Part shown: positions 1 through 64,000 of the stretch, piece by piece
How the letters are laid out: each line of letters starts with the position of its first letter
How positions within the stretch are numbered: the first letter of the stretch is position 1
Assembly (NCBI RefSeq): GCF_000383955.1
Contig: NZ_KB913013.1
Coordinates: 2,896,694 to 2,960,693 of the forward strand
From: Rudanella lutea DSM 19387
Lineage (GTDB): Bacteria > Bacteroidota > Bacteroidia > Cytophagales > Spirosomataceae
Length of the DNA: 64,000 bases
Reading direction: 5' to 3'
Position numbers and translations under genes: made by a program
The notes under the pieces: generated by a model
The model's input: the letters and a program-made list of their open reading frames with translations, nothing else
Databases searched by the model: none
Told to the model about the DNA's origin: nothing

Positions 1-2258
1 CGCTCGACCGCGCCCAACAGGCCGACGAAGAAGGCGTAAAGCAACGGTTTACCGACTGGCTGGCGAAGGCCGAAAAAGCGCCCCAAACAGCCCTGTTGCC
101 CGCCCGGAAAAACCTGGTCATTTACGTGCCGTTCGACCAAAGCAAGGACGTGCCGGTGGAGTCGAAAAAGAAAGACGAAAAGAAGCCGGACGAAGCCAAA
201 CAAAAGTTGGTCAAGCCCCAGTCGCTCGTTCGGCTCGCGTCGCTCAAACAAGACTCCCCGAAAGCCGCCGAGCCTAAGGCCGAACCGCCCAAAATACGCC
301 GGTTGTTCGCCAACATCGCCAATGACACCCTCCCCCTCGAAACCCAGGGCGATCTCGACTACCCGATTCCGTTTGTAAAAGGAGCCGTTGGGCGCGGGGT
401 CAGGCTCGTGGGCGAAAGTCGGCTTCAGCTCAAAGGGGCCGGCCGTTGGGAACAACCCGAAAACGACTGGGCCCGCCCGGCCTGGTTCGAACGGCATCAG
501 CCCTTTACGGTAAGCCTTTGGGTTAATGTCAACGATCCCAAACTGGAAGGTTCACTCTTCAACCGCGATTTGGGGCCTTTTAACGGATTCAGAGGGTACC
601 GGCTTCAGCGACTACCCGACGGGCGGCTGGCGTTTCGGATGAGCTACGTATGGCCCGACGATGCCATCGACATCGAAACCCGGCAACGGCTCCCCCTAAA
701 CCACTGGATGCACCTGACCATCAGCTACGATGGCAGCAGCCGCGCCGATGGGGTACAGTTTTATGTTAACGGCAACCCGACAGCCACGCGGGTAATGACC
801 GACAACCTCACCCAAAGCACCGTTTGGGGTAAAAACCATAGCTACTGGGGGGCCGGAACGCCCAACTTCTCGATTGGGCATTCGCACGATCAGAACTACA
901 AAGGCTACGCCGTCGATGAAGTGCGGGTATACAACCGCGCCCTTACCCGGCTGGAGGCTCAGTCGCTGACAGTGCAGCGCGATGTGGTGCGCGAGGCCTT
1001 ACAGAACCCCGACCGAACCGAGGCCCAACAAGCCGACCTGTTTGCCTATTACCTGACTAATTTCGACGAGTCGTACAAACAACGACAAGCCGCGCGACAA
1101 GCTCAACTGGCCGAGGAAACCCGGATTCTGAACGAGCAAATCGACGTGATGACCATGAGCGAACGTCGGTACAAGGTGGCCACACACTTGCTCAAACGCG
1201 GGGCTTACGATGCCCCCGGCGAGCGGGTCGAGGCCGAGGTACCTCATTTTCTACCTCCACTCGACAACGAAACGCCCGACCGACTGGGGCTGGCCCAATG
1301 GCTACTCCGCTCCGACAACCCATTGTTTGCCCGCGTAGCCGTAAACCGAATCTGGCAGCAATATTTCGGGCAGGGACTCGTAAAAAGCAGCGACGACTTT
1401 GGGAATCAGGGTAACCTGCCCTCGCACCCCGAACTGCTCGACTATCTGGCGGTCCGTTTTCGCGACGGTTGGTCTGACCCCGCCGGGAACGTGGGGCCGT
1501 GGGATGTGAAAGCCCTGCACAAACTGATTGTACTTTCGGCCACGTACCGGCAATCGTCGAGCGTGCCGCCATCGGTGCGCGAACGCGACTTCGACAATAC
1601 CTACCTGAGCCGGGGGCCCAGTTACCGGCTGAGTGCCGAGCAGGTACGCGACAATGCCCTTGCCGCCAGCGGCTTACTGACTCGCCAGATTGGCGGACCG
1701 AGCGTACACCCGTACCAGCCCGCGGGTATCTGGGAGGCCCTGGCTACGCGCAACGCCGTGAATTATGTGCAGAACCACGGCGACAGCCTGTACCGGCGGT
1801 CGATGTACACAATCTGGAAACGGTCGTCGCCCCCGCCCATGATGCTCAACTTCGACGCGGCCGAGCGGCACACCTGTACCGTAAAACGACAAAAAACATC
1901 GACCCCGCTACAGGCACTGGTTACGCTCAATGATCCTCAGTTTGTAGAGGCTGCCCGCGTGTTGGCCCAGAAAGAGGCCGAAAAGCGAAAAAGCAATCTG
2001 GCGAACAGCGAAGAGATAATACATGCCTTCTTCAAGTCGATTGTTGGCAGGCCCGCCCGTCCGCAGGAAGTCGGCCTGATGCAACAGCTCTACGCCGAAG
2101 AACTACGCGATTTCCGGGCCAACCCCAAGCGGGCAGCCGAGTTGCTCACCGTGGGTGAATACCCCGTTGCCCGGCAACTACCGCCCGAACAGCTCGCAGC
2201 CTGGACGGTGGTAGGCAACACGATTATGAATTTCGACGAAGCCATTGTAAAGCGATAA
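1..2258 (+). CDS. DUF1553 (PSD1) domain protein with LamG-like domain, 5' end outside window
   Basis: The reading frame is open from base 3, so the true start is upstream; 751 residues are visible. A concanavalin/LamG-like module spans about nt 350-1010 (AVGRGVRLVGES, then FTVSLWVNVNDP and AVDEVRVYNRAL). A C-terminal PSD1/DUF1553 domain follows from about nt 1240 to the stop (PLFARVAVNRIWQQYFGQGL, SAEQVRDNALAASGLL, STPLQALVTLND). A Lys/Glu/Pro-rich stretch at about nt 160-290 interrupts the start of the LamG part. In this family, DUF1549 and often a cytochrome c (PSC1) domain lie N-terminal; here they would be outside the window. The next gene is DUF1501, the usual partner. The pair is common in Planctomycetes and some Cytophagales and its substrate is not established. 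Family call is firm; function is unknown. Confidence 0.9.
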   Translation, partial: LDRAQQADEEGVKQRFTDWLAKAEKAPQTALLPARKNLVIYVPFDQSKDVPVESKKKDEKKPDEAKQKLVKPQSLVRLASLKQDSPKAAEPKAEPPKIRRLFANIANDTLPLETQGDLDYPIPFVKGAVGRGVRLVGESRLQLKGAGRWEQPENDWARPAWFERHQPFTVSLWVNVNDPKLEGSLFNRDLGPFNGFRGYRLQRLPDGRLAFRMSYVWPDDAIDIETRQRLPLNHWMHLTISYDGSSRADGVQFYVNGNPTATRVMTDNLTQSTVWGKNHSYWGAGTPNFSIGHSHDQNYKGYAVDEVRVYNRALTRLEAQSLTVQRDVVREALQNPDRTEAQQADLFAYYLTNFDESYKQRQAARQAQLAEETRILNEQIDVMTMSERRYKVATHLLKRGAYDAPGERVEAEVPHFLPPLDNETPDRLGLAQWLLRSDNPLFARVAVNRIWQQYFGQGLVKSSDDFGNQGNLPSHPELLDYLAVRFRDGWSDPAGNVGPWDVKALHKLIVLSATYRQSSSVPPSVRERDFDNTYLSRGPSYRLSAEQVRDNALAASGLLTRQIGGPSVHPYQPAGIWEALATRNAVNYVQNHGDSLYRRSMYTIWKRSSPPPMMLNFDAAERHTCTVKRQKTSTPLQALVTLNDPQFVEAARVLAQKEAEKRKSNLANSEEIIHAFFKSIVGRPARPQEVGLMQQLYAEELRDFRANPKRAAELLTVGEYPVARQLPPEQLAAWTVVGNTIMNFDEAIVKR

Positions 2259-2309
2259 ACCACAAGGACCTTTGGAGCAACCATCCAGACCCTGCTACCG
2301 ATAACCACT

Positions 2310-3749
2310 ATGGACCTTCAGGATCAACTCCACGATATGATGAGCCGCCGGACGTTTCTGGGGCAAACCGGTGCCGGTATTGGTACGCTGGCGCTGGCGT
2401 CGTTGCTCAATCCGGGTACGGCTTCGGCGGCCGCGGGTCCGGCGCTCGGCAAACCGCATTTTCCGCCTAAGGTAAAGCGGGTTATCTATCTGTTTCAAAG
2501 CGGGGCACCCAGCCAACTCGAACTGTTCGATTACAAACCCCGGCTCGAAACCATGTGGGGGCAGGAGCTACCCGAATCGGTGCGAAAAGGGCAACGCCTG
2601 ACCGGCATGACCGCCGGGCAAAGCCGGTTTCCGCTGGCGGCATCGGCCTTCAAATTTGCGCAACACGGCCAAAGCCGTGCCTGGGTGAGTGAGTTGCTGC
2701 CGTACACGTCGCGGGTGGTGGATGACCTGTGCTTTATCAAAACCATGCACACCGAAGCCATCAACCACGACCCCGCCGTTACGTTTATCCAAACGGGCAG
2801 TCAACAGGCTGGTCGGCCCAGTTTTGGCTCGTGGGTGAGTTATGGCCTCGGCTCCGACAATCAGAATATGCCCGCGTTTGTGGTGCTGCTTTCCAAAGGC
2901 CGCAACGGCGACCAACCCCTCTACGCCAAGCTCTGGAGCAACGGTTTTTTGCCATCGGTGCATCAGGGAGTGGTATTTCGGTCGGGCCCCGACCCGGTTT
3001 TTTACCTCAACAATCCGCCCGGTATTGATCGGACGAGCCGCCGACGGATGCTCGATTATCTGGCCAAACTGCATCATGAGCAGGCTAAACACGTGCTCGA
3101 CCCGGAGATCGACAACCGAATGCAACAGTACGAAATGGCCTACCGAATGCAGGCCTCGGTGCCCGAAACCCTCGACCTCTCCAAAGAACCCAACTACATT
3201 TTTGACCTGTACGGCCCCGATAGCCGGCAGCCCGGCACGTTTGCGGCCAACTGCCTGCTGGCGCGTAAACTGATAGAAAAAGATGTGAAGTTTGTGCAGC
3301 TTTACCATCAGGGTTGGGATCAGCACGGCAACCTGCCCAACGACATCAGGGTGCAAACCAAAAGCGTCGATCAGGCATCGGCGGCTTTGGTGATGGACCT
3401 CAAACAGCGCGGCCTCCTCGACGATACGCTCGTAATCTGGGGGGGCGAGTTTGGGCGTACCAACTATTCACAGGGTAAACTGAAAAAAGACAACTACGGC
3501 CGCGATCATCACCCGCGTTGCTACACCATCTGGATGGCGGGTGCGGGCATAAAAAAGAGCTTCGTGTACGGCGAAACCGACGAATTTGGGTACAACATCG
3601 CCCGCGACCCCGTACACGTGCACGATTTTCAGGCCACGGTGATGCACCTGATGGGCGTAGACCACGAGAAACTAACCTTCAAGCATCAGGGGCGTCGGTA
3701 CCGGCTAACCGATGTGCACGGCAAGGTGATAAAACCCCTGCTGGCGTAG
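2310..3749 (+). CDS. DUF1501 domain protein, Tat-exported
   Basis: The 479-residue protein starts at ATG 2310, 51 bases after the DUF1553 stop, so co-transcription is likely. The N-terminus carries a twin-arginine motif (SRRTFLGQ, residues 12-19) followed by a hydrophobic Ala/Leu stretch ending AASAAAG-like, a standard Tat signal. The body matches DUF1501, a sulfatase/alkaline-phosphatase-like fold: LFQSGAPSQLELFDYKP near residue 54, KFVQLYHQGWDQHGNL near 327, and a C-terminal GRDHHPRCYTIWMAGAG. Asp/His residues in these blocks are the likely metal ligands. DUF1501 and DUF1553 proteins are almost always adjacent and are thought to act together outside the cytoplasm, but no reaction is proven. 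ATG codons at 2337 and 2340 are alternative starts that would still leave the Tat motif intact. Confidence 0.9.
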   Translation: MDLQDQLHDMMSRRTFLGQTGAGIGTLALASLLNPGTASAAAGPALGKPHFPPKVKRVIYLFQSGAPSQLELFDYKPRLETMWGQELPESVRKGQRLTGMTAGQSRFPLAASAFKFAQHGQSRAWVSELLPYTSRVVDDLCFIKTMHTEAINHDPAVTFIQTGSQQAGRPSFGSWVSYGLGSDNQNMPAFVVLLSKGRNGDQPLYAKLWSNGFLPSVHQGVVFRSGPDPVFYLNNPPGIDRTSRRRMLDYLAKLHHEQAKHVLDPEIDNRMQQYEMAYRMQASVPETLDLSKEPNYIFDLYGPDSRQPGTFAANCLLARKLIEKDVKFVQLYHQGWDQHGNLPNDIRVQTKSVDQASAALVMDLKQRGLLDDTLVIWGGEFGRTNYSQGKLKKDNYGRDHHPRCYTIWMAGAGIKKSFVYGETDEFGYNIARDPVHVHDFQATVMHLMGVDHEKLTFKHQGRRYRLTDVHGKVIKPLLA

Positions 3750-3780
3750 TCGAAAAACCAATCGATTAATAGCCGATCTT

Positions 3781-3882
3781 CAGTACTGGACATTTGGACT
3801 TCAGACATTAGACGTTAGACTTATTACCATTCTGTAGGGAGGTCTAACGTCTAATGTCCAACATCTAATGTCCAGTACTGAG
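3781..3882. repeat. 7-base-period inverted repeat (GACnnnn word)
   Basis: This fills the middle of the 236-base gap between the DUF1501 gene and mscS. GAC recurs at 3789, 3797, 3804, 3811 and 3818 (spacings 8,7,7,7). The complementary GTC recurs at 3842, 3849, 3856 and 3870, with ATC at 3863. The outer ends are CAGTACTGGACATT and its exact complement, so the whole unit can fold into a hairpin of about 40 bp with few mismatches. No terminator T-run follows. The word CAGTACTGAGTAG at its right end also occurs at 22211-22223. Confidence 0.85.
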
Positions 3883-3973
3883 TAGCCGATCTATCTTGAA
3901 CCAAATCATAAGATTAAGCACTCGGGCCTTGCCCATGCAGGCGATTTACCGGACAATCACATTTGAATAGCCT

Positions 3974-3981
3974 TACCTTTG
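3974..3981 (+). promoter_or_regulatory. TAnnTTTG -7 box of mscS, near-leaderless
   Basis: TACCTTTG stands only four bases before the ATG at 3986. If initiation occurs a few bases after the box, as usual for the Bacteroidota sigma factor, the transcript would begin at or next to the start codon. I see no clear -33 TTG at the usual distance. Confidence 0.6.
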
Positions 3982-3985
3982 CCCC

Positions 3986-5134
3986 ATGCAGCAACAGATT
4001 GATACCTGGATTCGTAGCCTGATCCGGTGGTTTGGATTTGTTCCCAACCGTGACCTGTCGGGCTGGATTCTGTTAATTATTGCCGTTCTGGCGGGGCTTA
4101 TTGTTAACCTGATCGTGACGCAAACGATCCGGTTTGTGAACCGAAAACGCCCTTCGCAGGCCCTGGGTTACCTACGCACCTACGTACGCTGGGCATTTTG
4201 GGCGTTTGTACCTTCCCTGTTTTTTCTATTAGCCACCAACATACAATCGGCGCGGTTTATCCGACGTCATCCCGTAGCCGACAAGGCGGCCGAGGTGCTG
4301 TTTCTGATAGCGGCTACCTGGCTGGTGGTCCAACTCCTGAAAGTAGGTGAGCTGCTCCTGGTGCGTCAATACGACACCACGCAGGATGTAAACCTCTCGC
4401 AGCGAAAGTTTGTCACGCAGGTTCGGTTCGTCCGGCGGTTTATTGTTTTTCTGATTTTCATTATCAGTGGAGCCCTGCTCTTACTCACCTTCCAGGGAAG
4501 CCGGAAAGTAGGTCTTAGTGTGCTTACCTCGGCGGGGGTTTTCTCGGTCTTGATTGGTTTTGCGGCCCAAAAAACCCTGGCTAACCTGCTGGCCGGTATT
4601 CAAATCGCCTTTACCCAGCAAATCAGGCTCGACGATGCCGTGGTGGTCGAAAATGAGTGGGGCCGTATTGAAGAAATCAACCTGACCAACGTGGTGGTCA
4701 GGCTCTGGGACCGTCGGCGGCTGATTTTGCCTATCACGTATTTTGTCGAAACCCCGTTCCAGAACTGGACCCGCTCCGATGCTTCCATCACGGGGGCGAT
4801 TCTGCTGTATCTGGATTACAACGTACCGATTGAGCGACTCCGCGAAAAAGCCCGCGAGTTTGCCGAAGCCGACCCGCTTTGGAATCAGGACGTTTTTGCC
4901 GTTCAGATTACCGACACCACCCCTACGGGCGTCATTGTCCGGATTCTGGTCTCTGCGGCCGACGCTCCCTCGGCCTTCGACCTGCGTTGCCACCTGCGCG
5001 AGGCCATTATTGTGTTTTTACGGGAAGAATACCCCGAGAGCCTGCCCCAAACCCGGGTTCAGTTCGAGCCCGCGCGGATACCCCAAAATGGCGAGGCAGG
5101 CAAAGGCCCTGTTGCAGACTTAACAATTACATAA
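3986..5134 (+). CDS. MscS-family mechanosensitive ion channel
   Basis: This 382-residue membrane protein has about four N-terminal transmembrane segments (roughly residues 25-46, 64-84, 100-118, 150-170). A pore-lining, Gly/Ala-rich MscS helix follows at about 175-205 (SAGVFSVLIGFAAQKTLANL). The beta domain of the family comes next (IRLDDAVVVENEWGRIEEI, then NVVVRLWDRRRLILPITYF). After that is a cytoplasmic alpha/beta domain, matching small-conductance MscS channels that release solutes on hypo-osmotic shock. Length exceeds E. coli MscS (286 aa) because of extra N-terminal helices, as in many Bacteroidota homologs. It is probably a single-gene unit, with its own promoter box just before the ATG and the PiT gene starting 87 bases downstream. 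Confidence 0.93.
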   Translation: MQQQIDTWIRSLIRWFGFVPNRDLSGWILLIIAVLAGLIVNLIVTQTIRFVNRKRPSQALGYLRTYVRWAFWAFVPSLFFLLATNIQSARFIRRHPVADKAAEVLFLIAATWLVVQLLKVGELLLVRQYDTTQDVNLSQRKFVTQVRFVRRFIVFLIFIISGALLLLTFQGSRKVGLSVLTSAGVFSVLIGFAAQKTLANLLAGIQIAFTQQIRLDDAVVVENEWGRIEEINLTNVVVRLWDRRRLILPITYFVETPFQNWTRSDASITGAILLYLDYNVPIERLREKAREFAEADPLWNQDVFAVQITDTTPTGVIVRILVSAADAPSAFDLRCHLREAIIVFLREEYPESLPQTRVQFEPARIPQNGEAGKGPVADLTIT

Positions 5135-5221
5135 CATTGGATTCCCCGGCGCGTGGCTGGTTTTGCAGACCTTTGTGGTGGTTTAGTCAAACCAGAAGCT
5201 TGTATCTAACTTAAAATCACT

Positions 5222-6637
5222 ATGTTCGGCTTAGAGACCGGCATTTTTATCCTGCTCGCATTCTGCATTTTAGCCGCTTGCGTCTTCGAATTCATCAACG
5301 GCTTTCACGACACCGCCAATGCCGTTGCCACCGTTATTTATACCAACTCGCTGCAACCAACTCAGGCCGTTGTCTGGTCTGGATTTATGAATTTTCTGGG
5401 GGTAATCACCGGGGGCGTGGGTGTGGGTATGAGCATCGTAAACCTGCTTCCGGTCGAGTTGCTGATTGATCAGAACGTCTACCACAGTATAGCCATGGTG
5501 CTGGCGCTTCTGTTCAGCGCCATTATCTGGAACTTTGGGACCTGGTATTTTGGTCTGCCCGCGTCAAGCTCGCACACGCTGATCGGGGCCATTATTGGCG
5601 TTGGGCTGGGTTATGCCGTTCTGCCCGACAACGAAATGGGCATTGCAGCCGTCAACTGGGACAAAGCCAAGGAAGTGTTTGCAGCCCTGTTTCTGTCGCC
5701 CCTGATCGGGTTTAGCCTTGCCGTAGTACTCATGTTTGTGCTGCGCCGGTCGCTCAACAAAGAAGTGCGCAAGCAGCTTTTCGACGAACCACAACCCGGA
5801 CAGGCACCACCGGCCTGGGTGCGCGGTATTTTGATCATGACCTGTACGCTGGTGAGCTTTTTTCACGGCCGCAACGACGGTCAGAAGGGTATCGGTCTGG
5901 TTATGCTTATTCTGATCGGTATTTTGCCCGCTTATTTCGCCGTCGACAACCGACTCGATGTGCAGCAACTCCGCCCCGACCTGACGGTTGTGGAGCAGAA
6001 AATTGCCCTTATCGACACCACGCTGCTCAACGTGACCGAGAAAGCCCGCATTGCCCAGATCAAGGCGAGTGCGCAGAATCTGGAGAAGGTGCTGGCCGCC
6101 AACAAAATCGAACGCGAACACGCACTCGACGTTCGGCAGGCCCTGCTCACGATCAGCAGCAATGTGAAGAAACTAAACGAAAGTGAAGCCGTAAAGCTGA
6201 GCGACGCCGACCGGAAAGCCCTGAGTGCAGCCGCTACGCAGGAAGAAAAAGGCCTGCGGAAATTTACTGACCACGCACCTTTCTGGGTTATTCTGATGAT
6301 TTCGCTCTCATTGGGCTTCGGAACCATGATTGGCTGGAAACGGATTGTGGTGACCGTGGGCGAAAAAATCGGCAAGAGCCACCTGACCTACGCGCAGGGG
6401 GCATCGGCCGAGCTGGTAGCGGCTGTTACCATCGGTATGGCGTCGGCCTTCAAAGTGCCGGTTAGTACCACGCACTCGCTCTCGTCGGGTATTGCCGGTG
6501 CTATGGTGGCCAGCAAAGGCATCAAAAACCTGCAAGCCGGTACGATTCAAAACATTATGCTTGCCTGGTTGCTGACATTGCCCGTTGCCATTCTGCTCTC
6601 GGCTACGCTGTTTGTATTCTTCCGCTGGCTTCTATAA
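5222..6637 (+). CDS. PiT-family inorganic phosphate transporter
   Basis: This 471-residue integral membrane protein carries both halves of the PiT/PNaS fold. The first signature is near residue 20 (FINGFHDTANAVATVIYTNS) and the second near 215 (FHGRNDGQKGIG). C-terminal repeat blocks include PVSTTHSLSSGIAGAM and the N-terminal equivalent PASSSHTLIGAIIG. A hydrophilic, coiled-coil-like insert of about 110 residues (roughly 240-350, many Lys/Glu/Ala) separates the halves, a common place for variable loops. It is expected to import phosphate with H+ or Na+ as the low-affinity system. ATG 5222 is the first start in frame with the family N-terminus. No PhoU-like DUF47 gene is next to it. Transcription probably stops at the strong hairpin at 6735-6770. 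Confidence 0.95.
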   Translation: MFGLETGIFILLAFCILAACVFEFINGFHDTANAVATVIYTNSLQPTQAVVWSGFMNFLGVITGGVGVGMSIVNLLPVELLIDQNVYHSIAMVLALLFSAIIWNFGTWYFGLPASSSHTLIGAIIGVGLGYAVLPDNEMGIAAVNWDKAKEVFAALFLSPLIGFSLAVVLMFVLRRSLNKEVRKQLFDEPQPGQAPPAWVRGILIMTCTLVSFFHGRNDGQKGIGLVMLILIGILPAYFAVDNRLDVQQLRPDLTVVEQKIALIDTTLLNVTEKARIAQIKASAQNLEKVLAANKIEREHALDVRQALLTISSNVKKLNESEAVKLSDADRKALSAAATQEEKGLRKFTDHAPFWVILMISLSLGFGTMIGWKRIVVTVGEKIGKSHLTYAQGASAELVAAVTIGMASAFKVPVSTTHSLSSGIAGAMVASKGIKNLQAGTIQNIMLAWLLTLPVAILLSATLFVFFRWLL

Positions 6638-6641
6638 AAAG

Positions 6642-6677
6642 TAGTTTAGAGTTTAGGGTTTCCGGTTTAGAGTTGGC
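6642..6677. repeat. 7-base-period direct repeat (TTTnnnn word)
   Basis: Directly after the phosphate transporter stop, TTT recurs at 6645, 6652, 6659 and 6666, with TTG at 6673, an exact 7-base spacing. Unlike most sites of this class, no inverted partner is visible before the terminator at 6735. Confidence 0.7.
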
Positions 6678-6734
6678 CGCTACACAGTAAGATCAGGGTT
6701 TCATACCTCCCCTCTGAACGAGTCTGACACCAAC

Positions 6735-6770
6735 GCAAAGGGGAGCCGGTCGAAACCGGCTCCCCTTTGC
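6735..6770. terminator. Bidirectional hairpin terminator between PiT and exbD
   Basis: A perfect 16-bp stem (GCAAAGGGGAGCCGGT at 6735-6750, complement at 6755-6770) closes a CGAA tetraloop. It sits between two convergent genes, so it can end transcription from both sides. The T-run is short on each side. Confidence 0.85.
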
Positions 6771-6789
6771 TGTTAAACGCTTTGGCGGC

Positions 6790-7182
6790 TTACTTAGACG
6801 TAGCCATAACCATTTTGATGTTCAATTTGGCACCCGTTTCGAGTACGCCTACCAGATCCTGAACCGTCAGACTTTTGTCGAACCGAACCACCACCGTGGG
6901 CTCATCGATACCGGCCATAATCGCCTTCAGCTCATTTTCGAGGTTTTCGGGCGCAACCGGCTGCTTATCGATAAAATACTGCTTGTTGGCATCCACTGAA
7001 AGCGTCACCTGCTTTTTGCTCAACTGCTGCGACGACGAAGCCTTGGGCAGCATCAGCTTAATTACATTCGGGTTGGCCACCGTCGAGATAATCAAAAAGA
7101 ACAACAACAGGAAGAACATGATGTCGTTCAGCGACGAGGTGGCCACTTCGGCGGCAAACTTATTTTTTCGGCGTAGCTTCAT
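6790..7182 (-). CDS. exbD: ExbD/TolR-family biopolymer transport protein
   Basis: This 130-residue protein has a short basic N-terminus, one transmembrane helix (about residues 20-40) and a periplasmic domain, the normal ExbD/TolR architecture. Asp20 at the start of the helix (SSLNDIMFFLLLFFLI) matches the conserved proton-carrying Asp of the family. ExbD works with ExbB (next gene upstream) and a TonB protein to energise outer-membrane transport, which fits the TonB-dependent receptor at 45146-48043. It lies 78 bases after the exbB stop; that spacer is almost entirely a 7-base-period inverted repeat. No tonB gene with a membrane anchor is adjacent. Confidence 0.92.
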   Translation of the reverse strand: MKLRRKNKFAAEVATSSLNDIMFFLLLFFLIISTVANPNVIKLMLPKASSSQQLSKKQVTLSVDANKQYFIDKQPVAPENLENELKAIMAGIDEPTVVVRFDKSLTVQDLVGVLETGAKLNIKMVMATSK

Positions 7183-7187
7183 AGTAG

Positions 7188-7258
7188 TGATGAGTTATGA
7201 GCGATGAGTTATGAATGAGTAGTTGTCCACTCATCGTTCATAACTCATCACTCATCGC
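7188..7258. repeat. 7-base-period inverted repeat in the exbB-exbD spacer (ATGAnnn word)
   Basis: ATGA recurs at 7190, 7197, 7204 and 7211. Its complement TCAT recurs at 7231, 7238, 7245 and 7252, all exactly seven apart. The two arms can pair around a loop near 7220-7229. Because it lies between two genes that should share a transcript, it could set the ratio of ExbB to ExbD by attenuation or RNA processing; this is inference. Confidence 0.85.
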
Positions 7259-7260
7259 TT

Positions 7261-7968
7261 CTAGCGAACCCGAACGTTTTCGGTAGGCTTTTGGAGCACT
7301 TCCAGAAACTCGAACGCGTTCATTTCGAGCCGGAGTGTAAACTTCTCGACCATCATATTGAGCAGGTGATAGCCCGTGTAGGCAATAACCCCCACAATAA
7401 GACCAGCCCCTGAGGTAATCATTTTTTCGTACAGACCACCGGCAATAATCCCGACGCTGATGTTGTCGGATAGCGAGATGTCGTAAAAGATTCGGATAAT
7501 CCCCGAAATGGTCCCGATAAACCCAAGCATGGGCGCAATACCGGCAATTACCCCGAGGTAACCCATGTTGCGCTCAAGGCGTCCCAGTTCAATCTGCCCA
7601 ACGGTTTCGATGGTGCTCTCAATTTCGCGGATGGGGGCCCCGATCCGGCCAACGGCTTTTTCAAACACGCGGCCAACGGATGTTTTCTGATTCCGGCAAA
7701 ACGACTCAGCCGATTTGATATTCCCCTGCAGCACCATGTCTTTCACGTTGTCGACAAACCCTTCATCAACACGGGTTTGCGCCCGGATCACAAAGAATCG
7801 TTCGAAAATGATGTACAGGGCCGCGAAGAAAAGGATGGCGATGGGAATCATAACCCAGCCCCCTTTGGCAACCAGGTCAATCAGTTGCAGGCTTTGTTGG
7901 GGGGCCACTCCCGTAGCAGCGGAGGCCGATGCGGCCGTGTCAAGAGCCGGAACCTGAAGCAAAATCAT
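7261..7968 (-). CDS. exbB: MotA/TolQ/ExbB proton channel family protein
   Basis: With ATG 7968 the protein has 235 residues. An ATG at 8010 would add 14 residues of poor quality, so 7968 is preferred. Three membrane segments are visible (about residues 37-57, 140-162, 180-205). The family block LGVIAGIAPMLGFIGTISGI is followed by the last helix pair with GLIVGVIAYTGY. ExbB forms the pentameric channel around ExbD and uses the proton gradient to drive TonB. It is first in the exbB-exbD pair. The N-terminus is Ala/Gln-rich and may include a short periplasmic extension, as in other Bacteroidota ExbB proteins. Confidence 0.92.
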   Translation of the reverse strand: MILLQVPALDTAASASAATGVAPQQSLQLIDLVAKGGWVMIPIAILFFAALYIIFERFFVIRAQTRVDEGFVDNVKDMVLQGNIKSAESFCRNQKTSVGRVFEKAVGRIGAPIREIESTIETVGQIELGRLERNMGYLGVIAGIAPMLGFIGTISGIIRIFYDISLSDNISVGIIAGGLYEKMITSGAGLIVGVIAYTGYHLLNMMVEKFTLRLEMNAFEFLEVLQKPTENVRVR

Positions 7969-8115
7969 ACAGTAATCGTCGGAGGTTGAAAGCAATGAGC
8001 GGCAGCGCATTACCTCGGTGTTAACGAGAAGCCTTTGCCGGATATTGTTAATTTACAGTGTCAAACTCCAGATATAAGGCACTCAGGGAGCACCTTATAC
8101 CCGTAGCCACATGTT

Positions 8116-8123
8116 CAAAGATA
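8116..8123 (-). promoter_or_regulatory. Candidate TAnnTTTG box upstream of exbB
   Basis: TATCTTTG is present on the minus strand about 150 bases before the chosen exbB start. The distance is long and no -33 TTG is well placed, so this is a weak call. Confidence 0.35.
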
Positions 8124-8169
8124 GCAAAGGGTACGCAAACCGGGGCGTAAAATTAGGAAAGGGCGGGGC

Positions 8170-9141
8170 TCAGGGCTTCACCAGAATCTTACCCCAGCGC
8201 CCGTGCCGCTCCGAATGTTCAACGGCTTCAACGATCTGATCAAGTGAGTACGTTGCTTCGACAGGCAACTGAATCTCTCCCGACGCCAGCATCGAAATAA
8301 CATTCTGCGCCACCTCCTGCCGGGTTTTACTATCGGTCCGGCGCATCCAGTCGGTGAGCCAGAAACCCCGAATCGTCAGCTCGCGGAAAATCATCAGCCC
8401 CACGTTGATCGACGGGTCTTGCAGGCTCAATAAGCCGTAAATGAGCATCACCCCGCCTTTGCCGAGGCACTTGATGGCCTCGCTTGCGGTGTGCCCGCCC
8501 ACGGCATCGAGCACGCAGGATACACCCGCTCCGCCCGTGATCTCGCGGACGCGGGCGGCCATATTTTCGGTTTCGGTGTTGATCACCTCCGTCAGGCCCA
8601 AGGCTTTCAGCTCGTCGTTGAGGTCATCGCGCCGAACGGTGCCGATAGTCTGAATACCTTTCTGTTTACAAAGCTGAATAACCATTTTACCAAATGCCGA
8701 CCCGCAGGCAGTGAGCATGAGCCACTGCCCAGCCTGTACGCCCGACTCCTGCACCATGGCAAAGGCCGTAAACGGATTCACAAACAGTTGAGCGGCCACC
8801 TCGTCGGGCATGGCGTCGGGTACCGGAATCAGGCTCCGGTGGTGCGCAATCGTGTATTCAGACCAGGCTCCAACGCCCGAAAAACCCACACGGGTCCCCG
8901 GCTGAATTGACACGCCATCGCCGACTTTATCGACAATACCAACTCCTTCAAAACCCGCGCCCGACGGCAGCTGCGGCCGGATACCATACAGATTTTGCAC
9001 AAACATAATGTCCGACGGGTTGATCGGGCTGGCAAGCACTTTCACGCGTACTTCACCCGGGCCGGGCTCAGGAAGGGGGCGTTCAACGGTGCGGAGAATT
9101 TCGGCGGGTTTGCCGGTTATTTCAAATTCGATAGTTTTCAT
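8170..9141 (-). CDS. MDR-family NADPH oxidoreductase (quinone/enoyl-thioester reductase type)
   Basis: This 323-residue medium-chain dehydrogenase/reductase starts at ATG 9141; the longer frame from 9168 adds nine non-conserved residues. An N-terminal GroES-like domain (EPGPGEVRVKVLASPINPSD, then PSGAGFEGVGIV) is followed by a Rossmann domain. Its nucleotide-binding turn is LTACGSAFGKMVIQLCKQKG and it later has LDAVGGHTASEAIKCLGKGG. The Cys cluster of the structural zinc is absent, which fits the quinone oxidoreductase or 2-enoyl-thioester reductase branches rather than a classical zinc alcohol dehydrogenase. The physiological substrate cannot be told from sequence. It is divergent from the aquaporin gene and has its own TATTTTTG box. 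Confidence 0.85.
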   Translation of the reverse strand: MKTIEFEITGKPAEILRTVERPLPEPGPGEVRVKVLASPINPSDIMFVQNLYGIRPQLPSGAGFEGVGIVDKVGDGVSIQPGTRVGFSGVGAWSEYTIAHHRSLIPVPDAMPDEVAAQLFVNPFTAFAMVQESGVQAGQWLMLTACGSAFGKMVIQLCKQKGIQTIGTVRRDDLNDELKALGLTEVINTETENMAARVREITGGAGVSCVLDAVGGHTASEAIKCLGKGGVMLIYGLLSLQDPSINVGLMIFRELTIRGFWLTDWMRRTDSKTRQEVAQNVISMLASGEIQLPVEATYSLDQIVEAVEHSERHGRWGKILVKP

Positions 9142-9165
9142 TCGTGATGAATTGGGTATGAGTCT

Positions 9166-9173
9166 CAAAAATA
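9166..9173 (-). promoter_or_regulatory. TAnnTTTG -7 box of the MDR reductase gene
   Basis: TATTTTTG on the minus strand ends 24 bases before ATG 9141, within the divergent region shared with the aquaporin gene. A TTTTG lies 14 bases further upstream, shorter than the usual -33/-7 spacing. Confidence 0.5.
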
Positions 9174-9269
9174 TGGCTTAATTAGCACAAAATATCACTC
9201 TCAGAAGCCGGGCGACCGACCCTGAATCGTAACCTAAACCAACGGCCGCTCTATTCTCTTGTAAAACTT

Positions 9270-9995
9270 ATGCAAACCTCTCCTTTCCTGGGTGAACTGA
9301 TTGGCACGATGGTGCTGCTTTTGTTGGGCAATGGCGTTGTTGCCAATGTCGTATTGAAACAAACCAAAGGCGAAAACGCTGGCTGGATAGTCATCACTAC
9401 CGGCTGGGCCTTTGCGGTTACGTTTGGCGTATTTGTCGCCAAAGCCTTCGGCAGCATCGACGCCCATCTGAGCCCCGCCGTAACGCTTGCCTTTGCCGTC
9501 GCAACGGACGATTACAGTAAAATTCCGTCGTATTTTCTGGCGCAGATGATCGGCGCTTTCCTGGGGGCCATTCTGGTTTGGCTGCACCACCTGCCCCACT
9601 GGGGCGCCACGCCCGACCCCGGCAACAAATTGGCCTGCTTTGCAACCGGGCCCGCCATTCGGAATTACGGTGCCAACTTTCTGAGCGAAGCGCTGGGTAC
9701 CATTGTACTCATTCTGGGCCTGGCGGGCATTTCGTCGAAAGGCCTCGGGCAAATGGCCGTGGGCGTAGGGCCGTATCTGGTGGGTGTGCTGGTATGGAGC
9801 ATCGGTCTCTCGCTCGGCGGCACCACGGGTTATGCCATTAACCCCGCCCGTGACCTGGCCCCTAGGCTGGCGCACGCCGTATTGCCCATTCCCGGCAAAG
9901 GGTCGTCCGATTGGGGTTACGCCTGGGTTCCGGTGCTCGGCCCACTCGTCGGAGCCGCCATCGGCGGGTTGCTGATTGCTTGGTATAAGTTATAA
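9270..9995 (+). CDS. MIP-family channel (aquaglyceroporin-like), first NPA motif is SPA
   Basis: This 241-residue channel has six transmembrane helices and the two half-helix motifs of the major intrinsic protein family. The second motif is normal (N191-P192-A193-R194, followed by Asp195, as in glycerol facilitators). The first reads HLSPAVTL, with Ser68 where Asn is expected; the codon is AGC, one base from AAC. A long, His-containing loop lies at about residues 105-130. Asp after NPAR favours a GlpF-like glycerol or small-solute channel over a water-only pore. No glycerol kinase gene is adjacent. It ends at a 7-base-period repeat and converges with the next gene. Confidence 0.9.
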   Translation: MQTSPFLGELIGTMVLLLLGNGVVANVVLKQTKGENAGWIVITTGWAFAVTFGVFVAKAFGSIDAHLSPAVTLAFAVATDDYSKIPSYFLAQMIGAFLGAILVWLHHLPHWGATPDPGNKLACFATGPAIRNYGANFLSEALGTIVLILGLAGISSKGLGQMAVGVGPYLVGVLVWSIGLSLGGTTGYAINPARDLAPRLAHAVLPIPGKGSSDWGYAWVPVLGPLVGAAIGGLLIAWYKL

Positions 9996-10070
9996 AAAGG
10001 GAGGAAGGGAGAAAAGGAGAAGGCAGAAGGCAGAAGGGGAACAGATTTTCCTTTTTCCTTTTCCCTTTCC
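9996..10070. repeat. 7-base-period purine/pyrimidine inverted repeat at a convergent junction
   Basis: The left half is all purine except for C at heptad steps; GAAGG recurs at 10004, 10019, 10026 and 10033, with a degenerate step at 10011. The right half (10047-10070) is almost all pyrimidine and pairs with it. It occupies the whole 75-base gap between the aquaporin stop and the stop of the convergent saccharopine-dehydrogenase-like gene, so a bidirectional terminator role is plausible. Related purine words occur at 38639-38721 and 51625-51720. Confidence 0.8.
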
Positions 10071-11120
10071 TCACCCCCACTCCCCTCCTCCTTCGAGCAC
10101 CAATCCCTCGCCGTAAAGGCCCGCGGGGGTTTGGTAGCCAGGTTGCCAGTTGCCATTGAGTACCTTGCGGGTGATGATCAACGCCATGGTGGCGGTGAGC
10201 GTGTAACCTTCGGGGCATACCAGCCACGCTTCAACCGACTGCCCGGCTTTGTTCTCGGCCCGCCCCCACACCAGCGACCGCGACCGGTTGCGCACCCCGG
10301 CGTCGGGGCCGGTGAGCCGCTTTTCAATGCGGTTTTGCAGAAACCTCCGCACTGGCTTACTACCCAATAGCCAACCCAGCGCGTTACCCAACCGCAGCCC
10401 CCGAATCATGCCCGGCGTCATGGCCATGTACGTTTCGATATTCGGAATGCCCGTTGTCGCGTAAGCCGTCGACAAATCGCCCCACGGAATGGTGGCACAA
10501 ACCCGCTTTCGGCCCGGCTCAAAGGGCACCTCCAACGTTTTGTAGGCATTCGGAACGCCTTTTAGTTGCCCATTCTGCCGAATAAGCCCATCAGTCCCCA
10601 GGTTTTCGACGGCGGTGAGGGCCGTGCCCCGCGACACGCTCCCCCCGTCGTTGGCGAACGCCAGTTGCAGATGCGTCGCATCGGGGAGTTTGTTTTTCAG
10701 GTGCAGGGCCATGCAATCAGTAGGGACAACATCGAACCCAACACCCGACATCAGCATAACCTGGCGGTCTACGGCCTGTTGGTGCAAGGCTTTCCCCTGC
10801 TCAAATACAGCCACTTCGCCCGTAATATCCAGATAGTGCGTTTGAGTACGCAAACAGGCCTGCTGCATGGGTAAGGCCGTTTTGGAAAATGGCCCGGCAC
10901 AATGCAATACCACCGGAACACCCGCCAACGCAGCATCGAGTGATGCGGCATCGGTCAGATCGGCCACGCGGTACTCCAGCCCATACTGCCGGGCCAGCAG
11001 GGCTATTTTTTCGGCATTGCGCCCGGCCAGAATCGGCGTTAGGCCGTAGTGAGTAGCCTGTTCAATAATAAGCCGGGCGGTGTAGCCATTGGCTCCGTAG
11101 AGCAGAAAGTCCGGGGTCAT
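10071..11120 (-). CDS. Saccharopine dehydrogenase-like NADP-binding protein (trans-acting enoyl reductase type)
   Basis: The chosen start ATG 11120 gives 349 residues; the upstream start at 11147 adds nine residues ahead of the Rossmann fold. The N-terminus has a dinucleotide-binding motif (LLYGANGYTARLI) and a second strand ending LAGRN. The block VVLHCAGPFSKTALPMQQAC with HYLDITGEVAVFE is the hallmark of the saccharopine dehydrogenase/trans-acting enoyl reductase family. These proteins reduce or modify lipid- or amino-acid-linked substrates; which one applies here is not visible. The C-terminus is Gly-rich (GEGLVLEGGGEWG). It converges with the aquaporin gene. Confidence 0.82.
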   Translation of the reverse strand: MTPDFLLYGANGYTARLIIEQATHYGLTPILAGRNAEKIALLARQYGLEYRVADLTDAASLDAALAGVPVVLHCAGPFSKTALPMQQACLRTQTHYLDITGEVAVFEQGKALHQQAVDRQVMLMSGVGFDVVPTDCMALHLKNKLPDATHLQLAFANDGGSVSRGTALTAVENLGTDGLIRQNGQLKGVPNAYKTLEVPFEPGRKRVCATIPWGDLSTAYATTGIPNIETYMAMTPGMIRGLRLGNALGWLLGSKPVRRFLQNRIEKRLTGPDAGVRNRSRSLVWGRAENKAGQSVEAWLVCPEGYTLTATMALIITRKVLNGNWQPGYQTPAGLYGEGLVLEGGGEWG

Positions 11121-11225
11121 AGCACAAGGGGCATCGGGTTCATACATACAACCCGATAGTGCGGGGTAAGTTACCCCTCTTTCACCTGTTTTGGCTACAA
11201 ACTGCTACATACACTTCACCCAAAA

Positions 11226-11283
11226 AGCCGTTAAGGGTTGCCAACAAGCGGTCATATACCAGCGTTGACAACCCTTAATGGCT
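11226..11283. terminator. Inverted repeat downstream of the small gene 11306-11770
   Basis: AGCCgTTAAGGGTTGcCAAC at 11226 pairs with AGCCaTTAAGGGTTGtCAAC read from 11283 on the other strand, a stem of about 20 bp with two mismatches. It lies between the stop of the small gene and the start of the saccharopine-dehydrogenase-like gene, so it may separate the two transcripts. No strong T-run follows. Confidence 0.6.
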
Positions 11284-11305
11284 TCGTTTAGTGTTCTAAT
11301 TGGGC

Positions 11306-11770
11306 TTACATAAGGGCCCGGCGGAACAAAATGAGCCGCTCATGCAATGCATACATATCTACACCCGACCGATACACCCCGTTGGCATTGAGCGTAAACA
11401 CGCGCGGGCCAATGGGCAGCGTGTTGTACTTAGCCAGCGCATTAAACCAGGTAGCCCGGTCTTTGTAGGGGGCCAGCAGCAACTGGCAACGGCTGAGGTA
11501 CCGGTGTTGCTTGGGTGTCCAGACCGGCCGCTTCAGATAAGCCGACTCACGGCCGTTGAGCAGGTCGGGCAGGGCTTCGGGCGGAGCCATAGGCAGCAGT
11601 TCGGCCAGCAGGTACAGGCCCAGTTCGACGTTGAGGAGCCGGTTCGCTACCTGACCCGGCAAGTTGTGGCCATAGCGCAGGCGCGTAGCCAACGGCTCCT
11701 GCCAGCGCATCAGATGCTGCGTAGCCGGGGCGATTCGTTGCGAAGATTGAAGAAGCGTTGCCGTGTTCAT
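11306..11770 (-). CDS. Small protein of unknown function, paralog of 29887-30300
   Basis: The 154 residues have no signal peptide, no membrane segment and no domain I recognise. The central part is clearly homologous to the protein at 29887-30300: VELGLYLLAELLPMAPP, ALPDLLNG and RPVWTPKQHRYLSRCQLLL each have a counterpart there, and spacing is kept. An antisense frame (11300-11917) is open but has no paralog, so the minus strand is the real gene. The 36-base region at 11799-11834 carries the dyad and TTTG box shared with two other small genes. Conservation of Trp, Lys and Arg in the core suggests nucleic-acid or phosphate contact, but this is speculation. Confidence 0.75.
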   Translation of the reverse strand: MNTATLLQSSQRIAPATQHLMRWQEPLATRLRYGHNLPGQVANRLLNVELGLYLLAELLPMAPPEALPDLLNGRESAYLKRPVWTPKQHRYLSRCQLLLAPYKDRATWFNALAKYNTLPIGPRVFTLNANGVYRSGVDMYALHERLILFRRALM

Positions 11771-11798
11771 AATCAGTATTGTTGTTTACTGTTCATGA

Positions 11799-11834
11799 CA
11801 AATTTGCAACCCCCAAAACGTAATCTTTTTACGT
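11799..11834 (-). promoter_or_regulatory. Shared dyad plus TTTG element, copy 1
   Basis: On the gene strand: ACGTAA-N5-TTACGT (11834-11818, perfect six-base arms), then a 12-base spacer counted from the CGTAA/TTACG core containing a G-run, then CAAATTTG (11806-11799), 28 bases before the ATG at 11770. Copies 2 (30344-30378) and 3 (38992-39026) have the same order and the same 12-base spacing. A-tracts lie farther upstream, near 11843-11870. The layout suggests a regulator site over the -35 region of a weak TAnnTTTG promoter. Confidence 0.7.
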
Positions 11835-11947
11835 TCTTCTATCCTTGCCGACTTTTTTTCAATTTTTTTTCTTCCCTACCGAAAAGACCTCCGGCGTTGC
11901 AGCCTGACCGGGTATAAGGCAAGCTCATCAGACCCGGCGGCACGGAA

Positions 11948-12005
11948 GATTACAGGATAAACAGGATTTTCTCCGACCTGAATGAATCCTGTTTATCCTG
12001 TAATC
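11948..12005. repeat. Perfect 21-bp inverted repeat with an 8-9 base period (CAGGAT word)
   Basis: GATTACAGGATAAACAGGAT plus one T (11948-11968) is followed by a 16-base loop and its exact complement (11985-12005). Within the arm GAT recurs at steps of 8 and 9. The flanks are not T-rich. The arm resembles dispersed CAGGAT-type repeats seen in many bacterial genomes; this is from general recollection. Confidence 0.85.
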
Positions 12006-12182
12006 CTGTCAAAAAACGTGTCCTACACCCCTTGACCAAAAGCCACCACTGATTCGGTAGAAATTCGTTTATTCCATATTATCTGCGGCCAAGTCGCGTC
12101 CGTTTATCACAATTCACGGGTTGGTCGGCCACAAATCGCTATTTTTACCCAATCAACAACCTGAAGAGCGCTTAGCGACCGC

Positions 12183-12797
12183 GTGAAACCATTCGTTTTT
12201 ACCCGCATCCAGTACACCTCCGGCGATTGGGATACCGATCAGCGGATGCCGGTCAACCTGTTGCATTCGCTGGTCGAATACACCAAGATTCCGGTCGATC
12301 AGAAAGAGCGCGTGGTGCTACTGAGCAGCAACGACCTGTTCCGGGCGCCGTTTTGCTACCTCAGCGGACACAAACTGGTGGAGTTTTCGGCCGTTGAGCG
12401 CGACCACTTCCGGCGGTATGTGCAAAACGGCGGCTTTGTATTTGTCGACGATTGTAACCACGACATAGACGGGCTTTTTGCCAAGTCGTTTGAGCAGGAA
12501 ATGGCCCGCACCTTCGGGCCCAAAGCCCTGCAAAAAATCCCGAACAACCACCCCCTTTACACCTGTTTCTTTAAGTTTTACGACGGCCCGCCAACCACCT
12601 CGTTTGAGCTCAATGGCTGGGGCGACGACCTTGTGCACGACTACCTGAAGGCGGTGATGGTGAACGGACGCATTGGAGTTTTGTACAGCAACAAGGATTA
12701 CGGCTGTGAGTGGGATTATGACTTCCGGAACAAGCGGTTTCTGGCCGAAGACAACACCAAATTTGGGGTCAATATTGTAACGTATGCTTTAACCTAA
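12183..12797 (+). CDS. DUF4159 domain protein
   Basis: The 204-residue protein begins with GTG 12183 (FVFTRIQYTSGDWDTDQRMP), the typical start of DUF4159 proteins. Core blocks are FVFVDDCNHD near residue 87, IPNNHPLYTCFFKF near 119, and a C-terminal CEWDYDFRNK segment. There is no signal peptide in this version, whereas many homologs are longer and exported. DUF4159 proteins resemble glutamine-amidotransferase-like folds without catalytic residues. They co-occur with MoxR ATPases and BatA-like membrane proteins, exactly as here; it is the first gene of that cluster. The biochemical role is unknown. Confidence 0.85.
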   Translation: MKPFVFTRIQYTSGDWDTDQRMPVNLLHSLVEYTKIPVDQKERVVLLSSNDLFRAPFCYLSGHKLVEFSAVERDHFRRYVQNGGFVFVDDCNHDIDGLFAKSFEQEMARTFGPKALQKIPNNHPLYTCFFKFYDGPPTTSFELNGWGDDLVHDYLKAVMVNGRIGVLYSNKDYGCEWDYDFRNKRFLAEDNTKFGVNIVTYALT

Positions 12798-12803
12798 GTA
12801 ATA

Positions 12804-12880
12804 GCTGGCAGTGGCTGTAGACAGCTTAATCCAGTCTGACGGCCTACCCAACTGCCAACTGCTACCGTCAACTGCTACTT
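12804..12880. repeat. 7-base-period repeat in the DUF4159-moxR spacer (ACTGC/GGCAGT word)
   Basis: ACTGC recurs at 12851, 12858 and 12871, with ACCGT at 12864 (steps 7,6,7). The left half contains the complementary GGCAGT and GGCTGT words near 12809-12820. It fills the spacer between two same-strand genes. The same word is used in the repeat at 62774-62841. Confidence 0.65.
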
Positions 12881-12883
12881 TTT

Positions 12884-13876
12884 TTGAACACACAACACTA
12901 CAAACAACTCGTCAGTAAGCTACCGCTGCTGAAAGCGGAAATTGGAAAAGTGATCGTTGGGCAACACGAAGCCATCGACGAGGTGCTGATTACCCTGCTG
13001 GCGGGCGGCCACTGCCTGCTCGAAGGCGTACCCGGCCTGGCTAAAACCCTGCTGGTCAAAACCATGTCGGATGCGTTGGCGATGTCGTTTAAGCGGGTGC
13101 AGTTTACCCCCGACCTGATGCCCGGCGATATTCTGGGCACGGAGGTACTGGAAGAAGACCATCAGACCGGCCGGAAGTTTTTCCAGTTCAACAAAGGGCC
13201 CATTTTTGCCAATGTGGTACTGGCCGACGAGATTAACCGGACCCCGCCCAAAACCCAGGCTGCCCTGCTCGAAGCCATGCAGGAGTACCGGGTTACCTAC
13301 AACGGGCAGGACTACCCACTGCCCCGGCCCTTTCTGATTATTGCCACCCAAAATCCCATTGAGCAGGCCGGCACCTACCCGTTGCCCGAAGCCCAGCTCG
13401 ACCGGTTTTTGCTGTATATTCGGCTCGGCTACCCCTCCGAAACCGAAGAACTGGCCGTACTCCGTCAAACTACCGGTACCAGTCGACCAGCGCTGTCGAC
13501 CATCTTTACGGATGAGGAAGTACTCGAACTGCAAAACCTCACCCGGCAGGTACACATCAGCGACGAACTGCTGACGATGGTCAACCGGCTCGTTCGGTCG
13601 ACCCGGCCGGGAAGCGGCCCATCCGACCAAACGCCCGTGGCTTTTGTGAAGCAGTGGGGCGAATGGGGGGCGGGCCCACGAGCGGGGCAGGCCCTCATTT
13701 TGTGCGCCAAAGCCCGCGCCGTGCTCAACGAGCGGTTTTCGGTTATTCCCGACGACATTCGGGCGCTGGCGCACCCCGTGCTACGGCACCGGGTGGCGCT
13801 CAACTTCCGGGCGGAGTCGGAAGGCATCACCACCGACACGCTCATCGACAAGGTGCTGGCCGAACTGAAGCTCTGA
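12884..13876 (+). CDS. MoxR-family AAA+ ATPase
   Basis: The 330-residue protein has Walker A GVPGLAKT (residues 48-55), Walker B VVLADEINRT near residue 108, sensor-1 region LIIATQNPIEQAGTYPLPEA, and the arginine-rich AAA lid. The start is a TTG at 12884 in a T-rich context; no better ATG lies in frame before the conserved IGKVIVGQ block. MoxR ATPases act as chaperones that insert cofactors or remodel envelope complexes and usually partner with DUF58/vWA proteins, the next gene. The DUF58 start is 12 bases after this stop, so the two are translated from one message. Confidence 0.95.
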   Translation: MNTQHYKQLVSKLPLLKAEIGKVIVGQHEAIDEVLITLLAGGHCLLEGVPGLAKTLLVKTMSDALAMSFKRVQFTPDLMPGDILGTEVLEEDHQTGRKFFQFNKGPIFANVVLADEINRTPPKTQAALLEAMQEYRVTYNGQDYPLPRPFLIIATQNPIEQAGTYPLPEAQLDRFLLYIRLGYPSETEELAVLRQTTGTSRPALSTIFTDEEVLELQNLTRQVHISDELLTMVNRLVRSTRPGSGPSDQTPVAFVKQWGEWGAGPRAGQALILCAKARAVLNERFSVIPDDIRALAHPVLRHRVALNFRAESEGITTDTLIDKVLAELKL

Positions 13877-13888
13877 TCCGTATGCCCT

Positions 13889-14737
13889 ATGCTTGCTCAG
13901 GAACTCATCAAACTCAATGACCTTCACCTTGCCGGCAAACTCGTTAGCGAGGAGCTTCGGCTGGGGCTGCACACCAGTCGGCGGGCGGGTGTAGGCGCGG
14001 AGTTTGAGCAATACCGGCACTACCAACCCGGCGACGACCCCAAACGCATCGACTGGAAGCTGCTGGCCCGTACCGACCGCCACATGGTGCGCGAATCGGC
14101 CACGGAAAGCAACCGCCAGATTCGGTTTCTGCTCGATTTGTCAGGCTCAATGAACTACGTCGAAAACGGCATTTCGCGGCTCAGTTACGCCAAAATTGTG
14201 GTGGCTTCGCTGGCTTACCTTGGCTTTCGGCAAGGCGACGACATGAGCCTGTATGGTCTGCAAAACGGTATCATGCAGCCATTGGCCAGGCCAGGGCATC
14301 AGGCGTTTCAGCAGATTGTAGTGGCTCTCGAAAAGGCTGAAGCCGCCGGGGCCTGGAACCCAACCGAGCCGACACTACCGCCGTTTGGCACCAAAACGAA
14401 TGAGATGCTCATTGTGGTGTCGGATCTGTTGCAGGTCAACGACGAGTGGCTCGCGCTGGTACGAACGCTGGCGCATCCGCGCCGGGAAATTCTGCTGATT
14501 CAGGTACTGGGCGATCAGGAAATGGACTTCTCGATGTCGGGCTTTTTTCGCTTTCAGGATCTGGAAACCGGCCGGGAAGTGGAGATACAGGCCGAAGCCG
14601 TGCAGAATACGATTCGGGAGCGGGCCGCGGCTTACTTTCAGATGCTGGACGAAGGCCTCCGCGTGCCCAACGTGCAACTGACCCGCGCGCTCCTGAGCGA
14701 GCCGATCGCACTGGTGCTTCGGAGAGTTCTGGGTTAA
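13889..14737 (+). CDS. DUF58 domain protein with vWA-like MIDAS
   Basis: The 282 residues show the DUF58 signature (RAGVGAEFEQYRHYQPGDD, then RIDWKLLARTDR) and a metal-ion-dependent adhesion motif DLSGS at residues 83-87. No membrane segment is predicted, so this is the cytoplasmic form. It follows moxR at 12 bases. MoxR-DUF58 pairs, with the BatA-type proteins that follow, are linked to aerotolerance and envelope stress in Bacteroides; whether that applies here is inferred from neighbours only. Confidence 0.93.
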   Translation: MLAQELIKLNDLHLAGKLVSEELRLGLHTSRRAGVGAEFEQYRHYQPGDDPKRIDWKLLARTDRHMVRESATESNRQIRFLLDLSGSMNYVENGISRLSYAKIVVASLAYLGFRQGDDMSLYGLQNGIMQPLARPGHQAFQQIVVALEKAEAAGAWNPTEPTLPPFGTKTNEMLIVVSDLLQVNDEWLALVRTLAHPRREILLIQVLGDQEMDFSMSGFFRFQDLETGREVEIQAEAVQNTIRERAAAYFQMLDEGLRVPNVQLTRALLSEPIALVLRRVLG

Positions 14738-14752
14738 GGGAATATGGTTTAG

Positions 14753-14915
14753 AGCGGCCGGTGTTCCGGTTTTTGGTCTTTAGTTTTTGGTTTATGGTCT
14801 TTAAGTGAATGAACAATGTAAAATGCATAATGAATAATTGTATTACCTGCTAATAATCAGCCATTTCATTACACATTTTACACTATTCATTTTACATTTA
14901 ATTCTGTCTGACTAC
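14753..14915. repeat. Two adjacent 7-base-period blocks (GGTnnnn; AATGnnn with inverted CATnnnn)
   Basis: Block one: GGT at 14768, 14775, 14789 and 14796, with AGT at 14782. Block two: AATG at 14808, 14815, 14822 and 14829, followed by the inverse word CAT at 14867, 14874, 14888 and 14895, with CAC at 14881; all steps are exactly 7. Together they occupy most of the 227-base gap between the DUF58 gene and the BatA-like gene. The region is much more A/T-rich than neighbouring genes. Confidence 0.85.
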
Positions 14916-14964
14916 TTAGTTTTGGGTTTATGGCGGCTGCCAAAAATGACAAACCCCTTTTTAC

Positions 14965-16041
14965 ATGACATTTGTACAGCCTGCTTTTTTATGGGGTTTG
15001 CTGGCCGTAGCGGTGCCCATTCTGATTCACTTCTGGCATCAGAAAAAAGGCCAGCCGATGGCGTGGGCCGCTATGGAGTGGCTCCGCGAAGCCACCGAAC
15101 AGCCACAACGGGGGCTCAAATTTGAAAATGCCCTGCTACTCGCGCTCCGGTGTCTGCTGATTACCCTGCTCTCGGTTTGGCTGGCCGAACCCGTATGGCC
15201 CGACAAAACCAACCCCAAAGACCGGACAGCCGTACACATAGCCGTAGCCGACTCGCTGGTGATGCGCACCTTCCGGTTTGAGTTGCAACAGGCCCGGCAA
15301 CGGGGCGAACCCATAGTGACCCTACCCAGCCCGACCAACCCCATGCGGCTGCAAACGCTCATCGATTCGGTGCACAAACCCCATGTGACCCTGCACCTGT
15401 ACGCTCTCAACGAGGCCACACTGGCCGATGCGCCGGTGCTCACCACCCCCGCCCGGTTTAGTTTGCACACAGCCCTGTTGCCCACCCGACCGGCCGCAAC
15501 GCAAACCCGGCCGTTTGCAAGCATCGACGGACCGCTTAACGTACAACTCGACTACCGCAACCCGACCGAGCGGCAAACCGTAACGGCCGCCCTTCGCGCC
15601 CTCGAAACGGTTTTTGGCCTGCGCCTGAACATGAGCAGTACGCCCGAAGGCAGCCCCGCGCCCGACTGGGTCCTGACCGACCGGCTACCCAAAAACCTGA
15701 CCGACAAAACTCTGTACACGGTATCGGGACAAATGTCGGGGCCAAACAAGCCCAACGTCCAGATAGTGCCGGATACGCTTACCCCGCAAACGGCAACGTG
15801 GGTCGCCAACGGCCAATTGCCCGAATGGCTGGGTGAGCAACTGCTCCGTTTTTACGGTCCACGGCTACCCGACCCACCCCTGACGCAGGCCGAAATGGCC
15901 CGCCTGTTTGAGCCTCAGGCCCCGCCCAAAACCGATGCCAGCACGCAATCTGGGCACTCAGCCGAGCAAGTGGGGGTGTTGTTGGCGTTGCTGCTGGTAC
16001 TGAATCTGGAGCGCTGGATTGCGTTACGAAAAAATACGTGA
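14965..16041 (+). CDS. BatA-like membrane protein (N-terminal double-TM domain)
   Basis: The 358-residue protein opens with the BatA N-terminal domain: FVQPAFLWGLLAVAVPILIH (first helix), then a basic loop with KGQPMAWAAMEWLREA, and a second helix at about 54-73. A long soluble part follows, with one further helix at about 335-350 near the C-terminus (GVLLALLLVLNLERWI). The vWA domain of full BatA is missing or degenerate; the middle part resembles a shortened glutamine-amidotransferase-like region. It lies in the same direction as DUF58 and the next two membrane proteins, so it probably anchors the MoxR-dependent complex. Confidence 0.85.
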   Translation: MTFVQPAFLWGLLAVAVPILIHFWHQKKGQPMAWAAMEWLREATEQPQRGLKFENALLLALRCLLITLLSVWLAEPVWPDKTNPKDRTAVHIAVADSLVMRTFRFELQQARQRGEPIVTLPSPTNPMRLQTLIDSVHKPHVTLHLYALNEATLADAPVLTTPARFSLHTALLPTRPAATQTRPFASIDGPLNVQLDYRNPTERQTVTAALRALETVFGLRLNMSSTPEGSPAPDWVLTDRLPKNLTDKTLYTVSGQMSGPNKPNVQIVPDTLTPQTATWVANGQLPEWLGEQLLRFYGPRLPDPPLTQAEMARLFEPQAPPKTDASTQSGHSAEQVGVLLALLLVLNLERWIALRKNT

Positions 16042-16093
16042 GTTTCCTCCGAAGCCGTTATCCGTAGGTACGGCCTCTCCGAACAAACTGACC

Positions 16094-18385
16094 ATGACTG
16101 CCCAGAAAATTATCGACTCGGTTCGGCACCAACTTTACCTCAATGCCCTGCTCAAGGGGCTGTTGCTGGGCCTTGCCGCTTACTTTATAGCTACGGCCTT
16201 CGGGCTGACGGGAGCTTACAGCCTGTTGGCGGCCGGGGTGGGCCTCTTAGCCGGGCTATGGCTGGGGCGTATTCACCAGCCCCGCCAACCCGAAGCCGTT
16301 GCCCTCATTCACCGAACCGTAGGCGACGCCGAATACAGCCTGCCTCTGCTCGACAAGCCGAGTCTGAACATAGCCGAGCAACTTCAGCTGGAGCGGCTCT
16401 CTGAACGGCTGGCCCAAACACCCATACCGACGGTATGGCAGGCCAACATAGGTCCGTACCTTCTGGCGGTGGTACTTTCAGCCGGGTTGGCCTATACCTT
16501 GCCGTTCCTGAAACCGACAGGGGCGCGGGCGGGCCTACGCCAAACCGTTCTGGGCGGGACTATCGGCAGTCCCGCCGACGAACCAGCCCGGCCTCCGCGC
16601 TTTGAGTCGGCCACGGTACGCGTGCAACCACCCGCCTACACGGGGCTGCCCGTGCGTCAGTCGCGCGACCTCAACGTGACCTCGCTCGTGGGGTCACGGC
16701 TGGACTGGATAATCGCTTTTTCGCGGAACACCGGCCTGCGGGTTCGACTGGCCAACAGCCGGGGCGAAGAAATAGGCCTCAAAGCCACACCGAACGGCTT
16801 TGCGCATACCGACCGGCTCGTCAGTTCGGGGCTGTACACCCTCCGGGCGTACTGGCGTAACCCCGACACCAACCGCGACTCGCTGTTCTACCAGTCGCCG
16901 TTTTACCGGCTTGAAGCACAGCCCGACCTCGCCCCCAAAATTGAGCCCACCTCCAAAGAACTCTACCGCTACCACCGGCTCAATGACCCCAAACAACTGA
17001 CTGTTTCGGCCCGGATTTTCGACGATTTTCGGGTGCAGCAAGCTTATATCATCGCCACGCTGGCGCGGGGTTCGGGCGAGAACGTCAAGTTTCGGGAGGT
17101 TCGGATGCCGCTCACACCGGACAACTTCACCGATGCCCGCCTGAGCAAGACCCTCGACCTGAAAGCCCTTGGGTTTGCCCCCGGCGATGAACTGTACTAC
17201 TACTGGGCGGCTATCGACAACCGGCAACCTGAACCGAACTTCACCAAGTCGGACACGTACTTTGTGGTGTACAAAGACACCACCAAAACCGACGAGGCTC
17301 AACTGGCTACGATGGCCGTAAACCTCATGCCGGAGTATTTCAGGAGTCAGCGGCAGATTATCATCGATACCGAGAAGCTGATAGCCAAACGGGGCAAAAT
17401 CCTGCGCGAAACGTTCAACAGTTTCTCCAACGAAATTGGATTCGACCAGAAAGTGCTGCGGCTTCGGTACGGGCAGTACCTGGGCGAAGAGTTTGAAAAC
17501 CAGATTGGCGGCCACGACCCAATGGCCGAAAACGACGCGCACCTGCTCGACGGATTCATGCACAAACATGATACCGAGCAAGACAAAGCCGCCAACGAAA
17601 CACCCCGCACCTTTGCCTTCAAAATGGCCGAAAAAGCCCAACAGGCCAACAAGGAGCCGGGCGCTACGCCGGGGCAGGGGGCCGGTGGGCATGGCGCGGG
17701 CGGGCATAGCCACAACGACCCGGCCACCCCCGAAAAAGCACAGGACCCACTGGCGGCTCTGATGGAGCAGTACGTGCACGAACACGACGATGCCGAGACC
17801 AACACGTTCTACGAACAATCGACGCGGTCGTTGCTCAAAATGGCGTTGGAGCAAATGTGGCAATCGGAGCTGCACCTGCGCCTGTACGAACCCGAAAAAG
17901 CCCTGCCGTACGAGAAAAAGGCTCTTGAATACCTCAAAACGGCCCAACAAAAAGCCCGTGCCTACGCCAAGAAAACCGGCCTCGACCCACCCCCCATCAA
18001 AGAAGCCGAAACCCGGCTCAAAGGCGAGCGCAAAAACGTAACCGACCGCTACGCCCAATCGCGAACCTACACCGAGGCCCAGGCCAATGCCCTGATTGCC
18101 GACGTGCTCGGCCTGCTCGACCGACCTCAGCTCACGTCGGCACAGCGCCTATCGGTACAGCAACTAAGTGGGTATCTGCTCAACCGACCCACCTCAGTCG
18201 GGCTGCCCAACTGGTCGGTGCTGGGGGCGTTGCAGGAGATGGCCGCGGGCCGGGTGCTGGCCGTAGCGCAACGCCAACAACTAAAAACGAACTTGTACCG
18301 ATTGCTTGGTAAACCCGAAGGACAGCAAGGGCCGTCGTATGGTACCAATGCCGCTTTAGAACGGGCCTTCTGGCGGGGCTTATAA
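16094..18385 (+). CDS. DUF4175-like large membrane protein
   Basis: With ATG 16094 the protein has 763 residues; a frame extending to 16019 overlaps the previous gene and is less likely. Two hydrophobic hairpins lie near the N-terminus (about residues 18-58 and 124-145). They are followed by a long extracytoplasmic region with beta-rich segments (VRVQPPAYTGLPVRQSRD, RLEAQPDLAPKIEPT) typical of DUF4175-type proteins. A Gly/His-rich low-complexity segment (GQGAGGHGAGGHSH, about 535-550) precedes a helical, Lys/Glu-rich C-terminal half. The family is found beside MoxR/DUF58/BatA genes. No enzymatic motif is visible. Confidence 0.75.
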   Translation: MTAQKIIDSVRHQLYLNALLKGLLLGLAAYFIATAFGLTGAYSLLAAGVGLLAGLWLGRIHQPRQPEAVALIHRTVGDAEYSLPLLDKPSLNIAEQLQLERLSERLAQTPIPTVWQANIGPYLLAVVLSAGLAYTLPFLKPTGARAGLRQTVLGGTIGSPADEPARPPRFESATVRVQPPAYTGLPVRQSRDLNVTSLVGSRLDWIIAFSRNTGLRVRLANSRGEEIGLKATPNGFAHTDRLVSSGLYTLRAYWRNPDTNRDSLFYQSPFYRLEAQPDLAPKIEPTSKELYRYHRLNDPKQLTVSARIFDDFRVQQAYIIATLARGSGENVKFREVRMPLTPDNFTDARLSKTLDLKALGFAPGDELYYYWAAIDNRQPEPNFTKSDTYFVVYKDTTKTDEAQLATMAVNLMPEYFRSQRQIIIDTEKLIAKRGKILRETFNSFSNEIGFDQKVLRLRYGQYLGEEFENQIGGHDPMAENDAHLLDGFMHKHDTEQDKAANETPRTFAFKMAEKAQQANKEPGATPGQGAGGHGAGGHSHNDPATPEKAQDPLAALMEQYVHEHDDAETNTFYEQSTRSLLKMALEQMWQSELHLRLYEPEKALPYEKKALEYLKTAQQKARAYAKKTGLDPPPIKEAETRLKGERKNVTDRYAQSRTYTEAQANALIADVLGLLDRPQLTSAQRLSVQQLSGYLLNRPTSVGLPNWSVLGALQEMAAGRVLAVAQRQQLKTNLYRLLGKPEGQQGPSYGTNAALERAFWRGL

Positions 18386-18417
18386 CCCCGTTCGGCTACC
18401 CCACCTTATGCTCTGAC

Positions 18418-20028
18418 ATGACCTCGACCCCACCCTTTCTGTTTATACCGCTCCTGCTACTGGGGGCTCTTCAAAGTTGGCTTCTGCTGCGTAACCAGAC
18501 GCTTTCGGGAGGCCGCAAAGCCGTGCGGGCGGGTCTTAACCTGCTGCTTTGGCTGGTATTGCTCGCCTTTGTGTGGCAACCCATCTGGACACGCCCGCTC
18601 GATACCACCCACGTATTGCTGGTAGGCAGCGACGTGCCCACGGCCGTAGCCCGGCAGGTGCAGGACAGCCTGGGCCTACGCGCACGGGTAACCGCTGCCG
18701 ACATCCGGCTCGAAAACACCGACTCGGTAACGATTCTGGGGCAAACCTTACCGGCCCCACTCCTCGCCCGGCTCGGCAACCGGGCGGTGCGCTGGGTGCC
18801 GTACAACGTACCCGGCCTACCCACGCACCTGCACTGGCAAAGTGTCGTACGTTTGGGCGAAGAGCAGACGATTCGGGGAGAGATCACCGTATCCGAACGC
18901 CAGAAAATCGCCGTTCGGTTTGGCGCCCAAACCCTCGATAGCCTGTGGCTCAAGCCGGGCCGACAGGCGTTTGCGCTCCGGTTTCCGGCGGTAGCCAAAG
19001 GGCGTATCGAGACGGTGCTGCAAGTAGGCAATCAAACCACCGACACGGTGCGTTTTTTTGCACAGAGCACCCGGCCGCTCTTCGTACAGTTTGTACTGGG
19101 CACGCCCGACTTTGAGACCAAAACCCTCGCCGACTGGTTTGGGCGGCAGGGCAACCGCGTCGAACTGAGCAATGCCCTGTCGGAAGGCATGGACGCGACG
19201 GTGCAAATTAACACGCCTACGGGTAACCGACCCAACTCCTCACCCGACCTGATTGTGACCGAACCGGCCCTGGTGGGCCAACCGGCCGTTCGGAAAGCGA
19301 TAGCTGAAGGCAAAGCGGTGCTGGTGCTCAACCTCACCAACCCCGACGCTGAAGTGACCGCCGTAAACCGGGCGTTAGGCACCCAATGGCGGCTCCGCAA
19401 GGTAAGCAACGAAGCTACCATCCCGGTGGGCAATGGCCTTACGGCCCTCCCGTATCAGTTTGCGCCGAATCCACGGCAGGTGGCCGTGGCCCGTTACCCA
19501 ATAGCCACCCAACGCACGGGTGGGCGGGTCGCCATGAGTCTCTTTACCGAAACCTTTCCGCTGCGGCTCAGTGGCGACAGCCTGGGCTATGCCCGCATCT
19601 GGAACGCCGTGCTGGCCACCTTACAACCGACTCAATCGAACAACCTCGGAGCCGATGGCCCGGTACTGACCGGGATTCGCCAGCCACTGCTGGTCAACAA
19701 CTCGGCCGGGGGGACAACCCGCCTTCGGGTGGCGAATGATACCGCACTGCTGGCGCCCTCGGCCCTCAACAACCGGACATTGCGGGCTCAGTACCGGTTT
19801 AGTCGAAGCGGCTGGCAACCCCTTGCCGATTCGGTCGAGGTGTACGTTGAGGATAGTCTGGCAGCCCCGCACGAGCGGCTGAGTACGTGGATACAGGCGC
19901 AGAACCGGCTTCAGACCACCCTCCGCACAAGGCCATCGCGAACGCAGAAACAAGACGTGCCCGATTGGGTTTGGTTAACAGCCCTGCTGGTTTGCCTCAC
20001 GGCGCTTTGGGTGGAGCCAAAGCTGTGA
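18418..20028 (+). CDS. Membrane-anchored protein of the MoxR/BatA cluster, unknown function
   Basis: The 536 residues start 32 bases after the DUF4175-like stop. Two N-terminal helices (about 7-24 and 38-58) and one at the C-terminus (about 513-531, WVWLTALLVCLTALWV) frame a soluble region. The central part (LFVQFVLGTPDFETKTLADW, then SPDLIVTEP) resembles the glutamine-amidotransferase-like module in BatA-type proteins of this cluster. The overall layout parallels the BatA-like gene at 14965, so the two may be distant relatives. I do not recognise a named family. Confidence 0.65.
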   Translation: MTSTPPFLFIPLLLLGALQSWLLLRNQTLSGGRKAVRAGLNLLLWLVLLAFVWQPIWTRPLDTTHVLLVGSDVPTAVARQVQDSLGLRARVTAADIRLENTDSVTILGQTLPAPLLARLGNRAVRWVPYNVPGLPTHLHWQSVVRLGEEQTIRGEITVSERQKIAVRFGAQTLDSLWLKPGRQAFALRFPAVAKGRIETVLQVGNQTTDTVRFFAQSTRPLFVQFVLGTPDFETKTLADWFGRQGNRVELSNALSEGMDATVQINTPTGNRPNSSPDLIVTEPALVGQPAVRKAIAEGKAVLVLNLTNPDAEVTAVNRALGTQWRLRKVSNEATIPVGNGLTALPYQFAPNPRQVAVARYPIATQRTGGRVAMSLFTETFPLRLSGDSLGYARIWNAVLATLQPTQSNNLGADGPVLTGIRQPLLVNNSAGGTTRLRVANDTALLAPSALNNRTLRAQYRFSRSGWQPLADSVEVYVEDSLAAPHERLSTWIQAQNRLQTTLRTRPSRTQKQDVPDWVWLTALLVCLTALWVEPKL

Positions 20029-20036
20029 AGGCGAAT

Positions 20037-20085
20037 CTTGTAGTTTTAGGTTTATAGTTTTGGATTCTGGGTTTATAGTTTCTTT
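20037..20085. repeat. 7-base-period direct repeat (GTTnnnn word)
   Basis: GTT recurs at 20043, 20050, 20057, 20071 and 20078, with ATT at 20064: six heptads in exact register. It ends 14 bases before the start codon of the M1 peptidase gene, so it would be in that gene's leader or promoter. Confidence 0.75.
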
Positions 20086-20098
20086 TAACTCATTCAGA

Positions 20099-22066
20099 AT
20101 GAACCGTTTCCTACTTTTTTTACTGGCCTGTCTGTTGGGCGGGGAGGTGCTGGCGTTCAAGCCCACGCAGCCTCTGAGCCCGCGCATTGCCAATTACCAG
20201 ATTGATGTTTCGCTCGACCCGGCCACCAAACGACTGACCGGTCGGCAGACGCTCCGTTGGCGCAATACATCGAACGACCCGATTACTGAGTTACAGTTTC
20301 ACCTGTATCTCAATGCGTTCCGTAACGAAAAATCGACGTTTATGCGCGAATCGGGCGGGCAGTTACGCGGAGACTACATCGATAAAGACGACAAGGAAGC
20401 CTGGGGCTGGATCGACCTGCTGTCGACCCGGCTTACGCACGATGGGGGCGCCGGCACGACCGAAAACCTGACTGGCAAAGCGCAGTTTATCCAACCCGAC
20501 GACGCCAACCCCGACGACCGGACCGTTGTCCGGATTCCGCTCAACACCCCCGTTCGGCCCGGCGAAACAGTGGCTATTGACATGGCGTTTCGGGCTAAAC
20601 TGCCCAAAATTTTTGCCCGTACCGGCTTCAGCCGCGACTATTTTCTGGTGGGGCAGTGGTTCCCGAAAATCGGCGTGTACGAAGCCCCCGGTACCCGGTA
20701 CCAAACCGGACCACGCGGCCGCTGGAACTGCCATCAGTTTCATGCCCACTCCGAATTTTATGCCGATTTTGGGGTCTACGATGTCCGAATCACTACCCCG
20801 GCCGAGTACATTGTTGGCGCCACGGGGCAGCTCAAAAACGAAACCCGCACCCGAAATGGACTCAAAGCACAGCACTGGCACGCCGACGATGTGGTCGATT
20901 TTGCCTGGACGGCTTCGCCCCGGTATGAGGTCGTAGAGGACACGTGGACGCGGCCCTCGGGCGGTTCGGTACGGATTCAGCTACTCATGCAACCCGAACA
21001 CCGGGCTCAGGCCGACCGGCATCTGCACGCCGTAAAAGCGTCGCTGAGTTATTTCGACCGGGTGCTGGGCCGGTATCCGTATCCCACGCTCACGGTTGTG
21101 GACCCACCCATTCACGCGTCGGGCTCGGCGGGTATGGAGTACCCCACGTTTATCACGGCCGGCACAAGCTGGGGCTTACCGGCGGGCGTTCGAGCACCGG
21201 AAATGGTGACGGTGCACGAGTTTGGTCATCAGTACTTCATGCAATTGCTGGCGAGTAACGAGTTTGAAGAGGCCTGGCTCGACGAGGGGTTCAATCAGTA
21301 TTTTGAAGGCCGGATTATGGACGAAACCTACGGCCCGCAAACGTCACAGGTCGACCTGTTTGGGTTTCGGATGGGCGACATGGAAAGTTCGCGGGATAGC
21401 TACGTCCGGCTCGACAACCCGGCCATCGGGCCTTCATTTGGCAACACCTGGCAATTGCCCGATGGTTACTACGGCGTACTGACCTACTCCAAAACGGCCA
21501 CCTGGCTCCGCACGCTGGAGGGGCTAGTGGGCCGCAAGGCTATGGACGAGATCATGCGGACGTACTTCGAGCGCTGGCAGTTTCGGCACCCCAACGCCCA
21601 GAACTTCATTGCGATAGTGAACGAGATTGCCCCCGCCCGCACCCGGTTCCGGTACGGCCCCGACATGAACTGGTTTTTTGACCAGGTTTTGTACGGCGAC
21701 AAGGTTTGCGACTACGAACTGACCAAAATCCGAAACCGCAAGCAGGGCACCGGCTACCGGTCGACTGTGCAGGTAACGCGCCGGGGCGACGCGCAAATGC
21801 CGGTTGACGTGCTGGTACATTTTGAAGATGGCAACGAGTTGATGTTGTTCTGGGACGGCAAAGCCCGTACACAAACGTTCACGCTTAACCAACCCTCGGC
21901 CGTACGATGGGCCATTGCCGACCCGAAGCAGAAACTCTACATCGACACCAATCTGAACAACAATAGCCTGACGCTGGCCCCCTCGAGTGCCCCCGCTGCC
22001 AAGTACGCGGCCAAGATGCTGTTCTGGGTGCAAAACTGGATGCAGTGGCTGGCGTGGCTTTTTTAA
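20099..22066 (+). CDS. M1-family zinc metallopeptidase, exported
   Basis: ATG 20099 gives 655 residues with a clean signal peptide (MNRFLLFLLACLLGGEVLA); the frame upstream to 20060 is repeat-derived and unlikely. The catalytic zinc site HEFGH begins at residue 373, and the third ligand Glu lies in FEEAWLDEGF. The substrate-anchoring block equivalent to GAMEN is GSAGMEYPTF just upstream. The N-terminal beta domain (LTGRQTLRWRNTSNDPITEL) matches aminopeptidase N-type enzymes. It probably trims peptides in the periplasm or at the surface. A hydrophobic stretch ends the protein (MLFWVQNWMQWLAWLF), unusual for the family and possibly a membrane tether. Confidence 0.92.
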   Translation: MNRFLLFLLACLLGGEVLAFKPTQPLSPRIANYQIDVSLDPATKRLTGRQTLRWRNTSNDPITELQFHLYLNAFRNEKSTFMRESGGQLRGDYIDKDDKEAWGWIDLLSTRLTHDGGAGTTENLTGKAQFIQPDDANPDDRTVVRIPLNTPVRPGETVAIDMAFRAKLPKIFARTGFSRDYFLVGQWFPKIGVYEAPGTRYQTGPRGRWNCHQFHAHSEFYADFGVYDVRITTPAEYIVGATGQLKNETRTRNGLKAQHWHADDVVDFAWTASPRYEVVEDTWTRPSGGSVRIQLLMQPEHRAQADRHLHAVKASLSYFDRVLGRYPYPTLTVVDPPIHASGSAGMEYPTFITAGTSWGLPAGVRAPEMVTVHEFGHQYFMQLLASNEFEEAWLDEGFNQYFEGRIMDETYGPQTSQVDLFGFRMGDMESSRDSYVRLDNPAIGPSFGNTWQLPDGYYGVLTYSKTATWLRTLEGLVGRKAMDEIMRTYFERWQFRHPNAQNFIAIVNEIAPARTRFRYGPDMNWFFDQVLYGDKVCDYELTKIRNRKQGTGYRSTVQVTRRGDAQMPVDVLVHFEDGNELMLFWDGKARTQTFTLNQPSAVRWAIADPKQKLYIDTNLNNNSLTLAPSSAPAAKYAAKMLFWVQNWMQWLAWLF

Positions 22067-22084
22067 TGAGTGGTTAGAATTGGC

Positions 22085-22180
22085 ACGCGAATGAAACGGG
22101 TTAGGCCGATTTTCACGGATTGGTAATCAGTGTACATCTACCCGATCTGCGTCATCCGCGTCCAATTGGCATAGATTGGT
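22085..22180. repeat. 9-base-period repeat (ATCnnnnnn word)
   Basis: ATC recurs at 22136, 22145 and 22154, nine apart, within words such as GATCTGCGTCATCCGCGTCC; the inverse words CACGGATTGG and ACGCGAATGA lie to the left. The same words make up the longer element at 43112-43322. It fills part of the gap between the M1 peptidase and the next membrane protein gene. Confidence 0.7.
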
Positions 22181-22253
22181 TAAATCAATCCCTGGATTGT
22201 ACATTTTGTTCAGTACTGAGTAGAGTCTTGATACTGAAAAACAGAACCTTACG

Positions 22254-22310
22254 CACCATTCTACATTACCCATTCCTCATTATCCATTATGCATTCCCTG
22301 TTACTCATTA
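22254..22310. repeat. 7-base-period direct repeat (CATTnnn word) running into a start codon
   Basis: CATT recurs at 22257, 22264, 22271, 22278, 22285, 22292 and 22306, with TGTT at 22299: eight heptads without an indel. The ATG at 22289, start of the next gene, is part of one heptad, so the repeat either supplies the start or overlaps the first codons. Confidence 0.85.
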
Positions 22311-23176
22311 CCCTGAAATCCCGCCCGATGCTGTCTATTTTGTACGGCGCGTCGCTGGCGCTGGGGCTGTTGGTGGCCTTGCCTCTATTTTCGACGCTCA
22401 CCGCCGAAGATGCCGACTCGCTGGCCCCGTTACAGATGCTGCCCGGCTTCGATTACACGGTCTACTCCGACTTTATGGCCCAAAACGACAAGGCTGTTTC
22501 GCCCCTGTTGCGGGTGGGCCGCTGGGTGGGAGTTGCTTATCTGCTGCTGAGCGTTTTCTTCGCGGGGGGCATCCTGTACCGCTTCGCGCAACCCGGCCCA
22601 AGCTTCCGGATGGTCGATTTCTGGCGGGCGTCGAGCACGTATTTTGGGCGGTACCTGCGGTTGTTGGGGGTAACGGTTCTTTTCGTTTTTTCGGCCGGTC
22701 TGATCTGGCTTGTTATTGGTGCGCTGGCCATTATTGCTCTCACCGATACCTTCACCGAGCGCGGGTTGTTTGGTATCGGGGCTGGTGCGTTCGGGCTGTT
22801 TTCGATAGCCGTCACGTTTATTCTGTGCGTGGGCGACTATGCCAAAGTGATTATGTTCCGCGAAGACGAAACGGGGGCTTTCCGGGCGTTTGGCACAGCA
22901 ACCCGGTTCGTTTGGCGCAACCTACGGGCTACCTACGGCCGGTATTGGCTCCTGATTGGCCTGGGCACGGGGTTATTTGGCCTCTACTTTGTCCTGGATG
23001 AGCTGATTGGGATGACCAACTGGTTGACCATCGGGCTTATGCTCCTGATTCAGCAGGTCTTTATCCTGTCACGGATTATCCTGAAAATCTGGAACCTCGG
23101 CATAGCATACACGCTGTACGGACAAACCAACACATTGAAAACCAGAACGCCGATTGGCGAGGTAACGCCAACATAA
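22289..23176 (+). CDS. Integral membrane protein of unknown function
   Basis: The 295-residue protein has about six hydrophobic segments (roughly 14-34, 75-93, 122-150, 163-190, 225-245, 248-268). Short polar loops such as VGDYAKVIMFREDE and TATRFVWRNLRATYGRYW resemble the DUF4013 / glycerophosphodiester-phosphodiesterase membrane-domain style of protein, but I cannot name a family with confidence. The start is uncertain: ATG 22289 lies inside a 7-base repeat, and ATG 22328 (MLSILYGASLALG) would remove 13 residues. It converges with the ABC exporter gene. Confidence 0.75.
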   Translation: MHSLLLITLKSRPMLSILYGASLALGLLVALPLFSTLTAEDADSLAPLQMLPGFDYTVYSDFMAQNDKAVSPLLRVGRWVGVAYLLLSVFFAGGILYRFAQPGPSFRMVDFWRASSTYFGRYLRLLGVTVLFVFSAGLIWLVIGALAIIALTDTFTERGLFGIGAGAFGLFSIAVTFILCVGDYAKVIMFREDETGAFRAFGTATRFVWRNLRATYGRYWLLIGLGTGLFGLYFVLDELIGMTNWLTIGLMLLIQQVFILSRIILKIWNLGIAYTLYGQTNTLKTRTPIGEVTPT

Positions 23177-23243
23177 ATGAATGAGCGGGAATAGCTCTGG
23201 CGTCGGGGGGCCGAACCAGAATCCAAGCTATTCACCCATTCAG

Positions 23244-25082
23244 CTACACCTGCTGCAACGTGCTCAGACGGCGGTAAAAACCGGCATCGAGCGAGAGCAA
23301 ATCCTGATGGCTCCCCCGTTCCACAATACGGCCCTGATGCACCACCAAAATCTCGTCGGCATGTTGAATGGTGCTCAACCGGTGCGCAATCACGAGCGTC
23401 GTGCGGTTGGCCATCAGGCGGGTGAGGGCCTCCTGCACCAGTTTTTCCGACTCGGTATCGAGAGCCGAGGTCGCTTCGTCGAGAATCAGAATAGGCGGAT
23501 TTTTCAGTACGGCGCGGGCGATACTGATTCGTTGCCGTTGCCCGCCCGACAAACGGCTACCCCGGTCGCCGATGAGGGTTTGGTAGCCGTTGGGTTGCTG
23601 ACTGATAAAGTCGTGCGCGTTGGCAATGCGAGCGGCCTGCTCTACCTGCTCGGGCGTAGCCTGACTTCCGAAAGCAATGTTATTGAAAATTGTGTCGTTG
23701 AACAGGATGCTCTCCTGCGTCACAATGCCCATCTGATCGCGCAGAGAGGCCACCGTGATGTCGCGTAGGTCGTGCCCGTCGATCAGAATCTGCCCCTCAG
23801 TGGGGTCGTAAAAGCGAGGAATCAGGTCGGCAATGGTCGATTTACCCCCACCCGACGAGCCTACCAACGCAATGGTTTTTCCTTTCTGAAGGGTAAAATT
23901 GACCTCACTCAGCACCGGAACGCCTTTTTCGTAGGCAAACGATACGTTGCGAACCTCAATGGCCCGGTCGAACGTCTGAATCGCCTGCGCACCGGGGCGG
24001 TCGGCTACGCCCTGCGGGGTGTCAATGAGCTGAAGCACCCGGTCGCCGGCGGCAATGCCCCGCTGCGAGCTGCTGAACGCGTTGGAAATCTCTTTGGCCG
24101 GGCGGGTCACCTGCGAAAACATAGCGATGTACGAAATAAACTCGGCCGCCGACAACTCCGATTGCCCCGACAAGACCAACGACCCACCGTACAAAAGAAT
24201 ACCGGCCACCACGAGCACGCCCATGGTTTCGGAGAAGGGCGACGCCAACTCGCGCCGGAACGCCAACGACCGCACCGAATCGCGGTACCCGTTGTTTTCG
24301 GTCCGAAACTTGTCGAGCACAAACCCCTCGGCATTGAATCCTTTCACCACGCGCATACCACCAAAGGTTTCGTCGAGAATACTCAGGATACTCGCCAGCC
24401 GCTGCTGACCATCCTGCGCGTCGCGCTTCATCCGGCGCACAAGCGTCGAAATAAACACACCCGACACCGGAATCACGAGCAGCGCAAAAAAGGTCAGCTT
24501 GGTAGAGATGTAAAACAGGCCGCCAATGTAGGCAATGAGCAGAAAAAACTCTTTGGAAGCCGCCGACAGGGTGTTGGCAATGGAGCCTTCCACCTCCTGC
24601 ACGTCGGTCATGATGCGGGCAATCAGGTTGCCTTTGCGCTCGTTGGAAAAATACCCCAGATGCAGACGTACCGCCCGGTCGAAAACGGCCTCGCGCAGCC
24701 GCGACACCATACGCGCCTTGAAGCCCTCCAACTGCCTTACCGACAGATACTTAAACACATTGTTGAGCAGGACCGACGAAACAATGAAGGCGCACACAAA
24801 CTGCAACGCCCCCACCTGCCCGTAGGCCTGGAAAAACTGCGCGAAGTAGTACTGAAAAACGTCGGTGAAGGAGGTATCCAGCGATAGCGACGGGGCAGGC
24901 TTGTTCAGGATTTTGGTTACCTCTTCGGGGCTTACCTGATTAAACAAAACGTTGAGCAGCGGAATCAGCAAGGTAAAATTGAGTACCCCAAACACGCTGG
25001 CCAACAGCGAGGTCGCCAAAAACGGCGCCAGGAAGCGGCCCAGCGGACGGGCGTACGACAAAATGCGAAAGTACGTCTTCAT
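23244..25082 (-). CDS. ABC exporter, fused permease and ATPase (MsbA-like)
   Basis: This 612-residue half-transporter begins at ATG 25082, directly behind a TACCTTTG box; a TTG at 25091 is less likely. Six transmembrane helices occupy about residues 20-320. The ATPase domain follows with Walker A VGSSGGGKST, signature RLSGGQRQR, Walker B LILDEATSALD and the switch His in VIAHRLST. It forms a homodimer that exports lipids or hydrophobic compounds. The single-copy, full-length form is typical of the MsbA/lipid A flippase branch, but drug exporters look the same. It is divergent from an Ig-like lipoprotein gene. Confidence 0.9.
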   Translation of the reverse strand: MKTYFRILSYARPLGRFLAPFLATSLLASVFGVLNFTLLIPLLNVLFNQVSPEEVTKILNKPAPSLSLDTSFTDVFQYYFAQFFQAYGQVGALQFVCAFIVSSVLLNNVFKYLSVRQLEGFKARMVSRLREAVFDRAVRLHLGYFSNERKGNLIARIMTDVQEVEGSIANTLSAASKEFFLLIAYIGGLFYISTKLTFFALLVIPVSGVFISTLVRRMKRDAQDGQQRLASILSILDETFGGMRVVKGFNAEGFVLDKFRTENNGYRDSVRSLAFRRELASPFSETMGVLVVAGILLYGGSLVLSGQSELSAAEFISYIAMFSQVTRPAKEISNAFSSSQRGIAAGDRVLQLIDTPQGVADRPGAQAIQTFDRAIEVRNVSFAYEKGVPVLSEVNFTLQKGKTIALVGSSGGGKSTIADLIPRFYDPTEGQILIDGHDLRDITVASLRDQMGIVTQESILFNDTIFNNIAFGSQATPEQVEQAARIANAHDFISQQPNGYQTLIGDRGSRLSGGQRQRISIARAVLKNPPILILDEATSALDTESEKLVQEALTRLMANRTTLVIAHRLSTIQHADEILVVHQGRIVERGSHQDLLSLDAGFYRRLSTLQQV

Positions 25083-25088
25083 GTGCCG

Positions 25089-25096
25089 CAAAGGTA
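25089..25096 (-). promoter_or_regulatory. TAnnTTTG -7 box of the ABC exporter gene, near-leaderless
   Basis: TACCTTTG on the minus strand ends six bases before ATG 25082. The transcript would have almost no 5' untranslated region. Confidence 0.55.
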
Positions 25097-25237
25097 CATA
25101 GATTCAGGGTACTGGAAGGAGGTTGCGCAACACTTAACCCAAAAGTGGCGATCAACCCAAACGGCATCACCGAACTATGCAACCCTTTGCCCAGGGGCCC
25201 TGTCTGTGTACAGTGAACCTCTGGTAGAATTACCCCG

Positions 25238-25245
25238 TAAATTTG
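25238..25245 (+). promoter_or_regulatory. TAnnTTTG -7 box of the Ig-like lipoprotein gene
   Basis: TAAATTTG lies 41 bases before ATG 25287 in the divergent region. No TTG is placed at the usual -33 distance. Confidence 0.45.
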
Positions 25246-25286
25246 CCTGGTGTGTTCAGGCTCTCTTCATCCCCGTTAGACAACTG

Positions 25287-26552
25287 ATGACTCGTTTCTC
25301 TACGTTCTGTTATGTTTTGCTGCTGACTTGCCTTGCCTGCGATCAGGTTGGGCAGGATGTAGCGCCCCCTACTGAGAGCGTCAGCACCGAAAACGAGTTC
25401 CTGACCCTGCCCGACAACCCGCTGGCCATCGATCTGAAACAGCTCTCCGAACTAAAAACAGCTACTACCTTCCGCATTGACCGCCAACCGGCCTCTGGAG
25501 ACGTTACGTTTGCGGCCAACGGTATGCTGCTTTATTCGCCCAAAATGGCTTTTGTCGCGGGCGACGACAGCTTTACGCTTTCCTCGGCCAGCCCAGGCCC
25601 CGACAAACCAAACACCCCCGTGGTGTTTCATGTAACAATGGCCCCCGACGCCACCAAACTGCCCTGTACCGTAGGTGTGGTGGCCGACCGGGCCGAGACG
25701 CCCACCAACACCCCTATCACGATCCCCGTTCTGAAAAACGATGTGTTTTGTGATAGCCAGGCCGATGTGGGCACCCTCCGTATCGAGGTAGCCCCCCGCT
25801 ACGGCAAGGCACGAATCGAAGCCGGGCAGGTTATCTATACGCCCGACAAAGACTTTAGCGGCCGCGAGACCCTAGTTTATCGGGTGTGCCCCGTTGGTGG
25901 CTCCGCTCAGGATTGCGTAGTGGCTACCGCCACCGTTATTGTGGGCAACCCCGCCACCGACTGCAAGTTGCTGCTCCGAAACGACGAAGTAGCGTTTCGC
26001 CAGCGGTTTGCTACCGACTCCCTCATTATTCCGGTGCTGATCAACGATCAGCTCTGCAAAGCCAGTCGCACACTGCCGCTGACCTTGTCGAAAGCCCCGT
26101 CGGGTGGTAGCGCTTATCTCACCCGTAGCAACACCATTGTGTACAAGCCCCTGCCCAACACCGCTACCGATCAACTCCGGTACCGGCGTTGCGAAAACGG
26201 CACGTGTCTGGAAGCCACCGTCGACATCAGCGTTCGGCAGCCGGCCGCCAATTGCGCACTGAAAGCTAACAACAACACCTTTGAGTTTTCGCTGAGCAAC
26301 CCCACAGCCGCCATGCGTAAAGGGGTGGTGAGCCTCAATGTGCTGGGCAACGATATGCTGTGCGCCCCGCTCCGGTCCATGATCATCAAGGCTAATCCGG
26401 GCAACGCTCCGGTGCAGGTTTTACCTAATGGTCAAATTACTTACACCCTCAGTGCCAATCCAATGCCGGGGATCATTAGTTTTACGTACGAACTGACCGA
26501 CCTGCAGGGGCAGTCGAGTACCGCCACGGTAAAAATCAACCTCAAACCGTGA
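25287..26552 (+). CDS. Surface lipoprotein with tandem Ig-like/cadherin-like repeats
   Basis: ATG 25287 gives 421 residues with a lipoprotein-type leader (LLLTCLACDQ; the box is not perfectly canonical). The frame open from 25083 runs through the promoter of the ABC gene and is rejected as coding. Three repeats of about 95-100 residues share a central block with a Cys: VLKNDVFCD, VLINDQLCK, VLGNDMLCA. Each has a matching later Gly-rich strand (GQVIYTPDKDFSG, NTIVYKPLPN, GQITYTLSANP) and most a second Cys (YRVCPVGG, YRRCENG). This matches the Tandem-95/Big-type domains of Bacteroidota adhesins and may form disulfides. The ECF sigma gene follows 57 bases on. Confidence 0.85.
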   Translation: MTRFSTFCYVLLLTCLACDQVGQDVAPPTESVSTENEFLTLPDNPLAIDLKQLSELKTATTFRIDRQPASGDVTFAANGMLLYSPKMAFVAGDDSFTLSSASPGPDKPNTPVVFHVTMAPDATKLPCTVGVVADRAETPTNTPITIPVLKNDVFCDSQADVGTLRIEVAPRYGKARIEAGQVIYTPDKDFSGRETLVYRVCPVGGSAQDCVVATATVIVGNPATDCKLLLRNDEVAFRQRFATDSLIIPVLINDQLCKASRTLPLTLSKAPSGGSAYLTRSNTIVYKPLPNTATDQLRYRRCENGTCLEATVDISVRQPAANCALKANNNTFEFSLSNPTAAMRKGVVSLNVLGNDMLCAPLRSMIIKANPGNAPVQVLPNGQITYTLSANPMPGIISFTYELTDLQGQSSTATVKINLKP

Positions 26553-26609
26553 GTACCGAAGCCCATGTTTGTCCCCGCCCGGCGGTCGTCTGCCTAACAT
26601 TTACTCCGG

Positions 26610-27161
26610 ATGACCGAAATCGACCTGTTACGCGCGTGTCAGCAGCACGATGTGCGGGCCCAAACCGCCTTGTACAATCTGTACAAGACGCGTTTGATGG
26701 GCCTTTGCCGACGATACGCCCGCAGCCAGCCCGAAGCCGAAGACATGTTTCATGAGGGGTTCATCCGGATTTTTCAGCAGTTACACACCCTCGAACAGTC
26801 CGAAAAATTATTACCCTGGATGAAACGCGTGATGGTGAACACCGCCATCAATGTGTATCACAAAAATCATAAACAGCAAGCCGAAACCGACCTCGACGAC
26901 GCCTGGATGCACGCGTCGGACGACCATCTGGACACCCTTTCGCGACTGGGTAATTACGAACTACTCGAACTAATTGAGCAACTCCCCGACGGGTATCGGC
27001 TGGTGTTTAACCTGTACGTCATCGACGGGTATAATCATGTTCAGATTGCCGAGATGCTCCAGATTGCCGAAGGCACCTCTAAATCGCAACTGGCGCGGGC
27101 CAAAAACCTGCTCAAACAAAAATTGAAAACATTGGGCATTTACAGCTATGAAGAACATTGA
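26610..27161 (+). CDS. ECF-type RNA polymerase sigma factor
   Basis: The 183-residue protein has sigma region 2 (ALYNLYKTRLMGLCRRYARS, AEDMFHEGFIRIF, LPWMKRVMVNTAINVYHKN) and region 4 (IEQLPDGYRLVFNLYVIDGY, then an HTH in EMLQIAEGTSKSQLARAK). Regions 1 and 3 are missing, as in group-4 sigma factors. Its last 14 bases overlap the next gene, so production of the two proteins is coupled. The second product has a cytoplasmic N-terminus and one membrane helix, the usual topology of an anti-sigma factor. The promoters it recognises cannot be told from this window. Confidence 0.93.
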   Translation: MTEIDLLRACQQHDVRAQTALYNLYKTRLMGLCRRYARSQPEAEDMFHEGFIRIFQQLHTLEQSEKLLPWMKRVMVNTAINVYHKNHKQQAETDLDDAWMHASDDHLDTLSRLGNYELLELIEQLPDGYRLVFNLYVIDGYNHVQIAEMLQIAEGTSKSQLARAKNLLKQKLKTLGIYSYEEH

Positions 27162-28497
27162 CCCCGAAAACATACAGCCCGACGACTGGGAGGATGAGTT
27201 TCGGCAGCGCTTTGCCCACTTCAGAGCCGACCCACCCGACCACGCACTCAACCGGATTCTGGCCGACTTACAGACCCGGAAACCGGGTGCCGGTTTCCGA
27301 TATGACCGTCTGCTTGTCTGTGCAGCTCTCCTGACCTTACTGACAGGCTCGTGGTTTCTGAGCCAGCTTACCGAGTCGGAGCCAATGCCCGTAGCCACTT
27401 CGGCAAACCGGGTATCCTCCCCAGTGTTGGCACCAAGCTATGCACGGGCAAACCAGCAGACGAAGGGACCATCAAACCAGAGAGAAGCGCAAGCCGGGCA
27501 ACGGGTTGAACCAGACGACGAATCCATTCAGCCCATTCTCCTGTTAGACCCCAACGGCCGAATAGCACCCAACGCACGGCTAACGTTAGCCCGTTTGAGC
27601 AACCGATCCGAGCTGACTGAAGCACCGATTCATGCGGTTCTTCCAGAGCGTGACACTGAGGCCGGTTTGGCACTAACAAACCCGACACCCGCGCCCCAGT
27701 CAACCATCGCTTTGGAAGAGCAAACCCGTTGGGAAAACCCCAGCGAGCTGGTAGAGGATCTGCGAAATAGGCCATTTAGGGGCTACGGCAAGTGGCATCT
27801 GCCCACTATACAGGCCCCTGTTACCGACGAAGCCGCGCCCCAGCAGCCGGTGGTTAGTCGACAGCGCCCTATTTCGTTCGTGAGCTTCATGCCTTTGTAC
27901 CTGTACCAACGTATCAATCCGATTCAGACCGACGGTGTACTGATACGCGATCTGAGTACCCAACACGCCCTGTCGACTGAGCGCGTGGGTGTCCGAATTC
28001 AGGCGGGGGTGGAGTGGCCTCTGGGCAAAAAAGCGTCGTTGCGTACCAGTTTGGCGTACAATCACCTAAGCCAGCAGGTAACGTACACAACCCGCAACCC
28101 TACACCCGACTCCGTACGGGTGGAGCGCATCGACGAAAAAACCGTCCGCGTAACGCCCTACTACAGCGACAAACGGGTGGAGACGCATGCCAACTGGCAT
28201 TTTGTGGGCGTGGGCACCGAGTTGGTCTGGCGCGTAGGGAGTCTGAGTGCCTGGCGGCATTACACTACCATAGGTACTACCGTAGGGCTCATGATTGGCC
28301 CCGCCCAAACTCGCACGGGGCATCCGGTATCGGGCTTTGTGCAGGCCGCCTACGGTATCGAACGGCCTATTGGCGGGTCGGTCTGGCTGCGGGTTGCCCC
28401 CACGGTACAATACGGCCTCAACACCCTCAGCGACCGCGAAAGCCTTTTCCGGATTCGGCCTTACACCTACGGTCTCACGGTTGGCTTACGGCGGTAA
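27148..28497 (+). CDS. Putative anti-sigma-like membrane protein with outer-membrane-barrel-like C-terminus
   Basis: The 449 residues overlap the sigma gene by 14 bases. An acidic N-terminus (about 1-50: DDWEDEFRQRFAHFRADPPD) precedes one hydrophobic helix at about 54-73. A Pro/Gln/Ser-rich linker extends to about 210. The rest (about 240-449) has alternating polar/hydrophobic strands and ends in aromatic-rich strands (YTYGLTVGLRR), typical of outer-membrane beta-barrel proteins such as the PF13568 type. If right, one chain spans inner membrane, periplasm and outer membrane. The sigma overlap supports a regulatory role; the barrel is inferred from strand pattern only. Confidence 0.6.
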   Translation: MKNIDPENIQPDDWEDEFRQRFAHFRADPPDHALNRILADLQTRKPGAGFRYDRLLVCAALLTLLTGSWFLSQLTESEPMPVATSANRVSSPVLAPSYARANQQTKGPSNQREAQAGQRVEPDDESIQPILLLDPNGRIAPNARLTLARLSNRSELTEAPIHAVLPERDTEAGLALTNPTPAPQSTIALEEQTRWENPSELVEDLRNRPFRGYGKWHLPTIQAPVTDEAAPQQPVVSRQRPISFVSFMPLYLYQRINPIQTDGVLIRDLSTQHALSTERVGVRIQAGVEWPLGKKASLRTSLAYNHLSQQVTYTTRNPTPDSVRVERIDEKTVRVTPYYSDKRVETHANWHFVGVGTELVWRVGSLSAWRHYTTIGTTVGLMIGPAQTRTGHPVSGFVQAAYGIERPIGGSVWLRVAPTVQYGLNTLSDRESLFRIRPYTYGLTVGLRR

Positions 28498-28508
28498 TAG
28501 TCAAAAAG

Positions 28509-28552
28509 CAACGCCCTTCAGGAGCCAGCTTGTCGACTCCTGAAGGGCGTTG
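28509..28552. terminator. Hairpin terminator after the sigma/anti-sigma operon
   Basis: A perfect 16-bp stem (CAACGCCCTTCAGGAG at 28509-28524, complement at 28537-28552) with a 12-base loop lies 12 bases after the stop codon. An A-run precedes it and TGTT follows, so it may also act on the opposite strand toward hemE. Confidence 0.8.
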
Positions 28553-28573
28553 TGTTCGTTATGCCACTCATTC

Positions 28574-28616
28574 AGCGATGACATCGTTTGCTTTCAGACC
28601 GCAAGATGTCATCGCT
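28574..28616. repeat. Inverted repeat with GATGACATC word, 3' of hemE
   Basis: AGCGATGACATC (28574-28585) pairs perfectly with 28605-28616 over a 19-base loop. It is 20 bases after the end of hemE on the minus strand. The same ATGACATC word forms the palindromes at 29693-29735 and 29852-29884. Confidence 0.75.
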
Positions 28617-28636
28617 TATTACTTCCAAATAGGTCG

Positions 28637-29680
28637 TTACGCGCTATACTCTTTTACCGACTCAATAAAGCAACGGGCTTTGTCGGGGTCAGTATCCGGG
28701 TAGACCCCGTGACCGAGGTTGGCAATGTATCGTTGCGTACCAAAAGCCTGGAGCATCCGCTTCACCTCGGCCCTAACCCCATCGAAATCGGCGTAGAGCA
28801 CGCAGGGGTCCATGTTGCCCTGCAAGGTTTTGTTCGGTACCAGCACCCGCGACTCGGCGGGGTCCATGTTCCAGTCGAGGCCCACCACCAAGCAGGATAG
28901 CTGCCCAATGGCCTGCCGGGCAAAGAATGCCCCTTTGGCAAACACGGTTACCGGCACCACTTCGCCCTCGGTGGCATCGTTCAGGGCATCACAGATTTGC
29001 TGAATGTAAGGCAACGAGAAGGTATTGTACTGCTCGGGCGACAGAATGCCCGCCCACGAATCGAAAATCTGAATCAGGTTGGCGCCCGCCCGTACCTGAG
29101 CCCGCAGGTACGCAATGGTGCTATCGGTAATGCGTTGCAGCAAGGCGTGGGCAAAAGCCGGGTCGGTGTACAGCAGCTTTTTGGCGACTGAGAACGTTTT
29201 AGAGCCTTTACCCTCAGTCATGTAGCAGAAAATAGTGAACGGCGCCCCGGCAAAACCGATAAGCGGCACCCGATTGTTCAGCTCTTTTTTGGTCAGCCGA
29301 ATGGCGTCGAGCACGTAACCCAGATCGGTCTCGGCATCGGCTACCCGCAGGCGGTCGAGGTCGGCGAGGGTCCGAACGGTAGTCGGGAACACCGGCCCGC
29401 GGGCTTCAACCATTTCGTAAGGCAGCCCCATGGCTTCGGGCACCACCAGAATGTCGGAGAAGATAATGGCCGCATCGACACCCAGCAGGTCGACCGGCTG
29501 AATGGTTACCTCAGCGGCCAGTTCGGGGGTTTTGGCGAGCGTGATAAAGTCACCGGCCCGTTGCCGAACCGCCCGATACTCGGCCAGCATCCGGCCCGCC
29601 TGACGCATCATCCAAACAGGCACCCGCTCTACAGCTTCGCCCCGGGCCGCCCGGAGCAACAGATCGTTTTGCAAATTCAT
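28637..29680 (-). CDS. hemE: Uroporphyrinogen decarboxylase
   Basis: ATG 29680 gives 347 residues, the normal length; the frame to 29707 runs through the promoter box. The N-terminal signature [16 protein letters not shown] is diagnostic, with the catalytic Asp in the family block [14 protein letters not shown]-terminal conserved Gly/His residues ([14 protein letters not shown]) are present. The enzyme removes four carboxyl groups from uroporphyrinogen III to give coproporphyrinogen III in heme synthesis, in the cytoplasm. No other hem gene is nearby. A TATCTTTG box sits four bases before the ATG, and an 18-bp palindrome directly abuts that box, so regulation at this site is plausible. Confidence 0.97.
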
Positions 29681-29684
29681 GCCG

Positions 29685-29735
29685 CAAAGATACAACAGAG
29701 ATGACATCTCGTTTGGAGAGATGTCATCTCTGTTG
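29685..29735 (-). promoter_or_regulatory. hemE promoter box with abutting 18-bp palindrome
   Basis: TATCTTTG (29692-29685, minus strand) lies four bases before ATG 29680. Immediately upstream, a perfect 18-bp inverted repeat (29693-29710 and 29718-29735, seven-base loop) covers the -10 to -50 region. Its core is the 13-base palindrome GAGATGACATCTC. This could be an operator or a structural repeat inserted next to the promoter. Confidence 0.65.
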
Positions 29736-29757
29736 CTGCGGATAAAAGTCAGCCCTC

Positions 29758-29832
29758 AGAAGCTGTTTGAGTTAATTGCTTTGGCCAATAAGCGCAGCTT
29801 TCGGGCTCAAATTCCTAACTCAAACAGCTTCT
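29758..29832. repeat. 17-bp inverted repeat between hemE and the small gene
   Basis: AGAAGCTGTTTGAGTTA (29758-29774) pairs perfectly with 29816-29832 over a 41-base loop. It is the middle one of three inverted repeats packed into the 206-base gap between hemE and the small gene at 29887. Confidence 0.75.
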
Positions 29833-29851
29833 TAAGCCGCGCGTAAGTTTA

Positions 29852-29884
29852 GAGATGTCATCTCTCTAAACGAGATGACATCTC
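29852..29884 (-). terminator. Double GAGATG(T/A)CATCTC palindrome after the small gene
   Basis: Two 13-base palindromes (29852-29864 and 29872-29884) differ only in their central base and are themselves inverse copies, so a 13-bp hairpin with a seven-base loop forms. It begins two bases after the stop of the minus-strand gene at 29887, the position expected for a terminator; no T-run follows. Confidence 0.6.
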
Positions 29885-29886
29885 GA

Positions 29887-30300
29887 CTAAGCCAGCATCT
29901 GCCGGAAGGTGGCGGTTCGGTTCCGGAAAAAACCAACCGACTTTTCCCGGAAGCAGCTCCGATCCCCGCTAACGTCGTAAGCGGCCAACGTTCCGGTCAG
30001 GAGGGCGTACCGTTCGATAAGCCGGTTCCAGACAGAGGGCTCGCGAAAGCGGGCAAGCAAGAGTTGCCCGCGTTGCCAGTATTTGTGTTGTTTAGCTGTC
30101 CAGACAGGACGTTCGGCTCCCAACAGATCGGAACCGTTGAGTAAGGCCGGCAAGGCTGTTGGCGGTGCTGAGGGCGATAGTTGCGAAAGCAAAAACAGGC
30201 CCAATTCCACCTCAGACAACTGCCGGGCCGTCAGACTGACAGCCCGAGCCGTTGCATGAGCACCCCTGGTGAATGAAACGGAGGCAATGTGTGCGTTCAT
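29887..30300 (-). CDS. Small protein of unknown function, paralog of 11306-11770
   Basis: The 137 residues share the core of the other copy: VELGLFLLSQLSPSAPP, ALPALLNGSD, RPVWTAKQHKYWQRGQLLLA, in the same order. N- and C-termini differ. No signal peptide or membrane helix is seen; Arg is frequent toward the C-terminus (RSCFREKSVGFFRNRTATFR). Upstream at 30344-30378 is copy 2 of the shared dyad/TTTG element. A WYL-domain regulator gene is divergent. Because the two genes are not adjacent but keep similar control sequence, they are probably lineage-specific paralogs under one regulator. Confidence 0.72.
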   Translation of the reverse strand: MNAHIASVSFTRGAHATARAVSLTARQLSEVELGLFLLSQLSPSAPPTALPALLNGSDLLGAERPVWTAKQHKYWQRGQLLLARFREPSVWNRLIERYALLTGTLAAYDVSGDRSCFREKSVGFFRNRTATFRQMLA

Positions 30301-30343
30301 TAGTATAACTCACCGTAAACCGGTGGTCGTTTATTGTTCGCTA

Positions 30344-30378
30344 CAAAGCTGCGCCCCCCAGACCGTAACCTTTTTCCG
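30344..30378 (-). promoter_or_regulatory. Shared dyad plus TTTG element, copy 2
   Basis: On the gene strand: CGGAA-N5-TTACG (30378-30364, one mismatch in the arms), a 12-base spacer with a six-G run, then CAGCTTTG (30351-30344), 43 bases before ATG 30300. An A-run lies near 30409-30416. The region is also upstream of the divergent WYL gene, so it may affect both. Confidence 0.7.
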
Positions 30379-30423
30379 TTCTTCCCGTATTTTTGGTGTA
30401 CGACAGAATTTTTTTGCTAAACT

Positions 30424-30445
30424 GAGACGCAATGTGTTGCGTCTC
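30424..30445. repeat. GAGACGCAA palindrome before the WYL gene
   Basis: GAGACGCAA-TGTG-TTGCGTCTC is a perfect nine-base inverted repeat with a four-base loop, 13 bases before ATG 30459. The same arms occur at 35847-35868, and a further half site TTGCGTCTCTACCC at 35984-35997. Confidence 0.8.
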
Positions 30446-30458
30446 TACCCGATACCCT

Positions 30459-31481
30459 ATGCCTATCACCCGATCTGCCTTTCAGCGTTACCGACTCATT
30501 GACGAAGTCATCAGTCGCTACCCCCGCCGGTATTCCAAGCAAAGGTTGTTTGAGCTTTGTCAGGAGAAATGCGGTATCCGGTCTATCTCGTCGCTTGAAA
30601 AAGACATTCAGCGAATGCGTGAAGACCACGATGCCCCCATTGCTTACGACAAACGTGCCAATGGCTACTACTACACCGACCCCTCATTTCGGTTGTTGCA
30701 ACTGATGCTCAACCCCGACGATATGGAAGCTCTCGACTACGCCCGCGAGGTATTGGCCGCTACGCAGGGTGCCTCGGTTGCCGACGAGCTGAGCAACGCC
30801 CTTCAGAAGGTACGGCAGAGCCTCGATATTATCCGGGAGGTGAAAACCGATATGCCTACCCGGCGAGTGGTGTACGTAGAAGAACGGATTCTGGATGGTA
30901 ACCGGCATTACGTACCCATACTGGTCAGGGCGGTGAATCAGAACCGGCAGATTACCTTCCGATACAGCAAACACGAAAGCGACGAGCCGGCCCCCGCCCG
31001 CAAGGAGGCTCTCCCCCTCCGAACGCTGCACCCCATTTTACTCCGCGAAGTGTACGACAGTTGGTATGTGATCGGGTACGACGAGAAAACCGGTAAAGAG
31101 CGCACGTTTGCCCTCGACCGAATGAGCGACCTGGAAATTACGGATAACCCCTGCGACGTACCACCAGCCGTGATGGCGAGTGTGAGCGAGTTGTTCGAGC
31201 ATATCTACGGCATTACCGACAGCAGTGGCCCGGTTGAGGAGATCGTATTGTCGTTTACGCCGTTGCGTGGCCGGTACGTGAAAGCCAAACCCATTCACCA
31301 GAGCCAAGAGGTGGTGCTCGACACCGATACCGAGTGCCGAATCCGGCTCCGGCTCGCGCCCAACCGTGACCTCATGATGCACCTGCGCAGCTATGGCGAA
31401 GACCTCACCGTGTTGGCCCCCCCCAGCCTGGTCGAAGCCATGCGCGAGTCGTTGCAGGCTACGCTGACCAAGTACCGGTAA
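30459..31481 (+). CDS. WYL-domain transcriptional regulator
   Basis: ATG 30459 gives 340 residues; the longer frame from 30432 runs through the palindrome. The N-terminus is a DeoR-like winged HTH (RYRLIDEVISRYPRRYSKQR, SISSLEKDIQRMREDHDAP). The WYL domain in the middle has KHESDEPAPARKEALPLRTL and DSWYVIGYDEKTGKERTFAL, and a WCX C-terminal extension ends the protein. WYL proteins bind nucleotide or nucleic-acid ligands and regulate stress, DNA damage or defence genes in other bacteria. Its divergent neighbour is one of the small genes with the shared dyad, so it is a candidate regulator of that group; no direct evidence. Confidence 0.9.
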   Translation: MPITRSAFQRYRLIDEVISRYPRRYSKQRLFELCQEKCGIRSISSLEKDIQRMREDHDAPIAYDKRANGYYYTDPSFRLLQLMLNPDDMEALDYAREVLAATQGASVADELSNALQKVRQSLDIIREVKTDMPTRRVVYVEERILDGNRHYVPILVRAVNQNRQITFRYSKHESDEPAPARKEALPLRTLHPILLREVYDSWYVIGYDEKTGKERTFALDRMSDLEITDNPCDVPPAVMASVSELFEHIYGITDSSGPVEEIVLSFTPLRGRYVKAKPIHQSQEVVLDTDTECRIRLRLAPNRDLMMHLRSYGEDLTVLAPPSLVEAMRESLQATLTKYR

Positions 31482-31485
31482 GCTA

Positions 31486-31589
31486 TAATGAGGAATGAAT
31501 GATGGGTAATGGACAATGGACAATGGCCTATTCTGTTGATTATCAGACAACTCATTCTACATTCTACACTACACATTATACATTAAATT
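31486..31589. repeat. 7-base-period inverted repeat at a convergent junction (AATGnnn / CATTnnn)
   Basis: AATG at 31487, 31494, 31508, 31515 and 31522, with GATG at 31501, is followed by the inverse word CATT at 31553, 31560, 31574 and 31581, with CACT at 31567. All steps are exactly 7. It fills the 108-base gap between the WYL stop and the stop of the convergent sugar dehydrogenase gene. Base pairing of the arms is loose; the shared period is the stronger signal. Confidence 0.85.
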
Positions 31590-32945
31590 CTAATACCGAA
31601 GTACGCCCCCACCCTCGAAGCGTAGGCCACCCAACACCCGCACCGAACGTACCGGGGCCGGTTGCCCAACCGTAACCTTGTGCCCCGGCGCCACCACCAC
31701 CCGGCTACTCGCCGAGGGGATGCAGGCACAATCCCAGGTCGATGCGGTGTGCCAGTCGCCGGTTTGGCGGCTCACAATGGCATCTGTCGTGATCTGATAC
31801 AGCGTACCACTATTGAACGACAGAACATACAGCTCGCCGTCGGCACCTTCGCCAAATGATACCAGATTAGCTACCGAAGCCGCCTGTTGCACATTTTGAT
31901 AGGTTCCGGTAGCGGTATTCCGCCGGAGCGTCCAGATCGTTCCTGCATTCCAGTCGCCGTAAATATACCAGCCCTGTAGCTCCGGGTAGCGTTCGCCCCG
32001 GTACACAAAGCCGCCCGTTACCGATGCCAGCTGATTGCTGTTGTTATTGTACCCAGCATAGGTATGCAGGGGCATCGCATACGTAGTGGTGGCACTACAA
32101 CCGGTAGTTACGTACGGCACATTGCCTTCGTAGCATCGCCAGCCGTAATTCTGCGGAGCCGTGGCCCCGGCGGGTGTAAAGTTTACCTCCTCCCAGCCAT
32201 CCTGCCCCACATCGGCAATCCAAAGATCACCGGTGAGCCGGTCGAAGCTCCAGCGCCAGGGGTTTCGCAAACCCACAGCGTACAACTCATCAGGAATACT
32301 ATCGTTCGGGGTAGTAAACGGGTTACCGGGCGGAATAGCGTAGGGGTTTCCCTTATCGACATCAATCCGAAATAGCTTACCAAACGGACTGCGCGGGTTC
32401 TGCGCGTATCCGTTGGGGTCGCCAATCGAACCCCGGTCGCCGGGAGCCGAGTCGCCGGTTGTGATGTACAAATACCCATCGGGCCCAAACGCCATGCGGC
32501 CCGACCGATGGCCAAACGTAGGGTAAGGCACCACAAATACAACCTGTGCCGATGCCGGGTTGGCCCGGTTGGGGTTGAGCGAATCACGGGTGTAGCGAGC
32601 CACTACAGCGGCTTTATCCGTTTTGCGGAAATACTGCACGTACAGGTAACCATTAACGGCAAACTGAGGGTGCACACAAAGGCCGAAAATACCGTTATAC
32701 GACGTATCCTGCACAAGCGGACTGATGTCCAGATAAGGTGTTGGGTTGAGAATCCCGTTCTCCACCAGCCGCACTTTACCGTTGGCCTGCCCGATCAGGT
32801 GTCGGTTGGCATCCATTGAAGCCAGATCAATCGGATGGAAGAGCCCGCCAGTTACCGTTTTGAGCCTGACGACGGGCGTCTGCGCGAACGTCAGCGTCAC
32901 CGCGAGACTACTTATAAACACAAAAAAGGTAAAGATTAACTTCAT
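31590..32945 (-). CDS. PQQ-dependent sugar dehydrogenase-like protein, exported
   Basis: The 451 residues start with a signal peptide (MKLIFTFFVFISSLAVTLTFA). The six-bladed beta-propeller of soluble aldose dehydrogenases follows (GLCVHPQFAVNGYLYVQYF, YPTFGHRSGRMAFGPDGYLY, LRNPWRWSFDRLTGDLWIAD, QNYGWRCYEG, GGFVYRGERYPELQGWYIYG). A His in FGHRSG and Arg in LRNPWRWS match family positions near the cofactor. The last 60 residues (TGDWHTASTWDCACIPS, ending RFEGGGVLRY) form a small extra domain common in Cytophagales secreted proteins. Many family members lack proven enzyme activity. An inverted repeat surrounds its promoter. Confidence 0.87.
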   Translation of the reverse strand: MKLIFTFFVFISSLAVTLTFAQTPVVRLKTVTGGLFHPIDLASMDANRHLIGQANGKVRLVENGILNPTPYLDISPLVQDTSYNGIFGLCVHPQFAVNGYLYVQYFRKTDKAAVVARYTRDSLNPNRANPASAQVVFVVPYPTFGHRSGRMAFGPDGYLYITTGDSAPGDRGSIGDPNGYAQNPRSPFGKLFRIDVDKGNPYAIPPGNPFTTPNDSIPDELYAVGLRNPWRWSFDRLTGDLWIADVGQDGWEEVNFTPAGATAPQNYGWRCYEGNVPYVTTGCSATTTYAMPLHTYAGYNNNSNQLASVTGGFVYRGERYPELQGWYIYGDWNAGTIWTLRRNTATGTYQNVQQAASVANLVSFGEGADGELYVLSFNSGTLYQITTDAIVSRQTGDWHTASTWDCACIPSASSRVVVAPGHKVTVGQPAPVRSVRVLGGLRFEGGGVLRY

Positions 32946-32948
32946 AGG

Positions 32949-32998
32949 CTACACAAGGAGTAAGGTGTGCAATCAAAGATACTGCACAACTTGTGTAG
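32949..32998 (-). promoter_or_regulatory. Promoter of the sugar dehydrogenase gene inside a 9-bp inverted repeat
   Basis: TATCTTTG (32981-32974, minus strand) lies 28 bases before ATG 32945. It is bracketed by CTACACAAG (32949-32957) and its exact complement CTTGTGTAG (32990-32998). The arrangement resembles paired operator sites, or an mRNA/DNA hairpin, around the transcription start. Confidence 0.5.
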
Positions 32999-33010
32999 AT
33001 TCCCCAGAAT

Positions 33011-33035
33011 CAAACAGGTGGTAGGTGCCTGTTTG
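33011..33035 (-). terminator. Short hairpin downstream of purU
   Basis: CAAACAGG (33011-33018) and CCTGTTTG (33028-33035) form a perfect 8-bp stem with a nine-base loop, 8 bases after the purU stop on the minus strand. No T-run follows, so the terminator role is uncertain. Confidence 0.5.
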
Positions 33036-33042
33036 CGAGCTC

Positions 33043-33894
33043 TTAAAACACCACTGTGCGGTTGTTGTGAATAAACACCCGGTCGTTGAAAACCAGTTTG
33101 AGGGCTTTGGATAAAACGAGTTTCTCCACATCGCGGCCCATAGTGGCCATATCGGTAGCCGTATGCCGATGATCTACCTCTTTCACATCCTGCGTGATAA
33201 TGGGTCCTTCGTCGAGGTCATTGTTGACAAAGTGAGCCGTGGCCCCAATAATTTTTACGCCCCGCTCATAGGCCTGCCGGTACGGGCTTGCGCCCACAAA
33301 AGCAGGCAAAAACGAGTGGTGAATGTTGATAATCCGGTTGGGATAATGCCGCACAAACTCGGGCGTGAGCACACGCATGTACTTGGCCAGTACCAGATAC
33401 TCGGGCTCGTAAATAGCCAGCGTACGTAGAATAGCCTCTTCGTGTTCTTCGCGGGTTTTGTGGTCGTGCGAGATATAGTGAAACGGAATGCCGAACTTAC
33501 TCACCAGCGGTTGCAGGTGGTTGTAGTTGCTTACAACGGCCAAAATATCGGCATCAAGCTCATCAAAGGCGTACCGGATAAGTAGTTCGCCGAGGCAATG
33601 GTGTTCTTTAGTAACCAACAACACCACATTTTTCTTTTTGCGGGGGTTGAGCCGAAGCGTAATGGCGGGGTCGAGGCCTTCGCTCAACTGGGCCAACAGA
33701 GCCGGGCCGTCGAGCTGGTCTTGCACGTTGCTGCTTTCAAACTCGGTTCGCATAAAAAACTGCCCGTCGGGGCTAACATATTCATCGTTCCGAATAATAT
33801 TGAGACCTTGTCTGAATAAGATGTTCGTAACGTGGTAAATTAGCCCTCTCTGGTCGGGGCCGTCCATGAGAAGAATATGTCGGGAGTTGGTCAT
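33043..33894 (-). CDS. purU: Formyltetrahydrofolate deformylase
   Basis: The 283-residue length is standard. An N-terminal ACT-like domain (ILLMDGPDQRGLIYHVTNIL) precedes the formyl-transferase fold. Active-site blocks are present: INIHHSFLPAFVGASPYRQA (Asn and His) and NNDLDEGPIITQDVKEVDHR (Asp). PurU hydrolyses 10-formyl-tetrahydrofolate to formate and tetrahydrofolate, balancing one-carbon pools and supplying formate. No purine gene is next to it. It is divergent from the glycogen synthase gene. Confidence 0.96.
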   Translation of the reverse strand: MTNSRHILLMDGPDQRGLIYHVTNILFRQGLNIIRNDEYVSPDGQFFMRTEFESSNVQDQLDGPALLAQLSEGLDPAITLRLNPRKKKNVVLLVTKEHHCLGELLIRYAFDELDADILAVVSNYNHLQPLVSKFGIPFHYISHDHKTREEHEEAILRTLAIYEPEYLVLAKYMRVLTPEFVRHYPNRIINIHHSFLPAFVGASPYRQAYERGVKIIGATAHFVNNDLDEGPIITQDVKEVDHRHTATDMATMGRDVEKLVLSKALKLVFNDRVFIHNNRTVVF

Positions 33895-34035
33895 GCGAGG
33901 TTGTATAACGCTGGGGGCGCAAAATAAGCAAAATCCAGCACTTCCTCGTTTTTGGCCTACCGGCTATCATTTGTCAGTTGTAGTCTGTAGTTTGGCCAAA
34001 GTTTTCAGCCACCCCCTCTTAATCCATTCGAAGCA

Positions 34036-35847
34036 TTGGAATCCGTATTTTCAACGACAAAGCGTAAGCTGCTTATCGAAATTGCCTGGGAGGTATGCAA
34101 CCAGGTTGGCGGCATTTACACGGTCATCCGATCGAAAGTCCCGGCAATGGTCGAGAAGTGGGACGACAATTACCTGTTGCTGGGCCCTTATTTCCCGGCC
34201 AAGGCAGCCGCCGAATTTGAACCCATCACCGAACCCGACGAAACCGAAATAGGGCAGACTGTACGCAAAATGCGCCAGTTGGGCTACGAAGTCGAATATG
34301 GCTACTGGCTCATTACGGGCCGCCCCCGCGTGGTGCTCTTTAACCTGCAAAGCGTCACGGATCAGCTCGACGCCATCAAGGCGGGCCTTTGGGAGCGCCA
34401 TAAACTCCCTACCCTCGGTGTGGAGGATCTGGTCAATCAGACCATTGCCTTTGGCGAAATGGTGCGCGTGTTTCTGACACTGCTGGCCGAGGGGCACGCC
34501 AAACGGGTTGATTTCTGCGCCCATTTTCACGAATGGATGGCAAGCACCGGCCTGCCCGACCTCCGGCACGACAATGTGAAGGTGGCCACCGTGTTTACCA
34601 CCCATGCCACTATGCTGGGGCGGTATCTGGCCCAAAACGTAGAGGGATTCTACGGGAAGCTGCCTTTCTTCGACTGGCTCAAAGAGGCCCGGCACTACGG
34701 TATCGAGGCTCAGGCAACCATCGAACGACTGGCGGCTATCAACAGCCACACGTTTACCACCGTCAGCGACGTAACCGCCCGTGAGTGCGAGGTTTTTCTG
34801 GGTCGTAACCCCGATCTGGTCCTTCCCAACGGCCTCAACATCACCCGGTTTGCGGCCACGCACGAGTTTCAGAACCTGCACGTGAAGTACAAGGAGAACA
34901 TCCACGAATTTGTGATGGGCCATTTCTTCCATAACTATTCGTTTGATCTTGAAAAAACGCTGTACTTCTTCACCTCGGGTCGGTTTGAGTTTTCGAACAA
35001 AGGCTATGACCTGACGCTCGAAGCCCTCGCCCGGCTCAACTGGCGGATGCGCGAAGCCAACATGGACACCACCGTGGTGATGTTTATGGTGACGAAACAG
35101 CCCTACCGGTCCATCAACCCCGAAGTGCTGCACTCGCGCGCCCTGCTCGACGAGATCCGCGACACCTGCGAAAACATCGAAACGCAGGTGGGCGAGCGGC
35201 TCTTCCACGCAGCCGCATCGTCGTCGCAGAATACCCTGCCCGACCTCAACAGTTTTGTAGACGATTACTGGCGGCTCCGGCTCCGGCGCACCGTACAAAG
35301 CTGGAAAACGAAGCAACTGCCTCCGTTTGTGACGCACGATCTGGTGCAGGAAGACGATATGACGCGGTTTATCCGGCAGTCGAACCTGGTGAACAATGAG
35401 TACGACCGGGTGAAAATCGTGTACCACCCCGACTTTATTGCCTCAACCAACCCGCTCTTCAAACTCGATTACAGCCAGTTTGTGCGGGGGTGCCACCTCG
35501 GTGTTTTCCCGAGCTACTACGAGCCTTGGGGCTACACACCACTGGAATGCGTAGTGCGTGGAATTCCGACCGTAACGAGCGATCAGTCGGGCTTCGGCGA
35601 CTTTATCATGCAGATCATGCGCGACTACGAAAACCGGGGCATCTACGTGGTCGACCGGCGGAGTCAGAATTTCAATCAGGCTGCCGACCAACTCGCCAAC
35701 ATCCTTTGGCGCTTTGTCCGGATGAGTCAGCGCGACCGGATTCAGCAGCGCAACCGGGTCGAAAGCATCGCCGAAGTGTTCGACTGGACCAACCTCCGCT
35801 CGTACTACGACACGGCCCACGACCTGGCCCTGAAACGCCGAAAGTAG
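34036..35847 (+). CDS. Glycogen synthase, GT3 family
   Basis: The 603 residues resemble the eukaryotic-type (GYS) glycogen synthases rather than bacterial GlgA. N-terminal EIAWEVCNQVGGIYTVIRSK holds the donor-binding Gly-Gly-Ile-Tyr segment. AHFHEWMASTGLP, TTHATMLGRYLA and SGRFEFSNKGYDLTLEALAR follow, and the acceptor/catalytic block near the C-terminus is PSYYEPWGYTPLECVVRGIP. GT3 enzymes use UDP- or GDP-glucose to extend alpha-1,4-glucan; the donor here is unknown. The start is TTG 34036; no in-frame ATG precedes the conserved N-terminus. GT3 is the common synthase type in Bacteroidota. No glgB or glgP gene is adjacent. Confidence 0.93.
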   Translation: MESVFSTTKRKLLIEIAWEVCNQVGGIYTVIRSKVPAMVEKWDDNYLLLGPYFPAKAAAEFEPITEPDETEIGQTVRKMRQLGYEVEYGYWLITGRPRVVLFNLQSVTDQLDAIKAGLWERHKLPTLGVEDLVNQTIAFGEMVRVFLTLLAEGHAKRVDFCAHFHEWMASTGLPDLRHDNVKVATVFTTHATMLGRYLAQNVEGFYGKLPFFDWLKEARHYGIEAQATIERLAAINSHTFTTVSDVTARECEVFLGRNPDLVLPNGLNITRFAATHEFQNLHVKYKENIHEFVMGHFFHNYSFDLEKTLYFFTSGRFEFSNKGYDLTLEALARLNWRMREANMDTTVVMFMVTKQPYRSINPEVLHSRALLDEIRDTCENIETQVGERLFHAAASSSQNTLPDLNSFVDDYWRLRLRRTVQSWKTKQLPPFVTHDLVQEDDMTRFIRQSNLVNNEYDRVKIVYHPDFIASTNPLFKLDYSQFVRGCHLGVFPSYYEPWGYTPLECVVRGIPTVTSDQSGFGDFIMQIMRDYENRGIYVVDRRSQNFNQAADQLANILWRFVRMSQRDRIQQRNRVESIAEVFDWTNLRSYYDTAHDLALKRRK

Positions 35848-35997
35848 AGACGCAACCCCTTGCGTCTCAGTTCAGCAATCCCTGGCGTCTCCGCAGTTAT
35901 CTGCCAGATGCCAGGGATTTCCACAACAGCGGACCTGTTTCATCGACATTACTAAGAACCATCCGGCAACGAGACTCACCCGATTGCGTCTCTACCC
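35847..35997. repeat. Cluster of inverted repeats between glycogen synthase and NFACT genes
   Basis: GAGACGCAA-CCCC-TTGCGTCTC (35847-35868) begins on the last base of the stop codon. AATCCCTGGC pairs with GCCAGGGATT farther on (within about 35877-35922). A second GAGAC...TTGCGTCTCTACCC pair ends at 35997, three bases before the NFACT start. The whole 153-base gap is thus made of nested inverted repeats using the word found at 30424-30445. Confidence 0.75.
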
Positions 35998-36000
35998 AAC

Positions 36001-37671
36001 GTGCATACAAATTATTACTTCCTTCGCCAGCTGGCTCCCGTACTGGAGGGGCACATTCAGGGGCTGCGCCTGATGGAGTGTTTCAGTCAGGACCGCGACG
36101 AGCTGGTGCTGGTGTTTGCGCAGGCCAAAGGCAAGGCAAACTACTACCGTCCGTTTTACATCAAGACCAGCCTCCGACCCGATTTTTCGGGATTGCTTTT
36201 CCCCGATGTGGTACAACGGGCCCGTACCAACAGCATCGACCTGTTTGGGCAGGTAATCGGCATCTCACCCGACGACGAGGAAGCCCTCGAACAGGGCGCG
36301 CCCCCTGGGCGGTTGGTGATGGGCGTGCGCACGTTCCTGAACGAACGGTGCCTGGGTATCACGCTCGACGACGGGTACACCCTGCTTTTCAAGTTTTTTG
36401 GTAACCGGCCCAATCTGCTCGCGTTTCAGGGCAACGAGGTCGTTGAGTTGTTCAATCAGAAACTGGCCTCTGACCAAACCCTTCGGCTCGACACCCTCGA
36501 CCGGCCCCTCGATCAGTCATACGAAGCCTTTGAGCGGGCCGGCTTCGACCATCGGAAGCTGTTCCCCACATTCGGGAAGGAAGTAAATGCTTATCTCAAC
36601 CAAAATCAGGAACTTACCTCCTCCCCTTCCGACGACGATGGAGCAAGGGCGGTCCGGCGGTCTGGTGAGGCAAAATGGGCCGAGATTCAGTCGGTGCTGG
36701 CTTTGCTCGACAATCCTACCTACTACCTGACCACATTTGAGCACCGGCCGACACTGGCGCTGGTGCCGCTGGGCGAGATTCGGCAAACGTTCGATAACCC
36801 TATCGAAGCCAGCAATCGGTTCTACACCAATTTTGCCGGACTCAACTATTTTGAGCGCGAAAAAGGGGAAGTGCTGCGCCTGCTCGACAAGCGTCTGAAA
36901 CGGGCCGAAGCCCAGATCGACGCGAACCTCGAACGCCAGATTGGCCGCGAAGAGGGGGCAACCCACGAAGAAATTGCCCATATTCTGATGGCCAACCTCC
37001 ACGCCATTCCAGAACCGCCGGGACAACGCTCGCCCGAGCGGGTAGAGCTATACGACTTTTACCGTGACCGACCCATTCTGATCAAACTCAAAACCGACCT
37101 GAGCCCCCAGAAGAATGCGGAAGGCTACTATCGAAAGGCGAAAAACGAAAAGATTGAGCTTGACCATATTCAGCAACAGATCGACCTGCGCGAAGCCGAG
37201 ATCAGGACAATCCGACAACATCAATCGGCCTTGGCGGAGGTGGATAGCCTGAAAGCCCTCCGCAAGTACGTGAAGCAGCACGGCCTCCTGACCGACGGCG
37301 GCCCGGCAGCCGGACCCGCTGAGTTGTTCAAGCAGATCCAACACGAAGGGTACACGATTCTGATTGGCCGCAACGCCAAAAACAACGATCTGCTCACCCA
37401 GCGTTACGCGTTCAAAGAAGACCTGTGGCTCCACGCCCGCGACGTGTCGGGTTCGCACGTGGTAGTGAAATATCAGGCTGGCAAACGATTTCCGAAAACC
37501 GTGATTGAGCGGGCCGCCGAGCTCGCGGCCTGGTACTCCAAACGCCGTACCGACAGTCTGTGCCCAGTTATCTACACGCCCAAGAAATTCGTTCGCAAGC
37601 CCAAAGGTCTGGCCGAAGGGCAGGTTGTGGTCGATAAGGAAGAAGTGGTGATGGTAGTACCGAGGGGGTAA
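36001..37671 (+). CDS. NFACT-family protein (RqcH-like, Rqc2 homolog)
   Basis: The 556 residues begin at GTG 36001. The N-terminal NFACT-N domain (NYYFLRQLAPVLEGHIQGLR, YRPFYIKTSLRPDFSGLLF) is followed by helical coiled-coil segments (about 285-430, Arg/Glu-rich). The C-terminal NFACT-R/DUF814 domain follows (YTILIGRNAKNNDLLTQRYA, DLWLHARDVSGSHVVVKY, PVIYTPKKFVRKPKG). In Bacillus and yeast these proteins bind stalled 50S/60S subunits and recruit Ala-tRNA for tailing of the stuck peptide. The same role is likely here but untested. The older label fibronectin-binding protein is misleading. Confidence 0.9.
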   Translation: MHTNYYFLRQLAPVLEGHIQGLRLMECFSQDRDELVLVFAQAKGKANYYRPFYIKTSLRPDFSGLLFPDVVQRARTNSIDLFGQVIGISPDDEEALEQGAPPGRLVMGVRTFLNERCLGITLDDGYTLLFKFFGNRPNLLAFQGNEVVELFNQKLASDQTLRLDTLDRPLDQSYEAFERAGFDHRKLFPTFGKEVNAYLNQNQELTSSPSDDDGARAVRRSGEAKWAEIQSVLALLDNPTYYLTTFEHRPTLALVPLGEIRQTFDNPIEASNRFYTNFAGLNYFEREKGEVLRLLDKRLKRAEAQIDANLERQIGREEGATHEEIAHILMANLHAIPEPPGQRSPERVELYDFYRDRPILIKLKTDLSPQKNAEGYYRKAKNEKIELDHIQQQIDLREAEIRTIRQHQSALAEVDSLKALRKYVKQHGLLTDGGPAAGPAELFKQIQHEGYTILIGRNAKNNDLLTQRYAFKEDLWLHARDVSGSHVVVKYQAGKRFPKTVIERAAELAAWYSKRRTDSLCPVIYTPKKFVRKPKGLAEGQVVVDKEEVVMVVPRG

Positions 37672-37792
37672 CGGTCGGGGTTCGTCGTGAAAGGAGCAAA
37701 CCCTCTAACCAAATTCCGTCCCCAACAAAGCAGCCATTTTTTGTATTATTACAGCAGTTATTTGTACCCATTACGAAACACGTCTGCTGGCT

Positions 37793-38638
37793 ATGAAAAC
37801 ACTACTCTTGTCGATTGGGCTGCTCGGGGCTTTGCACCTTACAGGGCTCGCTCAGAAAGTGCCGCCTGCCCCGGTTGGGGTGCAGCTATACAGTTTCCGG
37901 AATCAATTTGCCAAAGACGTCCCCGGTACGATGGCCAAAGTCCGGGAGATGGGCTTTCGGGAGGTGGAACTGGCCGGTACGTACGGGCTATCGAACACCG
38001 AATTCAAAAAACTGCTGGATCAGAACGGACTGAAAGCGATCAGTACCGGAGCCGCCTTCGAACGGCTCGAAACCGACGTCCCCGGCATTATCCGGGAGGC
38101 AAAAGAATTTGGTGCCCGGTACGTCTCGTGCGCCTGGATTCCGCATCCCGGCGACTCGTTTACCCAATTCGACGCCGACCGGGCTGTGGAAGTATTTAAC
38201 ACGGCGGGTAAACTGCTGGCCCAAAATGGCCTTTCGTTTTGCTACCATATTCACGGGTACGAGTTCCAGAAACGGCCCGACGGCAGCACCTATTTCGATT
38301 ATCTCGCCAAAAACCTCGACCCCAAATACGTCAATTTCGAACTCGATGTGTTTTGGGCCAAAATGCCCGGCGAAGACCCGGTAGCCCTGCTACAGAAATA
38401 CCCCAAACGGTTTTTGCTGTCGCACCTGAAAGACCGGAAACCCGGTACCCCCGGCGCTCAGAACGGCCGGGCCGATGTGGAAACCAACGTAACGCTGGGG
38501 CAGGGCGATATTGGCATTGCCGAATTTATGAAAGCCGCCCGCAAAGCTGGTGTCCGCCATCATTTTATCGAAGACGAATCGTCGCGGTCGATGGAGCAGG
38601 TACCGCAGAGTATCGCTTTTTTGCGAGCGAATAAATAA
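37793..38638 (+). CDS. Sugar phosphate isomerase/epimerase-like TIM-barrel protein, exported
   Basis: The 281 residues start with a signal peptide (MKTLLLSIGLLGALHLTGLA, cleavage after AQ likely) and continue as an AP-endonuclease-2/xylose-isomerase-like barrel. Metal-ligand segments include REVELAGTYGLS, LSFCYHIHGYEF, VNFELDVFWAK, FLLSHLKDR and a late HHFIEDESS. Family members isomerise or epimerise sugars or inositols. Exported versions are frequent in Cytophagales and their substrates are mostly unknown. A stand-alone gene, it converges with the small gene 38722-38970 across a 7-base-period repeat. Confidence 0.88.
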   Translation: MKTLLLSIGLLGALHLTGLAQKVPPAPVGVQLYSFRNQFAKDVPGTMAKVREMGFREVELAGTYGLSNTEFKKLLDQNGLKAISTGAAFERLETDVPGIIREAKEFGARYVSCAWIPHPGDSFTQFDADRAVEVFNTAGKLLAQNGLSFCYHIHGYEFQKRPDGSTYFDYLAKNLDPKYVNFELDVFWAKMPGEDPVALLQKYPKRFLLSHLKDRKPGTPGAQNGRADVETNVTLGQGDIGIAEFMKAARKAGVRHHFIEDESSRSMEQVPQSIAFLRANK

Positions 38639-38721
38639 GGGAAGGAGGAAGGGAGAAGGGAACGCAAGCGTGTCGTTGCCCCTTTTTCCCTTCTCCTTTC
38701 CTCCTTTTTCCCCTTCCTCTT
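38639..38721. repeat. 7-base-period purine/pyrimidine inverted repeat at a convergent junction
   Basis: AAGG recurs at 38642, 38649 and 38656. The arm 38641-38661 pairs with 38687-38707 at 19 of 21 positions over a 25-base loop. It fills the gap between the TIM-barrel gene stop and the stop of the convergent small gene, and resembles 9996-10070 and 51625-51720. Terminator function for both genes is likely. Confidence 0.85.
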
Positions 38722-38970
38722 TTATTGCACCGATTGCATGACCTGAGCGAAGTAAAAAACCCGGCCGCTACCGATATCCTCAATCGACCAGCCTTCACGC
38801 CGGGCTACCTCAAACAGTCGCTTCGAGACTTCGGATAGGTAGACATTGTAGCCGCGCCGACGAAGAGCATTTTTTACCAGTACCGCCGTTGTACATCCCT
38901 GAGCCAGGATAAGCGTTGTGGCCGTCATACGCACGGCCTGCCGTGTGAGTTTTTGCTGGGTAATATTCAC
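38722..38970 (-). CDS. Small protein of unknown function with shared upstream element
   Basis: GTG 38970 gives 82 residues; a TTG at 38994 would place the start inside the promoter-like box. The sequence is basic (KNALRRRGYNVYLSEVSKRL, then FEVARREGWSIEDIGSGRVF) with no signal peptide. It is not similar to the two paralogs at 11306 and 29887, yet copy 3 of their shared dyad/TTTG element lies 22 bases before its start. The Arg-rich helical middle suggests nucleic-acid binding; that is a guess. Confidence 0.6.
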   Translation of the reverse strand: MNITQQKLTRQAVRMTATTLILAQGCTTAVLVKNALRRRGYNVYLSEVSKRLFEVARREGWSIEDIGSGRVFYFAQVMQSVQ

Positions 38971-38991
38971 TGTTTCTGTTCGATTTATGAA

Positions 38992-39026
38992 CAAAGAAAG
39001 CTCCCCCAGACCGTAACCTTTTTACG
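38992..39026 (-). promoter_or_regulatory. Shared dyad plus TTTG element, copy 3
   Basis: On the gene strand: CGTAA-N5-TTACG (39026-39012, perfect arms), a 12-base spacer with a five-G run, then TTTCTTTG (38999-38992), 21 bases before GTG 38970. An A-tract lies at 39047-39055. This copy matches copy 2 almost base for base across the dyad and spacer. Confidence 0.72.
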
Positions 39027-39081
39027 TACTCCCTCCCGGCGAAAACTTTTTTTTTCAATTCGTCCAGACGCTTATGCTCCC

Positions 39082-40569
39082 CTACTCCTCCTCGGCTGGC
39101 GCCCGATTGTCGGGCGCCTTTCCGGTCAGTTCGGCGAGTAATTCGTGCACATTGACCGTGGCAAAACTGCTGGCATAGTCCGACATGGCGTACGGGATAA
39201 TCAGATCATCGCCGTTGATGAGCCCTCCGCAACTATACACCACGTTGGGCACGTAGCCTTCACGCTCATTTTCGTCGGGGCTCAGAATAGGCTCCGTAGT
39301 GCGGCCAAGCACCCGGCAGGGGTCGTTCAGGTCGAGCAGAAACGCGCCAATCGCGTACTTACGCATGGGTCCAACGCCATGACTCAGCACCAGCCACCCC
39401 GCTTCGGTCTCAATCGGCGACCCGCAATTGCCCAATTGCACATACTCCCACGGATACGTTGGTTTCAGCAGCAGCTCTTTGGTTTGCCAGAAATACAGAT
39501 CGTCGGAAAACATGATGTAGATGTTCTCCCCGTCCTGCCGCGAAATCATCACATATTTGCCGTTGATCTTGCGCGGAAACAGGGCCATCCCCTTATTCGA
39601 CACCTCGGCCCCGTTGAGCGTACTGACCGTAAACGACAGGAAGTCCTTTGTTTCCAACAATTGCGGGAACGTAACCCGGCCGTTGTAGGCCGTGTAGGTA
39701 GCGTAATACGTCACCTCACCGTTGTCATCAACAAAACTGACAAAACGAGCATCCTCAATACCGTTGGTCTCGTTAGGCGACGACGGGAAAATACAGCGCT
39801 CATCGAGTTGCTGATCGTCGTCAAAGTGAAGCTTGTAGTTGGAACGGGCCAACGCCAGAATCGCACTCGAAATGGTTTCGTACTCGGCATTGTAGCGGTA
39901 CTGAGTGGTCAGACGCTTGGTAAAATCTTCCAGGTCATCGAGCGTAAAGTCGTCGCCCATGGCACCCATAATCCGCTCCGAAATACTGTTGACCAGCCGC
40001 AACTCGTACAGTTTCCGCTCAAACTGGGCTTTGTTGAAATGCTGGTTCGGCTCAATTTCGGGCGAGGTCACGTAGCGCGAGGGCTTCCGCAACACAATTT
40101 TACTTTTTTCGTCGATGTACCCCATCCGAAACGAAATCGACGACACGTGCCCCTCACCCGTAGCCCGCAGGCTGATAATGAACCGCTTATAGCCGGGCGG
40201 CACATTGGTCTGATCGGGGTGCCAGATCATGGACGGGTTGAACAATGCGGCCGATTCGAGCGAATACTCCATCGTAAAGTAGGCCCCCAGCAAGAGCTTG
40301 CGCTCGGTGGTGAGGGGCTCATCGGTCAGCAGATTACCTTTTATCTGCTCAAATCGTTTGAGCAGAAACCGCTCCAGCCGATGGTGCCGATTACCAAATT
40401 CACGAATGACCTCTTCCAGTTTGAGGGTCACCTCGTCTTCGGTCAGTGAACTGACACGGGCAACAATCTTCAGCGTCCGATTGCTGCTTCCGAGGTCGAA
40501 CGACCGAAACAAAACGCGGGTGGGATCAGGCCGGAGCACAATTCCGGTACGAGTGGCTTTAACGCTCAT
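39082..40569 (-). CDS. GH130-family glycoside phosphorylase/hydrolase-like protein
   Basis: The 495-residue protein carries the five-bladed propeller of family GH130: SSPNETNGIEDARFVSFVDD, VMISRQDGENIYIMFSDDL, YVQLGNCGSPIETEAGWLVL, VLGRTTEPILSPDENEREGY and VPNVVYSCGGLINGDDLIIP. An N-terminal extension of about 170 residues precedes it (LFRSFDLGSSNRTLKIVARV). Most GH130 enzymes phosphorolyse beta-mannosides, while some hydrolyse them; which applies is not clear here. It follows the GT4 gene on the same strand, separated by a terminator hairpin. The two may form a linked system for mannose-containing glycan. Confidence 0.88.
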   Translation of the reverse strand: MSVKATRTGIVLRPDPTRVLFRSFDLGSSNRTLKIVARVSSLTEDEVTLKLEEVIREFGNRHHRLERFLLKRFEQIKGNLLTDEPLTTERKLLLGAYFTMEYSLESAALFNPSMIWHPDQTNVPPGYKRFIISLRATGEGHVSSISFRMGYIDEKSKIVLRKPSRYVTSPEIEPNQHFNKAQFERKLYELRLVNSISERIMGAMGDDFTLDDLEDFTKRLTTQYRYNAEYETISSAILALARSNYKLHFDDDQQLDERCIFPSSPNETNGIEDARFVSFVDDNGEVTYYATYTAYNGRVTFPQLLETKDFLSFTVSTLNGAEVSNKGMALFPRKINGKYVMISRQDGENIYIMFSDDLYFWQTKELLLKPTYPWEYVQLGNCGSPIETEAGWLVLSHGVGPMRKYAIGAFLLDLNDPCRVLGRTTEPILSPDENEREGYVPNVVYSCGGLINGDDLIIPYAMSDYASSFATVNVHELLAELTGKAPDNRAPAEEE

Positions 40570-40600
40570 AATGTATAGAAACTACTTTGCCCTAAACGCA

Positions 40601-40631
40601 AAAAACAAGACGATATTGACGTCTTGTTTTT
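40601..40631. terminator. Intrinsic terminator between the GT4 and GH130 genes
   Basis: AAAAACAAGACG (40601-40612) pairs perfectly with CGTCTTGTTTTT (40620-40631) over a seven-base loop, with A- and T-runs on both sides. For the minus-strand GT4 gene it lies 23 bases after the stop, so most transcripts should end before GH130. Confidence 0.88.
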
Positions 40632-40654
40632 TTATCTATGGAGTAGCTCAATCG

Positions 40655-42994
40655 TTAGGGATTGAGCAATGCAGTCAGCGAATTATCAAGTTGCCGGGCA
40701 CCCGCCCTTTGGCGACCAGCCGCCTGAAGTTCGGCCAGTGCCAGCAGGTACGACAAGGTCGACTCGGCGCCCTGGTTCAGGTTGACGCGGTCGGTATGCA
40801 GGCCATCACAACACCCACCCGTGCGGGTGTCGTAGAGTGGCAAGCCCAGATCGTTATGCCCCGTAAACCAGCGAAAAATCCGCAAAGCCCGGTTGTACCA
40901 CATTTCGTCGCCGGTTTTACGATAAGCCGCCAGACACGCCGACACCATACTCTGCGATTCCAGCGGCTGTTGGTCGAAATAGGCGCGGGTTTCGCCTTTC
41001 ACGTAAAACCCGTTGGAACCAATAGGCTGAAAATGGCCCGTTTTGGGCGCTGTTTGCACTTTCACGAGCCAGCGAAGGGCTTTGAGCCCAATGTCGGACA
41101 GCGCCGGTTCGTCGGCCAGCACCAGGGCGTGGGCCAGCTTGGCATTGTCGTAGCTGAGGGTATTTTCAAACCAGGGCCACTCGTCGGTAGCGGTAGCGGC
41201 AAAACACCGGTTCAGCTTATCGAGCAACTGCTGTTGAATAGTTTTGGCCAGCCGGTCGTTGCGGAATCGTTTCTGATACTCGTGGATACCCAGCAAGGCA
41301 AATGCCCAGGCCCTGGGTGAGGTCATGGCCGGAATCGTTGGCAGGGCCGATTCCATAATCCGCATGGCCCAGATAGTCAGGTTAGGATTGGTGGAGCGCC
41401 CCAAACAGGTGCCCACCGCCCAGATAGCCCGGCCGCTGCTATCGTCGGAGCCGACTTCTTCGAGCCAGGTCCGGTCGTAACTCATGAAATTGCGAAACTG
41501 CTGCTTATCGGCATTGTACGCATGGTTCAGAAACGCCGAGTACGTATCGGTTAGCTGATGCAGGCGGGTATCGTTGGCGTACGTATCCGTTTGGGTCAGC
41601 ATCAGGGTCAGAATAAGCGCCCGGGCCACATCGTCGGTGCAATAACCTTCCTCGTAAAAAGGCAGGTGGTACCGGGCATGCTGAATGATACCCGTCGAAT
41701 CGCTCAGGCGAAACAGGTGATCGAGCTTGAGCGCCGGCAACTGAAACGAGCCACTCACGCTTGTTTCGTACGGCAACTGGTTGGTGAAGGCGCGCATCCG
41801 TTCGTAGCGGGCCCGCGCAAAGCTATCGCCGTAGAGACCAATAACCCGCTCCCAGGTCATCTCGCGCCCCAGCAGGTACGCGCGCTTGCGCATCGAGTGC
41901 CGCATGGGCGAATCGGTGAGCAGGTTGATGATCGCATCGGCCAGTGCGCCGGAGTTGTTGAACGGCACCAGCACCCCCCGCCCGTCGGCCAGTAGTTCGC
42001 TTGCATGCCAGTAGGGCGTCGAAACCACGGCCCGCCCACCGCCAAACGCGTACGAAAGCGTACCCGAGGTAATCTGGGCTTCGTTGAGGTAAGGTGTCAC
42101 GTAAATATCGGCGGCCCCGAGGTATTCGAGCAGGTCGTGCTGCTCCACAAACTGATTGTAAAACCGTACATGATCGCCCACGCCCAGGTCTTCGGCCATT
42201 TGTTTCAGCTTGTCGCGGTAGGCCTCGCCCTCGTGCCGAATCAGGTGCGGGTGCGTAGCGCCGAGCACCATGTACACCGCATCCGGAAAACGCTCCACAA
42301 TCCGGGGCATCGCCTGAATCATGTTTTCGATTCCCTTATTGGGCGACAACAGCCCGAAGGTCAGCAGGGTGCACTTCGACTCCATACCGAACCGATCTTT
42401 GTAAAAATGCGGATCAACAAACGGATGATCGGGAATGCCGTGTGGAATCAGGTCTATTTTTTCGGCGGGTACGTCGTAGATGTTGATCAAAAAGTCGCGC
42501 CCCCGTTCCGACATACACACGACCCGCGCCGACAGGTCGGCAATGCTTTTGAGTACCAGCATCTGTTCTTCGCTCGGGCTTTGCAGAATGGTGTGGAAAG
42601 TGGTCACAACCGGCATGTTCAGGTTGCGCAACAGGGTCAGGATATAACTCCCGGCGGGTCCGCCAAAAATGCCGTACTCGTGTTGGAGACAGACAACCTC
42701 CGTGGTTTTGGAATTGAGAAACTCAGCCGCTTTCCGGTACGAGTCCTGATCGTGCTGATAAAACTCGTAACGCACCTCCGAGGGGTAGTCGTACCCTTCA
42801 AGTGTGTCATTGACCGACACCACAATAGGTCTGGATTCGGGTATGAATGAGGCATACGATTGATACAGATCGGCCGTAAACGTGGCGATTCCGCACTGTC
42901 GGGGCAGGTAATCGCCGATAAACGCTACATTTTTGGGCGCGGCCGGTGCACCGGTGGGGTCCCACGGTTTGTTTGTATAATCGCTTGATTGCAT
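40655..42994 (-). CDS. GT4 glycosyltransferase fused to a C-terminal helical (alpha/alpha) domain
   Basis: ATG 42994 gives 779 residues. Residues about 18-405 are a GT-B glycosyltransferase: GDYLPRQCGIATFTADL at the start, CLLTFGLLSPNKGIENMIQA-like donor region (LTFGLLSPNKGIENMIQ), and the GT4 Glu-x7-Glu region in TPYLNEAQITSGTLSYAFGG. Residues about 430-779 are Trp/Tyr-rich helices (LTDTYSAFLNHAYNADKQQF, RAIWAVGTCLGRSTNP, WPWFENTLSYDNAKLAHALV) resembling an (alpha/alpha)6 glycosidase-like barrel. The fusion suggests building and trimming or sensing of one glycan. GH130 follows on the same strand. Confidence 0.85.
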   Translation of the reverse strand: MQSSDYTNKPWDPTGAPAAPKNVAFIGDYLPRQCGIATFTADLYQSYASFIPESRPIVVSVNDTLEGYDYPSEVRYEFYQHDQDSYRKAAEFLNSKTTEVVCLQHEYGIFGGPAGSYILTLLRNLNMPVVTTFHTILQSPSEEQMLVLKSIADLSARVVCMSERGRDFLINIYDVPAEKIDLIPHGIPDHPFVDPHFYKDRFGMESKCTLLTFGLLSPNKGIENMIQAMPRIVERFPDAVYMVLGATHPHLIRHEGEAYRDKLKQMAEDLGVGDHVRFYNQFVEQHDLLEYLGAADIYVTPYLNEAQITSGTLSYAFGGGRAVVSTPYWHASELLADGRGVLVPFNNSGALADAIINLLTDSPMRHSMRKRAYLLGREMTWERVIGLYGDSFARARYERMRAFTNQLPYETSVSGSFQLPALKLDHLFRLSDSTGIIQHARYHLPFYEEGYCTDDVARALILTLMLTQTDTYANDTRLHQLTDTYSAFLNHAYNADKQQFRNFMSYDRTWLEEVGSDDSSGRAIWAVGTCLGRSTNPNLTIWAMRIMESALPTIPAMTSPRAWAFALLGIHEYQKRFRNDRLAKTIQQQLLDKLNRCFAATATDEWPWFENTLSYDNAKLAHALVLADEPALSDIGLKALRWLVKVQTAPKTGHFQPIGSNGFYVKGETRAYFDQQPLESQSMVSACLAAYRKTGDEMWYNRALRIFRWFTGHNDLGLPLYDTRTGGCCDGLHTDRVNLNQGAESTLSYLLALAELQAAGRQRAGARQLDNSLTALLNP

Positions 42995-43111
42995 TCCGTT
43001 GAGTCGTAAATAAGGCTTGAACACTAGGGATACTCTACTAACAATTAAGTGGCTACAAAGGCCAATTGTTTGCTACCGGGCGGCAAAGAATGGCAAATCT
43101 GAGCCAGAGGT

Positions 43112-43322
43112 ACGCGGATGATTTCGATTGGCACACGGATGACACAGATTGAATGGATTTCCGCAGATTTGTGAGTATTCGCGAACATCTGCCCAATCTG
43201 TGGAAATCAGCGTTCCAATTCATCCTCGTACATCCACCCAATACCCGTAATCCGCGTGCCCACTAATCTGCGTACATCCGCCAAATCCGCATCATTTGCG
43301 TGCCAATTGAAATCATCCGCGT
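43112..43322. repeat. Long 9-base-period inverted repeat (GAT/ATC words)
   Basis: The outer 23 bases (43112-43134) pair with 43300-43322 with one mismatch. Inside, GAT recurs at 43138, 43147, 43156 and 43166, and complementary ATC words recur on the right half at steps of 9-10. The words (GGATGA, GCAGATT, CCGCGTG) are those at 22085-22180. Confidence 0.8.
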
Positions 43323-43351
43323 GCCCATTCATCCGTCGTTAAAAGAAAAAA

Positions 43352-43370
43352 GCCGGAGCAAAGCCCCGGC
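43352..43370 (-). terminator. Intrinsic terminator of the TIG lipoprotein gene
   Basis: Read on the minus strand, GCCGGGGC-TTT-GCTCCGGC (8 bp with one G-U pair) is followed directly by a six-T run and lies 38 bases after the stop at 43409. Confidence 0.88.
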
Positions 43371-43408
43371 CCTTTCGTGCGACACCAATATGAAATTAAA
43401 AGAAGGGT

Positions 43409-45100
43409 TTAGCGATCGTAGTTGGTATTCTGCGGATCAAAGTTGGTCCAGCCAGTCAGCCAGTTTTCGGTACCGTTGAAAGCACCCCGGTAGGCAGCCG
43501 CTGTAAAGAATGAATCGGCCAGTTTGCCTCCCGTAGCCGCGTTACCTGTTACCAGCAGCGCCGAGCTGGCAGGCGGCAGGAAGTTGGGCGCCGTCAGGTT
43601 AAACGACTGTGCATTGAGCAGAGCCGCAATGTCCGACGAAGCCACAATCGTGTTTTTCTTAGCGGCTGTGTTGAAAAACGTGGTAGCCACATCGTTGGTG
43701 ATGGCACCGGCACCCCGCACGGCTGTGAGCGAGTTGGCTACCGTGACTGCCTGCACATCCAGAGCACCGCTATTGGCGTTGGCCAGTGTACCGGTCGTCG
43801 TTCCGTCGAGCCGCAGCCCTTCGGGGTACCCAACAAACACCGAGTTGAACACACTGATGGCCGTGTTCCGGCGTAGGTGCATGGCCGACTGGTACGCTCC
43901 GCTGCCACCCGTTCCAGAAGTCGATGCGTTGCTTGGCGTGCCGTTGGTCACAAAAGCGCTGATGTTGACAAAAACAGGCTGTGTGAGCGGCAAACCGTTG
44001 TTAGGCGTCAGGGCAACCCCACCCGCGTTTTCACCCGAATTGAAGTTGTCCGATTCAAAGCAGTTCGAACCCGACTGATCGGCTACCTGCGGGTCGCGCA
44101 GCGATACACCGAACTGAACCTTCCCGGTATACCCCCAATCGGTATCAAAGTCATCGTCGAAACCCCGGTAGGCCACCAGATATTTGGCGTTAACCGTTCC
44201 GCCAAACCACTCGAACGAGTCGTCGCCACTGTACGACACCTGCACGTGGTCGATGGTCGTGCCTGAGCCTACACCGTACAACGTCAGGCCATTGATTTCA
44301 CTGTTCGATTCGTTGGTCAGAGCAATACCGCCAAACTCAATCCGTACATACCGGAGCGTGCCCGAGTTGTCGGCAGGCTCGTTGAGGGCGTTCAAGGCCC
44401 GGCCAATGCCCCCTTCGGCCTGTTGGCTCGCCGGGCGGTTGTGTGGCGCTTTACCGATCAGAACAATACCGCCCCAGTCGCCGTATTTCCGTGAACCAGC
44501 GGGCTTGTTCGACGTAAACACAATAGGTTGCTGAGCCGTACCAGCCGCTTCAAGCTTGGCTCCCTGCTCAACAATGAGGGTACCGCCCCGCTTCGCACCG
44601 GTTGGGTCGTCATCAACGCCACCACCTTTGACCACCGTTCCCGGCTGAATAGTCAGCGTAGCGCCGGGGCTCACGTACACAAAGCCACGTAGCAGGTACA
44701 CGTTGTTGCTGGTCCAGGTGGTATTGGCCGAAATAGAGCCTGCTACCGAAACCACGGGTTTAGCACTGATGGTGAACGCCGGGCCCTGAGCCGTAGCGCC
44801 GTTGGCGGCCACCGTCACGGGCGACCCTGCATTGGCGGGGACTGTGACCACAAGTTGGGTCGATGTGGCCGTAAGCACCGTGGCCGGTACCGTACCAAAC
44901 GTCACCGTATTACTGGCGGGCGTGGTGCCAAAGTTGGTACCCGAAATGGTGACGGTTGTACCAGCCGGAGCCGACGTTGGGCTGATTCCGGTAACGCTGA
45001 GTATTGGCTCCGGGGTATCGTTATTGTCGCAGGCAGTCATCAGACCGAACAGAGCAAGTACGAGCAGACAAAGGCTACCCCACCGAAAAGAATGGTTCAT
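43409..45100 (-). CDS. TIG/IPT-domain lipoprotein with right-handed-helix-like C-terminal part
   Basis: The 563 residues have a lipoprotein signal (LALFGLMTACDNND). A TIG/IPT domain follows (about 36-112: VTGISPTSAPAGTTVTISGT). Then comes a repetitive region (VYLLRGFVYVSPGATLTIQP, GDWGGIVLIGKAPHN, RYVRIEFGGIALTNESNSEI, DDSFEWFGGTVNAKYLVAYR) typical of surface proteins of Cytophagales. It starts 45 bases after the TonB receptor stop, so the two form an operon. The pairing suggests a surface ligand-capture lipoprotein for the receptor; the ligand is unknown. Confidence 0.85.
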   Translation of the reverse strand: MNHSFRWGSLCLLVLALFGLMTACDNNDTPEPILSVTGISPTSAPAGTTVTISGTNFGTTPASNTVTFGTVPATVLTATSTQLVVTVPANAGSPVTVAANGATAQGPAFTISAKPVVSVAGSISANTTWTSNNVYLLRGFVYVSPGATLTIQPGTVVKGGGVDDDPTGAKRGGTLIVEQGAKLEAAGTAQQPIVFTSNKPAGSRKYGDWGGIVLIGKAPHNRPASQQAEGGIGRALNALNEPADNSGTLRYVRIEFGGIALTNESNSEINGLTLYGVGSGTTIDHVQVSYSGDDSFEWFGGTVNAKYLVAYRGFDDDFDTDWGYTGKVQFGVSLRDPQVADQSGSNCFESDNFNSGENAGGVALTPNNGLPLTQPVFVNISAFVTNGTPSNASTSGTGGSGAYQSAMHLRRNTAISVFNSVFVGYPEGLRLDGTTTGTLANANSGALDVQAVTVANSLTAVRGAGAITNDVATTFFNTAAKKNTIVASSDIAALLNAQSFNLTAPNFLPPASSALLVTGNAATGGKLADSFFTAAAYRGAFNGTENWLTGWTNFDPQNTNYDR

Positions 45101-45145
45101 AATCAGGCAATTTGGTTATTTATGCACGCGTCAGTTAGTAAGCTC

Positions 45146-48043
45146 TTATGGCACCACCGTGCGCCGACCGAAGGTGTACACCCCCGTCAGCGTGAAATAC
45201 TGTCCCCGACGGAACTGCCGGAACACCTGATCGGCGCCGACGGTCTGTGAGGTCAGATCGCGACCGATCCGGCCATCGCCGTTGAAATCCTGGGCAAAGC
45301 GGGTGGCCTGATTCAGAAGATCCTGAATACCGAGCCGCACCTCCAGCTTTTGGTCGAACGTCTTGCTGATGTTCAGATCGATGGCGTGCCGGGGGAGTTC
45401 GTAAATGGTTGGGTTGTTGCGGGTTCCCACGGCGAAAATCCGGGGGCCGTACACGTTATAAAGCACGTTCCACTGCAACCCGCCCGCCGGGGCCTGATAA
45501 TACACCCCCGCGTTGAACAGGTACGGCGACTGATTGGCCAGCGGGCGCTGCCGGTCGGCCAGGTCTTTGAGCGGCACATCGACCACGGTAGCCGTAGCGT
45601 CCGGGGCCCGCACAAAGTCGCCCAGACTTACGCGGCTGTTGATGAGCGAGCCATTGGCCACCAGCTGAATATTTTGCAAAAACGCGCTGGATGAATTCGT
45701 AAAGCCTTTCCGAACCTCTACCTCAACCCCGTAGTTGCGGGCCGATGGCGCGTTGATAAACGTGTAGTTGAAACCGTTGCCAGTAGGCAGCAGGAAGCTT
45801 TCGATCGGGTTGGTAAAGTGTTTGTAGAAACCTGTTACCGATACCAGTTCGTTGGCCGAGGGGTAGAACTCCCACTTGGCGTCGATATTCTGAATGGTGG
45901 CCGTAGTCAGTTCAGTATTGCCCGTCACAACGGCCAGCAAGTTGAAGTCGAAGTACTGGAAAGGAGCCAGTTCGCGGAGTTCGGGGCGGTTTACCGTAGC
46001 TGAGTACGCCAGCCGGAGACTGTGCTTGTCGGTTAGCTTGTGCGTCAGGTTAACCGATGGCAGCGGGCTGAAAATGCCCCGATTTACCAGTTTCTGTTCA
46101 ACACCCCGCCGGTCGATTTGCAGGCCCTGCACGTTGTACTCGGCGCGCATACCGAGCGTCACGTTGGTCCGCGCGCCCATGTTGAGGTCGCCACTCACGT
46201 AAGCCGCTCCGTAGGTATTTTGCCCCCGGTACGAGTCCAGATCCGAGGTGCCATCCTGCAACGAGAAGCCACCCGGCTGCCCGTTTACGTTGGCAGGTGC
46301 GAAAATGGTTTCGATGGGTTGCTGCTGCACCATAGTACCGTCTGTTGACGACATACCGGGAATACTGTTGTAGCCGTAGAACCGGGCTGAGTAGTTTCGC
46401 GAGCGCTGTTCGGCGTAGATACCCGCCCGCAAGTGGCCCGGCTCCCGGTTGGTGGGGTTGCCGAGTGTCCGGTCGAAATTACCCACCAGCGTGAGGGTCT
46501 GCTCGTTGAGCTTTGAGTAAAACCGCCCCACATCGATTGGGTTCGGGGCCAGGGGCGTCACGAGGGTGTAGGTGCCGTTTTCGCCACTGCCGAGCGGAGC
46601 CTGAAACCTGGCGCGCTTCCAATCGGGCTCCCAACGGCCCGAGTAGCCGTATCCGGCAATCCAGTTGAGCTTGGTCAGGTCGTTCAGCTGGTGATCACCG
46701 GCCAGTTGGGTGGTGGCAATGGTGCGGTTTTCGAACCGCTGCGAGTAGCTGCGGATGTCGGTGTTTGAGTCGAAGTTTTGCCCCTGACGTACCACGGTTT
46801 CCTGGTTACCCAGCTGGTTGAACAGCGTTTTCCATTCCAGCGTAAACATGGGCGAGAAACGCGCCGACCAGTTGTGCAGCAAACCAAGCCGGGCTTGCCG
46901 GGCATAACTTACATCGTTGTACTGCTGGTTGACGGCGTTGGCCACAGCCCCATTTTCATAGACCCGGAAATCAATATCGGTGAGCTGATTGGTCAGGCTG
47001 TAGTTCAGGCTGGTGAGGTTGCTCAGTTGCACATTGCCCACATCGAACCGGCGGCCGGTATTCAGCGCAAACCGGACGTCGGGCATCGCCGTTACGTTCT
47101 GAAGGCCCCACGAGTTGGGCAACAACCGGGCGTAGGCCGCCCGCTGTGCCGAACCAAGCGCGTTGAAATCGGCCGAACGTGTCGGGAAACTGGTTGGAAT
47201 TGTTTGGTTGGGCGACCACAGACCAAGGGCACTCAGGGCTCCCCGCGAGTGGGTCTGTACAGCCTGTCCGGTTGTACCGGCGCGGTAACCCAGGGTGAAA
47301 CCTGCGTCGATGAAGTTGTTCGTAGGCCGACGCTTGGTGTAAATATTGACCACACCACCGGCAAAATCGCCGGGTAGCGAAGCCGCCCCCGACTTGTAGA
47401 CAATCATTCGGTCGAGGATGTTGCTCGGAATAATATCGAATGAAAACGACCGGGTTTCGACCTCGGTTGAGGGGGCTATCACGTCGTTGATGAGCACGGC
47501 ATTGTAGCGCGAGCCCAGCCCCCGGATCAGCACAAAGCGGTTGTCAAGGATACTCACCCCCGGCACCCGCCGAATAGCAGCCGCGGCATCCCGATCCTGT
47601 GATTTCTGAATCTGCTGGGCCGAAATACCCACCGCGATGGGTTTCAACTGTTTGATTTCGGTAATTACGGCAACCTCGGTATTGGTAGTCCGGCCCGCTT
47701 TTACCACAACCTCCTGCAGGTTTTTACCTTCTTCCTGCAATTCGGTATCGATCTGCGTCGTGTTACCCGACTCAACCCGCACGTTCGGAATTTCGGAGGT
47801 TACGTAGGATACATACGATACAATCAGCTTGTGCGTAGCAGCCGGCACGTTGGCAATCGTAAAATTGCCTTCAATATCGGTGGCAGCCCCCATCGTGGTT
47901 CCGTCGATCCGAACGGTACAGCCAATGAGGGCCTCTTTCGTTTTGGCATCCTTCACCGATCCGCGAATGACGCCCGTTTGCGCCAGCGCGGCCGGAAGGC
48001 CGATTAGTGAGAAGAAGAAAACAAGTAGCGTTGCGCGTTTCAT
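45146..48043 (-). CDS. TonB-dependent outer-membrane receptor
   Basis: ATG 48043 gives 965 residues with a signal peptide (ATLLVFFFSLIGLPAALAQ). A carboxypeptidase-like regulatory domain follows (IRGSVKDAKTKEALIGCTVR). The plug begins near 130 (KSQDRDAAAAIRRVPGVSIL, LIRGLGSRYNAVLINDVIAP), and a large beta-barrel ends YFTLTGVYTFGRR. It needs ExbB/ExbD/TonB energy; exbBD are at 6790-7968. No SusD partner follows. The paired gene is instead the TIG lipoprotein, so the cargo may be something other than glycans. Its promoter is the best-formed in the window (TTG-N17-TAGTTTTG). Confidence 0.93.
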   Translation of the reverse strand: MKRATLLVFFFSLIGLPAALAQTGVIRGSVKDAKTKEALIGCTVRIDGTTMGAATDIEGNFTIANVPAATHKLIVSYVSYVTSEIPNVRVESGNTTQIDTELQEEGKNLQEVVVKAGRTTNTEVAVITEIKQLKPIAVGISAQQIQKSQDRDAAAAIRRVPGVSILDNRFVLIRGLGSRYNAVLINDVIAPSTEVETRSFSFDIIPSNILDRMIVYKSGAASLPGDFAGGVVNIYTKRRPTNNFIDAGFTLGYRAGTTGQAVQTHSRGALSALGLWSPNQTIPTSFPTRSADFNALGSAQRAAYARLLPNSWGLQNVTAMPDVRFALNTGRRFDVGNVQLSNLTSLNYSLTNQLTDIDFRVYENGAVANAVNQQYNDVSYARQARLGLLHNWSARFSPMFTLEWKTLFNQLGNQETVVRQGQNFDSNTDIRSYSQRFENRTIATTQLAGDHQLNDLTKLNWIAGYGYSGRWEPDWKRARFQAPLGSGENGTYTLVTPLAPNPIDVGRFYSKLNEQTLTLVGNFDRTLGNPTNREPGHLRAGIYAEQRSRNYSARFYGYNSIPGMSSTDGTMVQQQPIETIFAPANVNGQPGGFSLQDGTSDLDSYRGQNTYGAAYVSGDLNMGARTNVTLGMRAEYNVQGLQIDRRGVEQKLVNRGIFSPLPSVNLTHKLTDKHSLRLAYSATVNRPELRELAPFQYFDFNLLAVVTGNTELTTATIQNIDAKWEFYPSANELVSVTGFYKHFTNPIESFLLPTGNGFNYTFINAPSARNYGVEVEVRKGFTNSSSAFLQNIQLVANGSLINSRVSLGDFVRAPDATATVVDVPLKDLADRQRPLANQSPYLFNAGVYYQAPAGGLQWNVLYNVYGPRIFAVGTRNNPTIYELPRHAIDLNISKTFDQKLEVRLGIQDLLNQATRFAQDFNGDGRIGRDLTSQTVGADQVFRQFRRGQYFTLTGVYTFGRRTVVP

Positions 48044-48067
48044 ATTGGTATGTCGTAATTGACGGCG

Positions 48068-48095
48068 CAAAACTATCCTGTCAATATTACGCCAA
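48068..48095 (-). promoter_or_regulatory. Full -33/-7 promoter of the TonB receptor gene
   Basis: TTG (48095-48093), a 17-base spacer and TAGTTTTG (48075-48068) on the minus strand match the Bacteroidota consensus TTG-N17-23-TAnnTTTG. The box ends 24 bases before ATG 48043. Confidence 0.7.
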
Positions 48096-48193
48096 TATGA
48101 AGCCAGCGTTACCGATGGGTTATGTTTACCCCAAAGGCATTAGGCCAATGTTAACAAACCGCCCACACGCCAGCGCAAGGGCAGTACTCAACG

Positions 48194-48234
48194 CCTAAAA
48201 AGGCCGTATGGGCCTCCAGAAAGGCCTTTTTAGG
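48194..48234. terminator. Hairpin terminator after the M14 gene
   Basis: CCTAAAAAGGCC (48194-48205) pairs perfectly with GGCCTTTTTAGG (48223-48234) over a 17-base loop. It lies about 100 bases after the stop of the minus-strand M14 gene and before the TonB receptor promoter region. Confidence 0.75.
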
Positions 48235-48334
48235 TATGACCTCCGTAATATTCGGGTAATCTGACGACCCTCTCTGGTTGGTGCCGAAGGGCCTATCCAG
48301 GCTGGGCCAGGAGGTGTTTTATCCCCCTTTTGGG

Positions 48335-49777
48335 TTAATCAATCCGGCTAAAACGACGGGCTTCCGTACCAGTCCCTACCGCAAAGCCGTATCCGTTTAC
48401 AAACACATAGCGGATCTGATCGCCTTGCTTGAGCAGAAACGTGGGCACCTGCCCCAACGCCAGCGGAGCCGCAGGCAACTCGCCCTCAGCCAGAATATGC
48501 ACTGGCTCCTGGGGCAACCCCCGGTACGGGTCGGTAAGGTCGATACCGCCTACCCGAAACACCACCGTACCGGCTTGCCGCAGGTCGGTCAGGTTGAGGT
48601 TGGCCAGATCGGCCACCGACCCGAGTGTGTCGGGGTACACCCCGGCGGGCACCAGATCCAGACCAGTCGCGTCGATTTCGGTTAAGCCGTAAAACGTCGA
48701 CAAGTCGCCGAGGTCTTCAATCGTACTCTCGTACCGAAAATCACGGGCTCCGTCGGTGTTTTCTTCGTACTGATTCAGGGCCACGTCCATTACGGTCCGG
48801 ACGCCATCGCGCACAACGCCCACGTTGCGAATCAGAACGTCGAACAGCAAACGGCCATTTTCGGGAATAGCCGCGTAGTCGGCGGGCTGTTCGGTCGCAT
48901 AGCTACCGGTCGCAATGGCGTTGAGCGCCGACAGAATCGCCACAAAATTCAGCCGCCGGATCGCCATTTTCTCGGTATCGCCCTTGTATCCACCCGACTC
49001 GATCAACACAAGCGTAGTACCCCACTTTTGAATATTATCGCCAAAAGCGCGGGGCTCAAACTCGTCATCGAACCGGGCAACCTGCCCCGGAATCAGCGGT
49101 TGCAGCACCCGGTTAAGACCCGCTATCAGTTGCATGGAGCGCAGCCGCACCTCGTTTATGGTGCGGTCTTCGTCGTAGGCCGTTGCCAGAAACGACATCA
49201 CGGCCTGCCGGCCCGAATGGCCCACACTGTAGCGCGGATTCTGATCGTGCAGGTTGAACCCCACCAACGGCCGGAGCGTCTGTTGCAGCGACTTAAGCAG
49301 CACCGACTCAGGCGATTGCAGCCGCAGGGCATCGCGGTTCATGTCGATATCGAGCGCCGTTCGGCGTTGCCAGCGTTCGGCCCCGTCGGGGTTGAGCATG
49401 GGCACGGCATGGATAGTCAGCCGGGTCAGAAGATGCTCCCGCAGGGCGTCGAACGCATCGCCCGAAGCGGTCAGGAAATTGAATATATCAAACAGGGCCA
49501 TGGTAGCCGTAGCCTCGTCGCCATGCATTTGCGACCAAAGCAGTACCGGAATAGCCCCGGTTCCGGCCTGCACTTTCCGAATACAGCGTTTCTCCGTCGA
49601 CTCCCCTACTGTCTCGACCGACAGTAACCCGGTTACCGGCAACCGATCCAGCAGGGGCTGAATATCGGCGTGTTTGAAACGCCGGTGCGTGAGCAACGGC
49701 TCCTGAAAAGCCGGGTACGCATCGAATAGTTGGCGGGCCAGAGCCACATCAGAGGCAAGCGGAGACAAAGCAGACAT
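48335..49777 (-). CDS. M14-family zinc carboxypeptidase-like protein
   Basis: ATG 49777 gives 480 residues; the frame is open back to 50176 but that part overlaps the divergent promoter and gene. The zinc motif HGDE near residue 85 (SQMHGDEATATMALFDIF), MNRDALRLQSPES, the third ligand in FNLHDQNP and the catalytic Glu in VLIESGGYKGDT follow M14 order. The N-terminus lacks a signal peptide, so the enzyme appears cytoplasmic or atypically exported. The C-terminal 130 residues (ATGLDLVPAGVYPDTLGSVA onward) form an extra domain. Substrate is unknown; peptidoglycan peptides and amidated amino acids are options. Confidence 0.85.
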   Translation of the reverse strand: MSALSPLASDVALARQLFDAYPAFQEPLLTHRRFKHADIQPLLDRLPVTGLLSVETVGESTEKRCIRKVQAGTGAIPVLLWSQMHGDEATATMALFDIFNFLTASGDAFDALREHLLTRLTIHAVPMLNPDGAERWQRRTALDIDMNRDALRLQSPESVLLKSLQQTLRPLVGFNLHDQNPRYSVGHSGRQAVMSFLATAYDEDRTINEVRLRSMQLIAGLNRVLQPLIPGQVARFDDEFEPRAFGDNIQKWGTTLVLIESGGYKGDTEKMAIRRLNFVAILSALNAIATGSYATEQPADYAAIPENGRLLFDVLIRNVGVVRDGVRTVMDVALNQYEENTDGARDFRYESTIEDLGDLSTFYGLTEIDATGLDLVPAGVYPDTLGSVADLANLNLTDLRQAGTVVFRVGGIDLTDPYRGLPQEPVHILAEGELPAAPLALGQVPTFLLKQGDQIRYVFVNGYGFAVGTGTEARRFSRID

Positions 49778-49800
49778 ACGCAAAACAACAGATATAGGCC

Positions 49801-49808
49801 CAAAATTA
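49801..49808 (-). promoter_or_regulatory. TAnnTTTG -7 box of the M14 gene
   Basis: TAATTTTG on the minus strand ends 23 bases before ATG 49777; no well-placed TTG is seen at -33. Confidence 0.5.
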
Positions 49809-49946
49809 GCCGTTTGGGACCATACACCGGGCTTCTGCCCGATCGGTTGCGAAAACATTCGGGCAGGTCTTGCGCTTTTGTTAACAATTTGGTAACATTG
49901 ACATAACATTTGCGTAATCTGGCCCCGGCCCCAAACCGAACGTACC

Positions 49947-50285
49947 ATGAACCAACTGCTGCTCTTCTCGCTGATTCTCACGACAGGCTCAATCATGGCA
50001 AAGCCCCGCGACATCAAACGCCCGGCCGCCCAACCAGCCGAGTTGACGCAACAGGTGGCCTCATACGTGACGTACCCGGCTGTACTGGGCGAGCGCAACC
50101 GCGAGGGAATCGTAGTGGTTACGTTTAGCGTCAGCGAAGAGCAGCGGGTAGCCAAATTGCAGGTGCATTCGGCCAATCAGCAGCTCAACGACGATATTAC
50201 GCGGCAACTGGTGGGCAAAAAAATCCGGTTGGCCGACCCTAATCCGTTCGAAACATACACCGTCCGATTGAGGTTTGTGAGGTAA
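49947..50285 (+). CDS. Small exported protein with TonB C-terminal-like domain
   Basis: The 112 residues begin with a leader (MNQLLLFSLILTTGSIMA). The remainder (VASYVTYPAVLGERNREGIV, VVTFSVSEEQRVAKLQVHSA, ending TYTVRLRFVR) matches the fold of TonB C-terminal energy-transducer domains. The inner-membrane anchor with Pro-rich linker found in true TonB is missing, so it cannot transmit energy in the usual way. Such stand-alone domains are common in Bacteroidota and their role is unclear. The photolyase gene starts 14 bases after the stop. Confidence 0.82.
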   Translation: MNQLLLFSLILTTGSIMAKPRDIKRPAAQPAELTQQVASYVTYPAVLGERNREGIVVVTFSVSEEQRVAKLQVHSANQQLNDDITRQLVGKKIRLADPNPFETYTVRLRFVR

Positions 50286-50299
50286 CTCACCTCTCATTC

Positions 50300-51622
50300 A
50301 TGACACAACCCCTTTCGGTCGTCTGGCTTCGGCGCGACCTACGGCTACACGACAACGCGGCTTTATACCACGCCCTCACATCGGGGCGGCCCGTGCTTCC
50401 CGTATTTATTTTTGATCGTACCATTCTGGATGCCCTCGACGACCGGCAAGACCGACGGGTGGAGTTTATTCATCAGCAAATCGAGGAGCTTCAGAACGAA
50501 CTGGCCCGCATGGGATCAGGCATGGTGGTTCGGTACGGCACACCACTGAGCGTTTGGCAGGAGCTATTGCAGGAATACCCCATTGAGGAAGTATTCACCA
50601 ATCACGATTACGAAGTCTACGCCAAAGAGCGCGATGCTCAGATAGCGGGCCTGCTCGCCGAAGCTGGCATTCCGTTCACTACGGCTAAAGACACCGCCAT
50701 TTTCGACCACAACGAGGTACTGACCGGGGGCCAAACGCCCTATACTGTGTTTACGCCCTACAGCCGCCGGTGGCACGATAAGCTGAACGATTTTTACCTG
50801 AAATCGTACCCTACAGAAACGTATTTCAATCATTTCGTCAAAGTGCCCAATCGGATGCCAGTGCCCTCCCTGGCCGACATGAACTTCGCCCCGCTCGGTG
50901 AGTCGTTTCCGGCCATGACCGTGTCGGACTCGCTACTCCAGCACTACAAAGACACCCGCGACCTGCCCGCCAAACCCGGCACCAGCGAACTGAGTATTCA
51001 CCTGCGCTTTGGCACCATCAGTATCCGCGACCTGGCCCGGCAGGCCCGTGAGAGCGGCTCCGCCACTTTCCTGAACGAGCTGTGCTGGCGCGACTTTTAT
51101 TTTCAGGTACTGCACCATTTCCCGCACGTGGAGAAGCAGTCGTTCCGGCGCGAATACGACAATATTCCCTGGCGAAACAACGAAGAAGAGTTTGAAAAAT
51201 GGTGCCGGGGCGAAACCGGCTACCCGCTCGTGGATGCGGGTATGCGCCAACTCAACACCATCGGCTGGATGCACAACCGGGTACGGATGGTTACGGCCAG
51301 CTTTTTGTGCAAACATCTGCTCATCGACTGGCGGTGGGGCGAGGCTTATTTTGCCCGCAAACTCCGCGACTACGACCTCTCGGCCAACAACGGGGGCTGG
51401 CAATGGGCCGCCGGCTCAGGAACCGACGCAGCCCCCTACTTCCGGGTTTTTAACCCTACGGCGCAAGCCGAAAAATTCGATCCCAAAGGCGAGTACATCC
51501 GCAAGTGGGTCCCCGAGTTTAACAGCCTGCGTTACACCCGGCCCATGGTCGATCATGCCATGGCCCGGCAACGAGCCATTGACACCTACAAACGGGGATT
51601 AAAGGGGGAGGGAAAAGAGTAA
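50300..51622 (+). CDS. phr: Deoxyribodipyrimidine photolyase (class I cryptochrome/photolyase)
   Basis: The 440-residue protein has the N-terminal photolyase domain (VVWLRRDLRLHDNAALYHAL). The FAD-binding C-terminal domain includes TGYPLVDAGMRQLNTIGWMH, NRVRMVTASFLCKHLLIDWR, DYDLSANNGGWQWAAGSGTD and APYFRVFNPTAQAEKFDP. It repairs cyclobutane pyrimidine dimers with blue light. The conserved Trp/Asn residues and Trp electron-transfer positions of CPD photolyases are present in these blocks. It probably shares a transcript with the preceding TonB-C-domain gene. It converges with the first lytic transglycosylase gene. Confidence 0.96.
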   Translation: MTQPLSVVWLRRDLRLHDNAALYHALTSGRPVLPVFIFDRTILDALDDRQDRRVEFIHQQIEELQNELARMGSGMVVRYGTPLSVWQELLQEYPIEEVFTNHDYEVYAKERDAQIAGLLAEAGIPFTTAKDTAIFDHNEVLTGGQTPYTVFTPYSRRWHDKLNDFYLKSYPTETYFNHFVKVPNRMPVPSLADMNFAPLGESFPAMTVSDSLLQHYKDTRDLPAKPGTSELSIHLRFGTISIRDLARQARESGSATFLNELCWRDFYFQVLHHFPHVEKQSFRREYDNIPWRNNEEEFEKWCRGETGYPLVDAGMRQLNTIGWMHNRVRMVTASFLCKHLLIDWRWGEAYFARKLRDYDLSANNGGWQWAAGSGTDAAPYFRVFNPTAQAEKFDPKGEYIRKWVPEFNSLRYTRPMVDHAMARQRAIDTYKRGLKGEGKE

Positions 51623-51624
51623 CG

Positions 51625-51720
51625 AAAAAAGGAGGAAGGGAGAAGGGAAAAAGAGAAGGGTTGCCGGCCTTACGACCTTTTTTCCCTTTACTCCTTTTTC
51701 CCTTCTCCTTCCCTCCCTTT
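51625..51720. repeat. 7-base-period purine/pyrimidine inverted repeat at a convergent junction
   Basis: AAGG recurs at 51629, 51636, 51643 and 51656, with AAAG near 51650. The purine arm pairs with the pyrimidine arm 51684-51722 in a long imperfect stem that extends to the stop of the lytic transglycosylase gene. The GGAGGAAGGGAGAAGGG word is nearly identical to 38641-38660. Confidence 0.85.
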
Positions 51721-52938
51721 TTATTGCACCTTCCAGCTCACTTCCCAGTCAGGTTTGGGAGCTTTCGGGATTGAAATGCCAGCCAGGCCCGTTCGGGGGT
51801 TCATGGCTAAGAGTGTCACGGGAACCACCGCGTTCGATACCGATGATACGAGCTTGGTAGCACGCAGGTAAACCATACCGCGCGCATCCACATCGTCGAC
51901 CAGCGCATAGAGCACATCGCCCGCCCGGAATTCGTCTTCGCCGATGGTAATATCCTGCGTGAGTTTAAAGGACCAGCGTTCGCCCAGTTTGGCCTTACCA
52001 GCTTTGAGCAGCCGGGCCGATACATCGCCGGTGAAGCCCGCCCCCTCGGCGGGTGTGTTTGTGGCCAGCAGGCGCACCAGCACACTGTCCATCACCACCG
52101 ACTCGGGCCGGTTGCCAACCACTGCAAATGGATCATTGCCAACAGGCGTGCCGCTCAGTTCGGGTTCGGTATCGCGGAGCCAGCCCATTTCGCGGGCTTG
52201 CGCCCGTTCGCGCTCGTAAGGGTTACCAATCGACGCCATCAGGCCGCTATCGGCCATGCCTGCATAGTAATTGGCCCGATTAAACAGTTCTTTCATGGCC
52301 AGAATCCGGTACAGATAATACCCGGTTTCCTCGTTCAGCGTCAGGGCATAATAGTCGCGGTGACCGGCTCGGCGCATTTTGTTCTGAAGCATGCCGATAC
52401 CGCCATTGTAGGCTGCGGCTACGAGTGTCCACGAACCAAGCTTGTTGTACAGAAACTTGATATAGCGAGCCGCAGCCTCGGTTGATTTCCGCAGATCTTT
52501 GCGCTCGTCTACCGGGCCGTTGATTTTCAGACCCATGTCTTTGGCCGTTTCATCCATAAACTGCCAGTAGCCCACCGCGCCCGCCGTCGACACAGCATCG
52601 GCTTTCCAGTTGCTCTCAATCAGGGGCAGGTATTTAAAATCGTTGGGGACTTTATGCCGGGCCAGAATCGGCTCAATAATAGCAAAATAAGGCGCGGATC
52701 GTTGTTTCAGGCCATTTACGTGCCGCAAATACCCCCCGCTACTCGCCAGCGTTACGGCCAGCTTCATCGAAACATCGGCCTGCTCGGTTGGCACCATCTC
52801 ACCGCTGAAATGCATACGCCCGGCCAGGGTCGGCGTGGAGCGTACTCGTTGGGCGTGAACTGTCGAAAATACAAAAACAAGCTCTAAAAGAATACTCGTT
52901 GACAGCCAGTTATAAATTCCTTTACTGTGTTTTATCAC
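51721..52938 (-). CDS. Lytic transglycosylase (SLT domain), third gene of a tandem triplet
   Basis: GTG 52938 yields 405 residues with a leader (YNWLSTSILLELVFVFSTVH); no ATG fits better. The SLT domain holds catalytic Glu in FKYLPLIESNWKADAVSTAG. The conserved AVGYWQFMDETAKDMGLKIN, WTLVAAAYNGGIGMLQNKMR and YYLYRILAMKEL follow. The last 75 residues (GDVLYALVDDVDARGMVYLR, ending DWEVSWKV) are shared with the second gene of the triplet. GH23 enzymes cleave MurNAc-GlcNAc bonds with formation of 1,6-anhydro ends, for wall growth or machine insertion. All three genes share the minus strand. Confidence 0.85.
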   Translation of the reverse strand: MIKHSKGIYNWLSTSILLELVFVFSTVHAQRVRSTPTLAGRMHFSGEMVPTEQADVSMKLAVTLASSGGYLRHVNGLKQRSAPYFAIIEPILARHKVPNDFKYLPLIESNWKADAVSTAGAVGYWQFMDETAKDMGLKINGPVDERKDLRKSTEAAARYIKFLYNKLGSWTLVAAAYNGGIGMLQNKMRRAGHRDYYALTLNEETGYYLYRILAMKELFNRANYYAGMADSGLMASIGNPYERERAQAREMGWLRDTEPELSGTPVGNDPFAVVGNRPESVVMDSVLVRLLATNTPAEGAGFTGDVSARLLKAGKAKLGERWSFKLTQDITIGEDEFRAGDVLYALVDDVDARGMVYLRATKLVSSVSNAVVPVTLLAMNPRTGLAGISIPKAPKPDWEVSWKVQ

Positions 52939-53044
52939 AAGCGATCCGTTTGGTTGACTATAGACCCAACGAAAACAACCCGCTTTCCGGTATAGTTCGG
53001 TCCGTTGGGACCGTAGCCTAAATGAAGCGCCGGTACGGCCCAAT

Positions 53045-54259
53045 CTACAGGATTTTCCAGGTCGAAATCCAGCCCGCTTTCACCTGTTCCATATCGGGCA
53101 GGCTGATTCCGATTCGACCCGTCGATGCATCTACTGCCGATAAACCCAGCGTGTACGTCTGCCGGTTTTCGAGCGAAAACAGTTTGTCGGCCCGCAGAAA
53201 AACTTTATTTGTTTTCGGGTCAATATCTTCCACGACAGCGTACAAAATATCGCCCTGCTCCACGGGTCGGCCGTCGGCCATACCGTCGCGGGTGAGGTGA
53301 AACACCCATATTTGGCCACGCTGCAACGTACCAGCCTCAGCCAGCCGGGCTTTTATCCCACCCCGAAACACATCGGCCGCATTAGGCAAAGGCAGATCCT
53401 GCTGCCGGTTGGCGGGGGCGGCCTGTTTCGCCCCCATCGACTCGGCCACGGCTGCCCGCGTCACGTCGGTTATGAACGATTCTGTAATCAGCTCCTGCTC
53501 AGGCACGATTTCAGGGCTTACATTGGGCAAGGGTTCGCTCAGGGTACGCCATACCTGCGGAGGCAACACCAGCCGGTAGCACTGATAATTACCAAAAAGC
53601 TCTTTAAACGCCAGAATTCGGTAGAGGTACTTACCCGTTTCGGCATTGAGCCGGAGGTAATAATAATCCCGTTCGCCCTGTCGCCGGATACTCGCCAGCA
53701 GATTCCCGATACCGTTGTTGTAGGCAGCGGCCGCCAGCGTCCACGACCCCAGCCGATTGTAGAGGTACCGTAGATATCGGCAGGCTGCGTCGGTCGATTT
53801 CAGAAGGTGCTGCCGTTCGTCGTTGGTGCCGCGCACGGTAAGGCCCAGCTCGCGGGCCGTAGCGGGCATAAGCTGCCAATAGCCCATAGCCCCCGCCGGC
53901 GAGAGTGCCCGGCTCCGCAGGGCACTCTCGACCAAAGGCAGGTATTTAAAATCGGCCGGGATTTTATAGCGCTCAAGAATGGGCTCAATCAGCGGGAAGA
54001 ACGTAGAAGCCCGTTGCCGGATGGTGTAGAGCGTCCGGTTGTAATGGGTGTTCTGCACCAGGGCCGACACCAACCGGCGGGCTACAGCCTCTTCATGTAC
54101 CGGTACGGCTTCGCCACAAAAGTAGACGGGCGGCAGGTTCGCCCAGGCCGATTTATCATCCAGCAACGCCGTGGAGCGCCCTGCTACATCGGTAATTGCA
54201 TACACGAGCCGCATACCGGTCAAACAGACCAGCATCAACACCACTACCAATCGTCTCAT
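53045..54259 (-). CDS. Lytic transglycosylase (SLT domain), second gene of the triplet
   Basis: The 404 residues start with a leader (MRRLVVVLMLVCLTGMRLVY). Catalytic Glu is in FKYLPLVESALRSRALSPAG; AMGYWQLMPATARELGLTVR and WTLAAAAYNNGIGNLLASIR match SLT blocks. The C-terminal domain (GDILYAVVEDIDPKTNKVFL, ending GWISTWKIL) is homologous to that of the gene at 51721. A PVYFCGEAVPVHEEA segment just after the leader is shared with the third paralog (FPVYFCGEEVPV). These proteins likely arose by tandem duplication, with different ends retained. Confidence 0.87.
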   Translation of the reverse strand: MRRLVVVLMLVCLTGMRLVYAITDVAGRSTALLDDKSAWANLPPVYFCGEAVPVHEEAVARRLVSALVQNTHYNRTLYTIRQRASTFFPLIEPILERYKIPADFKYLPLVESALRSRALSPAGAMGYWQLMPATARELGLTVRGTNDERQHLLKSTDAACRYLRYLYNRLGSWTLAAAAYNNGIGNLLASIRRQGERDYYYLRLNAETGKYLYRILAFKELFGNYQCYRLVLPPQVWRTLSEPLPNVSPEIVPEQELITESFITDVTRAAVAESMGAKQAAPANRQQDLPLPNAADVFRGGIKARLAEAGTLQRGQIWVFHLTRDGMADGRPVEQGDILYAVVEDIDPKTNKVFLRADKLFSLENRQTYTLGLSAVDASTGRIGISLPDMEQVKAGWISTWKIL

Positions 54260-54372
54260 CGTTACGGCAGATCCTTTTTCTTTTTATGGATTAAGGTTAC
54301 TCTACTAATTTAGACGACGAAATAGACTACCCGTAACCGCATCTGGCGCGGGCACCTCTGCCACAAACGCAA

Positions 54373-54456
54373 AAAGCACGCAGCAAACGCGGGAATGGCC
54401 TATTTTAGACGGATTTAAATTCCGTTAAGAGTGCCAGATGCGTTAACTGCGTGCTT
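54373..54456 (-). terminator. Long-loop inverted repeat after the first transglycosylase gene
   Basis: AAAGCACGCAG (54373-54383) pairs perfectly with CTGCGTGCTTT (54446-54456); on the minus strand the hairpin ends with a TTTTT run. The 62-base loop is long for an intrinsic terminator. It lies 20 bases after the stop at 54476. Confidence 0.55.
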
Positions 54457-54475
54457 TAATAACGAGCCGGATGGC

Positions 54476-55591
54476 TTAAATCCACTCCATTTCGTGAACC
54501 GGTCGCAACCCCTCGCCTTCCTGATATTGCAGGTAACGGGGCCGCCGGAACCGAATAGCCATAATGGCCAGAAGCCGGGTAACAGGGAAGTGAGCCTGAT
54601 GCCCCTGCAAATCCGTATTGGCTTCGGGGTACAGGGCCTGCGCCAGAATCCGTTCAAACTCCGAAGGCGACTCAAGCGACTTGTCGGGGCGCGGACCCCA
54701 GGTCGGGTTCACCGGCGCACCACTGTCCATGTCTGATTCGAGCGGCTCGGGCTCCGTAGGGATCAGCTCATTACCATTCCGCACCATGTTGAGCGGAACC
54801 GGTTTGATAAACCGGGGCAATGGCTTGGTGAGCCGGGCCACGGCCGACTTCGACAGGAGCAGTTCGTACTGTTTGGGATTCGAGATCAGCTCTTTGTACG
54901 CCAGAATCCGAAACAGGTAATGACTGGTTTCGCGGTGCAGGCTCAGCTTGAAATAGTTTTTCTGCCGCTGTTGCTGCATCCGCGACTGCACATGCCCCAG
55001 TCCGCCGTTGTAGGCAGCCGCTACCAGCGACCACGACCCCAGCTGCCGGTACAATTGGTGCAGGTAATGGCAAACCGCTACGGTTGCCTTGCGGAGGTCG
55101 TAGCGTTCATCCACGTTGCCATCAACGCGCAAACCCAGTTCGCGGGCGGTTTCGGGCATAAGCTGCCAGTAACCCGATGCCCCACGGGGCGACACACAGT
55201 CGTTGACCAGTTCGCTTTCGGCCAGGGGGAGGTACCGAAAATCGCGGGGGATTCGGTACTTGCGGAGGATGGGGTCGATAATGGGGAAAAAGGAGGTAGC
55301 GCGCTGCCGTACATCGTACAGACAGTCGTCTTTGCTACTAAACCCGCGCAGGGTTTGAATCCACCGACGCCAGACACCCGGCTGACCTACGGGCACTTCT
55401 TCGCCACAGAAATAAACCGGAAAAACCCGGTTTGCCGAGTCCACGCTGAGCAGGGTTGGATTGTCCAGATTCCGGCCCGAAAACGTAGTACGCGATGTGT
55501 CGAATAAGGTGGCAGCAAGCTTGGCAGGTACCGCTCCAGCAACTGATTTCCCGGTTGCCAAAAGCAGTGAGATACTAATTTCCTTGATCAA
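54476..55591 (-). CDS. Lytic transglycosylase (SLT domain), first gene of the triplet
   Basis: The 371 residues start at TTG 55591 with a weak leader (SISLLLATGKSVAGAVPA). Catalytic Glu is in FRYLPLAESELVNDCVSPRG; ASGYWQLMPETARELGLRVD and WSLVAAAYNGGLGHVQSRMQ follow. The C-terminal GDxLYA domain of the two neighbours is absent; instead the tail is FPVTRLLAIMAIRFRRPRYL. FPVYFCGEEVPV at the N-terminus links it to the gene at 53045. Its different tail suggests either early divergence or loss of the C-terminal module. Confidence 0.84.
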   Translation of the reverse strand: MIKEISISLLLATGKSVAGAVPAKLAATLFDTSRTTFSGRNLDNPTLLSVDSANRVFPVYFCGEEVPVGQPGVWRRWIQTLRGFSSKDDCLYDVRQRATSFFPIIDPILRKYRIPRDFRYLPLAESELVNDCVSPRGASGYWQLMPETARELGLRVDGNVDERYDLRKATVAVCHYLHQLYRQLGSWSLVAAAYNGGLGHVQSRMQQQRQKNYFKLSLHRETSHYLFRILAYKELISNPKQYELLLSKSAVARLTKPLPRFIKPVPLNMVRNGNELIPTEPEPLESDMDSGAPVNPTWGPRPDKSLESPSEFERILAQALYPEANTDLQGHQAHFPVTRLLAIMAIRFRRPRYLQYQEGEGLRPVHEMEWI

Positions 55592-55627
55592 AGCAGTCGT
55601 ATTTGTTGAGGTTCATTCAGACGACAA

Positions 55628-55650
55628 AACCCGTCACTAAGTAACGGGTT
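55628..55650. terminator. Short hairpin after recQ
   Basis: AACCCGT (55628-55634) pairs with ACGGGTT (55644-55650) over a nine-base loop in an A-rich context. It lies between the recQ 3' end and the start of the transglycosylase triplet, so it may end recQ transcription. Weak by itself. Confidence 0.4.
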
Positions 55651-55746
55651 AGTCAATAACTATAGTACGAATATAGCTGATAATCTGCAGGAACCCTAAT
55701 CCGTAACCCCGGAATTATCCAACGGCCTTGGCAAAAACAGGATTTT

Positions 55747-56070
55747 TCATATCTCCATCAAAGCCGCTGTGAGCCTTATTTTATCGTAACTAAAACGCCC
55801 GCCCAAGTGCTCGTAGACGGGTTTTGCGCTGTTATTATCGAAGCCAATCAGGTTGATGGCTTCTTCGATTTCAGCCCGCTCGGCGGAGGTAATCATACCT
55901 TCCAGATCAATGCTGTAACCAGACCGGCGCAGGTACAACAAATGGCTCAAAACGGTTTGCGTAGTCACCTGCCGCTCGGCCGCAATCTCCTCCATCGAGT
56001 AGCCTTTTTCGTAGAGTTCGAGCGTCACCAGATGGGTCGATCCGCGCAGGTTGTTACCCTCGCGGGCCTG
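55747..56070 (-). pseudogene. recQ: 3' part of recQ (HTH domain) cut off by a frameshift
   Basis: Reading across the C-run 56071-56076 with one base fewer continues the RecQ frame through REGNNLRGSTHLVTLELYEK into a C-terminal helix-turn-helix (YSMEEIAAERQVTTQTVLSH). It ends at 55747 in the RecQ wing-like RFSYDKIRLTAALME. As the sequence stands, RecQ stops early and this segment has no good start of its own (93 codons from ATG 56028). Either an extra G/C was added in the six-base homopolymer, as in sequencing error or slippage, or the gene is truly split. Bacteroidota RecQ proteins normally carry this HTH (HTH_40 type). Confidence 0.85.
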
Positions 56071-57925
56071 CCCCCCGCACGTAGCCCGTGATCACGTCGA
56101 GGAACCGACGGCCAAACAGTTGCAGTTTGCGCTCGCCCACCCCGCTTACATTGCGCAGGCCGTCGGGCGTGGTTGGGCGTTGACGGGCCATATCTTCGAG
56201 CGTGGTATCGGTGAAGATAACGTACGGTGGTACGTTCTGCTCGTCGGCCACCTGCTTGCGGAGGGTACGTAGCTGCTCAAACAGGTCATCTTTAGCCTGT
56301 TGATTTTTAGCCTTGGGTTTCTCAACCACCGGTTTGAGCACATCTTCGGGCCGGACGAGCTCAATTTTACGTCCTTCGAACAGAACGGCATCGCCCAGAA
56401 TTCCCTTCTTGAGCGCGTAATGCTGATCGTACGCAATCTCGATGACCCCAATATTGATCAGTTGGTGCAGGTAACTCCGCCACTCATCGAACTTGAGGTC
56501 TTTACCCGCGCCGTAGGTTTTTACCTTATCGTACCCGTATTGCAACACCGTTTGGCTCCGGGAGCCGCGCAAAATGTCAATCAGCAAGTTCATAGGTACT
56601 CGTTCCTGCACCCGCACGATGGCCGACAGCGCTTTTTGGGCCAGAATTGTCCCGTCGAAGGTGACCCGTGGGTTACGGCATACATCGCAGTTACCGCAGG
56701 GTTCGGTGAGTTCTTCGGAAAAGTAGCTGAGCAAAATCCGCCGACGGCAGGTATGTGCATCGGCATATTGCTGCATCCGTTCGAGCTTGGCGAGCTGAAC
56801 CCCCAAATTGGCGGGCTTGGCTTCGCTCAGCATGTCTTTGTACGTAGCTACGTCGGCAAAACTATAGAAGAGCACCGTGTCGGCGGGGCTACCGTCGCGG
56901 CCGGCCCGCCCGATTTCCTGGTAGAATCCCTCCATGTTTTTGGGCATGTTGTAGTGGATCACCCACCGCACATTCGACTTGTCGATCCCCATTCCGAAGG
57001 CAATGGTGGCGCACATGATGCGGATGTCGTCTTTCAGAAACATCTCCTGCACCATGCTCCGCTCCGAATTGCTCATGCCGGCGTGGTAAAAACCCGCCAT
57101 CAGGCCTTTCTCCTGCAATTTGGCCGCCAGGTTTTCGGTGGCCTTTCGGCTGAGGCAGTAGATAATGCCGGAGGTGTCGGGTTTCATTTGCAACAGCCGG
57201 ACAATCTGTTGCAACCGGTTGGTACCCGGCAATACCTGAAGGCTTAGGTTGGGGCGGTTAAACGAAGCCACAAACACCTGCGGGTCTACCATGCCGAGCC
57301 GGGTGGCAATGTCCTGCCGGGTGAGTTTATCGGCGGTGGCCGTCAGGGCAATCATCGGAATAGCCGGAAACTGCGCCCGCAGGGCATGTAGTTGCGTGTA
57401 TTCCGGGCGGAAATCGTGCCCCCACGACGAAATACAGTGCGCTTCGTCGATAGCAAACAGCGACAGGTTGAGCTGTTGTAAAAAGATAAAAAACGACTCG
57501 CTCAGCAGTTTTTCGGGCGAGGTGTACAACAGTTTGATTTTTCCGGCGAGGCAATCGTCTTCAATTTGGCGTTGTTCGCGGGCCGATTGGGTGCTGTTGA
57601 GGTAAACAGCGGCCACCCCGTTGAGCTGAAGGGCCTCCACCTGATCTTTCATGAGCGCAATCAGGGGCGAGACCACCACCGTGATTCCCGGCAGCATAAT
57701 CGCCGGAATCTGAAAACACACCGACTTCCCGCCCCCGGTAGGCATGAGCACCACGGTATCCTTACCGGCCAGCACCGACTGAATGATAGCCTCCTGCATG
57801 GGCCGGAAATGGTCGTAACCATAATACCTCTTCAGAAAAGCAACGGGGCTGCCATCAGTCGGGCTGCGGTCTGTGGGGGTATTATTGGCTGTATTGAGCG
57901 GCTCAAACGGGGCGTCGGCAAGCAT
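56054..57925 (-). CDS. recQ: ATP-dependent DNA helicase RecQ, C-terminus truncated by frameshift
   Basis: The 623 residues contain the SF2 helicase core (Walker A MPTGGGKSVCF, DEAH box IDEAHCISSWGHDFRPEY, TATADKLTRQDI, and motif VI QEIGRAGRDGSPAD). A zinc site (CRRRILLSYF...CGNCDVC), a winged helix and an HRDC domain follow (about 530-605, VSGVGERKLQLFGRRFLDVI). RecQ unwinds DNA in repair and recombination. The frame meets a stop after RGAGPRG because of one base too many in a C-run at 56071-56076; the missing HTH lies at 55747-56070. Full length would be 725 residues. ATG 57925 is preferred to GTG 57931. Confidence 0.93.
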   Translation of the reverse strand: MLADAPFEPLNTANNTPTDRSPTDGSPVAFLKRYYGYDHFRPMQEAIIQSVLAGKDTVVLMPTGGGKSVCFQIPAIMLPGITVVVSPLIALMKDQVEALQLNGVAAVYLNSTQSAREQRQIEDDCLAGKIKLLYTSPEKLLSESFFIFLQQLNLSLFAIDEAHCISSWGHDFRPEYTQLHALRAQFPAIPMIALTATADKLTRQDIATRLGMVDPQVFVASFNRPNLSLQVLPGTNRLQQIVRLLQMKPDTSGIIYCLSRKATENLAAKLQEKGLMAGFYHAGMSNSERSMVQEMFLKDDIRIMCATIAFGMGIDKSNVRWVIHYNMPKNMEGFYQEIGRAGRDGSPADTVLFYSFADVATYKDMLSEAKPANLGVQLAKLERMQQYADAHTCRRRILLSYFSEELTEPCGNCDVCRNPRVTFDGTILAQKALSAIVRVQERVPMNLLIDILRGSRSQTVLQYGYDKVKTYGAGKDLKFDEWRSYLHQLINIGVIEIAYDQHYALKKGILGDAVLFEGRKIELVRPEDVLKPVVEKPKAKNQQAKDDLFEQLRTLRKQVADEQNVPPYVIFTDTTLEDMARQRPTTPDGLRNVSGVGERKLQLFGRRFLDVITGYVRGAGPRG

Positions 57926-57947
57926 GGGCACGTAACGGGTATAAATT

Positions 57948-57955
57948 CAAATTTA
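57948..57955 (-). promoter_or_regulatory. TAnnTTTG -7 box of recQ
   Basis: TAAATTTG on the minus strand ends 22 bases before ATG 57925. No -33 TTG is at the usual distance. Confidence 0.5.
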
Positions 57956-58055
57956 CGTAAATTCTGCCTCTTTTTCTGTTGCATTAGTGATTTTCTACCC
58001 ATATTACCGTCTCAAGTGCTAAACCTTTATTCTAACTCAAAACCATTGCATTACC

Positions 58056-58595
58056 ATGAAAAACAGTGTGGCATTACTCGCATTTGTGTTGAGCGTACTG
58101 GTAGCGTTTAACAGCCCGGCTCAGGACGAAAAGCCGAAGAAAGAGAAGGCTAAAAAAGAGGCTAAAGCTGAGAAGAAAGAGAAAAAGGAAGCCAAGGAAG
58201 ACAAAAAAGAAGCTAAGGCCGATAAGAAAAAAGCTAAAGACGAAGGCGATAAAGTAGCGAAGAAAGAGGCTAAAGAAGACAAGAAAGCCGCCAAGGCTGA
58301 CAAGGCCGACGCTAAAGCCGACAAGAAGGAAGCCAAAGAAGACAAAAAAGCGGCCAAGGCCGACGACAAAGCCGATAAGAAAGCCGCGAAAGCCGACGAT
58401 AAGGCTATGGCCAAGGCTGACAAGAAGGTAGCCAAAGCTAAAGAAGAAAAAGCCAGCCCCGCCGATTACAAAGCCCCGGTTGACCGTAGCCAGAAAGGCC
58501 CCAATGGCGAACCCGTGTACACCGGCCCCCGGGGTGGTAAGTACTACATCAATAAAAACGGCAACAAAACATACCTGAGCAGCCTGCGCGACTAA
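58056..58595 (+). CDS. Exported Lys-rich protein with PBCV-type basic adaptor domain
   Basis: The 179 residues start with a signal peptide (MKNSVALLAFVLSVLVAFNS). Residues about 25-130 are a low-complexity run of Lys, Ala, Glu and Asp in the pattern KKEAKEDKK, probably a long charged helix. The last 45 residues (GPNGEPVYTGPRGGKYYINK, then GNKTYLSSL) match the short PBCV-specific basic adaptor domain first described in Chlorella viruses and found in some Bacteroidota secreted proteins. The function of neither part is known. Repeated codons show internal duplication. It converges with the M23 gene across a perfect hairpin. Confidence 0.85.
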   Translation: MKNSVALLAFVLSVLVAFNSPAQDEKPKKEKAKKEAKAEKKEKKEAKEDKKEAKADKKKAKDEGDKVAKKEAKEDKKAAKADKADAKADKKEAKEDKKAAKADDKADKKAAKADDKAMAKADKKVAKAKEEKASPADYKAPVDRSQKGPNGEPVYTGPRGGKYYINKNGNKTYLSSLRD

Positions 58596-58617
58596 GCATC
58601 AGGTTGGTACGTACTCC

Positions 58618-58666
58618 AAAACGGGTTGGTGTAGCACGGTTTGTCCGGCTTACACCAACCCGTTTT
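58618..58666. terminator. Bidirectional hairpin terminator between two convergent genes
   Basis: A perfect 16-bp stem (58618-58633 and 58651-58666) starting AAAACGGGTTGGTGTA, with a 17-base loop and A/T-runs at the outer ends, sits between the Lys-rich protein gene and the M23 gene. Confidence 0.9.
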
Positions 58667-58670
58667 ATGT

Positions 58671-59306
58671 TCAGAGCCAGCCCGCCGGATCGGGGCATAG
58701 TTCCAGAAACCGCGCCCGGTCGGAGAGCGAACACACACCGGGAAAATCACCCCGATTACCGAGCATATCGGTCATGAGCTGAAAATGCAGGTGAGGGGGC
58801 CAATCGCCGTTTTCGGGAAAGGGGCCAATCTCGGCCAGTTTATCGCCTGCCCGGAAGACCTTGCCTTCGTACAACCCCTCCAGCGACGCCCTTGAGAGGT
58901 GACCGTACAGACTGAATACGGGTGCACCGGCCACATCATGTTGCAAAATGATGGTGGGTCCGTAGTCGCCGAAATTGGCGTTGTCGGCAAAGCTATGCAC
59001 AACACCCGCTTTGGGGGCATATACGGGCGTACCCGCTTCGGCCCACAGGTCGATGCCGAGATGAATTTCGCGGGGTTCGGCCTGTACGTCGCCGAAGTGA
59101 GCACTCCGGCGGTAAATGACCCGGTGCTCGTTGTACCCGCCAATGCCTACCTGCGCCCCGGCTGCCCGTAATTTGCCAAACACGTACTCGCTGAACACGG
59201 CGGTATTGGTCAGGTCGAGGCCCGAACCCGGCAGCAGGTCGGGGTTGGTTCCCGAAAAGTCGAGCGGTAAAGCTCGGGATAGATCAAACGGAAGAATAGT
59301 GGCCAT
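58671..59306 (-). CDS. M23-family (LytM-type) metallopeptidase
   Basis: ATG 59306 gives 211 residues; in-frame ATGs at 59318 and 59324 are alternatives. The zinc site reads HLGIDLWAEAGTPVYAPK, with the second metal block HLHF in WPPHLHFQLMTD, and a catalytic-type LYGHLSRASL. There is no signal peptide, whereas wall hydrolases of this family usually have one, so this form may act in the cytoplasm, be released otherwise, or be a metal-binding homolog with another role. The RRSAHFGDVQAEPREIHLGI segment is longer than in lysostaphin-type enzymes. Confidence 0.83.
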   Translation of the reverse strand: MATILPFDLSRALPLDFSGTNPDLLPGSGLDLTNTAVFSEYVFGKLRAAGAQVGIGGYNEHRVIYRRSAHFGDVQAEPREIHLGIDLWAEAGTPVYAPKAGVVHSFADNANFGDYGPTIILQHDVAGAPVFSLYGHLSRASLEGLYEGKVFRAGDKLAEIGPFPENGDWPPHLHFQLMTDMLGNRGDFPGVCSLSDRARFLELCPDPAGWL

Positions 59307-59423
59307 GCCAGATTTCATACCCAAAATTCGGAAAAGAAGGACAGGGTTGTATGGTTTAGGGTAAGTTGTTTTGATGCACGGTTTTCGTTGGCGGGGGTCG
59401 GCGAACCGGGTGAATGCATCCCT

Positions 59424-61034
59424 CTAAATACTCAGTACGGGGCCACCTGCCCGGATTTCATCATTGGCAAACTCGGCATATTGCTCAAAATTTTTCCGGA
59501 ACATCTCGGCCAGGCGGGTAGCCTGTTCGTCGTAAGCCGCCGTATCGGCCCAGGTAGCGCGCGGGTTCAGAACCTCAGCCGGTACGTTGGGGCAATGTTG
59601 CGGTACAGCAACACCAAACACTGGGTGATTTTCGTAAGGTACCGGGTCGAGTTCGCCATTCAGAGCGGCCGTGATCATAGCCCGGGTATAGTCGAGGTTC
59701 ATGCGGTGACCGGTCCCGTAGGCTCCGCCAGTCCAGCCGGTATTGATCATCCAGACATTGGCCCCAAACTGCTGCATCCGGGCGCCCAGCATCTCGGCGT
59801 AGCGCGTGGGATGCAAGGGCATGAAGGCCGCGCCAAAGCAGGCCGAAAACGTTGCTTTAGGCTCTTTCACCCCCATTTCGGTACCAGCCACCTTGGCGGT
59901 GTAGCCCGAAATAAAATGGTACATGGCCTGCCCCGGCGTCAAGCGCGAAATAGGCGGCAGAATTCCGAACGAGTCGGCCGTCAGGAAAAAGATATGTTTA
60001 GGATGGCCCCCTACCGACGGTTCTTTGGCCGTATTGATAAAATAAATCGGGTACGAAACCCGGGTATTCTGGGTTACTGAAATATCGGTATAGTCGACGG
60101 TTTGGGTGCCGGGTTTCAGGCGGGTGTTTTCGAGGATAGCGCCCCGGCGGATGGCCCCAAAAATCTGCGGTTCTATTTCGGCGGTCAGGTTCACAACTTT
60201 GGCGTAACAGCCCCCTTCGAAATTAAACACGCCCGCATCGGCCCAACCGTGTTCATCGTCGCCGATAAGAAGCCGGGCGGGGTCGGCGGAGAGCGTGGTT
60301 TTTCCCGTACCCGACAACCCGAAAAACAGAGCCGTATCGCCCTCTCGCCCATCCACTCCGGCAGTCCCCTGATTAGCCGACGCGTGCATCGACAAGGTAT
60401 GCTGCTCAACGGGCAGTTTAAAATTGAGTACCGAGAAGATCCCTTTCTTCATCTCGCCCGCGTAGCCCGTACCCCCGATGAGCAGCACATTTTTGGTCAT
60501 GTTGAGCACGGCAAAGTTGCCACTGCGGGTGCCGTCGGTTTCGGGGTTAGCCCGAAATTCCGGGATGCAGATAATGGTAAAGTCGGGAGCGAAGTGAGCC
60601 ATTTCGTCGGCCGAGGGCCGCAGAAACATATTGTAACAGAACAGGCTATGCCAAGCCAGCGTATTCACCACCTGAATCGTGAGCCGGTAATCGGGGTGAG
60701 CCCCGGCGTAGGCATAGCGCGTGTACACGGTTCGGGTGGTTAGGTAGTCGAGCATTTTCTGGTGTAGCGCGTCGAACTTGTCCGGGTCAAACGGGATATT
60801 GACCGACCCCCACCAGACAGTATCGGCGGTTTTGGCGTCTTTGACAATAAACCGGTCTTCGGGCGAGCGGCCCGTAAACTCGCCCGTGTCGACCATCAGA
60901 GCGCCATTATCGGCCAATTGGCCTTCGCCATTGAGTAACGCGTGGGCAATCAGTTCGTCGGGAGTCAGGTTGTGAAAGCGCTCGGCCGCGCGCACAACCT
61001 CAGGTATGGCAGGGGTAGGTACGGAGGTAATCAT
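59424..61034 (-). CDS. pckA: Phosphoenolpyruvate carboxykinase (ATP)
   Basis: ATG 61034 gives 536 residues, the family length. The P-loop GLSGTGKTTLSADP and the following LLIGDDEHGW, NFEGGCYAKVVNL and the substrate segment EFTGRSPEDRFIVKD identify the ATP-type enzyme. It converts oxaloacetate and ATP to phosphoenolpyruvate, CO2 and ADP for gluconeogenesis, and can run in reverse. It is encoded alone. A TACATTTA sequence upstream is one base from the TAnnTTTG box. Confidence 0.97.
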   Translation of the reverse strand: MITSVPTPAIPEVVRAAERFHNLTPDELIAHALLNGEGQLADNGALMVDTGEFTGRSPEDRFIVKDAKTADTVWWGSVNIPFDPDKFDALHQKMLDYLTTRTVYTRYAYAGAHPDYRLTIQVVNTLAWHSLFCYNMFLRPSADEMAHFAPDFTIICIPEFRANPETDGTRSGNFAVLNMTKNVLLIGGTGYAGEMKKGIFSVLNFKLPVEQHTLSMHASANQGTAGVDGREGDTALFFGLSGTGKTTLSADPARLLIGDDEHGWADAGVFNFEGGCYAKVVNLTAEIEPQIFGAIRRGAILENTRLKPGTQTVDYTDISVTQNTRVSYPIYFINTAKEPSVGGHPKHIFFLTADSFGILPPISRLTPGQAMYHFISGYTAKVAGTEMGVKEPKATFSACFGAAFMPLHPTRYAEMLGARMQQFGANVWMINTGWTGGAYGTGHRMNLDYTRAMITAALNGELDPVPYENHPVFGVAVPQHCPNVPAEVLNPRATWADTAAYDEQATRLAEMFRKNFEQYAEFANDEIRAGGPVLSI

Positions 61035-61260
61035 AAGGTGTTTAGTTTGATGAAGTACAGGTAAATGTACAACGTCCGCTTCAGAGGTTGCACACATTTA
61101 GGGTGATTTTTAGCTGGTTGCGGCTGTGGCTGCCACTGGCCGCAGATTGGGTATTTCCTACTTCGGGAGTATATTTACCAACATTTTTTCCCGTTTTTGT
61201 GCATAAGCAACTTCGGTTTGCCTTACACACGAAACTTCATCTGCTTTTTAAATTTTCTGA

Positions 61261-62778
61261 ATGGAAGCTACGGCGACGAAAACAGTACCTTCGGCCACCT
61301 TATTTGGCCACCCGGTCGGTCTCTTTGTTCTCTTCTTTACCGAAATGTGGGAACGGTTCAGCTACTACGGTATGCGGGCTATTCTGCTCCTCTTTTTGCT
61401 CGACAAGGTAGGGGGCGGCATGGGACTCAACGAATCGGAAGGGGCCGCTATCTACGGCATTTATACAGCCTCGGTTTACCTGCTCTCCTTACCGGGCGGC
61501 TGGATTGCCGATAACCTGCTTGGCCAGCAAAAATCGATCTGGTATGGTGGTATCATTATCATGCTCGGCCACATTATTCTGGCTATTCCGGGTAGCGAAG
61601 CCTTATTTTTCGGCGGTCTCTGTACGGTTGCCATCGGCACGGGCCTGCTCAAACCCAACATTAGCAGCATTGTCGGCGAGCTGTACCCCGAAGGAGGAGC
61701 CCGCAAAGACTCGGCCTTTTCGATTTTCTACATGGGTATCAATATCGGTTCGCTGCTGGGCATTTCTATTGTGGGGTATCTGGGGCAGAAAGTGGGCTGG
61801 CACTACGGGTTTGGCGCGGCAGCGGTAGCCATGTTTCTGGGCCTGACTACGTTCAAAATCTTCAGTAAACGGTACCTGGGCGATCATGGCAATGTAATTG
61901 CACAAGCCCCCGCCGACGCGGCTGCAACAACGGGCGGTAATCGCTCCATGCTCATTTTCCTGGCCGCGCTCGTCTTACTGCTGGCTGGTTTACAGCTCAC
62001 AGGAGTTATCGACATGACTACGGCGCAGGGGCTGGCACAGGCCATGGGCACCATTATTTCGCTGGTAGCTATCGGGTACTTTGCGTACATCCTGCTGGGT
62101 GGCGGCCTCACCACGGTTGAGAAAAAGCGCGTGGTGGTTCTGTTCGCGTTCTTTCTGGCGGCTGCTATGTTCTGGGCCGGCTTCGAACAGCAGGGTTCCT
62201 CACTGCAACTCTTCTCCGACCGCTATACCGACCTGAATATTCTGGGCTGGCAGATGCCGTCGAGCTGGTTTCAGAATTTCAACCCGGCGTTTATTCTGAT
62301 CTTTTCACCGGTTCTGGCTTCGCTTTGGGTGTTTATCGACAAACGTAAGATTAGCTATCCGGCACCGGCCAAGCTCGCTACCGGTCTGCTGTTGCTGGGC
62401 TCAGGGTATCTGTTTATGGTGGTGGCCTCAAATCAGGCGCTGGCCGGGCAGGCAACCGGTACACTGGTTTCGCCCCTGTTTCTGACGTTTACGTATCTGT
62501 TTCACACCCTGGGCGAGTTGTTCCTCAGCCCCGTAGGCCTTAGCGCCTTCTCAAAACTGGCACCCAAACGCTACACCAGTCAGCTGATGGGGATCTGGTT
62601 TGTTGGGGCCTCGCTGGGTAACCTCATAGCCGGTTTGTTTGCGGGTGGCTTCGATGAGGAAAACGTGCAGCAAATGCCAGCCATGTTCCAGAGTGTAGCC
62701 ATGTTTAGCCTTGGGTTTGGCCTGCTGCTGTTGCTGCTGTCGAAACCCATGAAGAAATGGATGGGGGGTATTGAGTAG
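61261..62778 (+). CDS. POT-family proton-dependent peptide transporter
   Basis: The 505-residue protein has about 12-14 membrane segments and the two POT signatures: EMWERFSYYGMRAILLLFL near residue 24 (ExxERFxYYG) and FSIFYMGINIGSLLGISIVG near 150. The later FLSPVGLSAFSKLAPKRYTS matches the PTR2 C-terminal pattern. It imports di- and tripeptides with protons, fitting a peptide-using life with the exported M1 and other peptidases in this window. Its stop codon lies inside the left arm of the repeat at 62774-62841. Confidence 0.94.
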   Translation: MEATATKTVPSATLFGHPVGLFVLFFTEMWERFSYYGMRAILLLFLLDKVGGGMGLNESEGAAIYGIYTASVYLLSLPGGWIADNLLGQQKSIWYGGIIIMLGHIILAIPGSEALFFGGLCTVAIGTGLLKPNISSIVGELYPEGGARKDSAFSIFYMGINIGSLLGISIVGYLGQKVGWHYGFGAAAVAMFLGLTTFKIFSKRYLGDHGNVIAQAPADAAATTGGNRSMLIFLAALVLLLAGLQLTGVIDMTTAQGLAQAMGTIISLVAIGYFAYILLGGGLTTVEKKRVVVLFAFFLAAAMFWAGFEQQGSSLQLFSDRYTDLNILGWQMPSSWFQNFNPAFILIFSPVLASLWVFIDKRKISYPAPAKLATGLLLLGSGYLFMVVASNQALAGQATGTLVSPLFLTFTYLFHTLGELFLSPVGLSAFSKLAPKRYTSQLMGIWFVGASLGNLIAGLFAGGFDEENVQQMPAMFQSVAMFSLGFGLLLLLLSKPMKKWMGGIE

Positions 62779-62841
62779 GCAGTCGGCAGTGGCAGTTGGC
62801 AGTGCTGGCGCAAGCTTTTCTGCCGACTGCCTACTGCCACT
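62774..62841. repeat. 7-base-period inverted repeat overlapping the POT stop codon (GGCAGnn word)
   Basis: GGCAG recurs at 62778, 62785, 62791 and 62798; the inverse CTGCC recurs at 62820, 62827 and 62834. The arm AGTAGGCAGTCGGCAG (62774-62789) is perfectly complementary to 62820-62835. The TAG stop of the transporter (62776-62778) is part of the arm and the next gene's stop lies at 62842, so the element exactly fills a convergent junction. Confidence 0.88.
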
Positions 62842-63189
62842 TTAGCCTCCCGCTTTCTTGGCCTTGTAGCCCTTGTTGGTGAGCCAGGTCAGCACTTTAT
62901 CGCGGTGATCGCCCTGAATCAGGACTTCACCTTCTTTTGCCGAGCCGCCTGTTCCGCAGGCGGCTTTTAGTTGTTTGGCCAAATCGCTCAGGTCGGCATC
63001 GGTACCCACAAACCCGCGCACGGCCGTCACCACTTTGCCGCCCCCCATGCGGTCGAGCCAGATTTTAAGTTGTTGCGCGGCCGGAGGTGGGGTTTCAACG
63101 GGTGTCTCATCAGACGGAAACGAAAAGTCGGGGTCGGTGGAGTACACAAACGGTCCCGTATGGCGGTCGGAGCGGGATTTTTTGCTCAT
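62842..63189 (-). CDS. SUI1/eIF1-family translation factor (YciH-like)
   Basis: ATG 63189 gives 115 residues; the longer frame to 63297 overlaps the lipid-kinase end and is not conserved. The C-terminal SUI1 domain (LDRMGGGKVVTAVRGFVGTD, ACGTGGSAKEGEVLIQGDHR, DKVLTWLTNKGYKAKKAGG) is complete; the N-terminus is a short Ser/Pro-rich tail (SKKSRSDRHTGPFVYSTDPD). Bacterial SUI1 proteins resemble eukaryotic eIF1 and may affect start-codon fidelity, but their role is not settled. Confidence 0.92.
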   Translation of the reverse strand: MSKKSRSDRHTGPFVYSTDPDFSFPSDETPVETPPPAAQQLKIWLDRMGGGKVVTAVRGFVGTDADLSDLAKQLKAACGTGGSAKEGEVLIQGDHRDKVLTWLTNKGYKAKKAGG

Positions 63190-63251
63190 TGGTTTATAGA
63201 CATTAGGTTCGTTGATTGGCGGCAGCTCGGGGCTCTGCCTACCCTCATTCA

Positions 63252-64000
63252 TTACAGCAACACCAGCAGGCTCGACGGCAACACCCGTACCGTACATTGT
63301 GATTCAGGCAACAGCAACGGTTCGCCGTCGGCATGAATCCGCAATGGCTCATCGGTCTCAACAGTCGCTTCGACAACCGGTTGCCCATGCCAGTACGGCG
63401 AACCTTCGAGCGTTTTATTGAACAGTCGCCAAACCAGCCCTCCGCTCATCGACTTCGGAAAGGGTCGCACCTCGCACTGATCGAGCCGCCCATCGGCGAT
63501 GTTAGCCCGGGGGGCAATCCAGGCATTGTTGCCAAACTGCCCGGCGTTGGCAAACGCGAGCGAAAACAAGGTTTTTTCGACACCATTGATTGTGTACCGG
63601 CCGGGCTTATACCCCCAGAAGGCCCCGTAGGCCGTTCGGATGTACGTAGCCAGACCCCGCACGGGCTGTTGGGCAAACAAATGCGCCACGTGGGCCTCGA
63701 ACCCCAAACCGGCCGTACAGAAAAAGGGGTGTCCGCCTATTTCTCCGCTATCGATAAGCACCGGCCGCCCGTCGACGGCTTTGTCGATAGCCCGGCGGGC
63801 ATCCAACGGTACGCCGAGGTGCCGCGCCAGCCCGTTGCCCGAACCCATCGGTACAATACCCAGCGCCGTACCCGACTGCCGGAGTGCACGCGCCGTTTCG
63901 TTGATGGTGCCGTCGCCCCCGATGGCCACTACGCGCCCAACACCCCGCTGTACGGCGGCTGCCGCCAGCTCGGTGGCGTGGCCCGCGTGGGTGGTCACAA
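63252..64000 (-). CDS. Diacylglycerol/lipid kinase family protein, 5' end outside window
   Basis: About 249 residues are visible and the start is beyond base 64000. The catalytic Gly-rich loop GRVVAIGGDGTINETARAL, with GIVPMGSGNGLARHLGVPLD and FCTAGLGFEAHVAHLFAQQP, identifies the YegS/DgkB-type lipid kinase fold. It phosphorylates diacylglycerol or a related lipid; the substrate cannot be told. The C-terminal beta domain (DEPLRIHADGEPLLLPE) is intact. The gene precedes the SUI1 gene on the same strand. Confidence 0.9.
   Translation of the reverse strand, partial: VTTHAGHATELAAAAVQRGVGRVVAIGGDGTINETARALRQSGTALGIVPMGSGNGLARHLGVPLDARRAIDKAVDGRPVLIDSGEIGGHPFFCTAGLGFEAHVAHLFAQQPVRGLATYIRTAYGAFWGYKPGRYTINGVEKTLFSLAFANAGQFGNNAWIAPRANIADGRLDQCEVRPFPKSMSGGLVWRLFNKTLEGSPYWHGQPVVEATVETDEPLRIHADGEPLLLPESQCTVRVLPSSLLVLL

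Follow-up and report, generated by a model that had tools for sequence, protein, structure and literature searches.

What might account for intergenic stretches that repeat a short word every seven bases, when the word itself differs from site to site? The window analysed here is a stretch of 64,000 nucleotides from Rudanella lutea DSM 19387 (genome G000), in which the original prediction had listed thirteen such sites as a class defined by period. For each site the lag-7 score was compared with those of 500 dinucleotide shuffles of its gap (14768 and 14808 lie in one gap and were tested jointly), and 10 of the 13 are individually significant (p<=0.02); 10004-10033 (p 0.30), 51629-51656 (p 0.11) and 20043-20078 (p 0.13) are not significant singly. 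Within the stretches themselves 11 of the 13 sites have 7 or 14 as their best lag, while 12851 and 62778 have 13 (6+7). The excess also holds across the genome. In 33 stretches (660 kb, none selected for repeats, genes called with our own codon-score ORF caller), 108.5 kb of gaps hold 61 lag-7 segments of score>=10 against a dinucleotide-shuffle mean of 2.4 and maximum of 6, and 551 kb of coding DNA hold 10. Mean lag-7 identity is 0.278 in gaps versus 0.2547 after shuffling (z 11.5) and 0.244 in coding DNA, in a 464 kb sample for which 5 of 20 fetched stretches had been picked at pattern matches. The claim that the sites lie outside genes stands for the genome-wide excess, which is confined to gaps, but not for 22257-22306, which extends beyond 22289, where the following gene is predicted to begin.

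The idea that period defines the class fares less well. In the gaps of the same 33 stretches, lag-14 segments number 48 (1.2 shuffled), lag-8 segments 35 (1.6 shuffled), and lags 9, 10 and 12 show a smaller rise (13, 9 and 12 versus 0.9-1.5 shuffled), so that 7 is the largest period and not the sole one. The congener G002 has seven period-8 segments and one of period 7 in 60 kb, and G010 has five of period 7 and four of period 10 in 80 kb. This bears on the proposal that the sites are read by a protein or RNA stepping by seven: period 7 does dominate the arms, but similarly formed elements have periods of 8 or 10 in close relatives, period 8 also occurs in G000, words are swapped at the same site, and no candidate reader was found. 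We regard such a reader as scarcely credible.

Nor is the sequence free, as had been supposed. Seven word families, GTTTnnA, AATGnnn (inverse CATTnnn), AAGGAGA, ATGAGTn, GGCAGTn, GACnTTA and TGAACAn, hold 219 of 224 arrays in G000. The prediction that an inverse copy usually follows the word is borne out, 184 of the 224 arrays having an inverted partner that scores beyond the null's 99th percentile, and the class is united by period and inverted arms instead of by one sequence. These arrays come from a 1.46 Mb sample in which 5/20, 16/20 and 2/20 stretches of three fetched sets were selected at GTTTnnA or AATGnnn matches, so that the 224 arrays and the 122 hairpins are an enriched set in which these two words are over-represented. 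A typical element is roughly 60-130 bp long and lies at a gene 3' end; one arm is an array of a short word, usually of 7 nt, that leads inward from the edge of the gap to a tip, and the other arm is the reverse-complementary array leading out again. The arm word is mostly G-biased and C-poor, and mostly a single word is used per hairpin.

The arms also obey a direction. Of 121 hairpins in G000, 119 have the word pointing tipward on their 5' arm, as do 29/31 from relatives' gaps and 77/78 at named loci, and AATG-loop-CATT occurs in 11 of 395 genomes phylum-wide versus 1 of 395 for the reverse order. Polarity is unchanged in convergent (30/30) and divergent (5/5) gaps, and selection by stop or start codons was rejected as its cause. 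Unpaired arrays likewise point inward from the gap edge. A polarity rule in all gene contexts, and inward-pointing single arrays, would suit broken ends that gain G-rich arrays at both 3' ends, from a telomerase-like or slipping polymerase, and then rejoin with convergent polarity. Against this, in many elements the two arms agree in each successive unit, as arms added independently would not, and RVT_1 has 0 matches in G000, a result on which templated addition by a reverse transcriptase was rejected; we consider end extension very unlikely. The arms match like copies: in 6 of 7 families they pair better with their own partner than with same-word arms of other elements, in a test that somewhat favours true pairs because it was restricted to elements past the pairing threshold (10.4), which were retained for matching arms. 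Perfect stems reach 40 bp.

Are these elements ordinary MITEs, each word forming the terminal inverted repeats of a separate transposon family, with a transposase elsewhere and period 7 reflecting internal binding sites? The original prediction had set MITEs aside, and for one family it was mistaken. The GACnTTA palindrome at 3780..3882, with ends TCAGTACTGG...CCAGTACTGA and copies elsewhere that share ends and loop, is flanked by the direct repeat TAGCCGATCT at 3770-3779 and 3883-3892. It is a 113-bp insertion, including this 10-bp duplication, with a clean empty site in the relative G001. On visual inspection two more copies bear similar duplications. Of 15 aligned elements the majority agree in ends and loop, at least two are different throughout, and one copy has extra units. 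The family thus has the terminal inverted repeats, target duplication with empty site, and many similar full-length copies of a MITE. The AATGnnn word has these traits in part. The palindrome at 14802..14922 belongs to a dispersed subfamily with a conserved loop, CTGCTAATAATCAGC, and ends TAAGT...ACTTA (limits by eye); it is missing in G001, where a GACnTTA element occupies the gap. At 2,876,563 an AATGnnn element is cleanly present in G001 and absent in G000, and an AATGnnn insertion in G001 has no duplication beyond one base. The other five words, GTTTnnA, TGAACAn, AAGGAGA, ATGAGTn and GGCAGTn, differ from MITEs in having no conserved loop or ends (loops unrelated by inspection) or any shown duplication. 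Within one genome, moreover, a single tip motif can stand on many different arms, and words are swapped across whole gaps with no shared remnant. As an account of the whole class, ordinary MITEs seem unlikely to us.

The remaining sites in the window are of the following kinds. Word swaps, loop inversions and some element ends were read from the printed sequences. An ATGAGTn hairpin at 7186..7256 fills the exbD-exbB gap and a degenerate GGCAGTn hairpin, its ends set by eye, lies at 12805..12877; an AATGnnn hairpin occupies each of the same gaps in G001, and these swaps, at window positions 7183 and 12798, leave no shared remnant across the whole gap. The AATGnnn hairpin at 31485..31585 retains its word in G001 with a different loop. 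AAGGAGA hairpins lie at 9997..10068, at 38640..38711, where the loop is inverted in G001, and at 51629..51708, where G001 has a different loop; 10004-10033 and 51629-51656 are purine tracts. A further GGCAGTn hairpin, at 62778..62838, stands directly 3' of a stop codon and has a core-like tip, GCTGGCGCAAGC. The single arrays comprise GTTTnnA at 6643..6674, with no inverted partner above threshold, at 14768..14802, adjoining the AATGnnn palindrome, and more weakly at 20043..20078; CATTnnn at 22256..22313, one arm that overlaps the next gene's predicted start; and a weak additional array at 33967..33994 that was absent from the list of thirteen.

Orthologous gaps, where the prediction had looked for words that change while the period is kept, behave in this way. 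Besides the swaps relative to G001, words change across relatives at exbB-exbD (29 of 30 gaps compared, G208 being left out) and rpsM-rpsK, with period and hairpin retained. Median gap identity is 0.89 for gaps without heptads (n=121) and 0.63 where both genomes carry them (n=10), and loops are inverted between relatives in two cases. Swaps between co-transcribed genes, in the ribosomal operon and exbB-exbD, mean that fast-changing palindromes are tolerated, or used, within operons. One AATGTGT array has nine exact units in G001 and about two in G000, and this, like the extra units of one GACnTTA copy, is what slippage of ordinary heptamer microsatellites would produce. Inverted partners for 184/224 arrays, fixed polarity and a shared core are not, and plain slippage is extremely improbable as the full account, although it remains one step of it.

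Could the hairpins instead be selected as RNA, as intercistronic stabilisers, attenuators or terminators whose arm sequence is free so long as it pairs? At infA-rpmJ and rpsM-rpsK hairpins of similar length are kept in many genera, and 27 of them from related genomes have 59 G·U versus 19 A·C; heptad hairpins at the named loci also lie right 3' of stop codons. At exbB-exbD the counts are G·U 19 versus A·C 26 (78 versus 45 when pooled with the ribosomal gaps, p 0.004). G000 shows no G·U excess in 83 heptad hairpins between co-directional genes (117 versus 123, gapped finder), whereas 126 ordinary hairpins, located with a finder that allowed loops of 3-10 and no gaps in the stem, have one (130 versus 62, and 48 versus 8 in 50 with a U tail). 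The polarity extends to divergent gaps (5/5), and pairing requires neither a period nor a vocabulary of words. The window has 0 Rfam matches at gathering score, and a known RNA family was rejected. RNA selection as the general explanation is distinctly unlikely, although in relatives some copies in ribosomal operons may have been co-opted as hairpins acting in RNA.

A further clue comes from the hairpin tip. A constant apical core, GCTGACGC-N~12-GCGTCAGC, tops arms built from many words in Spirosoma, Fibrella and Larkinella among the matches listed, in a scan whose pattern demanded TTG before the core and so favours arms ending in TTG. It occurs in 26 of 121 family genomes, with the backward control giving <=3 per genome. 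The family includes genomes with dozens to over a hundred cores, core-rich species being for example Fibrella aquatilis and Larkinella humicola. Many best-preserved elements bear the core, especially those in relatives. Among 61 flanked cores, which came from the first matches listed for each genome and were not sampled at random, 47 have an outer stem, and many different arms stand on the same core within one genome. In G000 a core-like motif is found in 14 of 122 tips (background 3.3%), with none in the GACnTTA, AAGGAGA or TGAACAn tips, and a core common to every word was rejected. One core count, of 4 matches, refers to the degenerate core; its shuffled control used the exact core only, which has 1 match. 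In genus g8 the single core gap with an ortholog is exbB-exbD, which has another word in G010, and no empty site for core hairpins was found there.

Swapped words, a fixed rhythm, hairpin and direction, and a shared tip point to a DNA process that builds or moves the elements. Our best reading, held with slightly less than even confidence, is of palindromic elements that arise at the DNA level, sit at gene 3' ends and turn over fast, and in which the arms are copied and the word is replaced. Of the origins first suggested, replication or recombination, a DNA-level one fits best, given the lack of a G·U excess in G000 and the matching of arms. An element would be inserted or assembled beside a stop codon, a position that is observed, with target duplication seen for the GACnTTA family only. 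The first arm would then serve as the template for the second, through fold-back or template-switch synthesis, a step suggested by arm matching, by perfect stems of as much as 40 bp, by the inversion of two loops and by the lack of an RNA signature in G000. Arrays may grow by slippage of whole units, of which there is one clear case, and elements would decay, be lost or be replaced by another word at the same spot; the outcome is seen between relatives, and its route is our conjecture.

Several observations count against this reading. The G·U excess in two ribosomal gaps of relatives is as RNA selection would give, GACnTTA and part of AATGnnn behave as ordinary MITEs, the core is rare in G000, and the AATGnnn insertion in G001 has no duplication beyond one base. 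Searches for RVT_1, Y1 and SbcD pointed to no enzyme for the process. Y1 transposase is present in 109 of 121 genomes, and the three strong matches among four in G000 are flanked by other repeats; Y1/RAYT was rejected as the mover, its presence not tracking the core and core-rich G235 (45 cores) having 0 Y1 matches. SbcD has no match above cut-off in G000 and has matches in G001, G002, G010 and G212; loss of SbcCD as a permissive condition was rejected, since SbcD does not track the core.

A bolder form of the DNA-level reading is an undescribed system in this bacterial family by which palindromes are newly made and not copied, a constant core being set on arms that use one of a few short words per genome, with the G-rich strand nearly always tipward. 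This is possible but doubtful. Such a system would plant palindromes by stop codons and sometimes rewrite them with another word. Whatever the origin, the set supplies rules that it must satisfy: mostly one word per hairpin, fixed polarity, copy-like arms and, in many, a constant core. With core-rich genomes and close species pairs in the family, the generating event could be caught.

How do these elements compare with known systems? Cyanobacterial STRRs are intergenic heptamers in near-exact direct tandem units; the elements here share the period and location but are degenerate and inverted. REP/REPIN sequences are, in the parts of the accounts consulted, also short, numerous, intergenic palindromes of species-specific sequence, but with a fixed 20-40 bp sequence, a GTAG or CGTC tag and linkage to a Y1 RAYT or TIRYT (PMC3733652, PMC3116915); G235 carries its 45 cores without Y1. 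MITEs resemble GACnTTA in inverted ends, conserved internal sequence and 10-bp duplication. TAACTGA heptamers of Beggiatoaceae, cyanobacteria and five Bacteroidetes are likewise intergenic and patchy but, as far as the consulted sections report, direct (one inverted per 170 sets in that genome), near-exact and mostly 5' of start codons (PMC4679880).

Within the open-licence literature, the sole literature covered, neither the core nor such a class is described for the Spirosoma family, and the consulted parts of PMC4666352 and PMC3488679 add nothing further on these elements. The belief that degenerate, inverted heptads had not been described must nevertheless be given up. The Xanthomonas repeats GGGAATC/(GGGANTN)n are a degenerate 7-nt intergenic unit nearer the upstream ORF (average 28 nt); each genome has about 70 convergent pairs with the potential to fold into hairpins, and the repeats are not kept at the same genes in two species; the sections consulted describe one word per genome, and no core, orthologous swaps or polarity rule beyond 'convergent' (PMC4692102). 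In Nostoc, the P6b stem of the tRNA-Leu (UAA) intron is built on a 7-nt motif, TDNGATT or NNTGAGT, and replacement of the motif over the whole region with the hairpin kept was inferred several times; by the consulted text this is a single locus in a group I intron of cyanobacteria, with an RNA function and two motifs only (PMC4476775). The elements described here share with both a degenerate 7-nt unit and stem-forming convergent arms, with Xanthomonas their intergenic location, and with Nostoc the replaced motif and kept hairpin, a likeness of description. The origin of heptamer repeats in cyanobacteria, Xanthomonas and Beggiatoaceae is left open in the consulted parts of those accounts. If a palindrome-making system does exist in this family, it would stand apart from transposons, minisatellites and RNA elements, and it might likewise account for the hairpins of heptads in Xanthomonas and Nostoc.

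How far does the seven-base period extend beyond the sites at which it was noticed? The window covers bases 2,896,694-2,960,693 of contig 1 in a genome of 6.55 Mb, and the original prediction named 13 of its intergenic sites as repeating a word every seven bases. Scored against 500 dinucleotide shuffles of its own gap, each of ten sites reached p ≤ 0.02; those at 10004, 20043 and 51629 did not. The expected genome-wide excess at lag 7 was found in 33 stretches (660 kb) not picked for repeats, where 108.5 kb of gaps held 61 segments with a score of at least 10, versus a shuffle mean of 2.4 (maximum 6), and 551 kb of coding sequence held 10. In the same gaps, lag 14 gave 48 segments (1.2 shuffled), lag 8 gave 35 (1.6), lag 9 13 (1.5), lag 12 12 (0.9), lag 10 nine (1.5), lag 11 three (1.1) and lag 5 none. 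Seven is the dominant period, and other periods are also present. Degenerate ACGCGGATT-type repeats with a period of about 9 occupy gaps at window positions 42995-43408 and in stretch L010 near 15000.

Most of the elements are hairpins written in one word. A 1.46-Mb sample, enriched by pattern matches, contains 224 arrays, mostly extragenic: GTTTnnA (67), AATGnnn (61), TGAACAn (CAGTGAA; 28), ATGAGTn/GAGGAGT (20), GACnTTA (18), AAGGAGA (17), GGCAGTn (8) and five with words outside these seven families. Contrary to the proposal that the sequence is free, nearly all arrays fall into seven families. An inverse copy was proposed to lie beside most arrays, and 184 of the 224 in this enriched sample have an inverted partner. 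A single word family is used throughout in 56 of 66 multi-array elements, and several of the ten mixed elements resemble two adjacent ones.

The hairpins have a fixed polarity. Of 121 paired elements, 119 carry the word in forward orientation on the arm leading to the tip (one is reversed and one is a tie), and this rule is common to all gene contexts: co-directional (44/44 and 38/40), convergent (30/30) and divergent (5/5). What the hairpins share is a 5' arm richer in G than in C (104 versus 13, with 5 ties), a feature that recurs in 29 of 31 hairpins from three orthologous gaps of relatives (one tie, one reverse). Ordinary R. lutea hairpins with loops of up to 10 lack this bias (37 versus 50), and those with loops of 11-40 have it, but more weakly (47 versus 23). 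The order AATG-loop-CATT was found in 11 of 395 genomes of the phylum (70 matches in R. lutea, 168 in G010 and one to three in each of the other nine). The reverse order was found in one of the 395, at two sites where GGTCATT and AGTCATT make up most of the 5' arm, which is therefore not C-rich.

Many well-preserved copies also have a constant tip. A degenerate core, the motif pair GCTG[A/G]CGC...GCG[T/C]CAGC, occurs four times in 1.46 Mb, each time within a heptad hairpin, the surrounding words being GAGGAGT (twice), GATGAGT and AATGnnn; the exact core matches once there, and 40 shuffled exact cores not at all. A looser core-like motif is present in 14 of 122 tips (background windows, 3.3%); all GACnTTA, AAGGAGA and TGAACAn tips among them lack it. 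The exact core matched in 26 of 121 family genomes (137 times in G212, 91 in G010, 52 in G503, 51 in G214, 45 in G235 and nine in R. lutea); the backward core, used as a control, matched at most three times in any of the 121. An outer stem surrounds 47 of 61 cores with flanks seen, with G exceeding C on the 5' arm in all 47; most of the remaining 14 look like either chance hits or damaged copies. Left flanks repeat best at 7 or 14 bases in 35 of 42 cases and at 8 in four. In G212 alone the core arms are written in AGAGCCA, GTTTGTG, ATTACGA, GGATTTT, AGTGGTG, AAGTCTA and other words. When about 85,000 species were scanned, the matches listed included flanked cores in Fibrella, Spirosoma, Larkinella and one Cytophagales MAG, and one in a MAG labelled Renibacterium, whose arm is non-periodic. 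At 80 loci among the matches listed, all but one of 86 cores fall outside predicted genes, and 78 have outer stems, 77 of which keep the polarity; within 71 arms from these matches, identity reaches 0.65 for lag 7 and 0.66 for lag 14, the rest of the 3-15 range giving 0.19-0.40. The hairpins sit at gene 3' ends: at the same 80 listed loci the median distance is 3 nt, with 77 of 94 at 15 nt or less. For gene 5' ends the median is 37 nt (15 of 44 within 15). Heptad arms in Fibrella genomes are in places split by a GC-rich insert near GCGGTCCGCCGC(C/T)GCGG (L313, L333, L360, L262).

Replacement of these hairpins is fast. The congener G001, whose DNA is about 90% identical across the window, was compared at 146 orthologous gaps out of 166. 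Median identity is 0.89 in gaps without heptads (n=121), 0.63 where both genomes have them (n=10), and 0.49 (n=10) and 0.52 (n=5) where only one does. That words might change while the period is kept was borne out, by eye, at window positions 7183 (ATGAGTn, AATGnnn in G001) and 12798 (GGCAGTn, AATGnnn in G001), and at 2,767,909 and 2,775,330 (CAGTGAA-type to CAGTnGG-type). Other heptad gaps among the 25 keep their word, again by eye, and some are almost unchanged (2,772,984 at 0.92; 2,888,103 at 0.94). One array shows unit gain, with nine AATGTGT units in G001 versus about two in R. lutea. In the exbB-exbD gap the hairpin word varies among R. lutea, G001, G002, G211, G006, G186, G010 and others; some relatives have hairpins of other make, and the gap is only 0-43 nt in 9 of 30. 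The rpsM-rpsK gap has GCAGT words in R. lutea and G002 and GTTTTCA in G001, in contrast to the adjacent rpsK-rpsD gap, which is conserved in many of the same genomes. The same few tolerated positions may lose old copies and receive new ones. The rpsK-rpsD gap (L181-L210) contains a conserved GGCGACATTnGGTTGTGTCTGTCC in many genera that looks like a ribosomal-operon leader RNA. A hairpin with ACAGGATTACAGGATGTACAAGATT arms adjoins heptads near 2,972,328 in R. lutea only, and a further hairpin repeat, CAGTGAAGCGGTGCTTCGCTGGGC..., lies beside a Y1 gene (L214) and within the swapped gap of G001 near 2,775,330.

How might the second arm arise? The arms are copy-like. True pairs match better than same-word arms of different elements in every family but GACnTTA (p 0.45), with p from 2e-6 to 0.02 in the other six; the test was limited to elements passing a pairing threshold, which favours such pairs. 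The longest perfect stems are 40 bp, and the loop, read by eye, is inverted between R. lutea and G001 at window position 38639 and at 2,778,111, as recombination between the arms, or templating of one by the other, would predict. Most likely the second arm would be made by a fold-back or template-switch step, with the core perhaps serving as the fold-back point for its synthesis. RVT_1, Y1 and SbcD were each examined as the cause, and none explains the heptad hairpins; R. lutea has no SbcD match above the family cut-off (G000:C1:3061226-3061528), and congeners G001-G003 have one.

Are the hairpins read as RNA? Eighty-three heptad hairpins between co-directional R. lutea genes, read in the transcription sense, show no excess of G·U over A·C (117 versus 123, p 0.75), and this count has power because ordinary hairpins of the genome show the excess (130 versus 62 in 126 hairpins; 48 versus 8 in 50 with a U tail). 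In relatives, two ribosomal gaps count against a DNA reading (59 versus 19, 27 hairpins); the exbB-exbD gap gives 19 versus 26 (13 hairpins), and pooling all three gives 78 versus 45 (p 0.004). On these counts, therefore, the class as a whole in R. lutea is without an RNA signature, and an RNA role is possible for some copies within ribosomal operons.

One heptad element, at 3780-3882 and written in GACnTTA, is MITE-like: it is absent from G001, where the site is clean, and has a 10-bp duplication. Its ends and loop are common to most of 15 aligned GACnTTA elements, and a copy of this shared-end type occupies the 14738 gap in G001. Some of 34 aligned AATGnnn elements likewise belong to a dispersed family, whose members share a conserved loop and the ends TAAGT...ACTTA; the G001 copy inserted at 2,876,563 shows no duplication longer than one base. 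In the G001 ortholog of window positions 28498-28636, an insertion of 164 bp, bounded by GAAGCTGTTTGAGTT...AACTCAAACAGCTT and absent in R. lutea, represents a non-heptad MITE-like family, as does one of 100 bp and similar make near 2,872,981 in G001. At L212/L213, Y1 transposase genes have repeats of their own on either side, TTTACCCCGTAGGGGTT... and AGTCCTCGGATGGTGGGCG..., which do not resemble the heptad words.

The heptad class is real, and is broader and more ordered than the original prediction had it. As described in the sources cited, REP/RAYT elements differ from it in tag, size and transposase link (PMC3733652), and TAACTGA repeats are direct, unlike the inverted heptad arms (PMC4679880). 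In the open-licence literature searched, we found no description of a constant core with exchangeable arms, or of a genome-wide word vocabulary with orthologous swaps. In Xanthomonas, (GGGANTN)n repeats form convergent pairs that work in a like way, and the heptad hairpins share their descriptive features (PMC4692102). The hairpins also resemble the stem of the Nostoc tRNA-Leu intron, which is built on 7-nt motifs and for which motif-for-motif replacement has been inferred (PMC4476775). The class is already known in part, as to its kind, degenerate inverted heptads; its core, polarity and word swaps are new relative to the literature searched.
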